Shown piece after piece: positions 1 through 40,712 of a stretch of DNA of 40,712 bases. The notes under the pieces are model-generated. The model ran no database searches. It was not told where the DNA came from and saw only the letters and a list, made by a program, of their open reading frames with translations. Within the stretch, counting starts at the first letter, position 1, and each line of letters starts with the position of its first letter. Position numbers and translations under genes: made by a program. Origin of the DNA: Oscillospiraceae bacterium (GTDB lineage: Bacteria; Bacillota; Clostridia; Oscillospirales; Ruminococcaceae); assembly GCA_009777835.1 (NCBI GenBank), contig WRKZ01000009.1, positions 1 to 40,712 of the forward strand. Reading direction: 5' to 3'.

Positions 1-2
1 AG

Positions 3-158
3 TTCTCGTTCTGCTTGCAGGAAGAGTCGGCGGCGATTGAATCGGCGGTCAACACGGTACTGAAAAGCGGTGCAAGAACCCTCGACATTCGGGGTGACAG
101 CACGGTAAACCCGGTCGGCACCTGCGAAATGGGCGAATTGATTCGCAAAGCGATTTAG
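3..158 (+). CDS. leuB: 3-isopropylmalate dehydrogenase, C-terminal fragment (cut by window edge)
   Basis: The frame is open from the window edge to a TAG at 156-158 and encodes 51 residues. They match the C-terminal end of 3-isopropylmalate dehydrogenase: a helix containing EESAAIESAV, then ARTLDIRGDS, then a terminal helix ending in MGELIRKAI. LeuB oxidises and decarboxylates 3-isopropylmalate in cytoplasmic leucine biosynthesis, using NAD. The start lies outside the window. A strong terminator follows within 25 bases, so this is the last gene of its transcript. The tail of isocitrate dehydrogenase is related, but the short C-terminus and the TCEMG segment fit LeuB better. Confidence 0.8.
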   Translation, partial: FSFCLQEESAAIESAVNTVLKSGARTLDIRGDSTVNPVGTCEMGELIRKAI

Positions 159-180
159 ACAAGGATTTTTATTAAAATCA

Positions 181-218
181 AGCTACCGCCTCGGCTTTCA
201 CCGAGACGGTAGCTTTTT
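181..218 (+). terminator. Rho-independent terminator after leuB
   Basis: AGCTACCG and CTCGG (181-194) pair with CCGAG and CGGTAGCT (201-214) around a CTTTCA loop, with one mismatch in the stem. TTTTT follows at 214-218. It ends the leuB transcript. Confidence 0.9.
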
Positions 219-259
219 CGTTTTGTAAAAAGTCAAGAGACAATTAACAGGCAGCGCGA

Positions 260-1468
260 TTATTCCTCTCCCAAAACATTTCTAACAAGGTTGAGAACCG
301 CTTGTGCAACATCTTGACGAACAATGTGCTCAAGCCAAATATCTCCTCCACCCTTACATGCTTTACATTCTTCTTTCTCCGGCGTGTTTGATGTGCTTGG
401 TCCGTTTTGTTTAGTCATAACACCGCTTCTTATTGCCCATTCCTTTGCTGCTTCCGGATAAACTTTCTTTTCGGGATATTTTTCAGGGGTATAATATCTT
501 AACCAACCATTCACTTTACCTCTAAACCAACCATCAACAAATTCTCTAACCTGTGTTTGAACCGCATTATCGATTGCTCTCTCTATCAATGCCCTGAACG
601 TTGTTTCTTGTACACCTGCCAAATAGCCGGTCATTCTTGACTCGAACCACTCGTCTGCCATAGCGTTGAAGTCCGGTTCTTCTTTCGGAGGACAAATTTC
701 CGGCTTACGTTTATTCCACCAGTTGTCCATAAAAGTTTCCAAAGTCGGAATGTTCCTATTTAACCAGCTACCTATCGCCTCATCTAAGTCCGGTTTATCA
801 TCATCGGTGTCGCGTTTATTCCACCAGTTATCCATAAGAGTTTCCAAAGTCGGAACGTTCCTATTTAACCAGTTACCTATTTCGGCATCTAAGCCGGCAT
901 TGTTTAGTTTCAGCTTGTCGTCAATCATGCCCTTGATGTGAGGTTCGTGCGGATACAAACAACAACTGTTTTTGCACGTTTCGACGCAAGGCGTTCCGAT
1001 GCAAGGCGTACCCGTTGAAAATAACTCGGGGTCAACAGCTACGATTGTTACAACATAGTCGTTATAGTCTTCGTCTGTCCAGTCCTCAACTTCAATTTTG
1101 TAAACGACTCCCCCTGCTCCGTTAGGGAAATTTATCGGTCGCACTTTAGGTGAATCGGGGCAAAGTCTCAAAGGTTCTCCTGTATTTTCAACCAAAAACT
1201 CTACTCTGAGATTTTCCCCGCCTTTGTATGTTGCGAACTCGAACCCCAAGAAACATTCCCCTAAATCACATATTCCGTGTGTTCCTTTTTGCTCGTTCGA
1301 TGCGTTGGGGATTGTGTTACCGTATTTTTTCTCAAACTTTGCATAGATGTTATCACTATCATCCTTTATAGTGATTTCGCCTTTAGTCGATGTTCTGCAA
1401 GTCACCCACATAGCCATGATTTGCCCTTTAGTTATCTCCGTTAATCTAATCGGTTCCATTGTGTTCAT
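260..1468 (-). CDS. Hypothetical protein with 35-residue tandem repeats and Cys clusters
   Basis: 402 residues; family not recognised. It has no signal peptide or membrane segment. Residues about 1-150 look beta-rich. A Cys cluster follows (CIGTPCVETCKNSCC). Two near-identical 35-residue repeats come next (about 192-262), each with IG[NS]WLNRN[VI]PTLET and MDNWWNKR, then more diverged Trp-rich helices (DEWFESRM, VDGWFRGKVNGWL). Near the C-terminus AAKEWAIRSGVM resembles one strand-helix of an S-layer homology or cell-wall-binding repeat, followed by a CKACKGGG pair and an amphipathic helix. The ATG at 1468 has AAAGGGGG 8 bases upstream, and a consensus promoter lies at 1508-1536, so the gene is expressed alone. 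A structural or surface-associated role is inference only. Confidence 0.75.
   Translation of the reverse strand: MNTMEPIRLTEITKGQIMAMWVTCRTSTKGEITIKDDSDNIYAKFEKKYGNTIPNASNEQKGTHGICDLGECFLGFEFATYKGGENLRVEFLVENTGEPLRLCPDSPKVRPINFPNGAGGVVYKIEVEDWTDEDYNDYVVTIVAVDPELFSTGTPCIGTPCVETCKNSCCLYPHEPHIKGMIDDKLKLNNAGLDAEIGNWLNRNVPTLETLMDNWWNKRDTDDDKPDLDEAIGSWLNRNIPTLETFMDNWWNKRKPEICPPKEEPDFNAMADEWFESRMTGYLAGVQETTFRALIERAIDNAVQTQVREFVDGWFRGKVNGWLRYYTPEKYPEKKVYPEAAKEWAIRSGVMTKQNGPSTSNTPEKEECKACKGGGDIWLEHIVRQDVAQAVLNLVRNVLGEE
708..897 (-). repeat. 105-bp coding tandem repeat (two copies)
   Basis: The sequence from CGTTTATTCCACCAG at 708 recurs at 813, a period of 105 bp (35 codons), with about 90% identity over some 85 bp. 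It encodes the WLNRN...MDNWWNKR repeats of the 402-residue protein. The high identity suggests a recent duplication or ongoing gene conversion. Confidence 0.9.
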
Positions 1469-1507
1469 TGTTAGTCCCCCTTTAAGTTTTATATTAGTAA
1501 TTATGGT

Positions 1508-1536
1508 ATTATATCACGCATGTAAATTCTTGTCAA
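1508..1536 (-). promoter_or_regulatory. Sigma-A promoter of the tandem-repeat protein gene
   Basis: On the minus strand TTGACA (1536-1531), a 17-base spacer and TATAAT (1513-1508) form a perfect consensus. The predicted start is near 1501, about 33 bases before the ATG at 1468. Confidence 0.85.
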
Positions 1537-1550
1537 CCCTTTTTCGAGAA

Positions 1551-1590
1551 AATGTTTCAAAATATTTCAAATTACTTCAAAATACTCCAA
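1551..1590. repeat. Four 10-bp phased repeats upstream of a promoter
   Basis: Four consecutive decamers read AATGTTTCAA, AATATTTCAA, ATTACTTCAA and AATACTCCAA. The exact 10-bp phase puts the TTCAA tracts on one face of the helix, about 15 to 55 bases upstream of the -35 box of the leftward promoter. This could be a curved UP-like element or an array of operator sites. Confidence 0.6.
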
Positions 1591-1593
1591 ACT

Positions 1594-1629
1594 CAAAAAA
1601 GTCAACCTCGCCGCAACTTGCGACGAGGT
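1594..1629 (-). terminator. Terminator, leftward
   Basis: ACCTCG-CGCA (1605-1615) pairs with TGCG-CGAGGT (1619-1629), with single-base mismatches. On the minus strand the hairpin is followed by GTTGAC and TTTTTT (1600-1595). It would end the lipoprotein transcript from 2309. Confidence 0.6.
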
Positions 1630-1637
1630 CATGGTCA

Positions 1638-1717
1638 TATACTCTTTAACTCCGAAAATTCCTACGGAATTTTCTCCGCAGGGCGAACAAAGCCCGCCCT
1701 TTGGCACTCCGTTATAC
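1638..1717 (-). repeat. Family A palindromic repeat, one unit, inverted orientation
   Basis: The core at 1646-1706 is the reverse complement of the unit seen at 17317, 25397 and 28612: GAGTTAAA end, AATTCC/GGAATT palindrome, GCAGGGCG...GCCCGCCC arm, and TTTGGCA end. TATACT (1638) and GTTATAC (1711) lie at the two edges. The element sits just downstream of the lipoprotein stop codon. Confidence 0.85.
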
Positions 1718-1727
1718 ACCCTTAATT

Positions 1728-2309
1728 TCAATCAAGCGGAATCAATATACCGGGCATTTCCGCGGGCTGATTGCCCGCTGTGACGAGCGGGGAAACAACA
1801 ACGTCGGAAAAAACAGCTTCAATAGACGAACCCGGGATTTTAAGCGCGATTGGTTCAAGACTCTTCTTATCAAAGGTTAATTCGTACAACCCCGACTTTG
1901 CGGTGATTGTGATGATTTCACCTGCGGAAATCGCTTCCCTTCCCTCGAAACTGATTGCACTCTCGAAAGCCTCTATAAAAGCTTCATACACCCCCGTAGT
2001 CTCCGAAGCGTTCTCGTTGAACGAAAACTCCAACCCCTCGAAGGTCGCGGTTGTCTTTCCGTTATCATAGGTGAGCGACATACCTTCCAGGGCATACGGC
2101 TCAAAGAGGGTGATTTCCCATTGTTCGGTGTTGGTACGCACGAATAATGCCGTTGCATTGAATTCACCGTATTGTATATCAGCCGTAAATTTATACGATT
2201 TGTCGATTTTCAGCTTTTGCGGGTCGATTTTTCCGTCGGCGGAACAAGCGTTCAACAGTAGGCACAGCACCATCACACAAAGAGTAAGGCTGTTTCGGAT
2301 TTTTCTCAT
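1728..2309 (-). CDS. Putative lipoprotein
   Basis: 193 residues. The N-terminus is a classical type II signal (positively charged MRKIR, hydrophobic core, LLNAC lipobox with Cys22), so the protein is probably tethered to the outer face of the membrane. The remainder is beta-rich with paired strands (YKFTADIQYGEFNATALFV) and resembles the small LolA/LppX-like lipoprotein fold found in many Firmicutes; that assignment is inference. The start is supported by GGAG 10 bases upstream. It is a single-gene unit, with a 9-bp inverted repeat about 45 bases upstream of the ATG and a family A repeat right after the stop. Confidence 0.8.
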   Translation of the reverse strand: MRKIRNSLTLCVMVLCLLLNACSADGKIDPQKLKIDKSYKFTADIQYGEFNATALFVRTNTEQWEITLFEPYALEGMSLTYDNGKTTATFEGLEFSFNENASETTGVYEAFIEAFESAISFEGREAISAGEIITITAKSGLYELTFDKKSLEPIALKIPGSSIEAVFSDVVVSPLVTAGNQPAEMPGILIPLD

Positions 2310-2354
2310 TACAATTTCTCCAATTTCTCGATTTGCAGTAAATATTAAGGAGCA

Positions 2355-2374
2355 ACAAATGTCTTGACATTTGT
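2355..2374. promoter_or_regulatory. 9-bp perfect inverted repeat, operator-like
   Basis: ACAAATGTC-TT-GACATTTGT lies 46-65 bases upstream of the lipoprotein ATG. It is a perfect dyad with a 2-base centre and no T tract, so it looks more like a protein-binding site than a terminator. No convincing -35/-10 pair could be placed next to it. Confidence 0.4.
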
Positions 2375-2533
2375 GCGACTTACTTAATTTGCCGGCTGTA
2401 GCGGTTACCCAAAGGGCAAGCCCTCTTGAAACATTTATATTGTCGGAAATGCTATTTATTCCGACATGAGGAAAAAATTTTTTTCACGGCTGTTATTGAA
2501 AGTAAGGGTGTAATATCCCCTTGAGGCGGCTCT

Positions 2534-2570
2534 CTCGCCCGTAGGGCGAGGGGTGCAGGGCTTGCCCTGC
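2534..2570. repeat. Double palindrome in the gene-free stretch 2310-2923
   Basis: CTCGCCC-GTA-GGGCGAG (2534-2550) is followed by GCAGGGC-TT-GCCCTGC (2555-2570). A related AGGGC-AA-GCCCT lies near 2413-2424, and TGTCGGAA...TTCCGACA lies at 2441-2466. The pattern resembles other short intergenic palindromic repeats in this window but not families A to C exactly. The rest of 2375-2660 shows no gene. Confidence 0.55.
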
Positions 2571-2670
2571 GATGTTACCTTACATTGGGCAATATTTCCA
2601 TGATTTTGCTTTTCAACAATACATATGTTTTCTCATGATAAAGCGGGGGCGATTAACAAGCGGTTTATAA

Positions 2671-2775
2671 CGTTTTCAACGAAGTTTTCCACAGAACCGC
2701 CGAGCAAACAAGCAAATTTGTTGAAAACTCTCTCTTTTAAGAACAAGTTTTCAACAGTTTCAACAGTTTTCCACA
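2671..2775. other. Cluster of DnaA-box-like sequences
   Basis: TTTTCCACA occurs at 2685-2693 and 2767-2775; each differs by one base from the consensus TTATCCACA. Three or more TTTTCAAC motifs (near 2673 and 2748, and inverted near 2720) lie between and beside them in an AT-rich stretch. No dnaA, dnaN or other origin gene is nearby, so an origin is unlikely. DnaA titration or transcription control is possible. Confidence 0.3.
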
Positions 2776-2923
2776 AAAAAGACCGAGTCTCGCATAAAAA
2801 TTACAGATTGTAAAAACGTTACCCTGCCAAAGCTTGAATATAAGCGGAAATTTTTCCGATAATACGCACGGTATACTATTTTCGACTATTTTTTGGCTAT
2901 TTTCCAAAAGGAGGGAAACCAAC

Positions 2924-3190
2924 ATGATTAAAGGTGTAAACAAGCTCATCGTAGAAGTCTCAAACCCTGAATCAGAATTTTTCGAAAGGGCGATTTTCTT
3001 CGTTAAGCCGCAGAAAAAAGACACTCCGCCGAAAGAACTAAACAAAAGTGCCGACGCGCTCCTGCTTAAACAGGCTCGCTTCGGCACCGGGAAAAACCAT
3101 CACAAAAAAGGCGTTCCTTTTGGGATTACTTTTGCGGGGGCGGCAGGATTCGGGGCGGCAGTTACCGCGGTTCTGTTAAAAGTCTTGTAG
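2924..3190 (+). CDS. Small conserved protein of unknown function
   Basis: 88 residues beginning MIKGVNKLIVEV. The ATG at 2924 is chosen because AGGAGGG lies 9 bases upstream; the frame extends further upstream but without a ribosome site. The N-terminal half (KGVNKLIVEV..PESEFFERAIFFV) has the look of a small protein recurring in Clostridia, but I know no function for it. A basic segment (GTGKNHHKKGVPFG) leads to a C-terminal hydrophobic stretch of about 20 residues, probably one membrane anchor with the N-terminus inside. It is convergent with the next gene, 21 bases away. Confidence 0.7.
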   Translation: MIKGVNKLIVEVSNPESEFFERAIFFVKPQKKDTPPKELNKSADALLLKQARFGTGKNHHKKGVPFGITFAGAAGFGAAVTAVLLKVL

Positions 3191-3211
3191 TCATGGAAGC
3201 AAGTTCCGTGA

Positions 3212-4048
3212 CTATGCCCGGAAAAACCATGCCTTAAACGCTTCAAAAAGGACTACACGGGAGAACATCAGGAACATGAACGTTAGGCTAAATCCGGAGC
3301 GTGGGATTGAAAACTCGCTATAATCGTCGTCGATTCTTCCGGAAGTCCCGCTCTTCTCGTACTTTTCATAAGAAAGCGGAACGTAATCCCCGCTGTCCAT
3401 CAACTCCTCGATTTGCGCAATGGTCATGATTCTGCTTTCGCTGATTATAACCCCGATTAACTCGTTATCTTGGGTGTAAACCGGCGCGAGGTAGTCCGAG
3501 TTGGAGTACCCCGCCTCGCTAAACTGCAAATCGGAAGAAGTATAGTACAGATATCCACCGTCAACGGCGGTGATTTTCGCGCTGTATTCGTAACCGATGA
3601 TTCCGCCGAATGTATAGGAGTAGATTTTGACAGAATCCCCCACCGAAAATTCGGTCGCCCTTTCGGGGAGTTGCAATTCGCTTCCAAACACTCGATAAAT
3701 AGCGCAATTGTTGCTCTTAAAAACCCCTATCGGAATAGCCGGGTCGAAAAGCGCGGTATCGTCAGCGTTTCCGCAACGATAGGACGTGATTTCATAAATA
3801 TCATTGACATAATCCGTAGTGCTGTAAAACGGTGAATAGTTCGCAGACAGCCCGATTGCGAGCCGCTCACCGTTTTCGTCGCTGCCGAAGACCGTCAACA
3901 AAGAATAATAACCGGTAATGTACCCTTCTTCGTCATAGTCTCCGATTGCTTTACCATGAGAATAAGGCACGGCAATCGCATTTATGCCCAGGGACAGCGC
4001 AATCAATCCGGCGCACAGAGACAAAACCGATTTTTTCAAACTTTTCAT
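3212..4048 (-). CDS. Membrane-anchored, trypsin-like domain protein, probably inactive
   Basis: 278 residues from the ATG at 4048, which has AGGGGGA 6 bases upstream. Residues 1-27 are a Sec signal sequence. The middle shows the order of a trypsin-like serine protease: FSVGDSVKIYSYTFGG, an ITAVDGGYLYYTS strand, then a segment where GNSGGPV would stand but reads YSNSDYLAPVYTQDNELIGVI. The nucleophile motif GxSGGP is not recognisable, so catalysis is doubtful. A linker with acidic and Ser residues leads to a C-terminal hydrophobic helix ending in FRA, a second anchor. Expected outside the membrane. The protease relationship is inference from motif order. A promoter is present at 4086-4114. Confidence 0.65.
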   Translation of the reverse strand: MKSLKKSVLSLCAGLIALSLGINAIAVPYSHGKAIGDYDEEGYITGYYSLLTVFGSDENGERLAIGLSANYSPFYSTTDYVNDIYEITSYRCGNADDTALFDPAIPIGVFKSNNCAIYRVFGSELQLPERATEFSVGDSVKIYSYTFGGIIGYEYSAKITAVDGGYLYYTSSDLQFSEAGYSNSDYLAPVYTQDNELIGVIISESRIMTIAQIEELMDSGDYVPLSYEKYEKSGTSGRIDDDYSEFSIPRSGFSLTFMFLMFSRVVLFEAFKAWFFRA

Positions 4049-4085
4049 AATAATCCCCCTAATATTATATAATTTCATTATTTTC

Positions 4086-4114
4086 AGTATATCATAAATT
4101 GCCATGAATTTCAA
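4086..4114 (-). promoter_or_regulatory. Sigma-A promoter for the trypsin-like membrane protein
   Basis: On the minus strand TTGAAA (4114-4109), 17 bases, then TATACT (4091-4086). The predicted start is near 4079, giving a leader of about 30 bases. Confidence 0.75.
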
Positions 4115-4234
4115 GCGTTATTTTTAAATTCCACAGCGTTTGGGAATTATTTACTATGCAGAATTTGTATAAAAGAGCCCCTGCAGACAATACTTTTGAA
4201 AGTGGCGAGAGTCTGAAAAGAAAGGGCGAATCAC

Positions 4235-4264
4235 CCCGCATAATCAAGTCGGGATTTATGCGGG
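4235..4264 (+). promoter_or_regulatory. 9-bp hairpin in the sigG leader
   Basis: CCCGCATAA (4235-4243) pairs perfectly with TTATGCGGG (4256-4264). The hairpin ends 24 bases before the sigG ATG, and no T tract follows. It may limit translation or mark a binding site. Upstream, GTATA (4167) and GACAATACT (4186) loosely resemble a forespore sigma-F promoter with a short spacer. Confidence 0.4.
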
Positions 4265-4287
4265 AAGGGTGCGCATGGTCATAGATT

Positions 4288-5061
4288 ATGTACTTTAACA
4301 AGGTAGAAATCAGCGGTGTAAATACAGCGAATCTAAAAGTTTTGAAAGAAGCCGAGAAAATACGGCTTCTAAAATTAATAAAAGAAAACGGCGATATGCA
4401 AGCGCGGGAAGAGCTGATTAACGGGAATCTTCGCCTTGTGTTGAGCGTTATTCAGCGTTTCGCGGGGAGGGGCGAAAACCCCGACGATTTGTTCCAGGTC
4501 GGTTGTATCGGATTGATTAAAGCAATAGACAATTTCGATGTAAGCTTGAACGTAAAGTTCAGCACCTACGCAGTCCCGATGATACTGGGTGAAGTTAAAC
4601 GCTATCTGCGCGACAACAATCAAATCAGGGTATCGCGTTCGTTGCGGGATTTAGCCTATCGCGCCATGCAAGCGAAAGAGAAACTAATCAACGAGAAGCA
4701 AGCCGAACCCAGCGTGGATGAAATCGCGAAGGAAATCGATGCCAAACGTGAAGACATCGTACTTGCCCTTGAAGCAATCAGCGAGCCGGTGTCCCTGTAC
4801 GAACCTGTTTTCTCGGAATCGGGGGATACTATATATGTAATGGACCAACTCGGCGATAATAATGACGATAATAACTGGTTGGACGAAATCGCGCTGAAAG
4901 AGGCAATCAATCATCTGGGACAACGCGAGAAAAAAATCCTCAGTCTGAGATTTTTCCAGGGGAAAACTCAAGTAGAAGTCGCACAAGAAATCGGGATTTC
5001 ACAGGCACAGGTTTCTCGGCTTGAAAAAGGTGCGTTGAACAAGATTAAGCGAAAAATCTAG
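4288..5061 (+). CDS. sigG: RNA polymerase sporulation sigma factor SigG
   Basis: 257 residues, the usual length. It opens with the SigG signature NKVEISGVNTANLKVL. Sigma-70 region 2 follows (NLRLVLSVIQRF, DDLFQVGCIGLIKAIDNFD, KFSTYAVPMILGEVKRYLRDN), then region 3 (RVSRSLRDLAYRAMQ) and region 4 with its helix-turn-helix (GKTQVEVAQEIGISQAQVSRLEKGAL). It directs late forespore transcription during endospore formation, usually after activation by sigma-F. It stands alone here rather than behind spoIIGA-sigE, as in Bacillus. No strong Shine-Dalgarno is seen before the ATG. SigF is the main alternative, but the N-terminus is SigG-like. Confidence 0.92.
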   Translation: MYFNKVEISGVNTANLKVLKEAEKIRLLKLIKENGDMQAREELINGNLRLVLSVIQRFAGRGENPDDLFQVGCIGLIKAIDNFDVSLNVKFSTYAVPMILGEVKRYLRDNNQIRVSRSLRDLAYRAMQAKEKLINEKQAEPSVDEIAKEIDAKREDIVLALEAISEPVSLYEPVFSESGDTIYVMDQLGDNNDDNNWLDEIALKEAINHLGQREKKILSLRFFQGKTQVEVAQEIGISQAQVSRLEKGALNKIKRKI

Positions 5062-5095
5062 AAAAACACCCTCCTGTTCGGATGAACAGGAGGGT
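5062..5095 (-). terminator. Terminator between sigG and the HD-GYP gene
   Basis: ACCCTCCTGTTC (5068-5079) and GAACAGGAGGGT (5084-5095) form a perfect 12-bp stem with a GGAT loop. On the minus strand TTTTT follows (5066-5062), so it best serves the HD-GYP gene. The stem may also end sigG transcripts. Confidence 0.75.
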
Positions 5096-5106
5096 GACGT
5101 GCTTCT

Positions 5107-6348
5107 TCAAATATGCTTCATACGCACACAATGGAACTTCTCGCCGGTCTCAACCACCTTGCCCGAAACGTTTACAATCGGATAAAGCAGGTTGCGCGGA
5201 TTCACAAGGAGGACTTGGGCTTCTTTCCCGTCATTCATGATGATTTCTTTACCCTTGAGCTCTTCAATCATACAGTTAATGAATATATTCACGTATTTGA
5301 TGTCTAATTCGGAATATCCTTCCTGTGCGAACTCATTCAAAATCACAAAAGGCGAATGTGGGTCTTTATACACGCGTTTCGTTACCATTGCATCGTATAT
5401 ATCGGAAATTGCAGTTACCCGCGCAAACTCACTAATCTGAACAGCATCCAGCTTCAGCGGATAACCCGTTCCGTTGACTTTTTCGTGATGTTGAATCACC
5501 CCGTCAAGGATAGTCTTGTTTTTGATTCCCGATTTAATCAGCGTTTCCAGCGAAAGCACCGGGTGTTTCTTGATTTCGGCGAATTCTTCTTCGGTCAGTC
5601 GGGATGGTTTGTTAAGAATATCACGGTCTACCTTCAGTTTACCGATGTCGTGCAGAAGCCCGATTTCGACCAGTTCGGCTTGGGCGGCAGAATCCAACCG
5701 CATCCATTTACCCATCAGCCCGTTCAGGAATGCCACGTTAAGACTATGTGTCAGTAAGTACTCGTCTTCGTCACGGATTCGGCTGATTGTCTGGATAATC
5801 ATAGCAGGGTCAGACAGATTAACCTGCTCCCTCATTTCTTTCGAGAGGGATTCGCACTGATCCTTATTGACTTTTCCTGTCACTGCCGCCTGTTCGATTA
5901 CTTTTTCGGTTTCATTACGGAACCCATTGTATTGTTCTATGACTTCGCGCAGCTTTTTCGCATACGGTTCTTCTTTTGCGGGGTCTCCCGCTTTCTGTGA
6001 CTTCACAAGTTCAGAAATAGGGATTGTGTTGGTAGCACTTTTATCCCAGAACTTTTCCCCGTTACGAATCGCCCGGACTTCACTAAGACTGAACTCCAGA
6101 AAAATATCTTTGTCGAAAAGTTCTTCCACCATGTACTTCCACGGAAGATACACCGTCCCCGACGGGAAAAGCACCCGTTGTAATCGTGCGATTAATTCGG
6201 GAGTAACCGTGACATTCTCGCACAACATAGAATATTCACCTTGAACGTCCAATTCTTCCGTTCGGATAAGCTTCTTTTGATAGACCGCGGTATCCAAATA
6301 CAGACCTTTGGGCAACACCCTTAATTTCACCGGAACAAGCTCAAACAT
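5107..6348 (-). CDS. HD-GYP domain phosphodiesterase
   Basis: 413 residues. Residues 1-120 form an unassigned N-terminal domain like those that precede HD-GYP in two-domain cytoplasmic proteins. The HD-GYP domain spans about 190-350: HSLNVAF, HDIGK (His233-Asp234), KHPVLS, QHHEKVNGTGYP (287-297) and AISDIYDAMVTKRVYK. All metal ligands are visible, so it is probably an active hydrolase of cyclic di-GMP or a related dinucleotide. About 50 C-terminal residues form a small beta domain. No membrane segment is seen. It is last in the leftward series, 32 bases after trpS, with GGGAGAAAAG before the ATG. Confidence 0.9.
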   Translation of the reverse strand: MFELVPVKLRVLPKGLYLDTAVYQKKLIRTEELDVQGEYSMLCENVTVTPELIARLQRVLFPSGTVYLPWKYMVEELFDKDIFLEFSLSEVRAIRNGEKFWDKSATNTIPISELVKSQKAGDPAKEEPYAKKLREVIEQYNGFRNETEKVIEQAAVTGKVNKDQCESLSKEMREQVNLSDPAMIIQTISRIRDEDEYLLTHSLNVAFLNGLMGKWMRLDSAAQAELVEIGLLHDIGKLKVDRDILNKPSRLTEEEFAEIKKHPVLSLETLIKSGIKNKTILDGVIQHHEKVNGTGYPLKLDAVQISEFARVTAISDIYDAMVTKRVYKDPHSPFVILNEFAQEGYSELDIKYVNIFINCMIEELKGKEIIMNDGKEAQVLLVNPRNLLYPIVNVSGKVVETGEKFHCVRMKHI

Positions 6349-6380
6349 AACTTTTCTCCCTGTTTATGAATTTTTACTTC

Positions 6381-7385
6381 CTACTGATACTGGACAAACC
6401 CGATTTTCTTGTACACTTTGCGGAGCGTTTTCCCCGAAATACGGAGCGACTTTTCCGCCGCCGACTTCATACATCCCTCAAGATACGCTTTATCGGCGAT
6501 TAACCGTTCATACTCAGTTTGAATCGGTGCAAAAGCATCGGCAACCGCTTCCCCGACTGCGATTTTAAAATCACCGTAACCCTTCCCGGCGAACTCACCC
6601 TCACAATCGGATATACTTTTACCGCTTACCGCCGAATAAATTGAGAGCAGATTGTTTATACCGGACTTTTCGACATTCCCCTCATCGAAAACAATTTCCG
6701 CATCCGAATCTGTGACCGCCCGCTTGAATTTTCGTATAACCTCATCACGGCTGTCGAGTAAACCGACACTTGCCCCGGGATTCTCGTCCGATTTCGACAT
6801 CTTTTTAGTCGGCTCGGTAAGCGACTTCACTTTAGCTGCCGAGGTCGGAATATACGGTTCAGGCAGGGTAAACGTCTCTGAATAAGCATTATTGAACCGT
6901 ACCGCAATATCCCGCGATAATTCGAGATGTTGTTTCTGGTCTGCCCCGACCGGAACTAAGTCTGCTTGATACAGAAGAATATCCGCCGCCTGTAAAATCG
7001 GATAAGTGAACAGCCCCGCATTTATGTTTTCCTCGTTTTTCGCGCTCTTGTCCTTGAACTGTGTCATACGGCTCAACTCACCGAATTGCGTATAACAAGA
7101 CAGTGTCCACGCCAATTCGGCATGATGCTGATTATGACTCTGCACGAAAAGCAATGTCTTTTCGACATCAATCCCCAACGCCATAAGAATAGCGTAGGTT
7201 TCCTTCGTCTGCGCACGGAGTTTCGCAGGTTCTTGCCGCAGTGTAATAGCATGGAGGTCTACCACACTGTAGATACAGTCGTATTCGTCCTGCATATTAA
7301 CCCAGTTTTTGAGTGCGCCGAGGTAATTCCCCAAATGCGGAGTGTTAGTCGGCTGAATCCCCGAAAAAATTATTTTTTTTGACAT
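6381..7385 (-). CDS. trpS: Tryptophanyl-tRNA synthetase
   Basis: 334 residues, a normal length for the bacterial class Ic enzyme. The N-terminus has SGIQPTNTPHLGNYLGAL, carrying the HIGH-type signature as PHLGN, and the second signature is KMSKSDENPGASVGLLD. DLVPVGADQKQHLELSRDIA is typical of the family. It charges tRNA-Trp in the cytoplasm. The 74-base gap upstream has a short GTCAAG/CTTGAC hairpin, but I see no T-box or tryptophan leader peptide. The Shine-Dalgarno is weak. It lies between DUF1385 and HD-GYP genes, with no functional link apparent. Confidence 0.96.
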   Translation of the reverse strand: MSKKIIFSGIQPTNTPHLGNYLGALKNWVNMQDEYDCIYSVVDLHAITLRQEPAKLRAQTKETYAILMALGIDVEKTLLFVQSHNQHHAELAWTLSCYTQFGELSRMTQFKDKSAKNEENINAGLFTYPILQAADILLYQADLVPVGADQKQHLELSRDIAVRFNNAYSETFTLPEPYIPTSAAKVKSLTEPTKKMSKSDENPGASVGLLDSRDEVIRKFKRAVTDSDAEIVFDEGNVEKSGINNLLSIYSAVSGKSISDCEGEFAGKGYGDFKIAVGEAVADAFAPIQTEYERLIADKAYLEGCMKSAAEKSLRISGKTLRKVYKKIGFVQYQ

Positions 7386-7459
7386 CTTTTTAATGCCCTT
7401 GCCTTTCCGAGCCGTAAAAAGCTCACAAATCTCGTCAAGTCACCCTGCTTGACTACAGC

Positions 7460-8557
7460 TTACCACTTATCCTCTTCTTTATTTTGAGGAATAACCGGCA
7501 ACATCGCCGAAACCGCAACCTGCAACTGCCTTTCGTTGGGTTCGAAGGTGGTGAGTCTCTGCAAAGCCAATCCCGGTGCGGAAACAATCCGCATAATGAT
7601 ATTACGGTCGTATCTCCCGGCAAGCTTGATGATTTCATAAGAAATCGACACCAACACCGGCAAAAACAGGATTTGCAAGAACGTACGAATCACGTTCGCC
7701 AACCCCAACGATACCTCCACCCCGAACAGGCTGTCAACATACCCGACTATGTTAGAGGGACGAATCGGCAGGATTGAATACACCAGTATACTAATCGCCA
7801 ACACAATGAATATAAAACTCGTCCCGCACCGCGGATGAAACCGCGGGTACTTTTTAACATTCTCTACATCATCGGGATTAAGCTCTTCCCCCGCCTCATA
7901 CGCAGCGATTGTCTTATGCTCCGCCCCATGATATTCGTAAGTCATACGGATTTCCTTCATAAACGAAACCACCCACATATACCCCACGAACAAAAGAATC
8001 CGAATAACCCCCGCAATCAACGAATGGAAGCGTTCCAAATCGGCTTCAACCAAGCCGTTGAGCGTTGAAGCCACCCAGTTCGGAACAAACATGAACAACA
8101 ATACCGACAATCCGACCCCTAAAACCATCCCGATTATACCGATAAACGTATCGAGTGCCTTCTTATCTTTTGCGGCTTCTTCAACCGCTTCCGATTCATC
8201 CGGTATTGTCGTTTCGACTGTTTCAGTCGTTTCAGCCGTTTCAGTTGTTTCGATTTTTTTCTCTTTTTTCTTGTCGTCTTCTTCCTCATCTAAAAAGCCC
8301 GACACCTCCATCGAGCGCATCAGATAATTGTAACCGTTTTTCATCTGCAGGACGAAGTTGAACACCCCCCGAACGAACAACGTCTTCTGGTACCACTTGT
8401 TAGCGGGGACTTCCTTGACTTCGATATGAATACTGCCGTCTTTCTTGCGGACTGCCATTGCTTCTTTCCCGATACCGCGCATCATCACGCCTTCGAACAA
8501 TGCCTGACCGCCTATTTTCGACTTATGAGTATCTTTTTTTTCGTTATTGCTCAACAC
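7460..8557 (-). CDS. DUF1385 membrane protein (YqhQ family)
   Basis: 365 residues. The family signature KIGGQALFEGVMMRG lies near the N-terminus, and EYHGAEHKTIAAYEAGEEL, YPRFHPRCGTSF and VSISYEIIKLAGRY follow, all typical of DUF1385. Five or so hydrophobic segments place it in the membrane. The biochemical function is unknown; a metal-dependent role has been considered because of the conserved His residues. Residues about 100-125 carry a low-complexity Glu-Thr-rich linker (ETTETAETTETVETT). The start is a GTG at 8557 with AGAGGT close upstream; a TTG at 8554 has better spacing. It follows the histidine kinase by 36 bases. Confidence 0.88.
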   Translation of the reverse strand: MLSNNEKKDTHKSKIGGQALFEGVMMRGIGKEAMAVRKKDGSIHIEVKEVPANKWYQKTLFVRGVFNFVLQMKNGYNYLMRSMEVSGFLDEEEDDKKKEKKIETTETAETTETVETTIPDESEAVEEAAKDKKALDTFIGIIGMVLGVGLSVLLFMFVPNWVASTLNGLVEADLERFHSLIAGVIRILLFVGYMWVVSFMKEIRMTYEYHGAEHKTIAAYEAGEELNPDDVENVKKYPRFHPRCGTSFIFIVLAISILVYSILPIRPSNIVGYVDSLFGVEVSLGLANVIRTFLQILFLPVLVSISYEIIKLAGRYDRNIIMRIVSAPGLALQRLTTFEPNERQLQVAVSAMLPVIPQNKEEDKW

Positions 8558-8593
8558 ACACCTCTTGAATTTTTTTATAATGGGGGATTCGCT

Positions 8594-10048
8594 TTAAATC
8601 TTCACCAACGGAAACGAGATTCTGACGGTTGTTCCCTTACCGAATTCACTTTTTACAGAAAGATTTCCGCCGTGAAGCGTGACGATTTCGTCGGCAACCG
8701 CAAGCCCGATTCCCGAACCCCTGCGATTATTGTTCGCCTTGAAAAATTTATGCTTAACCTTCGGTAAATCCACCCGCTTGATTCCGTGACCGCGGTCAAT
8801 TACATAAATCGAAATCTGCATTTCATCACTTATGACTTCGATGCGCACCTCCGAACCCTTTTCGGAATACTTGATTGCGTTATCGATTATGTTGAGGAAA
8901 ACCTGCCGAATCCTGTTCTTGTCGCCGTACACGATATAATCGTGAACCTCACAATCAAACACCAATCGGATTCCCTCACGGTTTGCGCGTTCGGTATAAA
9001 CGGTAATCGCCTCCGACAACTCCTCGATTATAGCCATATTCGCCTGTTGCAGAGTAAAACCGCCGCTTTGAATCCGCGAAAAATCCAACAACTCTTCCAC
9101 CATTGAAGTCAAGCGGTCGGTCTCGGAAATTATAACGTTCATACCCTTCTCTGTCGTGGAATCATCACGAAGTTCGAGAACCGTCTCACTCCACCCCTTG
9201 ATTGCCGTCAAAGGAGTTCGCAATTCGTGCGAGACCGACGAAATGAAGTCATTCTTAAGCGATTCTGAAAGTTCGAGTTCGTCTGCCATTTCGTTGATTA
9301 CCTTACACAAATCCCCGATTTCATCTTCATTTTTAGTCTGGGTAATCCTCACCGAGAAATCCCCGCCCGCCAACCTTTTCGCGGTATTTCCGATTTGCCG
9401 CAACGGCGAAACAATCGAGCGGACGAAATACAATCCCAACAACAACAGTAGGAACAACGTCGCAATGCTCAAAACCGCAACAAACACCGTGAAGGTATAA
9501 ATCTGCTCATCCACCGCTTCTAAAGAAGCAACCAGTCTAATCGCGGTATAGGTACTCTGACCGTCATTCCCCCCGGTAGAAGCGGGGAGCATAACCGTGA
9601 CCGCCATATACTTCTCGGACGAGTTTCGCGAGTTGACCGAACTTCTGAAATAGCCCACATAAAGTCCCGTTCCGGCAGAACTCTGCTTCGCCCTGTCAAA
9701 ATCAGGGATTTCGTAGCTTTCGGGGGAAAAACCACTGGAAGTCAACACGATTTCGCCGTTAGAATCGATTGCCATCAACTCCATCTGGCTTTTCTTGTCG
9801 AATTCCTCTATAGAACGGCGGATTTCGTTAGACTCAATCACGCCGAAACTCCCGTGGTAACGCGACAGAACCCCGGAAATAATCGCCGCTTCGGATTGCA
9901 ACAACTGTTCCACCGCACTGTAATAATACTGCCGCAACATCAAGAACAATCCGATTGACATCAACGCCAGAATCACCGCAACCGCCGCAAAACTGTTGAC
10001 GAACCATCGCGTTGCAATACTCCTCCGCTTATTGACTGTCGATTTCAT
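8594..10048 (-). CDS. Sensor histidine kinase (HAMP-HisKA-HATPase)
   Basis: 484 residues from the ATG at 10048. Two membrane segments (about 18-37 and 187-212) enclose an extracytoplasmic sensor of about 150 residues. Then come HAMP (RSIVSPLRQIGNTAKRLAGG), HisKA with the phospho-acceptor in SSVSHELRTPLTAIKGW (His274), the N box (RQVFLNIIDNAIKYSEKG), DRGHGI and GSGIGLAVADEI. It autophosphorylates and should signal to the response regulator whose last 20 bases it overlaps. An ATG at 10069 is also in frame, but its G tract abuts the codon, whereas 10048 has GGGGCGA at workable spacing. The stimulus is unknown; adjacent envelope genes suggest envelope sensing. Confidence 0.9.
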   Translation of the reverse strand: MKSTVNKRRSIATRWFVNSFAAVAVILALMSIGLFLMLRQYYYSAVEQLLQSEAAIISGVLSRYHGSFGVIESNEIRRSIEEFDKKSQMELMAIDSNGEIVLTSSGFSPESYEIPDFDRAKQSSAGTGLYVGYFRSSVNSRNSSEKYMAVTVMLPASTGGNDGQSTYTAIRLVASLEAVDEQIYTFTVFVAVLSIATLFLLLLLGLYFVRSIVSPLRQIGNTAKRLAGGDFSVRITQTKNEDEIGDLCKVINEMADELELSESLKNDFISSVSHELRTPLTAIKGWSETVLELRDDSTTEKGMNVIISETDRLTSMVEELLDFSRIQSGGFTLQQANMAIIEELSEAITVYTERANREGIRLVFDCEVHDYIVYGDKNRIRQVFLNIIDNAIKYSEKGSEVRIEVISDEMQISIYVIDRGHGIKRVDLPKVKHKFFKANNNRRGSGIGLAVADEIVTLHGGNLSVKSEFGKGTTVRISFPLVKI

Positions 10049-10781
10049 TTTCGCCCCATTTATATCCATACCCCCACACCGTCCTTATGTAAGTCGGTTT
10101 AGAGGGGTCATCCTCGATTTTCGTCCGCAATCGATGAATATTCACATCAATCACCTTTTCATCACCGTAAAAAGTTTCCCCCCAGATAGAGGTCAATATA
10201 CTCTTCCTGTCCAGTGCGATTCCGGGATTCCGCATAAAAAACTCAAGAATATGATATTCCACTTGAGTCATATCAATAGCCGTACCGTTTTTAGAAAACG
10301 TTCGCTTTTCGAGATTGATTCTAAACGGCCCGGAATCGATTTCCTGCAAAGGTTTCTCGTTGCCGGCAGAGACGGCGGCAGACGAATCCGGTTTGGCGAT
10401 TTCCACCCTGCGATGAACCGCATCAACCCGCGCAATCAACTCCGACAAAGAAAAAGGCTTAGTCACGTAATCGTCCGCCCCGTTCATAAGACAATTGACT
10501 TTATCCATCTCCTGGACTTTAGCCGAAAGCATAATAATGCCGAGCGTTCGGTTCTTCTCCCGCAGAATCTTACAGACCGACGCTCCATCGTTCTCACCGG
10601 GCATCATAATGTCGAGCAGGGCAATATCGAAAGGCTCATTAGCCTTCTCTGCCGCCGCAAAAACCTCGAGTGCCTCATCTCCGGTACAAACATCCACCAC
10701 ATCGTACCCGGCACGCTTGAGATTAATTACCACGAACTCCCGAATCGGGACTTCGTCTTCGCATACAAGAATCCGTTTCAC
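10029..10781 (-). CDS. OmpR/PhoB-family response regulator
   Basis: 250 residues. The receiver domain has the acidic pair CEDE, the phospho-acceptor Asp57 in LLDIMMPG, and Lys in MLSAKV. After a linker of about 25 residues comes a winged-helix DNA-binding domain (MTQVEYHILEFFMRNPG, VIDVNIHRLRTKIED, YIRTVWGYGYKW). The 3' end overlaps the kinase gene, indicating one operon and translational coupling. It follows the lipoprotein gene by 18 bases. The target genes cannot be read from the sequence. PhoP/WalR-type regulators are the closest general class; the neighbours are not those of walRK. Confidence 0.94.
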   Translation of the reverse strand: MKRILVCEDEVPIREFVVINLKRAGYDVVDVCTGDEALEVFAAAEKANEPFDIALLDIMMPGENDGASVCKILREKNRTLGIIMLSAKVQEMDKVNCLMNGADDYVTKPFSLSELIARVDAVHRRVEIAKPDSSAAVSAGNEKPLQEIDSGPFRINLEKRTFSKNGTAIDMTQVEYHILEFFMRNPGIALDRKSILTSIWGETFYGDEKVIDVNIHRLRTKIEDDPSKPTYIRTVWGYGYKWGENEIDSQ

Positions 10782-10799
10782 ATCAAGCGACTCCTTTTC

Positions 10800-12230
10800 C
10801 TACAAAATTTTCAAAGCAAGAATCAATTCCCACGGTTGCAGTGCGTATTCAACTACTTTTACATAATAATCAAACCGCTCATTTTTCGAATCGTTATACA
10901 ATCCATACCCATCAGGCCGCGGTTCGCCTTTGGGAACAGTGACTATTTTCAACAGTTGAACCCCGTCTTCGCCGACGGCATCGAAATAACTCTCGTGTTT
11001 CTCGGCATCGTATTCCCAGAAAACAACCTCTTTCCCGGCAGGATTATCGTTATTGATTGTTACCGTCACTTTTTCCTGCCACTTAATCGGGAAGAAAAGC
11101 ACGTAATCATTATTAACCGACAAATAGGTGTAATGCCGCTTGACGAATCCCTCCTCTTCGGTAATGGAATACCAAATCGTTGCCCTCGCCTTGTCTGTCG
11201 CAACAATTAAATCGGATTCATACCCCGGGAATAACCGATTTCCCGCAACCTCGACCCTGCCGTCATCGTCTATATCCCGCGAATATGCGTGGGCGGTATA
11301 TTGATTCGGTCTTTTTACGAGGAGTTCGAGACGTTCCTCGCGAACCACCTCATCTTCGGTGAAGACAATGTTACGCGGATTCGTACCGTCGGGATTGTAC
11401 ACTATTATTCCGGTATTGAAGAAACTGTCCGACTGAGAATACTCAAGAAATACCACCGGTTTCCCGTCCGCGACATTTTCGGGGACCGAAAAAAGTCTGC
11501 TTTTGGTCGATTTAACGTATTCGAAAGCGTTTGGGTTAGCATCAACCGAATCCACCGTCATGAAATCGCCGTCCTTCCACCCTGCGAAATATGCCGCCGA
11601 TTGATTTGTTTCCCCGCCGCTCCTGTTAATGCTAATCAGCATACGACTGCCCGAATCGTTGAAGTCACCGACTTCATAGTACATACAAAAGTCCCTGTGA
11701 TAGACTACATCAGGCTTGCCTTCACCATCGAAAGAAATAACGCAAAGGCTCTTATCATTCTGATTCAAAATCGAATAGCTTATAATGATATTCAATTGGG
11801 GCGAATCTCCCAAATCCGAAAACTCAATCTTTTCTATATCGGTTGCGAAAAAAGACTCGGTATTAGTCGGCTCCCACTTCTCTCCGCGTTTTTCGAGAAA
11901 AGTGATGAAAACCGTCGGTTCCGACGGCGCGGAAGTCCCCGACTGAGAATAAAACACCATAACCCGTTCCGACGATAAATTCGCCATATTCGAAAAACCC
12001 ACCGAACCGGAAGAAGTCGGCACATACACAAACGCCGAAAGATACTCCCCGGTTTTCGGATATTTGAGCGTCAACGCAGACCCCATAGAGTTAGTCAAAG
12101 CATTGTAAATCTCGGTCTGTTCCCCGGTGAGTTTCGGTGGCGAAATCAAGTCAATAACCGGAACGTTCCAATAACACCCGGTAAGAATCAAAACAAGCGA
12201 TAACAGAATCGTGACAAGCCGCACTCGCAT
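10800..12230 (-). CDS. Large lipoprotein, two-component-operon partner
   Basis: 476 residues from the ATG at 12230. The frame runs 49 codons further upstream, but that part is only the family B repeat; MRVRLVTILLSLVLILTGC is a clean lipoprotein signal with Cys19. The body is beta-rich with repeated blade-like units (EVGDFNDSGSRMLISIN; RDIDDDGRVEVAG) that recall FG-GAP/VCBS propeller repeats. It is expected on the outer membrane face. Its position directly before the response regulator and kinase suggests it helps sense an envelope signal or is part of that regulon. I do not recognise a named family. Confidence 0.75.
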   Translation of the reverse strand: MRVRLVTILLSLVLILTGCYWNVPVIDLISPPKLTGEQTEIYNALTNSMGSALTLKYPKTGEYLSAFVYVPTSSGSVGFSNMANLSSERVMVFYSQSGTSAPSEPTVFITFLEKRGEKWEPTNTESFFATDIEKIEFSDLGDSPQLNIIISYSILNQNDKSLCVISFDGEGKPDVVYHRDFCMYYEVGDFNDSGSRMLISINRSGGETNQSAAYFAGWKDGDFMTVDSVDANPNAFEYVKSTKSRLFSVPENVADGKPVVFLEYSQSDSFFNTGIIVYNPDGTNPRNIVFTEDEVVREERLELLVKRPNQYTAHAYSRDIDDDGRVEVAGNRLFPGYESDLIVATDKARATIWYSITEEEGFVKRHYTYLSVNNDYVLFFPIKWQEKVTVTINNDNPAGKEVVFWEYDAEKHESYFDAVGEDGVQLLKIVTVPKGEPRPDGYGLYNDSKNERFDYYVKVVEYALQPWELILALKIL

Positions 12231-12246
12231 TATACCTGTCCCTGTA

Positions 12247-12365
12247 AAGCAGCCTGCCGCCCGGCAGAGCCGGTCGCACCGCTGCTCTTGTTTTGCTTTT
12301 ACTTTCGTCAAGCAGCCTGCCGCCCGGCAGAGCCGGTCGCACCGCTGCTCTTGTTTTGCTTTACT
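12247..12365 (-). repeat. Family B palindromic repeat, two tandem units
   Basis: Two copies with a 63-bp period (AAGCAGCCTGCCGCCCGGCA begins at 12247 and 12310). They read AAAGCAAAACAAGAGC on the minus strand, then a G/C-rich imperfect palindrome (GACCGGC...GCCGGGC) and TGCTTGAC. The array fills the gap between the membrane protein stop (12361) and the lipoprotein start (12230). It is open in the lipoprotein frame but unlikely to be translated, since the signal peptide begins after it. Confidence 0.88.
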
Positions 12366-13398
12366 CCGAACCCTCATACATCTGCTCCTCTTGTTCCTTC
12401 TGTGAAATCACGTGAACATCGCCTGTATCGTTGAGTTCTTTAGCAACCTCCACTTCAGAATATGCCGCGCGTGAAGATAATGCGAATAAGAGCCATAACA
12501 CTCCCCCCCCCTGAAGAAAAAATTGCAGAGTAGGCAATTCAAAGCCGTTGTTGTGGCGCATCAAATCGTGTTGAATTTCACCGTTAATAGAATAATAATG
12601 GATTAATCGCGCCACCCCGTCGGAAATAATCAGCAATGCCGACATAAATCCGCTAACTGTAGCGAAAACCGCAGTCCCGCGCGATTCACTCTTAACGATG
12701 ATTCTGCCGCAACTCAAGAAAAACACGGCAAGGAACAGGAAAGTCACCAAAAAGACCAATCTCGCCGAAAGGTTCAAGATATACGTCCTCTCCATGAATT
12801 CAGTGGCGGCGACCCCCGCACAACTCGCCGCAATGAGCAGCATGGCAATCGCAGTAACCGGTGGGAGTTTCCGTCTGACAAGTACGGTGTACGCAACAAA
12901 AGTATACGACAACGCCGCGACTATCGGAAGAATCAAATTAAAAACAGGTAAACCGCCCGAAAAAACGTCTTCAAATACTGCGGCAACCGCCAGTCCCGAG
13001 AAAAATCCCGCGGCGGCGAAAACAATCGCACCTATAATCGCAACCGCCGAAAAAACACGAATCACTACACCGGGGCGAGTCTCTTCCGGCAAGAACAGCG
13101 TTTCGCTTGTTTTAGAAGCCTTTTTCTGTTTGTTTTTCGGCTTTTTCGGTGCAGGTTTGTATTGTGAGCGGATTCCCCGCCCTAATTTCGCGTCGAGCAA
13201 AGCCGTAAACAAGAACAAAACCGCCGCCCCCGCCACGAAAAAGTAGTAGGCTTCGTTCAAAAATCCCCCATCATAAGCGAAGAACCCGTCTTCCGTTTTA
13301 ATCACGGAAGAATACTGCAAATAGCGGACTACCGTACAGGCAATTGCCGCCACAAAGAAAAAAATCGATGTTACGGAAATTCCGGACTTTTTTGACAT
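12361..13398 (-). CDS. Polytopic membrane protein of unknown function
   Basis: 345 residues from the ATG at 13398, chosen because it begins MSKKSGISVTSIFFF and directly enters the first membrane helix; upstream codons look non-coding. About eight hydrophobic helices are visible (near 9-27, 48-68, 110-131, 153-174, 181-199, 211-230, 241-264, 292-308), with a Lys/Pro-rich cytoplasmic loop at 78-98 and an acidic tail. No catalytic motif is recognised. It is co-oriented with, and likely co-transcribed with, the proBA genes upstream and the lipoprotein-RR-HK genes downstream. Confidence 0.75.
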   Translation of the reverse strand: MSKKSGISVTSIFFFVAAIACTVVRYLQYSSVIKTEDGFFAYDGGFLNEAYYFFVAGAAVLFLFTALLDAKLGRGIRSQYKPAPKKPKNKQKKASKTSETLFLPEETRPGVVIRVFSAVAIIGAIVFAAAGFFSGLAVAAVFEDVFSGGLPVFNLILPIVAALSYTFVAYTVLVRRKLPPVTAIAMLLIAASCAGVAATEFMERTYILNLSARLVFLVTFLFLAVFFLSCGRIIVKSESRGTAVFATVSGFMSALLIISDGVARLIHYYSINGEIQHDLMRHNNGFELPTLQFFLQGGGVLWLLFALSSRAAYSEVEVAKELNDTGDVHVISQKEQEEQMYEGSE

Positions 13399-13465
13399 AT
13401 AAACTTGTTCTCTCTTTCTATATTGCTTTGTTATTACAAAGTTTGTCATTTCAAATTTTCAGAAT

Positions 13466-14251
13466 TCAAAACATTGGCGCGGTCTTAGTCTGGATTGAAT
13501 TAATGGTCTTCTTTCCCTCGCTCCTGGAAATCATAAAGATTTTCGTCTTAATCGGCTCGTTCCTATGCTCGATTCCTGCGATTGCCAACGGACTCGGTTC
13601 CATATAATCAACAGTTACGGTATACAATTCGCCCACATTCGTAACCGAAGTAATCACCGGGGAATACGAATGAAGCGCGGGCTTTTCCGGGATTGCGTAA
13701 TTCTTGTTGTCAATGTTGTATCGGAATTCCACCCCTGCGTTAAACACGCTCTTATGCTCAACATTCCCTATTCCGAAAATCGAACGTGCCGCCGACTCAA
13801 CATCCACCTCCGGAATATAAACAACCCCGATGTCCGACGAATATTTGCTGACATCTTCGGTAAGAATGATTTTCCAGATTGCCGAAGCTATAATGGTCGA
13901 AGCCTGCAGGTCATTGACCGAAGCGTAGTCCGGCGGGTCATTGATTACCACCGGCGCAACAAACAGCGCGAACTCATCCTTTAACGCTTTACGTTCACGA
14001 ATATCCTCAACCTTCCCCGAAACAAACCCGAACGTATTAATCACGCCTATGACCGAAAAAACAATCATAAACGCGGCAATCCCCACGAAAAACCGCTTAA
14101 CAATCGGCTTATCGGAAAGCGGGGCGAGGGGTTCGGCAACGGTTGACGAGTCTTCTTCCGTCTCCTCGAACTCCTCAAGCTTCTCGACATCTCCCTCAAG
14201 GGCTTTCTCCAACGATTCTATGACCGAATCCTTGTTCTTATCTTTTTTCAA
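13466..14251 (-). CDS. Single-pass membrane protein of unknown function
   Basis: 261 residues. A charged, acidic cytoplasmic part (about 1-50, coiled-coil-like SLEKALEGDVEKLEEFEE) precedes one membrane helix (about 54-76), followed by a 185-residue extracytoplasmic domain of mixed alpha/beta character with no cysteine. I do not recognise the family. It starts 13 bases after proA ends and precedes the eight-helix membrane protein by 67 bases, so these two membrane proteins may work together with the lipoprotein and the two-component system downstream. Confidence 0.72.
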   Translation of the reverse strand: MKKDKNKDSVIESLEKALEGDVEKLEEFEETEEDSSTVAEPLAPLSDKPIVKRFFVGIAAFMIVFSVIGVINTFGFVSGKVEDIRERKALKDEFALFVAPVVINDPPDYASVNDLQASTIIASAIWKIILTEDVSKYSSDIGVVYIPEVDVESAARSIFGIGNVEHKSVFNAGVEFRYNIDNKNYAIPEKPALHSYSPVITSVTNVGELYTVTVDYMEPSPLAIAGIEHRNEPIKTKIFMISRSEGKKTINSIQTKTAPMF

Positions 14252-14263
14252 AACCTTCGCCTC

Positions 14264-15493
14264 CTAACCTCTAACCTGTCCGTCACCATTAATCAGATAC
14301 TTATAAGTCGTGAGCTCCTGCAGACCCATCGGGCCGCGCGCATGAAGTTTCTGGGTCGTAATGCCGATTTCCGCACCCAACCCAAACACAAATCCGTCGG
14401 TAAACCTCGTCGAAGCGTTGACGTAAACCGCCGCCGCATCAACCTCATCTTGAAACTTAACGGCATTCGCATAATCGCGGGTGACAATCGCCTCACTGTG
14501 TTTAGTACCAAACCGATTAATATGCGCAATCGCCTCATCCAAATTGTTGACTGTTTTAGCGGCAATGACATAATCAAGAAACTCGGTCGCGTAATCTTCA
14601 TCGGTGGCAACCCCATCGGGAATAATCCGCGCTTTTTGACCCGGCTGACCGACTTCCCAACGTTTTTCGAGTGCTGTATAAAACTCATCGGCGATTTTCG
14701 CATGAACAATCACCGTTTCAATCGCGTTACAAACCGAAGGTCTTTGCGTTTTCGCATTATCGACTATATCGAGTGCCATGCCCAAATCCGCCGATTCATC
14801 AACGAAAACGTGACAATTACCCTCCCCGGTTTCAATTACCGGAATGGTCGAATTATTAACCACCGCGCTTATAAGTCCGCCGCCGCCCCTCGGAATAAGC
14901 ACATCGATATACTGCCGAAGTCTCATCATCTCGGATGCGACTTCACGGCTCGTATCTTCCACCAACTGAATCGCATTCTCGTCTACACCGCAGTCCCGCA
15001 ATGCCGAACGCATGAGCGTAACCAACGCTTTATTGGAATTGATGGCATCGCTTCCCCCGCGAAGAATACACACATTCCCCGATTTTAAGCAGAGCGAAGC
15101 TGCATCGACCGTGACATTCGGGCGGGACTCAAAGATAATACCTATTACTCCGAGAGGAACCCTTCTTTTAACTAATTTCAATCCGTTTTGAATTTCTCCC
15201 CCGCCTATGACCTCCCCGACAGGGTCAGCCAACGCACGAACCTGCCTAACCCCCTCTGCCATGCCGTCGATTCGTGCATCTGTGAGGGTGAGTCGGTCGA
15301 TTAACGCCGCCGTCATTCCGTTGGTATGTGCATTTTGAATATCTTTCGCGTTCTCTGCTTTGATTAACTCCCTCTCTTCAAGAAGGCGTTTCGCAATCAG
15401 CTCAAGGACTGCATTTTTATCAGCCGCCTTAAGCGAAGCCGTCTGCTTTTCGGCAGATTTCGCATTTATTCCGAGTTGTTGAATATAAGTCAT
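14264..15493 (-). CDS. proA: Gamma-glutamyl phosphate reductase
   Basis: 409 residues. The start at 15493 (MTYIQQLGINAKSAEKQ) is chosen over an upstream in-frame codon because it matches family length and lies 14 bases after proB with AAAAGGAG upstream. An aldehyde dehydrogenase-fold enzyme: substrate loop RRVPLGVIGIIFESRPNVTVDA, LPKSGNVCILRGGSDA-type segment, and the catalytic Cys in QRPSVCNAIETV. It reduces gamma-glutamyl phosphate to glutamate semialdehyde with NADPH, the second step of proline synthesis. It forms an operon with proB. Confidence 0.96.
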   Translation of the reverse strand: MTYIQQLGINAKSAEKQTASLKAADKNAVLELIAKRLLEERELIKAENAKDIQNAHTNGMTAALIDRLTLTDARIDGMAEGVRQVRALADPVGEVIGGGEIQNGLKLVKRRVPLGVIGIIFESRPNVTVDAASLCLKSGNVCILRGGSDAINSNKALVTLMRSALRDCGVDENAIQLVEDTSREVASEMMRLRQYIDVLIPRGGGGLISAVVNNSTIPVIETGEGNCHVFVDESADLGMALDIVDNAKTQRPSVCNAIETVIVHAKIADEFYTALEKRWEVGQPGQKARIIPDGVATDEDYATEFLDYVIAAKTVNNLDEAIAHINRFGTKHSEAIVTRDYANAVKFQDEVDAAAVYVNASTRFTDGFVFGLGAEIGITTQKLHARGPMGLQELTTYKYLINGDGQVRG

Positions 15494-15507
15494 ATGATTT
15501 CTCCTTT

Positions 15508-16311
15508 TTAGAGATGCCCTTTTGTGGTAAAAACAGTACAAACCGCTTTTCCCTCGAACAAGTCGTATAGAATTTCCGGGTTCTCCCCCTTGATTATAAC
15601 GGTGTCAATCCCGTCTTCCAGTGCGAGGGTTGCCGCCTCTAACTTTGTCACCATACCGCCTTTTGACATCGCCGAACCTTTCTCACTCGATGCCGCAATC
15701 ATCTCATGCGTAATCTTAGTGACTAACGGAAGCAGCTTCGCGTCTTCGTAAGTAGCGGGATTTTTATCATACAGACCGTCCACGTCGGTAAGAATCACCA
15801 GCAAATCCGCCGAGCAGAGTTTTGCGGCAATCGCCGAAAGGGTATCGTTTTCATCGAAATCAAGCTGCTCAAGCGAAACGCTGTCGTTAGCGTTAATAAT
15901 TGGTACGACATTCCACGAGAGCAGGGTGTTCAGCGTATTCGTGACGTTCTGTCTGCGTTCGGAGTTTGCAATCACGTCCCTGGTCATAAGAATCTGCGCC
16001 GCCAATCGGTCGTGTTTACCGAATTCCCGCTTATAAATATCCATAAGGTCACTCTGCCCGATTGCCGCGAAAGCCTGTTTCTCCGCCATGGTAACATCGA
16101 TGGCAAACTCTGTCGATTTCGGGAAATGCCCCCGCCCCACCGCGACCGCGCCCGATGTCACAAAAACGATTTCTTTGCCGGAATTTTTCAAGTCCGAAAA
16201 CACGTGTATAAGGGATTCAACCTTTCGTAAATTGAGATTCCCCGTAGGATGCGTAATCGTCGAAGTACCGACTTTTATTACGATTCTTTTTTTTAAACTT
16301 AAATCAATCAT
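15508..16311 (-). CDS. proB: Glutamate 5-kinase (short form, no PUA domain)
   Basis: 267 residues: only the amino-acid kinase domain, so the C-terminal PUA domain of the E. coli enzyme is absent, as in many Firmicutes. Motifs: KRIVIKVGTSTI, VFVTSGAVAVGRG, PIINANDSVS, FDENDTLSA, LTDVDGLYDKNP and KGGMVTKLEAA. It phosphorylates L-glutamate, the first and feedback-controlled step of proline synthesis. The start codon lies in one copy of a 15-bp direct repeat produced by a family B insertion; the element itself supplies GGAGCGGG before the ATG. A short leader ORF stops across this start codon. Confidence 0.94.
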   Translation of the reverse strand: MIDLSLKKRIVIKVGTSTITHPTGNLNLRKVESLIHVFSDLKNSGKEIVFVTSGAVAVGRGHFPKSTEFAIDVTMAEKQAFAAIGQSDLMDIYKREFGKHDRLAAQILMTRDVIANSERRQNVTNTLNTLLSWNVVPIINANDSVSLEQLDFDENDTLSAIAAKLCSADLLVILTDVDGLYDKNPATYEDAKLLPLVTKITHEMIAASSEKGSAMSKGGMVTKLEAATLALEDGIDTVIIKGENPEILYDLFEGKAVCTVFTTKGHL

Positions 16312-16389
16312 ACTTCCCGCTCCGTCAAGCGACCTGCTCGACGGCGAAGCCGCCGACCCGCCGCTCTTGTTTTGCTTAAATCAATCATA
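16298..16389 (-). repeat. Family B repeat, single unit with 15-bp direct repeats
   Basis: A 62-bp element (16313-16374) is bounded by two identical 15-bp copies of CTTAAATCAATCATA (16298-16312 and 16375-16389). The interior has the family B layout on the minus strand: AAGCAAAACAAGAGC, GC-rich palindrome (GGCGGCTTCGCCGTC), and GCTTGACGG. The direct repeat covers the first codons of proB, so it looks like a target-site duplication. Confidence 0.85.
16308..16388 (-). CDS. 26-codon leader ORF made by the repeat insertion
   Basis: The displaced copy of the proB start (ATG at 16388) begins an ORF that shares MIDLS with ProB, runs through the repeat as an Arg-rich peptide, and ends in a TGA overlapping the present proB ATG (ATGA). 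It has no Shine-Dalgarno, and the promoter -10 ends only 7 bases before it. Whether it is translated is unknown; if so, it would couple to proB. Confidence 0.3.
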   Translation of the reverse strand: MIDLSKTRAAGRRLRRRAGRLTEREV

Positions 16390-16395
16390 AACACC

Positions 16396-16425
16396 AGTAT
16401 ACCATATAATAGTGACTTCTGTCAA
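16396..16425 (-). promoter_or_regulatory. Sigma-A promoter of proBA
   Basis: Minus strand TTGACA (16425-16420), 18 bases, TATACT (16401-16396). The predicted start falls at about 16389, almost on the ATG of the leader ORF, so the pre-insertion proB mRNA would have been leaderless or nearly so. Confidence 0.75.
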
Positions 16426-16453
16426 GTACTTGTAAAATTCGAACAAGCAATGG

Positions 16454-17455
16454 TCAGAACTCTTGTTCGGCCCTCTTTGCCGCCGCATAAATCGAAACGT
16501 AGCTGTCGTACCGCCCCTGCGATATTCCTCCCGTTTCCCCGGACTCTACCGCCGCACAAATCACGCAACCTTCTTCCCCGTTATGCGTACAGCCCCCGAA
16601 CTTACACTTCCCCAAAAACGGTGCAAATTCCCGAAAATGCAGTGCGACTTCACAAGCGGGAATGTCGGAATATGCCGTAACATCCACCGTAGAAAATCCC
16701 GGTGTGTCGGCAATATACCCCCCATTTTCAAGAAATCGAAACTCCACTGTGCGGGTGGTATGCTTCCCCCTGCCTAATTTTTTTGAGATTTCGGCGGTCG
16801 GCAACTCCAACCCGGGAATAAGCCGATTAATCAAGCTGGTCTTCCCCACCCCGGTATTCCCGATTAAAGCCGACGTTTTCCCGCAGAGGAACTCGGTCAA
16901 GCGCGAAATCTCGTAATTGAAAAAGCAAGCAAAGCCCGCCGATTGATAAACATCAATCAGCAGGGCTTTTTTGGGTTCAACCAGGTCGGTTTTCGAGAAG
17001 ACCAAAACACTTTCAATCCCTTTACAATCGAAGATAACCGTCATTCTGTCGATTATAAGCGGGTTCGGTTTAGGCTCACATGCCGAAACTACTATAACCG
17101 CACAATCAAGATTAGCCAAAGGCGGACGAACAAGCAAGTTCTTCCTCTCGTGAATCTCACTGATGATATACTCATTCCCGTCGGTATCAAGAGTTACGAA
17201 ATCACCCGCACAAGGACTGATTTTCTTGAGACGGAACAAACCCTTCGCTTTACAGATGAGGGTGTTGCCGTTGTCGCATTTAACGGTGTAATTTCCCGCA
17301 ACCGACGAAATGATTCTGCCAAAGAGTAGGCTTTGCTCGCCCTGCGGAGGAAATTCCGCAGGAATTTTCGGAGTTGAATTGCCAAAGGGCGGGCTTTGCT
17401 CGCCCTGCGGAGGAAATTCCGCAGGAATTTTCGGAGTTAAAGAATCCATCACCAT
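16454..17455 (-). CDS. rsgA: Ribosome small subunit-dependent GTPase A, with repeat-encoded N-terminus
   Basis: 333 residues. The OB-fold begins at GRIISSVAGNYTVKC (residue 46). The circularly permuted GTPase domain follows in G4-G1-G3 order: FSKTDL, GNTGVGKTSLINRL, DTPGF. The zinc site CKFGGCTHNGEEGCVI lies near the C-terminus. It aids late maturation of the 30S subunit. Residues about 5-46 are two copies of a 21-residue peptide encoded by family A repeats (TPKIPAEFPPQGEQS). The ATG at 17455 overlaps the end of prkC (ATGGTGA), and no Met or obvious start codon lies between the repeats and GRII, so this extension is probably made. Confidence 0.93.
   Translation of the reverse strand: MVMDSLTPKIPAEFPPQGEQSPPFGNSTPKIPAEFPPQGEQSLLFGRIISSVAGNYTVKCDNGNTLICKAKGLFRLKKISPCAGDFVTLDTDGNEYIISEIHERKNLLVRPPLANLDCAVIVVSACEPKPNPLIIDRMTVIFDCKGIESVLVFSKTDLVEPKKALLIDVYQSAGFACFFNYEISRLTEFLCGKTSALIGNTGVGKTSLINRLIPGLELPTAEISKKLGRGKHTTRTVEFRFLENGGYIADTPGFSTVDVTAYSDIPACEVALHFREFAPFLGKCKFGGCTHNGEEGCVICAAVESGETGGISQGRYDSYVSIYAAAKRAEQEF
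17317..17442 (+). repeat. Family A repeat, two tandem 63-bp units inside rsgA
   Basis: Units at 17317-17379 and 17380-17442 are nearly identical: TGCCAAAG, GGGCTTTGCTCGCCCTGCGG, AATTCCGCAGGAATT, and TTCGGAGTT. The array lies antisense to transcription but is open in the rsgA frame; 126 bp is a multiple of three. ATTCT/AGAAT sequences bound it in inverted orientation. Confidence 0.92.
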
Positions 17456-19563
17456 CCGGGCTGTGGAGCGGGTTCGGCGGTGGTAGCGGCAGAAGTAGCC
17501 GCCGCACTCGGATTCAGCTTATACAGCACGTCTCCGTGGGTATTCGCAGTGACCCTCACCGGTTCTTCCGGCCCGAAATCTATTTCCTGCTCACTGTAAA
17601 GTGCGTCTGCAACCCCGGGATTCCGCGGATTGTGCAAATAGAGTGAATACGGTTGAAGTCCCGCATCCTCAAACTCGATTGTTATCGTTCCCCCCGCACT
17701 GATTCGTCTGGTCTCGCTCTTTATGAGCGCGTCATCTTTATACAATTTGAACACATAATCGCCGAGGAAACTTTCCGGGGTATCGGCAGGAACCGCAAAA
17801 GAAATGTGGAAAGTCCGATAAACCACGGCGGGCGGCCCTGTTCCTATGGTAATTTCAACAACGAAATCATTCGGCACTATTTTATCTTTAGGCTCATTCT
17901 GGGCTATGACTTTGCCCTTCTGTTCCTCACTGCTCTCTTCGTAAACGATTTTCGGAACCAATCTATAATCGCCGGCAAGCTGCCGCGCCGAATATTCCGA
18001 CAGATTCAGAAAATCGGGGATTTTTGTTTCGTGAACTATAATTTCCGAACCTATACTCACATAAATAATCACCCTATCATTACGAGAAAGCCTGTCGCCT
18101 GCGTTTTTATCACTCTTAACATAGTGGGCCTCAGGGATTTCATCATTCCAAATTTGACGCTTATCAACATGAAGCCCCATAGATTCAAGTCTCTCAACTA
18201 CGAAATCAGCCGTCAACAGTGTACCGTCGTCGAAGTCCGGGAAGATAATCACCTCTTCCCCGCTGCTGACCTGAACCCTCACCTGGGTGTTAGGCTTAAC
18301 CGAAGCCCCCGCACGGATTTCCTGGTCTATGATTTCATTCAGCGGAACATCGGCGGAAGGTACCTGTTCGGGTATAAGCTGAAGAAAATCATACTTAGTC
18401 TTGGCTTCTTCGTAATTCATTCTGCGCAAATCCGGCATGGTATGGTTCTGGCTGAAAAGTCCGCCTTCACCGCCGATTACCCCGCCGAAAAGCAAAGCCA
18501 CCACCACCGCCGCAACAATAATCACCGCCGATGCTACCGCAAACAGAATCGGTAACAACGGTGACGCTCTCTCAATGACTTCATCATCATCGTAATCATC
18601 GTCGTCATCTTCGTACAATGAAGTGTCAACGGCGAGCGGTTCGGGTTTAGACGGCGGGGCAACCGGATTCCCCGCCCTGTCGAGGTGTTTCGGTTCACCG
18701 TCCGGTGTGGAATACTTATATTCGAAAACAATGTTAGGATTCTTCTCGATTTCCTGTAAATCACCCAGCATTTCCCCGGCGGTCTGATAACGTCTGACCG
18801 GTTCTTTCTGCATTGCGCGCAGGGTGATTTCCTCCAACCCTTCGGGAATGGAAGAATTAATCAAGGACGGTCTTTTCGGTTCTTTATTCGTGTGCATCAA
18901 AGCGATTGCCAACGCATCATTTCCGTCGAACGGCTTGATTCCCGTAAGCATTTCATACAACATCACCCCCACAGAGTAGAGGTCGCTCTTCTCGTCGGTG
19001 ATTCCCCCGCGTGCTTGTTCGGGACTGATATAATGCACCGAACCGATTGCTTTTTCCGAGGCGGTCTTGTCAATCTCACGATTAAACCGCGCAATCCCGA
19101 AGTCCATGACTTTAATCGTGCCGTCCTGCAACAACATGATGTTCTGGGACTTTATATCACGATGAACAATCCCCCGGTCGTGCGCGTGCTGCAACGCCTT
19201 GAGAATCTGGTTGACGTACTTCAACGCTTCTCTCCATTTAAGGACACCTTGCCGCTCAATATACTCAATCAAGGTTATACCGTCAATGTATTCCATCACG
19301 ATAAACTGCACGCTTTCGGTGAAGCCCACATCGAAAATTTTCACGATGTTCCGGTGCGAAAGCAACGCAATCGCTTTAGACTCGTTACGGAATCTCCGCA
19401 AAAACTCCTCCGACTCTGCCAGTTCGTTCTTAAGAATTTTCACGGCAACGATTTTTTCTTCGACCGTATCTTCGGCTTTGTAAATCTCAGCCATTCCGCC
19501 CGAACCGATGTGTTCGAGCAGTTGGTATCTCCCGTCCAACTTAATACCGATGTAGTTTTCCAT
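17449..19563 (-). CDS. prkC: PASTA-domain Ser/Thr protein kinase (PrkC/Stk1)
   Basis: 704 residues. The cytoplasmic Hanks-type kinase has the Gly loop IGSGGMAEIYKA, Lys42, HRDIKSQN (Asp136) and DFGIARF, followed by an acidic juxtamembrane segment (EDDDDDYDDDE). One membrane helix lies at about 342-367. Outside are three PASTA repeats (about 375-575; MPDLRRMNYEEAKTKY, FPDFDDGTLLTADFVV, IPDFLNLSEYSARQ) that bind muropeptides in this family, then a beta domain and a Thr/Ala/Pro-rich tail. It controls growth, cell-wall synthesis and spore germination in relatives. It follows its phosphatase by 21 bases and overlaps rsgA. GGGAG precedes the start. Confidence 0.95.
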   Translation of the reverse strand: MENYIGIKLDGRYQLLEHIGSGGMAEIYKAEDTVEEKIVAVKILKNELAESEEFLRRFRNESKAIALLSHRNIVKIFDVGFTESVQFIVMEYIDGITLIEYIERQGVLKWREALKYVNQILKALQHAHDRGIVHRDIKSQNIMLLQDGTIKVMDFGIARFNREIDKTASEKAIGSVHYISPEQARGGITDEKSDLYSVGVMLYEMLTGIKPFDGNDALAIALMHTNKEPKRPSLINSSIPEGLEEITLRAMQKEPVRRYQTAGEMLGDLQEIEKNPNIVFEYKYSTPDGEPKHLDRAGNPVAPPSKPEPLAVDTSLYEDDDDDYDDDEVIERASPLLPILFAVASAVIIVAAVVVALLFGGVIGGEGGLFSQNHTMPDLRRMNYEEAKTKYDFLQLIPEQVPSADVPLNEIIDQEIRAGASVKPNTQVRVQVSSGEEVIIFPDFDDGTLLTADFVVERLESMGLHVDKRQIWNDEIPEAHYVKSDKNAGDRLSRNDRVIIYVSIGSEIIVHETKIPDFLNLSEYSARQLAGDYRLVPKIVYEESSEEQKGKVIAQNEPKDKIVPNDFVVEITIGTGPPAVVYRTFHISFAVPADTPESFLGDYVFKLYKDDALIKSETRRISAGGTITIEFEDAGLQPYSLYLHNPRNPGVADALYSEQEIDFGPEEPVRVTANTHGDVLYKLNPSAAATSAATTAEPAPQPGW

Positions 19564-19584
19564 AGCTATACTCCCTTCACGCGC

Positions 19585-20331
19585 CTAAAGCACGACTAAA
19601 GCAACCGTAATATTATCTCGCCCGTCTTTTACAAGTCCGTAGTCGATTAGCAAATCACAGGCCTTATTTTTAGGATTATTCACGATGATTTCGGCGATTT
19701 CCGCATCGCTCCCGTAAGAGTGGAGTCCATCGGAACAAAGCAAAAGTATACTCCCCGCAGACAGCTCAATCTCGAAATAATCGGGTGTTATAATGTGTTC
19801 CGCACCGATTGCCTTGGTAATCGCGTTTCTCCCCGGGTGATAACGGCTCTCTTCCTCGGTGATTTCCCCGTCTTCGATAAGCGTTCTCACGTAGGTGTGG
19901 TCTTTCGTAATCTGCTGAATATTGTCGTCGAAAATATGATAAGCACGGCTGTCCCCGACATTCACGATATAAGCCGTATCGCTATGTACGATAGCGGCGA
20001 CACAAGTCGTACCCATTCCGTACTTGTTTTTATCGCTCGAAGCTTCATCATACACCATAGAATTCGCAGCACTGACCGCACTGACCATAAGATTGCGAAT
20101 CATGTTGCGATTAACCCCGTCTTCGTCGGTCTGACACTCGCGGAATCCCCGCTTAAACCGCTCACTCACAGCCTCAACCGTCAACTGGCTCGCGCGGCTT
20201 CCTGCGTTTTCGCCGCCCATTCCGTCACAGAGCACGACTGCACAGGTACGCTCACCGAGTAAATCCGTCCAAACCCGGTCTTGATTCTCCGGGCGTTTGT
20301 TCCCTATATCGGTTTTTGAATAGTAAAGCAT
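19585..20331 (-). CDS. prpC: PP2C-type Ser/Thr phosphatase (PrpC/Stp)
   Basis: 248 residues, standard size. The metal-binding PPM motifs are visible: KTDIGNKRPENQDRVW, VLCDGMGGENAGSRAS, GTTCVAAIV, VNVGDSRAYHI, ITKDHTYV, LLCSDGLHSYG and DGRDNITVALV. It is a Mn-dependent cytoplasmic phosphatase that reverses PrkC phosphorylation. It sits directly upstream of prkC and 52 bases after rlmN, as in the Bacillus cluster. Confidence 0.95.
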   Translation of the reverse strand: MLYYSKTDIGNKRPENQDRVWTDLLGERTCAVVLCDGMGGENAGSRASQLTVEAVSERFKRGFRECQTDEDGVNRNMIRNLMVSAVSAANSMVYDEASSDKNKYGMGTTCVAAIVHSDTAYIVNVGDSRAYHIFDDNIQQITKDHTYVRTLIEDGEITEEESRYHPGRNAITKAIGAEHIITPDYFEIELSAGSILLLCSDGLHSYGSDAEIAEIIVNNPKNKACDLLIDYGLVKDGRDNITVALVVL

Positions 20332-20383
20332 AGATTCTTTAATCCTTCAACATAGTTTATAGTTATTTAAATTTAGATACGTA

Positions 20384-21427
20384 TTAATTCTCCGCCCTCA
20401 GCTGACCGCAAGCAGCCGAAATATCGCCGCCCATAGTCCTGCGAATCGTGGCGTTCACACCGGATTTCACCAGAACATCTGCAAAAATCCTCGCGTTGCC
20501 GCTTTTCTTGAACGGGGTTTCGTTGACCTCATTCACCGGGATTAGATTCACATGGAAAGAACCCCGCGGCATTTTCTTGAGCAGTAACCCGGCGAGTCTC
20601 CCGGCATGGATTTCACTATCGTTTACCCCGCTAATCAGTGCGTATTCGAAGCTGATTCGCCTGGAAGTCGCCGTGAAATACCCTCGACAAGACTCCAGCA
20701 ACCGCTCAATCCCGAATCTGCGATTAATCGGCATAATTTCCGAACGCTCTTCATCGCTCGCCGCATGAAGCGATACCGAAAGTGTCACCCCTAACTTCAA
20801 CCCCGCCAACTCATCGATTTTGTCTGCCAACCCACAAGTCGAAAGTGATACCCGCCGCAGACTCATCCCATGGGCAGAGCGCAACAACTCTAAAAACTTG
20901 AGCGTGGCGGAAAAGTTATCAAGCGGCTCACCGATTCCCATAATCACGATGCTGTCCACGGTGTTCCCGTCACGAAGCGTTTCGTACAACTGCAACAACA
21001 TCTCCGAAGGGGTGAGATTGCGCCCGAACCCTGCAACGGTCGAAGCACAGAACCGACATCCCATTCTGCAACCCGCCTGACTCGAAACACAGAGACTGTT
21101 TCTGTCACGATGGCGCATAAGCACCGTCTCAATTCGATTGCCGTCTTGAAGCTCATACAGATATTTTACTGTATCCCGCCTGTTTGATTCAAGTCTTTTT
21201 TGAATTTTCAGCAAATTTATATAAAATTTGTCCCCGAAAACCGCCCGCATTTGTGCAGAAATGTTAGTCATCTCATCGAATTGTGTTGCTTTTTTTAAGT
21301 GCAACCACTCGAAAACCTGTTTCGCACGAAACTTCTGAATCCCCGACAACTCTGTTTCCCGCTCAAGTTCATGCAGTTCTAACGACAATACGTCGATTTT
21401 CTTGTTTTTTTCGATTTGCGAATTCAT
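20384..21427 (-). CDS. rlmN: Dual-specificity 23S rRNA A2503 / tRNA A37 C2-methyltransferase
   Basis: 347 residues. Radical-SAM cluster motif CRMGCRFC (Cys120, 124, 127), GIGEPLDNF, VSLHAASDEER, and the second conserved Cys near the end (MGGDISAACGQ, Cys340) required for methyl transfer. The N-terminal accessory domain (QKFRAKQVFEWLH) is present. It makes 2-methyladenosine in the peptidyl-transferase centre and in some tRNAs. Its ATG overlaps the rsmB stop (ATGA), so the two are translationally coupled. Confidence 0.96.
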   Translation of the reverse strand: MNSQIEKNKKIDVLSLELHELERETELSGIQKFRAKQVFEWLHLKKATQFDEMTNISAQMRAVFGDKFYINLLKIQKRLESNRRDTVKYLYELQDGNRIETVLMRHRDRNSLCVSSQAGCRMGCRFCASTVAGFGRNLTPSEMLLQLYETLRDGNTVDSIVIMGIGEPLDNFSATLKFLELLRSAHGMSLRRVSLSTCGLADKIDELAGLKLGVTLSVSLHAASDEERSEIMPINRRFGIERLLESCRGYFTATSRRISFEYALISGVNDSEIHAGRLAGLLLKKMPRGSFHVNLIPVNEVNETPFKKSGNARIFADVLVKSGVNATIRRTMGGDISAACGQLRAEN

Positions 21428-22551
21428 TCTCGCACCGTTCTTTCCAGCAAAGCCATAAAGAATCCGTCGCCGCCGTCCTCACTCGGAATAACCGTTCGCT
21501 TTTCGACCAACCTGAACCCGCCGCACAACTCATGAAGAAAATCGTCAATCACCTCATCGTTTTCTCTGCGACTGAGCGTGCAGGTGGAATACATCAAGAA
21601 CCCGCCATCTTTAACGTAACGGCTTCCGGTTAACAGAATCCGTAACTGGATTTCGGGCAACCCCTCAAAGTCAGACTCCGGTTTGTACTTGATTTCGGGT
21701 TTGCGACGGATAACCCCCAATCCCGAACACGGAACATCACACAAAACCCGGTCAGCTTTCGGGAAATCGGGATTGAAAACTTTAGCATCGTTCACATGAG
21801 TCTCGATTATGCTCAAGCCCAATTTCTTTGCCCCGTTTTCGACTAAGTTTAATTTCTTTCTGTTAATATCACATGAAATTATACGCCCTGTATTCGCCAT
21901 TAACCCCGCAACCGTGAAACTCTTCCCGCCGGGTGCCGCGCATAAATCTATGACTGTCTCGCCGGGTTGCGGCGCGAAGAGTTCGCACGCCTGCCGACTC
22001 GAAAGGTCTTGAACATACCCGTCCGTCTCAAATCTCGGCGGTTTAAGCAAGCTCGTCCGCAGAATTTGCAGGGTTTCTTCCGACCCGTATTCACGCATCC
22101 ACTTTTGAACCAGCCAATCCGGTGACGAATACTTCAGCGACAGATTTTCTTCTGCTTCCTTATTAAGGAAGTCCCGCTCCGCCCTCAAAAAGTTTCGTAA
22201 AACTGCATTCACGAACCCGCGTGAACGTTTCGGGGCGAGATTCACCGACTCATTCACTGCCGCCGACTGCGGCACACCTTCCATAAACAGAATCTGATAC
22301 AACGCCATTCTAATCAGAATCCGAACGTGCAAATCGGGTTTCGTCGAGGCAAACTTGTCTATTACATAATCCAACGTTATTTGCCTTTCGATTACACCGT
22401 AAAACAGAGCTGTAATGAATTTCTTTTCATTGGGTTTAAAGTCTGTACTTTTATACAGAACGTCTAACACTATCGACGAGTACGCGCCTTTTTCCATACG
22501 CAGGAGCAATTCGAACACAGATTTACGTGTATTGATTTTACAGTCCGACAT
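21424..22551 (-). CDS. rsmB: 16S rRNA C967 m5C-methyltransferase RsmB
   Basis: 375 residues, shorter than the roughly 440 usual for RsmB. The N-terminal NusB-like domain is present (RKSVFELLLRMEKGAYSSIVL...SAAVNESVNLAPKR). The catalytic domain shows DLCAAPGGKSF for SAM binding, the CDVPCSGLGVIRRKPEIK motif and the nucleophile region YSTCTLSRRENDEVI. The spacer between the domains is compact, which explains the length. It starts 4 bases after the YugP-type protease gene. Confidence 0.93.
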   Translation of the reverse strand: MSDCKINTRKSVFELLLRMEKGAYSSIVLDVLYKSTDFKPNEKKFITALFYGVIERQITLDYVIDKFASTKPDLHVRILIRMALYQILFMEGVPQSAAVNESVNLAPKRSRGFVNAVLRNFLRAERDFLNKEAEENLSLKYSSPDWLVQKWMREYGSEETLQILRTSLLKPPRFETDGYVQDLSSRQACELFAPQPGETVIDLCAAPGGKSFTVAGLMANTGRIISCDINRKKLNLVENGAKKLGLSIIETHVNDAKVFNPDFPKADRVLCDVPCSGLGVIRRKPEIKYKPESDFEGLPEIQLRILLTGSRYVKDGGFLMYSTCTLSRRENDEVIDDFLHELCGGFRLVEKRTVIPSEDGGDGFFMALLERTVRE

Positions 22552-22555
22552 GGAT

Positions 22556-23290
22556 TTATCGCCGTTTCATCATCGAAAGTAGCCGCAACAACTGCACAAG
22601 GGAAGCCAACAATGCCGCGAAGTAGGTGAATGCCGCCGCGGTAAGCGTCTTCCGTGCGCCGGAGATTTCTTTACCTACGAGATAGCCCTTCGACGAAATG
22701 GTGTTCATGGCGCGTCTGCTTGCATCGATTTCGAGGGGGAGTGTCACCAATTGAAACACGAACACAAACGCATACAATATGATTGCCATCCAGGCTAACT
22801 CCATTTTTTCGAGCCATATACCGATGAGCAACAAGAAAATCCAGATTCGCGAACCGAAGTTCACTACCGGGAATATAGCGTGACGGATTTTAATCGGTGC
22901 GTACCCGACCGCATGCTGAATAGCATGACCGACTTCGTGTGCGGCAACGCCGATTGCCCCTACCGTGTCTTTATCGTGAACCGATTCCGACAGGGCGACA
23001 ACCTGACTCCGCGGGTCGTAATGGTCGGTGAGATTTCCGGACTGTTTGATAATCTGCACATGATGCAATCCGTTATCGTTGAGCATTTCCCGCGCAATTT
23101 CGGCGGCGGTTCGCCCCCCTTGGGTTCGAACTTTGTTGTATTTGCTGAACGTCATCCTCACTATGAGGGAAGCCAACATCGCCAACAACATCGCACCGAT
23201 TGCCAGCAAATACCACATCTCATCGGATATGTGCTGCTCTACTGCGCCTTGGGACTCAAGTCCCGCGTTCAAAACATTGGTTATAAGCAT
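22556..23290 (-). CDS. Membrane zinc metallopeptidase (YugP family)
   Basis: 244 residues. The N-terminal membrane helix (about 25-46) is followed by the zinc site HEVGHAIQH, with the two His and Glu of HExxH and a further His, then three to four more hydrophobic helices. An upstream NDNGLHHVQI strand and SVHDKDTVGAIGVAAHE are typical of the neutral zinc metallopeptidase family DUF2673-like/YugP. The substrate is unknown. AAGGAGG precedes the ATG inside the end of fmt, with a 10-base overlap. It is an insertion relative to the Bacillus def-fmt-rsmB order but common in Clostridia. Confidence 0.88.
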   Translation of the reverse strand: MLITNVLNAGLESQGAVEQHISDEMWYLLAIGAMLLAMLASLIVRMTFSKYNKVRTQGGRTAAEIAREMLNDNGLHHVQIIKQSGNLTDHYDPRSQVVALSESVHDKDTVGAIGVAAHEVGHAIQHAVGYAPIKIRHAIFPVVNFGSRIWIFLLLIGIWLEKMELAWMAIILYAFVFVFQLVTLPLEIDASRRAMNTISSKGYLVGKEISGARKTLTAAAFTYFAALLASLVQLLRLLSMMKRR

Positions 23291-24198
23291 GATTTTCCTC
23301 CTTTAAAATCTTTAAAGCCTTTCAAAAATTCTGTAGCGGACATTCGTTTACCGCCTTCGGGTTGGATTTCGGTGAGGATTATCGTCTCTTCACCGTTTTT
23401 ACCGCATTTCAGCGGAATTCCCGCCTGCTCATAAGCTTCACCCGCCACCGCACGATAGATTTTCAGCCGCTTCCCGCTTTCTCCCCAAAAAGTGAACGCA
23501 CAAGGCGAATCGGCGAGACCGCGAATGAAATCACACAATTTCTTTGCCGAATGCGAACAATCGAGCCGACACTCATCTTTTTTAAACATTGCCGCATAGG
23601 TGGAATCATCGTGATTCTGCTTTATCGGCAAAAGCGTTTCAATCCCATCGAGTGCGCGTACAATCAATCCCCCTCCGACCTTCGCCAAAACGTCATGTAA
23701 CTGTGAAGCGTTCATATCGGGCGAAATCTCGACCTTTTCGCTCAACAGCATATCTCCGGTATCGATTCCGCTGTCCATCTGTATGATGGTAATCCCGGAT
23801 TCACTCTCCCCCGACATAATGCACCGATTAATGGGTGCCGCCCCCCTGTACTTCGGCAGAAGAGACGCATGAACGTTCAAACAGCCGTATTTCGGAAAGT
23901 CAAGCACGCTTTGCGGAAGAATCATCCCGTATGCCACGACTACGATACAGTCGGGGTTATGTTCACGAAGGATTCGCAAGACTTCTTCTTCGTTTTCTCC
24001 TCTCAATGAAGTCGGTTGATACACCGGGATTCGGTGTTGGTTCGCGACTTCTTTCACCGGCGAAAACGTGATTTTCTTACCCCGATTTCTGGGTTTATCT
24101 ATGCGGGTGAAGACCGCGGTAACTTCATGTGCGGAATCCAGCAGACTCTCCAACGTGGAGACTGCGAAATCGGGCGTTCCCATAAAAACTACTTTCAT
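23281..24198 (-). CDS. fmt: Methionyl-tRNA formyltransferase
   Basis: 305 residues from the ATG at 24198 (MKVVFMGTPDFAV), the universal start of Fmt. The open frame continues upstream only through the family C repeat and antisense to def, so those codons are not used. The formyl-THF hydrolase-type catalytic motif is clear: VHASLLPKYRGAAPINRCIM and MDSGIDTGDMLL. The C-terminal OB domain (FTFWGESGKRLKIYRA) follows. It formylates initiator Met-tRNA. It is paired with def upstream. Confidence 0.96.
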   Translation of the reverse strand: MKVVFMGTPDFAVSTLESLLDSAHEVTAVFTRIDKPRNRGKKITFSPVKEVANQHRIPVYQPTSLRGENEEEVLRILREHNPDCIVVVAYGMILPQSVLDFPKYGCLNVHASLLPKYRGAAPINRCIMSGESESGITIIQMDSGIDTGDMLLSEKVEISPDMNASQLHDVLAKVGGGLIVRALDGIETLLPIKQNHDDSTYAAMFKKDECRLDCSHSAKKLCDFIRGLADSPCAFTFWGESGKRLKIYRAVAGEAYEQAGIPLKCGKNGEETIILTEIQPEGGKRMSATEFLKGFKDFKGGKSCL

Positions 24199-24208
24199 GT
24201 TTGTTTTC

Positions 24209-24268
24209 GAATGGGGGAGAATCCCCCAAACCCCCTTTTTGAAATGGGGGAAAATCCCCCAAACCCCC
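24209..24268. repeat. Family C repeat: two G/C hairpin units between def and fmt
   Basis: Two units, 24209-24240 and 24241-24268, each read AATGGGGGA-AAATCCCCCAAACCCCC with a GGGGG/CCCCC hairpin. They begin right after the def stop codon and end 10 bases before the fmt ATG, so the Shine-Dalgarno region of fmt abuts the array. Similar GGGGGATT units are common in low-complexity intergenic DNA of Clostridia. Confidence 0.8.
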
Positions 24269-24781
24269 TCATCTGCGCTTTTTCTTGCGCTTACGATTTC
24301 TCTGGCGTTTTGCTTTTTCGAGTTCTTCCTCGTCCTCGACCCGTTCATCACCTATATCGGTGAAAAGAATCCCGTTCAAATGGTCGATTTCGTGACAAAT
24401 CGTTATAGCAAACACACCATCTGCATCTATGTTGAATTCTTTCCCATGGCGATTCCATGCCCGGACCCGAATTTGCTCGGGTCGTTCTACGTACCACCAT
24501 TCTCCCGGCGAAGAAAGGCACCCCTCGACTTCGCGCTGTTTCCCTTTCATAGATGTTATGAGCGGGTTAATGAACTCAATCATCTCATCATCGTTTTCAA
24601 TCACGATTACTCGTCTTAGTATTCCCACTTGGGGAGCGGCTAACCCAACCCCGCCGAATTTATCCATCGTCTGCTGCATATCATCGAGCAGAACCCATAA
24701 CTTATCGTCAAAAACGGTAACTTCACGGCTTTTCTTCCGCAAAGTATCCTCCTCGATTGTTACCACACGTCTTAACGCCAT
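24269..24781 (-). CDS. def: Peptide deformylase
   Basis: 170 residues. All three motifs are present: GVGLAAPQVG, EGCLSSPGEWW with the metal-binding Cys, and HEIDHLNG. It removes the formyl group from nascent proteins, using Fe2+ or another metal. The C-terminus is extended by a strongly basic tail of about 20 residues (KAKRQRNRKRKKKRR), which could contact the ribosome, as does the C-terminal helix of some deformylases. It is first in the leftward cluster, with a promoter at 24841-24869. The Shine-Dalgarno is weak. Confidence 0.96.
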   Translation of the reverse strand: MALRRVVTIEEDTLRKKSREVTVFDDKLWVLLDDMQQTMDKFGGVGLAAPQVGILRRVIVIENDDEMIEFINPLITSMKGKQREVEGCLSSPGEWWYVERPEQIRVRAWNRHGKEFNIDADGVFAITICHEIDHLNGILFTDIGDERVEDEEELEKAKRQRNRKRKKKRR

Positions 24782-24840
24782 TTCTTACGAATCATCCCTT
24801 CGCTTTTCATTTTTCACCGATAACACCGATAATCCAATAC

Positions 24841-24869
24841 ATTATACCACAACTTAAAAAGAAATTCAA
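24841..24869 (-). promoter_or_regulatory. Sigma-A promoter of the def-fmt-...-rsgA cluster
   Basis: Minus strand TTGAAT (24869-24864), 17 bases, TATAAT (24846-24841). The predicted start is near 24834, about 53 bases before the def ATG. Confidence 0.8.
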
Positions 24870-24940
24870 GAATTATTTTGTCCGTATAATAATATAATGT
24901 TCTTGTCAAGATTATGCGAATGTAAGCGGAGGTTACTCTC

Positions 24941-25348
24941 ATGGGCAGAAGGTCAAAGCCGCCGGTACAACGGCGATTCAGGGTATACATAGCTTCGGTG
25001 GCGGCAGGCGCGATTTCGTCGGTGACGGCGTTGGTGCTTTTCGCGCTGTTGTCGTTCTTGCTGAAACTTCCGGTCGGGTACAGCGGATTCTTCTCGCTGC
25101 TCGCTTTCGGAATAGGCTGTCTCGTAGCGGGCTTCTCGGCGGGAATGTTGAAACGTCAAGGCGGTCTCGCCTCGGGAATTGCGGCGGCGTTGCTGTTTAC
25201 GCTTCCGGTCGCGCTGATTGGTTTCGTTTTAGGGGGATTGTCAATCACCGCCGGCGAATTAAACCTAACCGGAAAAATCATAGTCGCGGTTCTCGGCGGT
25301 GCAGTCGGCGGCGTTCTGGGGGTGAACAAAAACGGCGGCTTCAAGTAA
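24941..25348 (+). CDS. TIGR04086-family membrane protein (YrzE-like)
   Basis: 135 residues. After a basic N-terminus (MGRRSKPPVQRRFR) there are four membrane helices separated by very short loops, rich in Gly and Ala (GFSAGMLKRQGGLASGIAAAL; VLGGAVGGVLGV). Size, helix count and Gly pattern match the TIGR04086/YrzE family, whose function is unknown. GCGGAGG lies upstream of the ATG at good spacing. It is a single gene, divergent from def. Confidence 0.75.
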   Translation: MGRRSKPPVQRRFRVYIASVAAGAISSVTALVLFALLSFLLKLPVGYSGFFSLLAFGIGCLVAGFSAGMLKRQGGLASGIAAALLFTLPVALIGFVLGGLSITAGELNLTGKIIVAVLGGAVGGVLGVNKNGGFK

Positions 25349-25373
25349 GTCTGATGATTTTTCAAAATTTCCC

Positions 25374-25403
25374 TTGACGTACTCTTACTAAATGTTGTAT
25401 ACT
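25374..25403 (+). promoter_or_regulatory. Sigma-A promoter of pflBA at the edge of the repeat array
   Basis: TTGACG (25374-25379), 18 bases, TATACT (25398-25403). The -10 box coincides with the left terminal sequence of the family A array, so the three repeat units are transcribed as a leader of roughly 200 bases before pflB. Confidence 0.7.
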
Positions 25404-25603
25404 GGTAAGGACGAGCTTTGCTCGCCCTGCGGAAGAAATTCAGCGTGAATTTCCGGAGTTAAAAGAATACCAAAGGACGAGCTTTGCTCGTCCTGCGGAG
25501 GAAATTCAGCATGAATTTCGGAGTTAAAAGAATACCAAAGGGCGAGCTTTGCTCGTCCTGCGGAGGAAATTCAGCATGAATTTCCGGAGTTAAAAGAGTA
25601 TAC
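25397..25603 (+). repeat. Family A repeat, three tandem units in the pflB leader
   Basis: ACGAGCTTTGCTCG recurs at 25411, 25477 and, as GCGAGC, at 25542 (periods 66 and 65). Each unit ends in GGAGTTAAAAGA. The array is bounded by GTATACT at 25397 and AGTATAC ending at 25603, in inverted orientation. The right boundary overlaps the sequence just before the pflB ribosome site (GAGGTGG). Confidence 0.9.
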
Positions 25604-25615
25604 GAGGTGGTTTCT

Positions 25616-27844
25616 ATGAGGTCAGAGTGGGAAGGGTTTATCGACGGCAGATGGAGCGGTGAGGTTGATGTACGCGGTTTTATTCAACGAAACTATGCCC
25701 CTTATGAAGGTGACGAGGGGTTTTTGAGCGATGTTTCCGAGAAAACCAAAGCATTATGGGAGAAAGTCCTGATTTTAATGCGGGAAGAAAACGAAAAAGT
25801 CGTACTGGATGCCGAAGACAAAATCCCGTCCGGTATTACTTCACACGCGCCGGGATATGTAGCGCAAGAACTGGAAGAAATCGTGGGGCTTCAGACGGAC
25901 AAGCCTTTCAAACGCGGAATCATGCCCAACGGCGGACTCCGTGTCGTAAAGCGGGCATTGGAATCCTATGGGTTTGAACTCGACAAAAAAACAGAAAAGA
26001 TTTTCGCCGAATACAGGAAGACCCACAACGACGGCGTGTTCGATGCTTACACCGAAGAAGTCCTCAAGGCGCGGCGTTCGGGGATTATCACCGGTCTGCC
26101 CGATGCTTACGGTAGAGGGAGAATCATCGGTGACTATCGGCGGGTTGCCCTTTACGGAACAGATTTGCTGATTGCCTTCCGCAAGCAAGACTTGAAAACA
26201 CTGGAAGTCCCGGATATGCTGTCGGACGTAATCCGTGACCGTGAAGAACTTTCCGAGGGAATCCGCGCATTAAAAGAACTTGCCGCTATGGCGGCGACTT
26301 ACGGGTTTGACGTTTCGCGACCTGCCGCCAACGCAAAAGAAGCGATTCAGTGGACTTATTTCGGCTACCTCGCCGCCGCAAAAGAACAAGATGGTGCCGC
26401 CATGTCACTGGGGAGGGTCACGACCTTCCTCGACATCTATATTGAGAGGGATTTGGAGCGAGGAATAATCACCGAATCGCAAGCGCAGGAATACATGGAC
26501 CATTTCTGCATGAAACTGCGCATGATTCGCTTTTTGCGTACGCCCGATTATAATGAGCTGTTCTCGGGAGACCCGACCTGGGTTACAGAATCAATCGGGG
26601 GGATGGGAACAGACGGTCGCACGCTCGTAACCAAGAACAGTTTCCGTATGCTTCACACGCTTCGGACGTTGGGGCCCGCCCCCGAGCCGAACATGACGGT
26701 ACTGTGGTCGGTGAACCTGCCGATAAACTTCAAGCATTTCTGTACCGCGACTTCGATTGAGACCAGCAGTATTCAATACGAGAACGATGACCTTATGCGT
26801 CGCTACTGGGGTGACGATTATTCGATTGCCTGCTGCGTCTCGGCAATGAAGACCGGTAAACAAATGCAGTTCTTCGGTGCGCGGGCAAACCTCGCTAAAG
26901 CGTTGCTTTATGCAATTAACGGCGGGCGGGACGAAATCAGCGGAGAGCAAATCGCGCCGGAGTTCGCGCCGATTTCTTCCGAATACCTCAACTATGATGA
27001 AGTCATGCGAAAGTTTGAACAGATTCTTGAGTGGCTGTCGAGATTATATGTCAATGCCCTGAACATCATTCATTATATGCACGATAAATATTGTTTCGAG
27101 CGATTGCAAATGGCATTGCACGACAAAGAAATCGTCCGAACCCTCGCCTGCGGAATCGCCGGATTGTCGGTGGTCGCCGATTCGCTTTCGGCTATTAAGC
27201 ACAGTCGTGTGAAAATCATACGCAACGAACAAGGTCTGGCAGTGGACTATCAAGTCGAGGGTGAATACCCGTGTTTCGGCAATCACGATGACTCGGTTGA
27301 CGAAATCGCACGGGATGTGCAGAAGACTTTCATGCAGAAACTCGAAAAGCATAAGACCTATCGTAACGCAATCGCGACCCTTTCGGTGCTGACCATTACC
27401 TCCAACGTAGTCTACGGGAAGAAAACGGGTTCAACCCCCGACGGAAGAAAAGCGGGTGAGGCGTTCGCCCCTGGCGCGAACCCCATGCACGGCCGCGACA
27501 AGAAAGGCGCGCTCGCTTCCTTGTGTTCTGTTGCGAAACTGCCTTACGAATATGCTAAAGACGGAATTTCCTACACTTTCTCGATTATTCCCAAGGCATT
27601 GGGAAAAGACAAGGAAGAGCGAATCAAGAACCTGGCTTTCATCATAGATGCGTACTTCTATGATAACGGTCATCACATTAACGTGAACGTCTTCGACAGG
27701 GAAACGCTGATGGATGCCATGGAACATCCCGAATTATACCCGCAATTAACAATCCGTGTTTCGGGCTATGCGGTGAACTTCGTGAAACTCACAAAAGAAC
27801 AGCAACTGGATGTGTTGAATAGGACGTTCCATGAAAAGTTTTGA
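25616..27844 (+). CDS. pflB: Formate C-acetyltransferase (pyruvate formate-lyase)
   Basis: 742 residues from the ATG at 25616. An in-frame GTG at 25607 is inside the Shine-Dalgarno (GAGGTGG) and is rejected. The adjacent catalytic cysteines are in [13 protein letters not shown], and the glycyl-radical site is RVSGYAVNF (Gly717). It converts pyruvate plus CoA to acetyl-CoA and formate, an oxygen-sensitive step of anaerobic fermentation. Tandem family A repeats lie in its leader. The last 14 bases overlap pflA, its activator. Confidence 0.97.
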
Positions 27845-28589
27845 TACAAACAATGCGGAGAAAAATGGTATAATCCACTCAATCGAGACCTGCGGAACGG
27901 TTGACGGGCCGGGGCTTCGCTATGTTGCTTTTTTTCAAGGATGTCCGTTGCGCTGTAAGTACTGCCATAATCCCGACACCTGGGACTTCAAAGGCGGAAC
28001 CCCCATGTCTGTATCGGAATTGGCGGAAGATGTCTTGAAATACAGTTCCTATATAAACTTCAGCGGCGGCGGATTCACCGCATCCGGCGGAGAACCGCTG
28101 TTGCAAGCCGAATTTATATCCCGGTTATTCAAAACGCTGAAGTCAAAAGGGATTCATACGGCAATCGATACAAGCGGGGCGCGATTCCCGGGCGAAAAAG
28201 ACGTGGAATCCCTGTTACAGTCTACCGATTTGGTTTTGCTGGACATTAAATCAATCACCCCCAAAAAGTATCGTGAAGTAACCGGGCTGGATATCCGTGC
28301 GACCTTGGCGTTCGCCGAAGATTTGAGCGCGAAGGGGATTCCCGCATGGATTCGCTATGTAATCGTACCGGAGCTTACCGACAGCGAAGAAGAGGCGAAA
28401 TCCCTCTGCAAATATCTGTGCGGACTGAACAACATCAAAAAAGTAGAATTACTGCCGTTCCACAAAATGGGCGAACACAAGTGGGAAGCGTTAAATCGCG
28501 CATATACACTGAAAGAAACCCCGCCCCCTTCACCCGACACAATGGAAAAGCTTCACGGCATTTTTGCACAATATCGGCTGCCTGTCTGA
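27831..28589 (+). CDS. pflA: Pyruvate formate-lyase activating enzyme
   Basis: 252 residues. The radical-SAM cluster motif is CPLRCKYC (Cys38, 42, 45), preceded by [14 protein letters not shown], typical of Pfl[12 protein letters not shown] and [15 protein letters not shown] follow. It installs the glycyl radical on PflB using SAM and a 4Fe-4S cluster. The overlap with pflB (14 bases) implies coupled translation. A family A array follows the stop. Confidence 0.97.
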
Positions 28590-28611
28590 TTCTAAATCAA
28601 CCGCTTTCACA

Positions 28612-28822
28612 TATACTGTTATAACTGCCAAAGGGCGGGCTTTACCTGCCCTGCGGAGAAAATTCGGTACGAATTTTCGGAGTTAAACTGCCAAAGGGCG
28701 GGCTTTGCCTGCCCTGCGGAGAAAATTCGGTACGAATTTTCGGAGTTAAACTGCCAAAGGGCGGGCTTTGCCTGCCCTGCGGAGAAAATTCGGTACGAAT
28801 TTTCGGAGTTAAAAAAGTATAT
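28612..28822 (+). repeat. Family A repeat, three tandem 63-bp units between pflA and asnB
   Basis: AACTGCCAAAGGGCGGGCTT begins at 28623, 28686 and 28749, an exact 63-bp period; units 2 and 3 are virtually identical. TATACTGTTATAACTGCC at the left edge and the complement of AGTTAAAAAAGTATA at the right form imperfect inverted termini. It is not a CRISPR: there are no unique spacers. Confidence 0.93.
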
Positions 28823-28846
28823 TACATAGAAAGAGGTTGATTTGTT

Positions 28847-30673
28847 ATGTGTGCAATAGCAGGATTTTGCAGTTATAAGGTTGATTTCAAGGACAATGCC
28901 GACCGCTGGAATTCCGTCTTGAGGGAAATGCGTGAGACGGTGTTTCGGCGCGGACCGGATGGTTCGGGTGAGTTTCTTCAAAGCCATATAGGGCTTTCCC
29001 ATGCCCGCCTCGCAATCCGCGACATCGCCGGGGGAATCCAACCCATGACAAGGGGGAACTGTACAATCGTCTACAACGGGGAAATCTATAATGCCAACGA
29101 ACTGAGACAAGGGTTAGAATCTCATGGGTTCCGCTTCGAAACATCGGGCGATACAGAGGTGATTTTAAACGGATTCATTCATTACGGTGCAGATTTCGTC
29201 AAACGTCTGAACGGGATTTTTGCCTTCGTGATTTGGAACGGTGAGGAAGTCACCCTCTTCCGTGACCGATTAGGGGTGAAGCCGCTTTTCTACACCATCA
29301 AAGACGGTATACTCGTGTTCGGCTCGGAACTGAAGGCGTTATTCGCTCACCCGGAAATAACACCGAGAATCACGATAAACGCCTTTCGTGAGATTTTCGG
29401 GGTCGGGCCGGCACGTACCCCCGGTTGCGGAGTGTTTGACGGTGTTCACGAGTTACTCCCCGGGCATTATGCTGTTTTCACGAGGGGGGACGGATTAAAA
29501 ACGGTAAGATACTGGAATCTTGAAAGCCGTCCTTACGAATCCGACTGTGAAGAAACCACCGAAGAAGTCCGTCTGCTCTTAACCGATGCGATTGAACGTC
29601 AGTTAGAGTCCGATGTTCCGGTCTGCAGTCTCCTGTCCGGGGGGGTGGATTCCGGTATTGTGACCGCAGTGGCATCGAAATTCCTCGAAAGAAACGGAAA
29701 AGTCCTCAACACCTTCTCATTTGACTTCACGGGGAACGACCTGCATTTCACCTCGAACGAGTTTCAGCCTGAACGTGACCGACCCTACGTTGAAAAAATG
29801 CTCGCGCGGTATAACCTCAACCATACCTATCTGGAATGTGCCGAGAAAGACCTGTTCGAGTTGCTGTTTACCTCAACCGACGCGAAAGACCTGCCGGGAA
29901 TGGCAGATATCGATGCTTCACTCTTGTATTTCTGCAAGGAAGTGAGCAAGCACAACAAGGTCACGCTTACCGGGGAATGTGCCGATGAAATATTCGGCGG
30001 GTATCCGTGGTTCTACCGCGAAGAACTGCTCCATGCCGAGACTTTCCCGTGGTCGCGGGACTTAGACACCCGAAAAATGCTGTTATCACCGGACTTTGTG
30101 AAGGAACTGAATCTCGACGAATACGTCAGCGAACGTTACGAGAACTCGCTGAACCAAGTCCCGCGATTACCGGGGGAATCGGGATTGGATGCCCGCCGCA
30201 GAGAAATCACCTACCTGAACATACAGTGGTTTATGCAAACCCTGTTGATTCGCATGGACAGGGCGAGTATGTACTGCGGATTAGAAGCACGCGTACCCTT
30301 CGCCGACCATAGGGTGGTGGAATTACTCTGGAATGTTCCGTGGGCGCAAAAGTATAAAAACGGGACTGTTAAGGGATTATTGCGGGATGCGTTCCGTGAA
30401 ATGCTTCCGCGGGAAATCATGGAAAGAAAGAAAAGCCCTTATCCCAAAACCTACAATCCCGATTACACGAAACTCTTGAGCCGTCGCCTGCTCGAAATAA
30501 CCGGGGATTCTTCATCTCCGCTTCTCCCGCTGATAGACGTTGACAAGACCCGCGCGTTCGCACAGTCACCGCAGGAATACGGAAAACCCTGGTTCGGGCA
30601 GTTGATGGCAGGCCCGCAACTCATGGCGTATCTAATCCAGGTCGATTATTGGCTGAGGAAATTCAAGCATTGA
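28847..30673 (+). CDS. asnB: Asparagine synthase (glutamine-hydrolysing)
   Basis: 608 residues. The Ntn-type glutaminase domain begins with the catalytic Cys2 (MCAIAGF) and contains RRGPDGSGEF, LSHARLAI and YNGEIYNA. The synthetase domain has the PP loop LLSGGVDSGIV and TGECADEIFGGYPWFY. LEARVPFADHRVVELLWNVP is characteristic. It makes asparagine from aspartate with ATP and glutamine. AGAAAGAGG precedes the ATG. A terminator follows 20 bases after the stop. No T-box is seen upstream, only the repeat array. Confidence 0.97.
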   Translation: MCAIAGFCSYKVDFKDNADRWNSVLREMRETVFRRGPDGSGEFLQSHIGLSHARLAIRDIAGGIQPMTRGNCTIVYNGEIYNANELRQGLESHGFRFETSGDTEVILNGFIHYGADFVKRLNGIFAFVIWNGEEVTLFRDRLGVKPLFYTIKDGILVFGSELKALFAHPEITPRITINAFREIFGVGPARTPGCGVFDGVHELLPGHYAVFTRGDGLKTVRYWNLESRPYESDCEETTEEVRLLLTDAIERQLESDVPVCSLLSGGVDSGIVTAVASKFLERNGKVLNTFSFDFTGNDLHFTSNEFQPERDRPYVEKMLARYNLNHTYLECAEKDLFELLFTSTDAKDLPGMADIDASLLYFCKEVSKHNKVTLTGECADEIFGGYPWFYREELLHAETFPWSRDLDTRKMLLSPDFVKELNLDEYVSERYENSLNQVPRLPGESGLDARRREITYLNIQWFMQTLLIRMDRASMYCGLEARVPFADHRVVELLWNVPWAQKYKNGTVKGLLRDAFREMLPREIMERKKSPYPKTYNPDYTKLLSRRLLEITGDSSSPLLPLIDVDKTRAFAQSPQEYGKPWFGQLMAGPQLMAYLIQVDYWLRKFKH

Positions 30674-30693
30674 AGCGCGACTTATATAACAAT

Positions 30694-30723
30694 AAAAAAA
30701 TCCCCTTTTGCGGGGATTTTTTT
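30694..30723 (+). terminator. Rho-independent terminator after asnB
   Basis: AAAAAAATCCCC, loop TTTTGC, GGGGATTTTTTT: a short G/C core flanked by A and T tracts. It may work in both directions. Confidence 0.88.
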
Positions 30724-30784
30724 GGAATTTTTCGGTTGCCCTCAACATAGAATTAATCAAGACTGACAAGGAGGAGGTTAATTA

Positions 30785-31012
30785 ATGATTCAGCTTAATC
30801 AGTTACAGGACGAGCTTATTCAAATCACCGAACTGCTGCAAAAACAAGAACAACTCTTCGACCTTGTTGAAGACGACGATTTAATCGAAGCAATCATCTA
30901 CGAACAAAAAGCACTGTACTCACGGTTCAGTTACTTAATCAAGAAAGCGCGGGAAGAATCTCTTAACATGAGCTTTATCGACAGGAAATACCTTGAACGT
31001 ACGGAGGTCTGA
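30785..31012 (+). CDS. DUF2508 family protein (YaaL-like)
   Basis: 75 residues, all helical and acidic. The pattern FDLVEDDDLIEAIIYEQKAL followed by RFSYLIKKARE matches the DUF2508/YaaL family (F..V.D..LI...IYE.KA...R.SYL). Function unknown. GGAGGAGG lies 7 bases before the ATG. It precedes a BofA-like gene by 2 bases, reproducing the yaaL-bofA pair of Bacillus, where recR lies upstream; recR is absent here. The family call is from motif memory. Confidence 0.7.
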   Translation: MIQLNQLQDELIQITELLQKQEQLFDLVEDDDLIEAIIYEQKALYSRFSYLIKKAREESLNMSFIDRKYLERTEV

Positions 31013-31014
31013 AA

Positions 31015-31251
31015 GTGACGTTAATAGCTGTTGCCGTTATCGCGGTAATTTTATTCGCATTGTTTTTGAAAATCCATTCAAGGCACAAAGAACCGTCTAA
31101 AGCGGCGTTAGCCAATATGTTCCTCGGTGTATTGAGCCTAATCTTCGTCGCACCGTTAGTGTCGGCTTCGGTAAACTTCTGTACCGTATTCACCTCGTTG
31201 ACTTTAGGTCTCCCCGGCACTACACTCGTCGCGATTATGAGCCTGATTTAA
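31015..31251 (+). CDS. BofA-like small membrane protein (pro-sigma-K processing inhibitor family)
   Basis: 78 residues with a GTG start at 31015 and GGAGG 8 bases upstream. Two hydrophobic helices frame a short basic loop. The C-terminal segment VNFCTVFTSLTLGLPGTTLVAIMSLI has the BofA layout (Asn, then T..S..LGIPG and a hydrophobic end). In Bacillus, BofA inhibits the SpoIVFB protease in the spore outer membrane until engulfment is complete. The yaaL-like neighbour supports the call. Identity is modest, so this is a family-level inference. It overlaps the convergent dnaI-like gene by 4 bases. Confidence 0.6.
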   Translation: MTLIAVAVIAVILFALFLKIHSRHKEPSKAALANMFLGVLSLIFVAPLVSASVNFCTVFTSLTLGLPGTTLVAIMSLI

Positions 31252-32246
31252 GGGCTACTCCCGAAACGTTTTATTTGCCGAATATCATTTCCGTAGAATT
31301 TCAGGATTTTCATGCTGACAAAGCGTGAAACCAACCTCTCACCGTACCGCTCCTTCAGTTCTTCCATAGAAAGGTTGGTGCTTATCACGGTGGGATTGCC
31401 GTAATTCATGCGGGAATTGATTAGGTTGTAGAAGACCGACGCATAGAACGAACTCGTGAATTCGGTACCTATATCGTCAAGAACCAACAACTCGGCAGAC
31501 TGGAGAGAATCCATCGTGTTGCCTTTCTCCCTGCCGAAATGCTCATCTTCCACCTTACGGAAAAAATCCAACGCAGAACCGTATATCGCATTGTAGCCTT
31601 GTTCGAGGACTTTGCCGGCAATCGCCAACGAAAGATGGGTCTTGCCGAGACCGGTTCTCCCGGTTAAGAGCAATCCGAATCCGGGCAGATGAAAATTCTC
31701 GGCGTAATTCTTGCAGTAGTCGAAGTTATGCCGCATGACCTCTCGTGCCGGAAGGGATTCACCTTCATTCAGCTTATAGATTTCGGGATACAATTCAACC
31801 TCAAAGGTCTCGAACCCGGTAAGTACCAACGGCGACGTTGAGTTAATCCCTTTAGCCGCAAGCCGCCGAACCGCATTCCTGTAGCACTCACAACGGGAAC
31901 TGTCCGCAATCCCGGTGTCACGGCAGATTTCACAGGTGTAGATGGATTCGAGATAATTAGGGGGATAGCCCGCACTCATCAAAAGCTCCTTGATTCGTGC
32001 GGATGCGGCAACATTCTCGGCTTGAATCATGTCAATCCGCTCTTTTTGCACGTCGCTGTTCTTCCGCTCAAGAATCAATTGCGCAAGTTTCGCCCCGGTC
32101 GAAGCCATGATTTCGCGGAGTTGTTTATATTCCGCGAACCGCTGTGAGATTTCCAGACGGCGAAGCTCAAGCTGTTTTGCGTTAGCCTGTCTCCTTTGTT
32201 TGATTTCATCTTCTGCCTGAACATAGTATTTCACATCGAAAGCCAC
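31248..32246 (-). CDS. DnaC/DnaI-like helicase-loader ATPase
   Basis: 332 residues. The N-terminal coiled coil (about 15-95, rich in Glu and Arg) leads to a Cys4 zinc motif (CEICRDTGIADSSRCEC). The AAA+ core has Walker A GRTGLGKTHLSLA, Walker B LLVLDDIGTE, sensor STNL and the arginine finger SRF. It is expected to load the replicative helicase at origins, together with the DnaD-type protein encoded just upstream. The start is a GTG with AAGGGG upstream. IstB transposition ATPases are related, but no transposase is nearby. Confidence 0.88.
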   Translation of the reverse strand: MAFDVKYYVQAEDEIKQRRQANAKQLELRRLEISQRFAEYKQLREIMASTGAKLAQLILERKNSDVQKERIDMIQAENVAASARIKELLMSAGYPPNYLESIYTCEICRDTGIADSSRCECYRNAVRRLAAKGINSTSPLVLTGFETFEVELYPEIYKLNEGESLPAREVMRHNFDYCKNYAENFHLPGFGLLLTGRTGLGKTHLSLAIAGKVLEQGYNAIYGSALDFFRKVEDEHFGREKGNTMDSLQSAELLVLDDIGTEFTSSFYASVFYNLINSRMNYGNPTVISTNLSMEELKERYGERLVSRFVSMKILKFYGNDIRQIKRFGSSP

Positions 32247-32264
32247 TGCTTAACCACCCCTTTC

Positions 32265-33227
32265 TTACTTAATTCCGTATTCTTCCATGATTTGCCTGTC
32301 CAGTGCGTCCAAATCGAATGAAGTAACCGCTTCGGCTTTTTTGAGCGGTTTATACTTCGTCTTTTTTGAATCCACACCGTTAATATTCCAATCGCTGAGG
32401 ACTTTGTCCATATAAGTGTACTGCAACTTGCCGGTTTTCTCAAGTGCGACTTGATAGGCTTTATAGACCACTTCCACCGGGAACTTGAACTCAAACAGCC
32501 ATTTCTCGACGAGTTTTCGACGTGCATCGGGAATCGCCTTGACTTCAAACAATTCAAGCAACTCCCTCTCGGCAGAATCGTATTTTTTCAAGTAGCGGAT
32601 TCTCTCATCGGCTTTCTCGATTGAATCCACACCATCTTCCAGCCAAATCCTCGCTATTTTCTTTATGTAAGCCGGCGCACTCTTCTCGATTGAAAAACAG
32701 TACTCCATAAGCATAAGCAGAACCTCCGGCTTCATTCCGTGTTCTTCTATGATGACCACTAACATCTTCTGCTCATAATGATGCAAAACCCTGCCGTACA
32801 GTTGTTCACAGCGTTGGAACAGATACTCAACTAATGCGTTCTCTTTGAGCGTTTTAGCGATTTCCGTCGGCGTGAACTCATGCTCCCGCTCAATCAGCAC
32901 GAGTTTTTCGTTCTGATTCGGCGATTTTTTTATTTCTTTTGATTTTTCGTTTATTTCTTTGTTTATTTCCTCGTTTAAAGCGACAGACGGATTCTCCCCG
33001 AATAATCCTCGTTGCCCCCAGAATTCAAACCCGGAAATGACATTATCGGGTGCGACCCCTGTAGCGCGGGAAATCTCCCCCGTTGACAGGGATTCCCCCG
33101 AATGTCGCAGACAGTACAGCAGGATTTTCAACTGTTCGCCGGTTGCGATTTTTATATGTTCATCTATAATCGAATCAGGAACAGCGAAGACCCCCGCGAA
33201 AATTCCTACATTAATATTGTAATCCAT
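32265..33227 (-). CDS. DnaD-domain primosome protein
   Basis: 320 residues. The N-terminal winged helix (residues about 1-90: LKILLYCLRHSGESLSTGEISRATG...) precedes a charged linker, then two DnaB/DnaD C-terminal-type helical domains (about 125-195 and 215-300). The last ends in the family signature YMDKVLSDWNINGV. It remodels DNA and recruits the helicase loader. It is 18 bases upstream of the loader gene, as in other Clostridia. GAGGGATTC precedes the ATG. Confidence 0.88.
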   Translation of the reverse strand: MDYNINVGIFAGVFAVPDSIIDEHIKIATGEQLKILLYCLRHSGESLSTGEISRATGVAPDNVISGFEFWGQRGLFGENPSVALNEEINKEINEKSKEIKKSPNQNEKLVLIEREHEFTPTEIAKTLKENALVEYLFQRCEQLYGRVLHHYEQKMLVVIIEEHGMKPEVLLMLMEYCFSIEKSAPAYIKKIARIWLEDGVDSIEKADERIRYLKKYDSAERELLELFEVKAIPDARRKLVEKWLFEFKFPVEVVYKAYQVALEKTGKLQYTYMDKVLSDWNINGVDSKKTKYKPLKKAEAVTSFDLDALDRQIMEEYGIK

Positions 33228-33284
33228 GAATCCCTCGTTTTACAGCAGCGTTTTTGAGCGTTTTTAAGAAAGTGAAGTCCTTTA

Positions 33285-33319
33285 AAATGCCCTCACGGAA
33301 CTAATCCGTAAGGGCATTT
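33285..33319 (-). terminator. Terminator upstream of dnaD
   Basis: AAATGCCCT-ACGGA (33285-33299) pairs with TCCGT-AGGGCATTT (33305-33319) with one mismatch. On the minus strand the stem ends in ATTTT. It would stop the leftward transcript starting near 33920 before dnaD. The T tract is short. Confidence 0.6.
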
Positions 33320-33920
33320 ATAAACGAATATACTTTATTAGAATAACCTTCCTTCATGTATAATCAACGCAAGCTGTCGCGCTTGCGATTCAGCGGTATC
33401 CGATGATTTGCTAATCACTCGAATACACTAGTGCTGTGCGTTTATACATATTCAGAATACAATTCATAATGAACAGAGCATTTTAATCGGTAAAAGTACC
33501 GCACTTGTATCCGTTCAAGCCTCTCAAGAAACCCAACTCCGTCTCCCATCTGCTTGAAAACGCCATACCACATTTACCCGGTCCATCGGCTGAACGTATT
33601 CCAAATACGTATAACCGACACAGTTTGATTGAGTCCTTCGTCCATTGGAATCGCCGCCTTTCCGGTTTGTATTTACCGAAAGCAGAATCGGTCTGCTTAA
33701 TCGGCATTTTTCGGATTCTCGCGTATTATTTTCAGAGTTTCTTCTTAACAAGTTTTTTTCGCAACTCGTTTTTTGTAACTCTCTTTTCGCACCCGCCTAC
33801 CATGCTGAAAACAGTATTGGTTTTCCTTCCACTGATTACCATCAGTCGGAATCCCGGTCTGATTGCAAAAACGTTCGGCAGAGTTTACTGAATCCGATTT
33901 TCCTACGGTTTTTCTTCCGT
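33320..33920 (-). ncRNA. Candidate large structured RNA, roughly 600 nt
   Basis: The segment lies between a near-consensus leftward promoter (33927-33955) and a hairpin terminator. Only short, mutually overlapping frames occur (63-128 codons), none with a recognisable family or ribosome site. Inverted repeats are frequent: ACGTATT-CCA-AATACGT (33594-33610) within an outer CCGA/TCGG pair; GGTAAA...TTTACC (33489-33578) enclosing TTCAAGC...GCTTGAA (33514-33558); AAGT-ACCGC-ACTT; CGCAAGC-TGTCGC-GCTTGCG (33368-33387). I find none of the RNase P, tmRNA or SRP RNA signatures. A degraded gene is the alternative. Confidence 0.4.
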
Positions 33921-33926
33921 GATTAC

Positions 33927-33955
33927 ATCTTACCATATTTTCTCGACGTTGTCAA
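33927..33955 (-). promoter_or_regulatory. Sigma-A promoter, leftward, without an obvious gene
   Basis: Minus strand TTGACA (33955-33950), 17 bases, TAAGAT (33932-33927). It drives the non-coding-looking stretch toward 33285. Confidence 0.75.
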
Positions 33956-34078
33956 GGGTTTTTTCAAAACTTTTTCCCGAAATATTGCACAAAAATAAGC
34001 GGCTGTTTTTGTGCAATATGCCCAAAAAATCAACATATTGAGAAAATCAGGGAAAAATAACTATTTATAATTTCCGTA

Positions 34079-34107
34079 TTGACTTTTTGCCGATTATCGT
34101 TTATACT
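34079..34107 (+). promoter_or_regulatory. Sigma-A promoter of the DUF1292 gene
   Basis: TTGACT (34079-34084), 17 bases, TATACT (34102-34107). The predicted start is near 34114, about 40 bases before the ATG. Confidence 0.8.
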
Positions 34108-34154
34108 GTACTTATTATGTTCAAACTAAAAAATAAGGAAAGTGAATTACAAGC

Positions 34155-34466
34155 ATGAACAACAACGAAAAAGCCGCATTAAATACCGATGAGGAAGCCG
34201 TGGAAATCGTAGACCTGGACGGAGAGCCGTTCGTAATCATAGGAGAATTAGAGCATGAGGGGGAAGTCTACCTCGCGTTAATCTCGCATGAAGATTACGA
34301 AAAAGAAGACGAGAACGAAGAAGATGACATTGAGTTCGTTATATTGAAGGAAGTCGAGGAAGAAGATGGTGAGTTAGCACTGGAAACCGTTGACGATGAT
34401 GAACTGTACGAAGAGCTCGGCAACGGATTCCTGGAATTGTTCGCAGGTTCACCGGAAGACGAATAG
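34155..34466 (+). CDS. DUF1292 family acidic protein (YrzB-like)
   Basis: 103 residues, extremely acidic. Core EIVDLDGEPFVIIGELEHEGEVYLALI...DIEFVILKEVEEEDGELALETVDDDELYEEL matches DUF1292, which is widespread in Firmicutes next to yrzL/ruvX-type genes. Function unknown. Here it is isolated from those partners. The Shine-Dalgarno AAGGAAA is rather far (about 14 bases) from the ATG. The stop is 14 bases before the closing stem of the ncRNA, so both may come from the promoter at 34079. Confidence 0.82.
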   Translation: MNNNEKAALNTDEEAVEIVDLDGEPFVIIGELEHEGEVYLALISHEDYEKEDENEEDDIEFVILKEVEEEDGELALETVDDDELYEELGNGFLELFAGSPEDE

Positions 34467-34479
34467 ATTTCAATAAACA

Positions 34480-34670
34480 GACTGCTTCGCGCGTTTAAGT
34501 ATGGTTCAATATATCCAACACATTGAACTTGGGATTTCTACTCTGTCGGCGGATTGCAGACCTCCCGCGTTGTCTTAAGGCAACGTGGAAGAAGGGAGCG
34601 CGAAACCGCAGGTGATTTTACCCACCCTGCCAAAGTGCGGGTTTATATGGCATACCCCGTCGAAGCGGTT
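34480..34670 (+). ncRNA. Structured non-coding RNA, about 191 nt (6S- or raiA-type candidate)
   Basis: A closing stem of 10 bp (GACTGCTTCG at 34480-34489 with CGAAGCGGTT at 34661-34670, two wobble pairs) encloses several hairpins: TTCAAT/ATTGAA near 34509-34534; CCTCCC-GCGTTG with CAACGT...GGGAG around TCTTAAGG; GCAGGTG/CACCCTGC; CGGGT/ACCCCG. It contains no useful ORF and is followed at once by a strong terminator. Length and isolation fit a trans-acting RNA such as 6S; the branched folding fits the raiA motif better. I cannot assign the family by sequence alone. Confidence 0.65.
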
Positions 34671-34673
34671 ATC

Positions 34674-34709
34674 AAACAAGAGCGGATTTTCATCCGCTCT
34701 TGTTTATGT
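34674..34709 (+). terminator. Rho-independent terminator of the 191-nt RNA
   Basis: AAACAAGAGCGGAT (34674-34687), TTTC loop, ATCCGCTCTTGTTT (34692-34705): a perfect 14-bp stem that includes its T tract. Confidence 0.92.
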
Positions 34710-34742
34710 GACTTTTCTGGATAAAAATTTTTTAGAAAACAA

Positions 34743-34771
34743 TTGACAAAAAATATTAAACATGGTATAAT
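34743..34771 (+). promoter_or_regulatory. Perfect consensus sigma-A promoter of a small RNA
   Basis: TTGACA (34743-34748), 17 bases, TATAAT (34766-34771). The predicted start is near 34778, within TTATCAG. Confidence 0.9.
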
Positions 34772-34777
34772 CATTAT

Positions 34778-34860
34778 CAGCCAAATCAATAATACGGTGA
34801 TGTGCGTGGCTTCACGCAAGCGAAACCGCCGAGAGGTGCTTCTCTCGGCGGTTTCTTTTC
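34778..34860 (+). ncRNA. Small RNA, about 83 nt, between its own promoter and terminator
   Basis: From the start near 34778 the transcript has an unpaired 25-base A/T-rich lead, a TGCGTG-GCTT-CACGCA hairpin (34803-34818), then a perfect 14-bp terminator (GAAACCGCCGAGAG, GTGCTT, CTCTCGGCGGTTTC; 34822-34855) and TTTTC. No ORF with a ribosome site fits. The terminator also faces the convergent gene at 34887. It could be a regulatory sRNA or a decoy; its target is unknown. Confidence 0.65.
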
Positions 34861-34886
34861 GGGCTAATCGTCGCGCTTATCTCTGC

Positions 34887-35261
34887 CTAGCCGCTTACCT
34901 TTTTCTTATGAAACAACTCCCTCATACCGACAAGAACCAGCAACCCCGCGAACAGCTTACGGAGCAGGTCTTCATCGAGTGATTTCATCAGAAACACACC
35001 GACCGCCGCCCCGCCGATTCCCGCAATGCAAATCACCGGAATAATCGACTTTTCAATCAGCCCGTTCTTCAAGTGAATAAACGATGAAAGCAAAGCAATC
35101 GGCAGGAAAAACAGCAGATTGATTCCCCCTGCCGCCGATTGTTCGATTCCCTTAAAAAAACTCAAATATATTATGAGGATGAATCCGCCGCCCAACCCCA
35201 TAGAAGCGGTTAATCCCGCCAGAAACCCCGCAATATGACTCACAAACTCCACCCCCGTCAA
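34887..35261 (-). CDS. TauE/SafE-type permease, second half-length subunit
   Basis: Up to 124 residues with four membrane helices. HIAGFLAGLTASMGLGGGFILI is the Gly-rich repeat of the sulfite exporter TauE/SafE (DUF81) family; GGINLLFFLPIALLSSFIHLKNG follows. Full proteins are about 250 residues with two such halves, so this is one half. The start is uncertain: a TTG at 35261 lies 4 bases after the partner's stop, and a GTG near 35243 is preceded by GGGGTGGAG. With the gene upstream it probably forms a heterodimeric exporter of sulfur anions or organic acids. Confidence 0.8.
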   Translation of the reverse strand: MTGVEFVSHIAGFLAGLTASMGLGGGFILIIYLSFFKGIEQSAAGGINLLFFLPIALLSSFIHLKNGLIEKSIIPVICIAGIGGAAVGVFLMKSLDEDLLRKLFAGLLVLVGMRELFHKKKVSG

Positions 35262-35265
35262 TTTT

Positions 35266-35628
35266 TTACGACATAAACATTTTTGCGGCTGAAATCAGTA
35301 TAATTATCCCAAAAATCCGTCGTAAGAGCGTGTTGTTGATTTTCTTCAGAATAAGCGAACCGAGAACCGCACCCGCCAATCCTGCCGGAATGAACCCCAA
35401 CGCAGTCGAAACCTGCAATTTCCCGCTGAGTGCGTACATCACGGTCGAGACCAGGGACAGAAAAAAAATCAACACCACCGACGTTGCGTGACACCGCTTC
35501 TGTTCCAACCCACAGCGTTCAAGCAACGGAACGGCAACAACGCCCCCTCCCGAACCGAAAAGTCCGTTAAGAAGCCCTGCTGTTATTCCTGTTAAAAGTT
35601 TGAATTTCGTACTTATTTTAGCCTTCAT
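35266..35628 (-). CDS. TauE/SafE-type permease, first half-length subunit
   Basis: 120 residues from the ATG at 35628 (MKAKISTKFKLLTG); further upstream codons overlap the antiporter gene. ITAGLLNGLFGSGGGVVAVPLL is the N-terminal family signature, and RCHATSVVLIFFLSLVSTVMY follows. About four membrane helices. It shares the inverted-repeat architecture with the next gene, so the pair equals one full transporter split in two. The TAA and the partner's start are a few bases apart. Such split pairs recur in Clostridia and are not a recent frameshift, because both halves keep intact ends. Confidence 0.85.
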   Translation of the reverse strand: MKAKISTKFKLLTGITAGLLNGLFGSGGGVVAVPLLERCGLEQKRCHATSVVLIFFLSLVSTVMYALSGKLQVSTALGFIPAGLAGAVLGSLILKKINNTLLRRIFGIIILISAAKMFMS

Positions 35629-35656
35629 ACGGCTAGTATTAGCTGAAACGTTGAAT

Positions 35657-36853
35657 TTAATTCTCTTCTTGAGAAATGCCTTCTTGAGGAGAACCCCGGC
35701 TAAACACCAGTTTGAGCAAAATCGGTGTGACAAGCGTTGTGGTTATCACCACAAGAATCACGCTCGAGAACAACTCACTATCCATCAATCCCACCGCGAC
35801 CCCTTTAGCCGCGACTATTATAGCGACTTCCCCGCGTGAAACCATGCCCACCCCTATCTGAAAAGACTCCCTCTTCGGGATTTTGCACAATAGCGCACCT
35901 ACTCCGCACCCGACCAACTTGGTTATAATCGCCACAGCGAGCAACAGTACCGCAAACAGAATCACGCTCGAATCCAACCCGTCGAAGGTTGTCATAAGCC
36001 CGATACTCACAAAGAAAATCGGCGAAAAGAACATATACGAAAGCACCGAATTCTGCTCCTCAATATACTTTTCGGCATCGTTGTTACATAACGCCAACCC
36101 CGCAAAGAACGCACCTATAATCTCGGCGACCCCGAAACGTTCGGCAACATATGAGAGGAAAAAGCAAAACGCCAATGCCAAAACGGGAATTCTATGTTTA
36201 GTTCCGAATTTAGCATTCAAAAATTTGATGAGTGCGTTCATACCGATTCCGCACAGGAGAGAAAACACGAAAAAGCCAAATATCTTCAGCAAAGTCACAC
36301 CGATTAAAGCCGCTTGGGTTGACCCGCCTTCCGCACCCGAACCGCCGAGTCCCATTATCGATGAGAGAATCACCAGTCCCAGAATATCGTCTATGACCGC
36401 CGCCCCCATGATTGTCGAACCGACCCTTGTGTTCAGTTTCCCCATCTCGCGGAGGGTTTCGACGGTGATACTCACCGAAGTCGCGGTTAAAATCACACCC
36501 ATAAAAATGCTTTTCATGGTATCCTGACCGAAACAGCTCGCCAGCACATATCCGCCGCCAAGCGGAACCAGAACGCCTATAACCGCAACTATGAGCGAGG
36601 GTTTCAGTGCTTTGCGGATTCGGCTCAAGTCGGTTTCCAGTCCGGCGGTGAACATAAGAAGCACAACCCCAACCTGTGCAAGTGTTTCAATCACTTCATA
36701 CGGTTGGATTATATCCAACACGGCAGGGCCTAACAGAATCCCGGCAAGCAACATCCCCACCACCTGCGGAAGGTGAATCCGCCTGGTGAACAAGCCGAGA
36801 ATCTTTGTTATGGTCAAGATTAATGCGAAATCTAATAAAAAATCATAGTTCAT
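35657..36853 (-). CDS. Cation:proton antiporter, CPA2 family (KefB/NapA-like)
   Basis: 398 residues with about 12 membrane helices. LPQVVGMLLAGILLGPAVL and TAGLETDLSRIRKALKPS are typical of the Na+/H+ exchanger domain, and the ion-binding segment AAVIDDILGLVILSS carries the paired Asp of electrogenic CPA2 members. No RCK/TrkA domain is attached. It exchanges Na+ or K+ for protons across the membrane. It lies upstream of the split TauE pair, 28 bases apart, but no functional link is evident. The Shine-Dalgarno is weak. Confidence 0.88.
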   Translation of the reverse strand: MNYDFLLDFALILTITKILGLFTRRIHLPQVVGMLLAGILLGPAVLDIIQPYEVIETLAQVGVVLLMFTAGLETDLSRIRKALKPSLIVAVIGVLVPLGGGYVLASCFGQDTMKSIFMGVILTATSVSITVETLREMGKLNTRVGSTIMGAAVIDDILGLVILSSIMGLGGSGAEGGSTQAALIGVTLLKIFGFFVFSLLCGIGMNALIKFLNAKFGTKHRIPVLALAFCFFLSYVAERFGVAEIIGAFFAGLALCNNDAEKYIEEQNSVLSYMFFSPIFFVSIGLMTTFDGLDSSVILFAVLLLAVAIITKLVGCGVGALLCKIPKRESFQIGVGMVSRGEVAIIVAAKGVAVGLMDSELFSSVILVVITTTLVTPILLKLVFSRGSPQEGISQEEN

Positions 36854-36882
36854 GTTAAATGAGAAACCTTATATAGTTTGGA

Positions 36883-37461
36883 TTAATCTGAATTTTCAAG
36901 AGCCGGAAGAGCTGACTTTTCCAAAAAATAAAAAACCATAGACAAATTATCTCCGGTAGTCTGCCTATACTTCAAATTATAAACGAATGTTTTTGTAAAA
37001 TCCTCGTCAACATATATGGGTGCATGAAAATTATTCATTTCAAGGTTGCTTGATATTCTCCCCAACGAAACAACAAGTGCGAAAAGCTCATTTATGTTTT
37101 TGGAAAATTCCGGCTTATTAAGATACTTCTCATCTCTAACCTTTATAGGACGTAATTTAGCAAACCAATAACAAAGATACCCGCCGATTTTATGACAATC
37201 AATGCGCTGTATATCCTGGAAAGCATGAATCCGCCTCACATCACGAAAATATCGCCCAACAACATCTCGCAGTGTATAAACATCCATTGTATAATCATTT
37301 TTAATATCAATTTCGAAAATATCAGCGAATTTCTTGTATTCTTCAAGAAGGAGTTTCAAAGTTGACCACAGCTTTCTTTTGGAAGCTGCATTTTCTTTGG
37401 CTAACCCCCCGACAGCAATATCACCCAATTCATCGGTGTTAAGTTCAAAAACTTTTTCCAT
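36883..37461 (-). CDS. Hypothetical protein, possible effector of a two-gene module
   Basis: 192 residues, mostly helical, no membrane segment. Features include RYFRDVRRIHAFQDI with an R-x5-H spacing (Arg73, His79) and RIDCHKIGGYLCYWFAKLRPI. R-x4-6-H with a polar residue after Arg is the HEPN ribonuclease motif, but the context is too weak to claim the fold. The ATG overlaps the stop of the small upstream gene (TAATG), showing translational coupling. Local base composition is more A/T-rich than neighbouring housekeeping genes, consistent with acquisition. Toxin-antitoxin or defence is an inference. Confidence 0.7.
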   Translation of the reverse strand: MEKVFELNTDELGDIAVGGLAKENAASKRKLWSTLKLLLEEYKKFADIFEIDIKNDYTMDVYTLRDVVGRYFRDVRRIHAFQDIQRIDCHKIGGYLCYWFAKLRPIKVRDEKYLNKPEFSKNINELFALVVSLGRISSNLEMNNFHAPIYVDEDFTKTFVYNLKYRQTTGDNLSMVFYFLEKSALPALENSD

Positions 37462-37664
37462 TACCTGTAAAAACTCCTTAACACGTCTGCGTTATCATTC
37501 ATAACCTTTGCAATTCCGCGACTCCAACTTTCATAGTCGGTTTCGAGACTTTGGTTATGAAGGGTTTCATTCAAACTCTCTCTAACTTTAGGATTGTTTT
37601 CCAATTCTTCTGAAAACGCAAGCATCTCTTCAAGTGCTAATCTGTTTCTTTCTTTAACATCCAT
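37461..37664 (-). CDS. Small helical protein, possible antitoxin partner
   Basis: 67 residues from the ATG at 37664 (MDVKERNRLALEEM), chosen because AAAGGGCG lies upstream and a promoter sits at 37703-37731; earlier codons would lie before the transcription start. The protein is acidic and helical (LALEEMLAFSEELENNPKVRESL), with no known DNA-binding motif. It stops across the start of the 192-residue gene. Small acidic first gene plus coupled larger second gene is the usual toxin-antitoxin order. Function not known. Confidence 0.68.
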   Translation of the reverse strand: MDVKERNRLALEEMLAFSEELENNPKVRESLNETLHNQSLETDYESWSRGIAKVMNDNADVLRSFYR

Positions 37665-37702
37665 ATCTGAACGCCCTTTCTGTATAGTGCAATGATTCCT
37701 GT

Positions 37703-37731
37703 AGTATATCATACTTTAAATTAAATTACAA
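37703..37731 (-). promoter_or_regulatory. Sigma-A promoter of the two-gene module
   Basis: Minus strand TTGTAA (37731-37726), 17 bases, TATACT (37708-37703). The start would be near 37696, about 32 bases before the first ATG. The surrounding DNA is very A/T-rich. Confidence 0.7.
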
Positions 37732-37788
37732 GCATTTTTTAATTTTTTAAAAAGTTTATTAAAATCTGTGATTTTTGAAAAAACTCCC

Positions 37789-39051
37789 TCACTTCAACAC
37801 CTCAAATCGAAGCCGACCGATTCGCCGACCCTCCATACTCATCACCGTAACGCGAAACGTCTCATTTTCGACGGTTTCGCCTTCTTCCGGGATTTTCCCG
37901 AACAACTCGAACGCCCACCCGGCAACGGTATTACTGTCGGAATCAATCTCGATACTCTCCACATCGGAATAAACCTGGAACGCTCGGTTAAAATCAGTTA
38001 TGGTGAGTTCGCCCGCAACCTCAAAGGTAGTCTCCCCCGTGAATTTGACCGGCTGGGTCTCTTCGTCGCTTTCGTCCCAGATTTCGCCTACTAATTCCTC
38101 CAGAATATCCTCCAATGTAACGATTCCCTCGGTACCGCCATGCTGGTCGAGTACCACGGCAAGGTGCGACTTACGACTCTGGAGCAGTTTTAACGCCTGC
38201 GGAAGTTTAGTCAAAGCCGAAATTTTCGGCAAAGTACACATAATGTCACTGATTTGCAAATCCGCACCGCTAATCAGCGAACGCATGAAGTCCTTGTGAG
38301 AAATCACCCCGCATATTTTATCGGGGGTTTTATCGTAAACCGGAAGTCGCGAATACCCCGACTCTAAAAAAACGTCCCGCACTTTCTCGATTGTATCGCT
38401 CAAAGCGACCGCTGTCAGAGACACCCGCGGCGTAAGGATTTTCTCCACCGCAGTCTCGTCGAATTCCAACGCCGAACGCACCAACGAACTCTCGTGCTCT
38501 TCAAGGACTCCCTCGTCCTCGATTTCATCGATAATCTGCATGAGCTCTTCCTCGGTAACACTGAACTCCTTGTTCTTATTGCAAAAGAGTTTCACCGTTG
38601 CCCGCTGAAGCAACAACAACACCGCCGAAATCGGCAGCATGAAGACCATCAACACGTTCAAAACCCCCGCAACACCGAGGATAAACGTTTCGGAGTGTTC
38701 ACGCGCCAACGACTTGGGCAAAATCTCCCCGAAAATCAGCACAACCAATGTAAGCGAAACCGTGGAAATCGCCATGGCATAGCCACTCAAACTCTCCGGC
38801 AGGGAAGTAATCGCCAACACCGTCGCAATCGAAGCCGCGGCAAGATTTACGATATTATTCCCGATTAGCAGGGTTGTCAAGGCACGGTCATACTTCAAGA
38901 GAAGTTTCAAAGCCTTTTTCGCAGAAGAAGAACCGTTTTCCGCACGGTGCTTCAACCGAATACGATTCGCCCCCGTCAACGCAGTCTCACTAGCCGAGAA
39001 AAAAGCCGACAGGGTAATCAAGATTATTATGAGCATTATTCGAGTAATCAA
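37789..39051 (-). CDS. CNNM/CorC-family transporter with CBS domains
   Basis: 420 residues. The DUF21 membrane domain (about 1-185) begins LSAFFSASETALTGANRIRL and has three to four helices. Then a CBS pair (about 200-325; VEKILTPRVSLTAVAL, DKICGVISHKDFM, DQHGGTEGIVTLEDILEELVGEIWDE) and a C-terminal CorC/HlyC domain (about 340-415). These proteins are linked to Mg2+/Co2+ export or resistance; the old label is hemolysin. The start appears to be a TTG at 39051 with AAGGAG 5 bases upstream, overlapping the udp stop (TTGA); an ATG at 39036 has no ribosome site. Confidence 0.92.
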   Translation of the reverse strand: MITRIMLIIILITLSAFFSASETALTGANRIRLKHRAENGSSSAKKALKLLLKYDRALTTLLIGNNIVNLAAASIATVLAITSLPESLSGYAMAISTVSLTLVVLIFGEILPKSLAREHSETFILGVAGVLNVLMVFMLPISAVLLLLQRATVKLFCNKNKEFSVTEEELMQIIDEIEDEGVLEEHESSLVRSALEFDETAVEKILTPRVSLTAVALSDTIEKVRDVFLESGYSRLPVYDKTPDKICGVISHKDFMRSLISGADLQISDIMCTLPKISALTKLPQALKLLQSRKSHLAVVLDQHGGTEGIVTLEDILEELVGEIWDESDEETQPVKFTGETTFEVAGELTITDFNRAFQVYSDVESIEIDSDSNTVAGWAFELFGKIPEEGETVENETFRVTVMSMEGRRIGRLRFEVLK

Positions 39052-39833
39052 GCGTTCTCCTTCTTAATCAACAACTTAATCGCTTCAATCGCGCATTTGA
39101 TTGCCCTCTCGGAACTCTTGCAGACTTTATCCGACATTCCCGCTTTTGAACGTTCTACATTCCATAAAGCAGTCAAAACCGCCCCCGCCCGAACGTTCCG
39201 CACCAACGAAACAGCGAACAGCGTCGCCGCTTCCATTTCGGAAGCGAGACAGCCGGACTTCACATAGGCATCCCACCGATTGGTCAAATATGGGGCAACC
39301 GGCATACTTTCGGGGGCGATTTCACCGTAGAATGAATCCTTACTCTGAGCCACCCCTACATGAAAACGGTTGCCGTCTTCATCGGTAGAAAGTATTTTCG
39401 CCGCCTCTGCAATCGCAGAAGTGACTTCAAAATCCGCAACCGCAGGATAATCGGGGGTGAGGTATTCGCCGCTCGTCCCGTCTCCGCGGATTGCCGCCGA
39501 AACCACCACCAAATCCCCGCCCGTTACCTTAAGGTTCATGCCGCCGGAAGTCCCCACCCGAATAAAGGTGTGACAACCGCACTTGATTAACTCTTCAACG
39601 GCGATTGCCGCCGACGGGCCGCCGATTCCCGTGGAGGTCACGCTCACGGGGACACCGTCCAGACTCCCGGTGTAAGTAACGTACTCGCGATTGGTCGCGA
39701 TATGCCGCGGCTCGTCCAAAAGTGCCGCGATTTTGCTGACTCTGCCCGGGTCTCCGGGGAGAATCACGTACTTGCCGAGCTGTTCGGCGGTAGTATGAAG
39801 ATGGTACTGAAAGTTCGGGTCGAGTAAAGCCAT
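39048..39833 (-). CDS. udp: Uridine phosphorylase
   Basis: 261 residues. Nucleoside phosphorylase family 1: YVILPGDPGRVSKIA (phosphate-binding GDPxR), TSTGIGGPSAAIAVEEL, FIRVGTSGGM, SEMEAATLFAVS near the ribose site, and DGTSGEYLTPDYPAVADFEV. It cleaves uridine to uracil and ribose 1-phosphate for salvage. The motif set and length fit Udp better than purine nucleoside phosphorylase. AGAGG precedes the ATG. It overlaps the CorC-type gene by 4 bases and follows a membrane protein gene by 6 bases, forming a three-gene operon. Confidence 0.9.
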   Translation of the reverse strand: MALLDPNFQYHLHTTAEQLGKYVILPGDPGRVSKIAALLDEPRHIATNREYVTYTGSLDGVPVSVTSTGIGGPSAAIAVEELIKCGCHTFIRVGTSGGMNLKVTGGDLVVVSAAIRGDGTSGEYLTPDYPAVADFEVTSAIAEAAKILSTDEDGNRFHVGVAQSKDSFYGEIAPESMPVAPYLTNRWDAYVKSGCLASEMEAATLFAVSLVRNVRAGAVLTALWNVERSKAGMSDKVCKSSERAIKCAIEAIKLLIKKENA

Positions 39834-39839
39834 GTATTC

Positions 39840-40391
39840 TTACCTCTTTTTATTAGATTTTTTGGATTTTTTTGGCGAATTATTTTTAGTCTTCGCTTTA
39901 GATTTTTCTTTCGGGTTATTAGCTTTGCCGGTTTTGCCGTAATACGTCCCGCCTAAAATCGAAGGGGCGGGGGCTTCTTTTGACTTCTTCTTTTCAAAAC
40001 GCTTTATACGGATTTCGCTCATGTTCGCAAAAACAGCGATTAGCACCACCGTCACGGTTTGCAACAGCAACGGAAGATACAGCCAAGCTATGTCGTTGAC
40101 TGCGTAATCGATAAGCGAAAAGTGCATGACCAGCAAGGCGACGAATCCCGCCCCCCCCAGTCCTGCGGCTACCTTATGGATTTTCAGCATCACAAGGAAG
40201 CATGGGGCTATGAATCCCGCAACCGAAGTCACCAGCCACATCACCGGGATATAGACCGGTACCCCTAACTCGGCAAAGTCACCGAAGGGGTCGGAAAGTA
40301 TCGTCAACGGGGTGAAAATCCCCGACAACAAGCCCCAAATCGCTGTTATGAACAGCATCGCAATCTTAAGAATTAAAATAGTTTTCTTCAT
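39840..40391 (-). CDS. Small membrane protein with basic tail
   Basis: 183 residues. Four membrane helices (about 7-27, 45-68, 77-97, 101-122) are followed by a 60-residue cytoplasmic tail very rich in Lys, Asn and Ser (KSKAKTKNNSPKKSKKSNKKR), suggesting contact with nucleic acid or membrane phosphates. Family not recognised. The ATG at 40391 lies only 9 bases after a perfect -10 box and has no Shine-Dalgarno, so translation may be leaderless. First gene of the operon with udp and the CorC-type gene. Confidence 0.75.
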   Translation of the reverse strand: MKKTILILKIAMLFITAIWGLLSGIFTPLTILSDPFGDFAELGVPVYIPVMWLVTSVAGFIAPCFLVMLKIHKVAAGLGGAGFVALLVMHFSLIDYAVNDIAWLYLPLLLQTVTVVLIAVFANMSEIRIKRFEKKKSKEAPAPSILGGTYYGKTGKANNPKEKSKAKTKNNSPKKSKKSNKKR

Positions 40392-40400
40392 TATGCGTAG

Positions 40401-40429
40401 ATTATATCATAGTTTTTACAAAAATGCAA
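40401..40429 (-). promoter_or_regulatory. Sigma-A promoter of the membrane protein-udp-CorC operon
   Basis: Minus strand TTGCAT (40429-40424), 17 bases, TATAAT (40406-40401). The start would be around 40394, 2-4 bases before the ATG. Confidence 0.75.
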
Positions 40430-40538
40430 TGCTTTGCCCGAAATGTAACGGATTTATTTCAACCGAAAGCCAAATCAAGCGATTCAAAACAAAATATTAC
40501 AAAGTGTTTACAATTTAATTACAATGTCTTTATACCTG

Positions 40539-40567
40539 TTGACACGACAAAAAAACTGTGGTATCAT
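40539..40567 (+). promoter_or_regulatory. Rightward sigma-A promoter at the window edge
   Basis: TTGACA (40539-40544), 17 bases, TATCAT (40562-40567), then TTATCAG at the expected start. Its transcript leaves the window; GGCGGG (near 40580) and CCCGCC (near 40629) could pair in the leader. The rest of 40430-40712 has no gene; three TTACAA motifs lie at about 40497-40533, ahead of the -35 box. Confidence 0.7.
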
Positions 40568-40712
40568 GCTTATCAGAGAGGCGGGAAACCGCTTATCAAA
40601 ACAAAAACAAATCAATTTATTTTTGAAACCCGCCAATAAAAGTCAACCCCTTTTTGAAAAATAATTAAAAATTTTTTTCAAACTAAAAACAGGCACAGGA
40701 AAGCGAGGCGGT

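Follow-up and report, generated by a model that had tools for sequence, protein, structure and literature searches.

Units of the repeat in the window

The window, which is the whole stretch of 40,712 nucleotides that was analysed, contains nine units of a palindromic repeat of about 63 bp, distributed over four loci. A single full unit on the minus strand (1638..1706) is intergenic and consists of two hairpins followed by the tail GGAGTTAAAGAGTATA. Two plus-strand units (17317..17378 and 17380..17443, with a spacing of 63) lie at the start of rsgA, which encodes the ribosome GTPase. The other two loci are intergenic arrays of three tandem plus-strand units. The first array (25404..25601, with units at 25404-25463, 25468-25528 and 25533-25601 and spacings of 66 and 65) sits just upstream of a co-oriented pyruvate-formate-lyase-like gene (ORF 25607-27844). 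The second (28626..28820, with units at 28626-28687, 28689-28750 and 28752-28820 and spacings of 63 and 63) precedes a co-oriented asparagine-synthase gene (28847-30673), which starts 27 nt past it. Both orientations are used, and the unit at 1638 shows 82-92% complementarity with units at the other three loci. All nine units of the preliminary description are confirmed where it places them. The mean identity of units is 96.8% within arrays (nine pairs from five arrays) versus 87.3% between them (69 pairs). Judged by sequence, the units of one array are local tandem duplicates, so that the window holds four insertions rather than nine.

The rsgA gene (16454..17455, minus strand) has both of its units in frame. 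The minus-strand reading of the unit at 17317..17378 forms part of the N terminus of RsgA, and that of the unit at 17380..17443 begins a few codons past the start codon. The inferred ATG overlaps the stop of the upstream gene, which encodes a PASTA-domain protein kinase (17449..19563, minus strand). Together the two units extend the N terminus by about 45 residues, and the Pfam family RsgA_N begins at residue 46 and is accompanied by RsgA_GTPase. Among 16 relatives, the open frame ahead of the matched RsgA start is at most 27 codons long in 12 and 51 codons long in one, and three are unreadable. Residues 1-40 have modelled block-mean pLDDT values of 34-45 and no secondary structure, and the insert is therefore predicted to be disordered.

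Distribution in the genome and the genus

The family is dispersed over the 1.74-Mb Oscillospiraceae-like assembly (G000, 95% complete), in which 38 strong units occupy 29 loci. BLAST gives 36 matches in this genome, with E values between 4e-34, for the query itself, and 1e-6, well above chance. Diverged relatives of the repeat occur in other genomes of the genus, of which G003, G020, G065 and G066 are rich in the element; the genomes compared are mostly fragmented and none is a close strain. In an order-wide search with stricter filters, seven of 197 genomes match, the present one included. Since the other six have only one or two weak matches each, strong copies look confined to the genus. 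A phage origin was considered and rejected, as the exact degenerate pattern, which is sensitive to close copies only, matches no viral contig.

Hairpins and covariation

The element has hairpins with CGGAG motifs between them and a tail ending in CGGAGTTAAAGAGTATA. The two hairpins that had been predicted for each unit do fold (shuffle z = -2.2 for the unit at 1638) and also covary, and the repeat thus has the palindromic hairpin structure of protein-coding palindromic elements. Double changes occupy 26 of 574 cells among the copies of this genome and 210 of 1142 cells across species, levels reached in 0 of 500 shuffles in either case. By another measure, which counts pairs changed on both sides, 94 of 500 shuffles score at least as high as the own copies. 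Some copies beyond the window have a third hairpin (TATACC...GGTATA) ahead of the two.

Copies in frame within conserved genes

Seven of the 29 loci of the genome lie in frame within a conserved gene, namely those for AroC, NadB, a BaiN-type flavoprotein, Cas3, AddA, Mfd and Apt, and the same holds for eight of 60 rows from relatives (CarB, AspS, ArgD and others). These copies contradict the view that the repeat encodes nothing itself. In 11 cases the insert is flanked on both sides by sequence that matches a family profile or a solved relative: BaiN, NadB, Apt, Cas3, AroC and AddA in the genome itself, and CarB, AspS, ArgD, an aldo/keto reductase and a homocysteine methyltransferase in relatives. 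Mfd, a SCIFF-type maturase, ComEC and an MBOAT protein are likely to be four further internal cases, and the repeat is thus found in frame in unrelated conserved genes. The internal inserts add about 18-52 residues. In AspS, residues 24-470 align to residues 2-458 of the solved chain and residues 494-613 to 459-578, which defines a clean insertion of 23 residues. Three of the six frames of the consensus unit, one forward and two reverse, contain no stop, so that in-frame copies would be translated.

An open frame spans the copy in 34 rows, of which 15 are internal, five are N-terminal with inferred start codons (the window locus at 17316, L010, L025, L077 and L134) and 14 are uncounted, either because no family supports the surroundings of the insert or because the start is probably downstream. 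Because the search for internal cases relied on uninterrupted frames, their in-frame state follows by construction, and the informative contrast is with frame-breaking copies. No frame-breaking internal copy was recognised among the 91 rows scanned, in a scan that requires 80 open residues on each side, judges its 27 flagged rows mostly by stop and start positions and could let decayed interruptions escape. Two apparent interruptions were dismissed: at L090 (C6:47182) the copy contains a stop but lies where two convergent frames have their 3' ends, and at L012 the flanking genes, for RNase Y and SMC, encode two separate proteins.

At all four sites tested, orthologues without the insert were found. 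The insert is missing from all 11 other rows for BaiN and all 11 for AspS, and none of ten other genomes has it in NadB. For AroC, 11 of the 13 other rows shown lack it (0-1 residue at the site), and two have shorter, unlike inserts. The idea that G003 and G066 share an ancestral insert in their AroC loop was rejected, because their DNA has no recognisable unit.

The 69 remaining rows show a preferred orientation relative to neighbouring genes: in 44, a start in the orientation of the copy lies no more than 60 nt from its 3' end, and in eight, a start in the opposite orientation lies no more than 60 nt from its 5' end (p = 4e-7). In the genome itself the numbers are 8 versus 4, which is not significant (p = 0.39).

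Alternative explanations

The preliminary description suggested movement by a RAYT-type partner, and the short palindromes, the tandem arrays and the use of both orientations are indeed features of REP/BIME-type repeats that depend on a RAYT (Y1 HUH) transposase. The Y1 transposase profile PF01797, however, has no match in the genome itself or in the element-rich G003, G065 and G066, and a single weak match in G020. The profile is present in 20 of 71 genomes of the genus, and 18 of these have no match to the element at E 0.01. REP sequences are also extragenic, while many copies here are intragenic, including the seven internal loci of this genome. A REP/RAYT system was accordingly rejected as the main reading and is very improbable. 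A classical MITE, that is, a deletion derivative of a DNA transposon with TATACT/AGTATA as terminal inverted repeats, is unlikely but has more in its favour. Of the four window loci, three show the GTATACT/AGTATAC-like termini that had been proposed, with a left end that resembles TATACT and AGTATA at the right end. Over 28 loci of the genome the right end is clear, with AGTATA closing 13 versus none at a control offset; the left end is weaker, as TATACT with at most one mismatch opens ten versus four already at the control offset, and both ends are present at six. By eye, the tail varies in relatives, AGTATA being near it in the G064 copy and some G003 copies and seen in none of G020. Shared flanks of at least 8 nt occur in G003 (3 of 25, control 7%) and in G065/G066 (6 of 19, control 16%), where the two longest are the repeat sequence itself. 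They are absent from 13 G020 rows and from the 28 own loci, at which the mean longest match is 5.71 versus 5.74 for mismatched pairs. At the own loci, target-site duplications of 8 nt or more thus show no excess over mismatched flank pairs, and shorter ones may be present. No cognate transposon was found, the genome-wide profile search being for PF01797 only.

The strong covariation and the co-orientation of most extragenic copies with the start of the next gene would also suit a conserved regulatory RNA or translation leader, with hairpins in the 5' UTR, rather than selfish DNA. Such a role leaves unexplained the in-frame copies in the middle of enzymes, which occur in both orientations and are absent from orthologues. 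A known RNA family was looked for in the window, and no Rfam family matches at the gathering threshold. These points make a leader RNA improbable. Stable hairpins inside genes might instead mark an insert that is removed from the RNA or skipped by the ribosome, like intron-like or bypass elements. Removal would make both frame and the lack of stops needless, yet the 15 internal copies, found via open frames, have both, and the 91 rows yielded no recognised internal copy that breaks the frame; this is the least probable of the explanations considered.

Nature of the repeat

The best explanation is still the one from which the preliminary description set out, a dispersed palindromic element moved in trans, although neither its non-coding nature nor its RAYT partner is supported. 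The repeat is probably selfish DNA, a non-autonomous element that behaves like the protein-coding palindromes of Rickettsia and Wolbachia and is copied in trans. This reading rests on the copies across the genome and the genus, the empty sites, the near-identical tandem arrays, the covariation and the in-frame copies. An activity supplied in trans would copy the palindromic element around the genome. Copies that land in genes out of frame would be purged, while in-frame copies would be translated and tolerated in the host protein. Copies between genes would persist mostly if they are co-oriented with the next gene, whose ribosome-binding site stays usable.

Palindromic, multi-copy elements in frame in unrelated metabolic and housekeeping genes are described for Rickettsia (the Rickettsia palindromic elements, RPEs), Wolbachia and one archaeon, Methanocaldococcus jannaschii (PMC10969869, PMC2996958). 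Compared by description, RPEs are given as about 150 bp in the former, a 2024 review, and the present unit of about 63 bp is shorter. The present repeat also differs in being modular, in its Oscillospiraceae-like Firmicute host and in the tandem in-frame units of RsgA. The enterobacterial repeats RU-1 (ERIC), RU-2 (YPAL) and RU-3 are likewise small and mobile, with open frames that can become fused to genes (PMC2759123); compared by description, they are 103-168 bp long and belong to a different lineage. REP/BIME sequences with RAYT share the short palindromes in arrays, but the present repeat lacks a Y1 transposase match in its own genome and has common intragenic copies. PARCEL repeats are palindromic, protein-coding and patchily distributed as well; as PMC2996958 describes them, they are intragenic tandem repeats, whereas the present repeat occurs mostly as single units over many enzymes. 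The 2024 review (PMC10969869) calls the same phenomenon in other prokaryotes only 'conceivable', and no report of in-frame palindromes in the present lineage was found in the open-licence literature.

Some genomes of the genus have dozens of copies, a good share of them in frame, with clear empty orthologous sites. A wider reading is put forward tentatively, as possible rather than probable. At least two unrelated palindromic families, side by side in this genus, may insert translated peptides into core enzymes, with sequences adapted to do no harm: inside genes, both strands would offer frames free of stops, and between genes, the copies would lie ahead of the next ribosome-binding site in its own orientation. 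Neither a RAYT nor a classical transposon that leaves long target duplications would move them, and they may be a continuing source of new protein loops and tails in bacteria not known as endosymbionts. Here, parasitic DNA seems to have been built into functional proteins. In a Firmicute genus with such copies one could test by what route selfish DNA moves and turns into protein sequence, and in which loops an insert is tolerated.

Layout and distribution of family A

The units of family A, the dispersed palindromic repeat of about 63 bp, lie as the preliminary description had placed them: nine units at four loci of the window, in both orientations, spaced by 63 bp at two loci and by 65-66 bp at a third. 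Each unit contains two hairpins, H2 (GGGCGGGCTTTGCTCGCCC) and H3 (GAAAATTCCGTAGGAATTTTC), plus a tail, GGAGTTAAAGAGTATA; in some copies elsewhere, an extra third hairpin (TATACC...GGTATA) stands ahead of these two. Mean identity is 96.8% within arrays (nine pairs from five arrays) versus 87.3% between them (69 pairs). Units that share an array are tandem duplicates, so that the window holds four insertions. The hairpin arms covary: within the species, they contain 26 double-change cells in 574, a measure that none of 500 shuffles reaches. The cross-species alignment, which consists of 63 matches fitted to the covariance model and is biased towards the structure, contains 210 in 1142, also reached by none of 500 shuffles. 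A second measure, how many pairs show a double change, is reached by 94 of 500 shuffles within the species and by 3 of 500 across species.

The window corresponds to contig C9 in an assembly of 1.74 Mb (93 contigs, 95% complete), and the best three matches to its RsgA come from Oscillospiraceae MAGs, at 58-61% identity. A covariance model made from 30 units has 38 matches in this genome (G000) at E ≤ 1e-7, spread over 29 loci as counted by hand. Two right-end copies missed by the model lie on contigs C54 (L203:1166-2464) and C24 (L202, near 3997), the first of them in the reading frame of a malic enzyme, at its N-terminus. Family A is matched at E ≤ 0.01 in 19 of 71 genomes of the genus, G000 included, five of which have at least 15 matches (G000 43, G003 32, G066 31, G065 20 and G020 15). 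The matches in G065 and many of those in G066 represent a distant form, which may be a sister family. Of 197 genomes drawn from across the order, seven have matches at E ≤ 0.001; G000 is among them and the other six hold one or two weak matches each.

Copies within genes

The 29 loci of G000 comprise seven internal copies, five N-terminal copies, three at a 3′ edge and 14 that are intergenic or unassignable. The internal copies lie in a BaiN-type flavoprotein, NadB, adenine phosphoribosyltransferase, Cas3, AroC, AddA and Mfd. Among the matches listed for relatives, 60 loci were read in six genomes: 13 in G020, covering all 15 of its matches, the higher-ranked ones of G003 (25), G066 (11) and G065 (eight), two in G027 and one in G064. 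Eight of the 60 copies are internal, lying in CarB, AspS, a SCIFF-type maturase, ComEC, ArgD, an aldo/keto reductase, a homocysteine methyltransferase and an MBOAT protein. In 11 of the 15 internal cases, a single family profile or solved chain matches on either side of the insert; in Mfd, the maturase, ComEC and the MBOAT protein, one flank was assigned by eye. The maturase of G003 (L102:2450-4045) also seems to carry a tandem-repeat insert downstream, with CNEGIHSPQSEHD twice.

All 15 internal cases are in frame by construction, since the search went through uninterrupted frames; the real test is therefore the existence of frame-breaking copies. A scan of 91 loci for interrupted genes flagged 27 with long frames on either side, among which stop and start positions, with Pfam searches on a few, revealed no recognisable interrupted gene. 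With the frame free, at one third each and frame openness not counted, the chance of 11 copies in frame and none out is about 6e-6. Three of the six frames of the consensus are open, or four if the H3 loop is GCA rather than GTA, and the copies of G000 mainly use the frame PKGGLCSPCGENS when read on the plus strand and SLTPKIPTEFSPQGEQSPPFG when read on the minus strand. The frame suggests that the inserts are translated.

The N-terminal copies of G000, whose starts are inferred, belong to RsgA (in the window), CinA and the genes at loci L010, L023 and L025. The ATG of rsgA overlaps the stop codon of the PASTA kinase gene, and the two family A units come within a few codons after it. In an AlphaFold2 model of RsgA from a 14-row alignment, residues 1-40 have block-mean pLDDT of 34-45, while past residue 40 the value is at least 85 in 18 of 30 blocks and the first strand runs from residue 44. 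Beyond the N-terminal part, stretches of pLDDT below 50 occur only at residues 157-160 and 222-234.

Empty orthologous sites

Four sites were compared: AroC, BaiN, AspS and NadB. The AroC insert of G000 is 21 residues long. Elsewhere (62 other genomes had a match; 14 other loci were submitted and 13 recovered), the site holds 0-1 residue in 11 of 13 loci, the exceptions being G003, with an unlike 15-residue insert, and G066, with about seven residues. The BaiN insert is absent from all 11 other loci compared (66 other genomes had a match), with extras of other sequence in L176 (about ten residues) and L183 (a few). The AspS insert of G003, which adds 23 residues to a solved AspS chain with none lost, is likewise absent from 11 of 11 other loci, G000 AspS being left out (70 of 70 other genomes had a match); L189 has four extra residues there. 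In NadB, none of ten other genomes has the element, and the loop in G003, G067 and G066 has extra residues of other kinds. The different insert of G003 NadB (L206) is bordered by a direct repeat, TTATTATACCACA, roughly 13 nt long and a possible target duplication.

Copies between genes, ends and mover

After the 15 internal and seven N-terminal copies are taken out, 69 loci remain, a few of which may be coding. In 44 of the 69, a co-oriented start codon lies no more than 60 nt from the 3′ end, and in eight an opposite start lies equally close to the 5′ end (p = 4e-7), the start being called as the first ATG, GTG or TTG that opens 100 codons, so that some calls are spurious. The bias is most evident in G003 (18 versus 3); in G000 alone it is not significant (8 versus 4, p = 0.39).

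AGTATA occurs at the right end of 13 of 28 G000 loci (control 0/28) and a TATACT-like sequence at the left end of ten (control 4/28). Shared flanks of at least 8 nt are found at none of the loci of G000 or G020, at 3 of 25 in G003 and at 6 of 19 in G065/G066. The Y1 transposase (RAYT-type) profile PF01797 matches in 20 of the 71 genus genomes, 18 of which have no family A match; it has no match in G000, G003, G065 or G066 and a single weak one in G020.

Other repeats

A second palindromic family of about 60 bp (core AAACAAGAG...CTTGACG) has 43 matches in G000, the query included. Two tandem copies lie in frame in G000 AspS (L199:3664-3783), near the insert site of G003, and in the window a variant (12244-12362) stands at the 5′ end of an uncharacterised gene. 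Two 33-bp repeats (GGGGGA...TCCCCC) at 24204-24269 fall in the N-terminal part of a formyltransferase frame (23281-24351, minus strand), ahead of the conserved domain. Two 81-nt repeats, 90% alike, lie at 708-893 in an ORF (260-1468, minus strand) that has no Pfam match.

Relation to known protein-coding palindromes

Family A probably behaves as protein-coding palindromes do in Rickettsia and Wolbachia (PMC10969869, PMC2996958), but it is shorter and modular and belongs to a Firmicute lineage.
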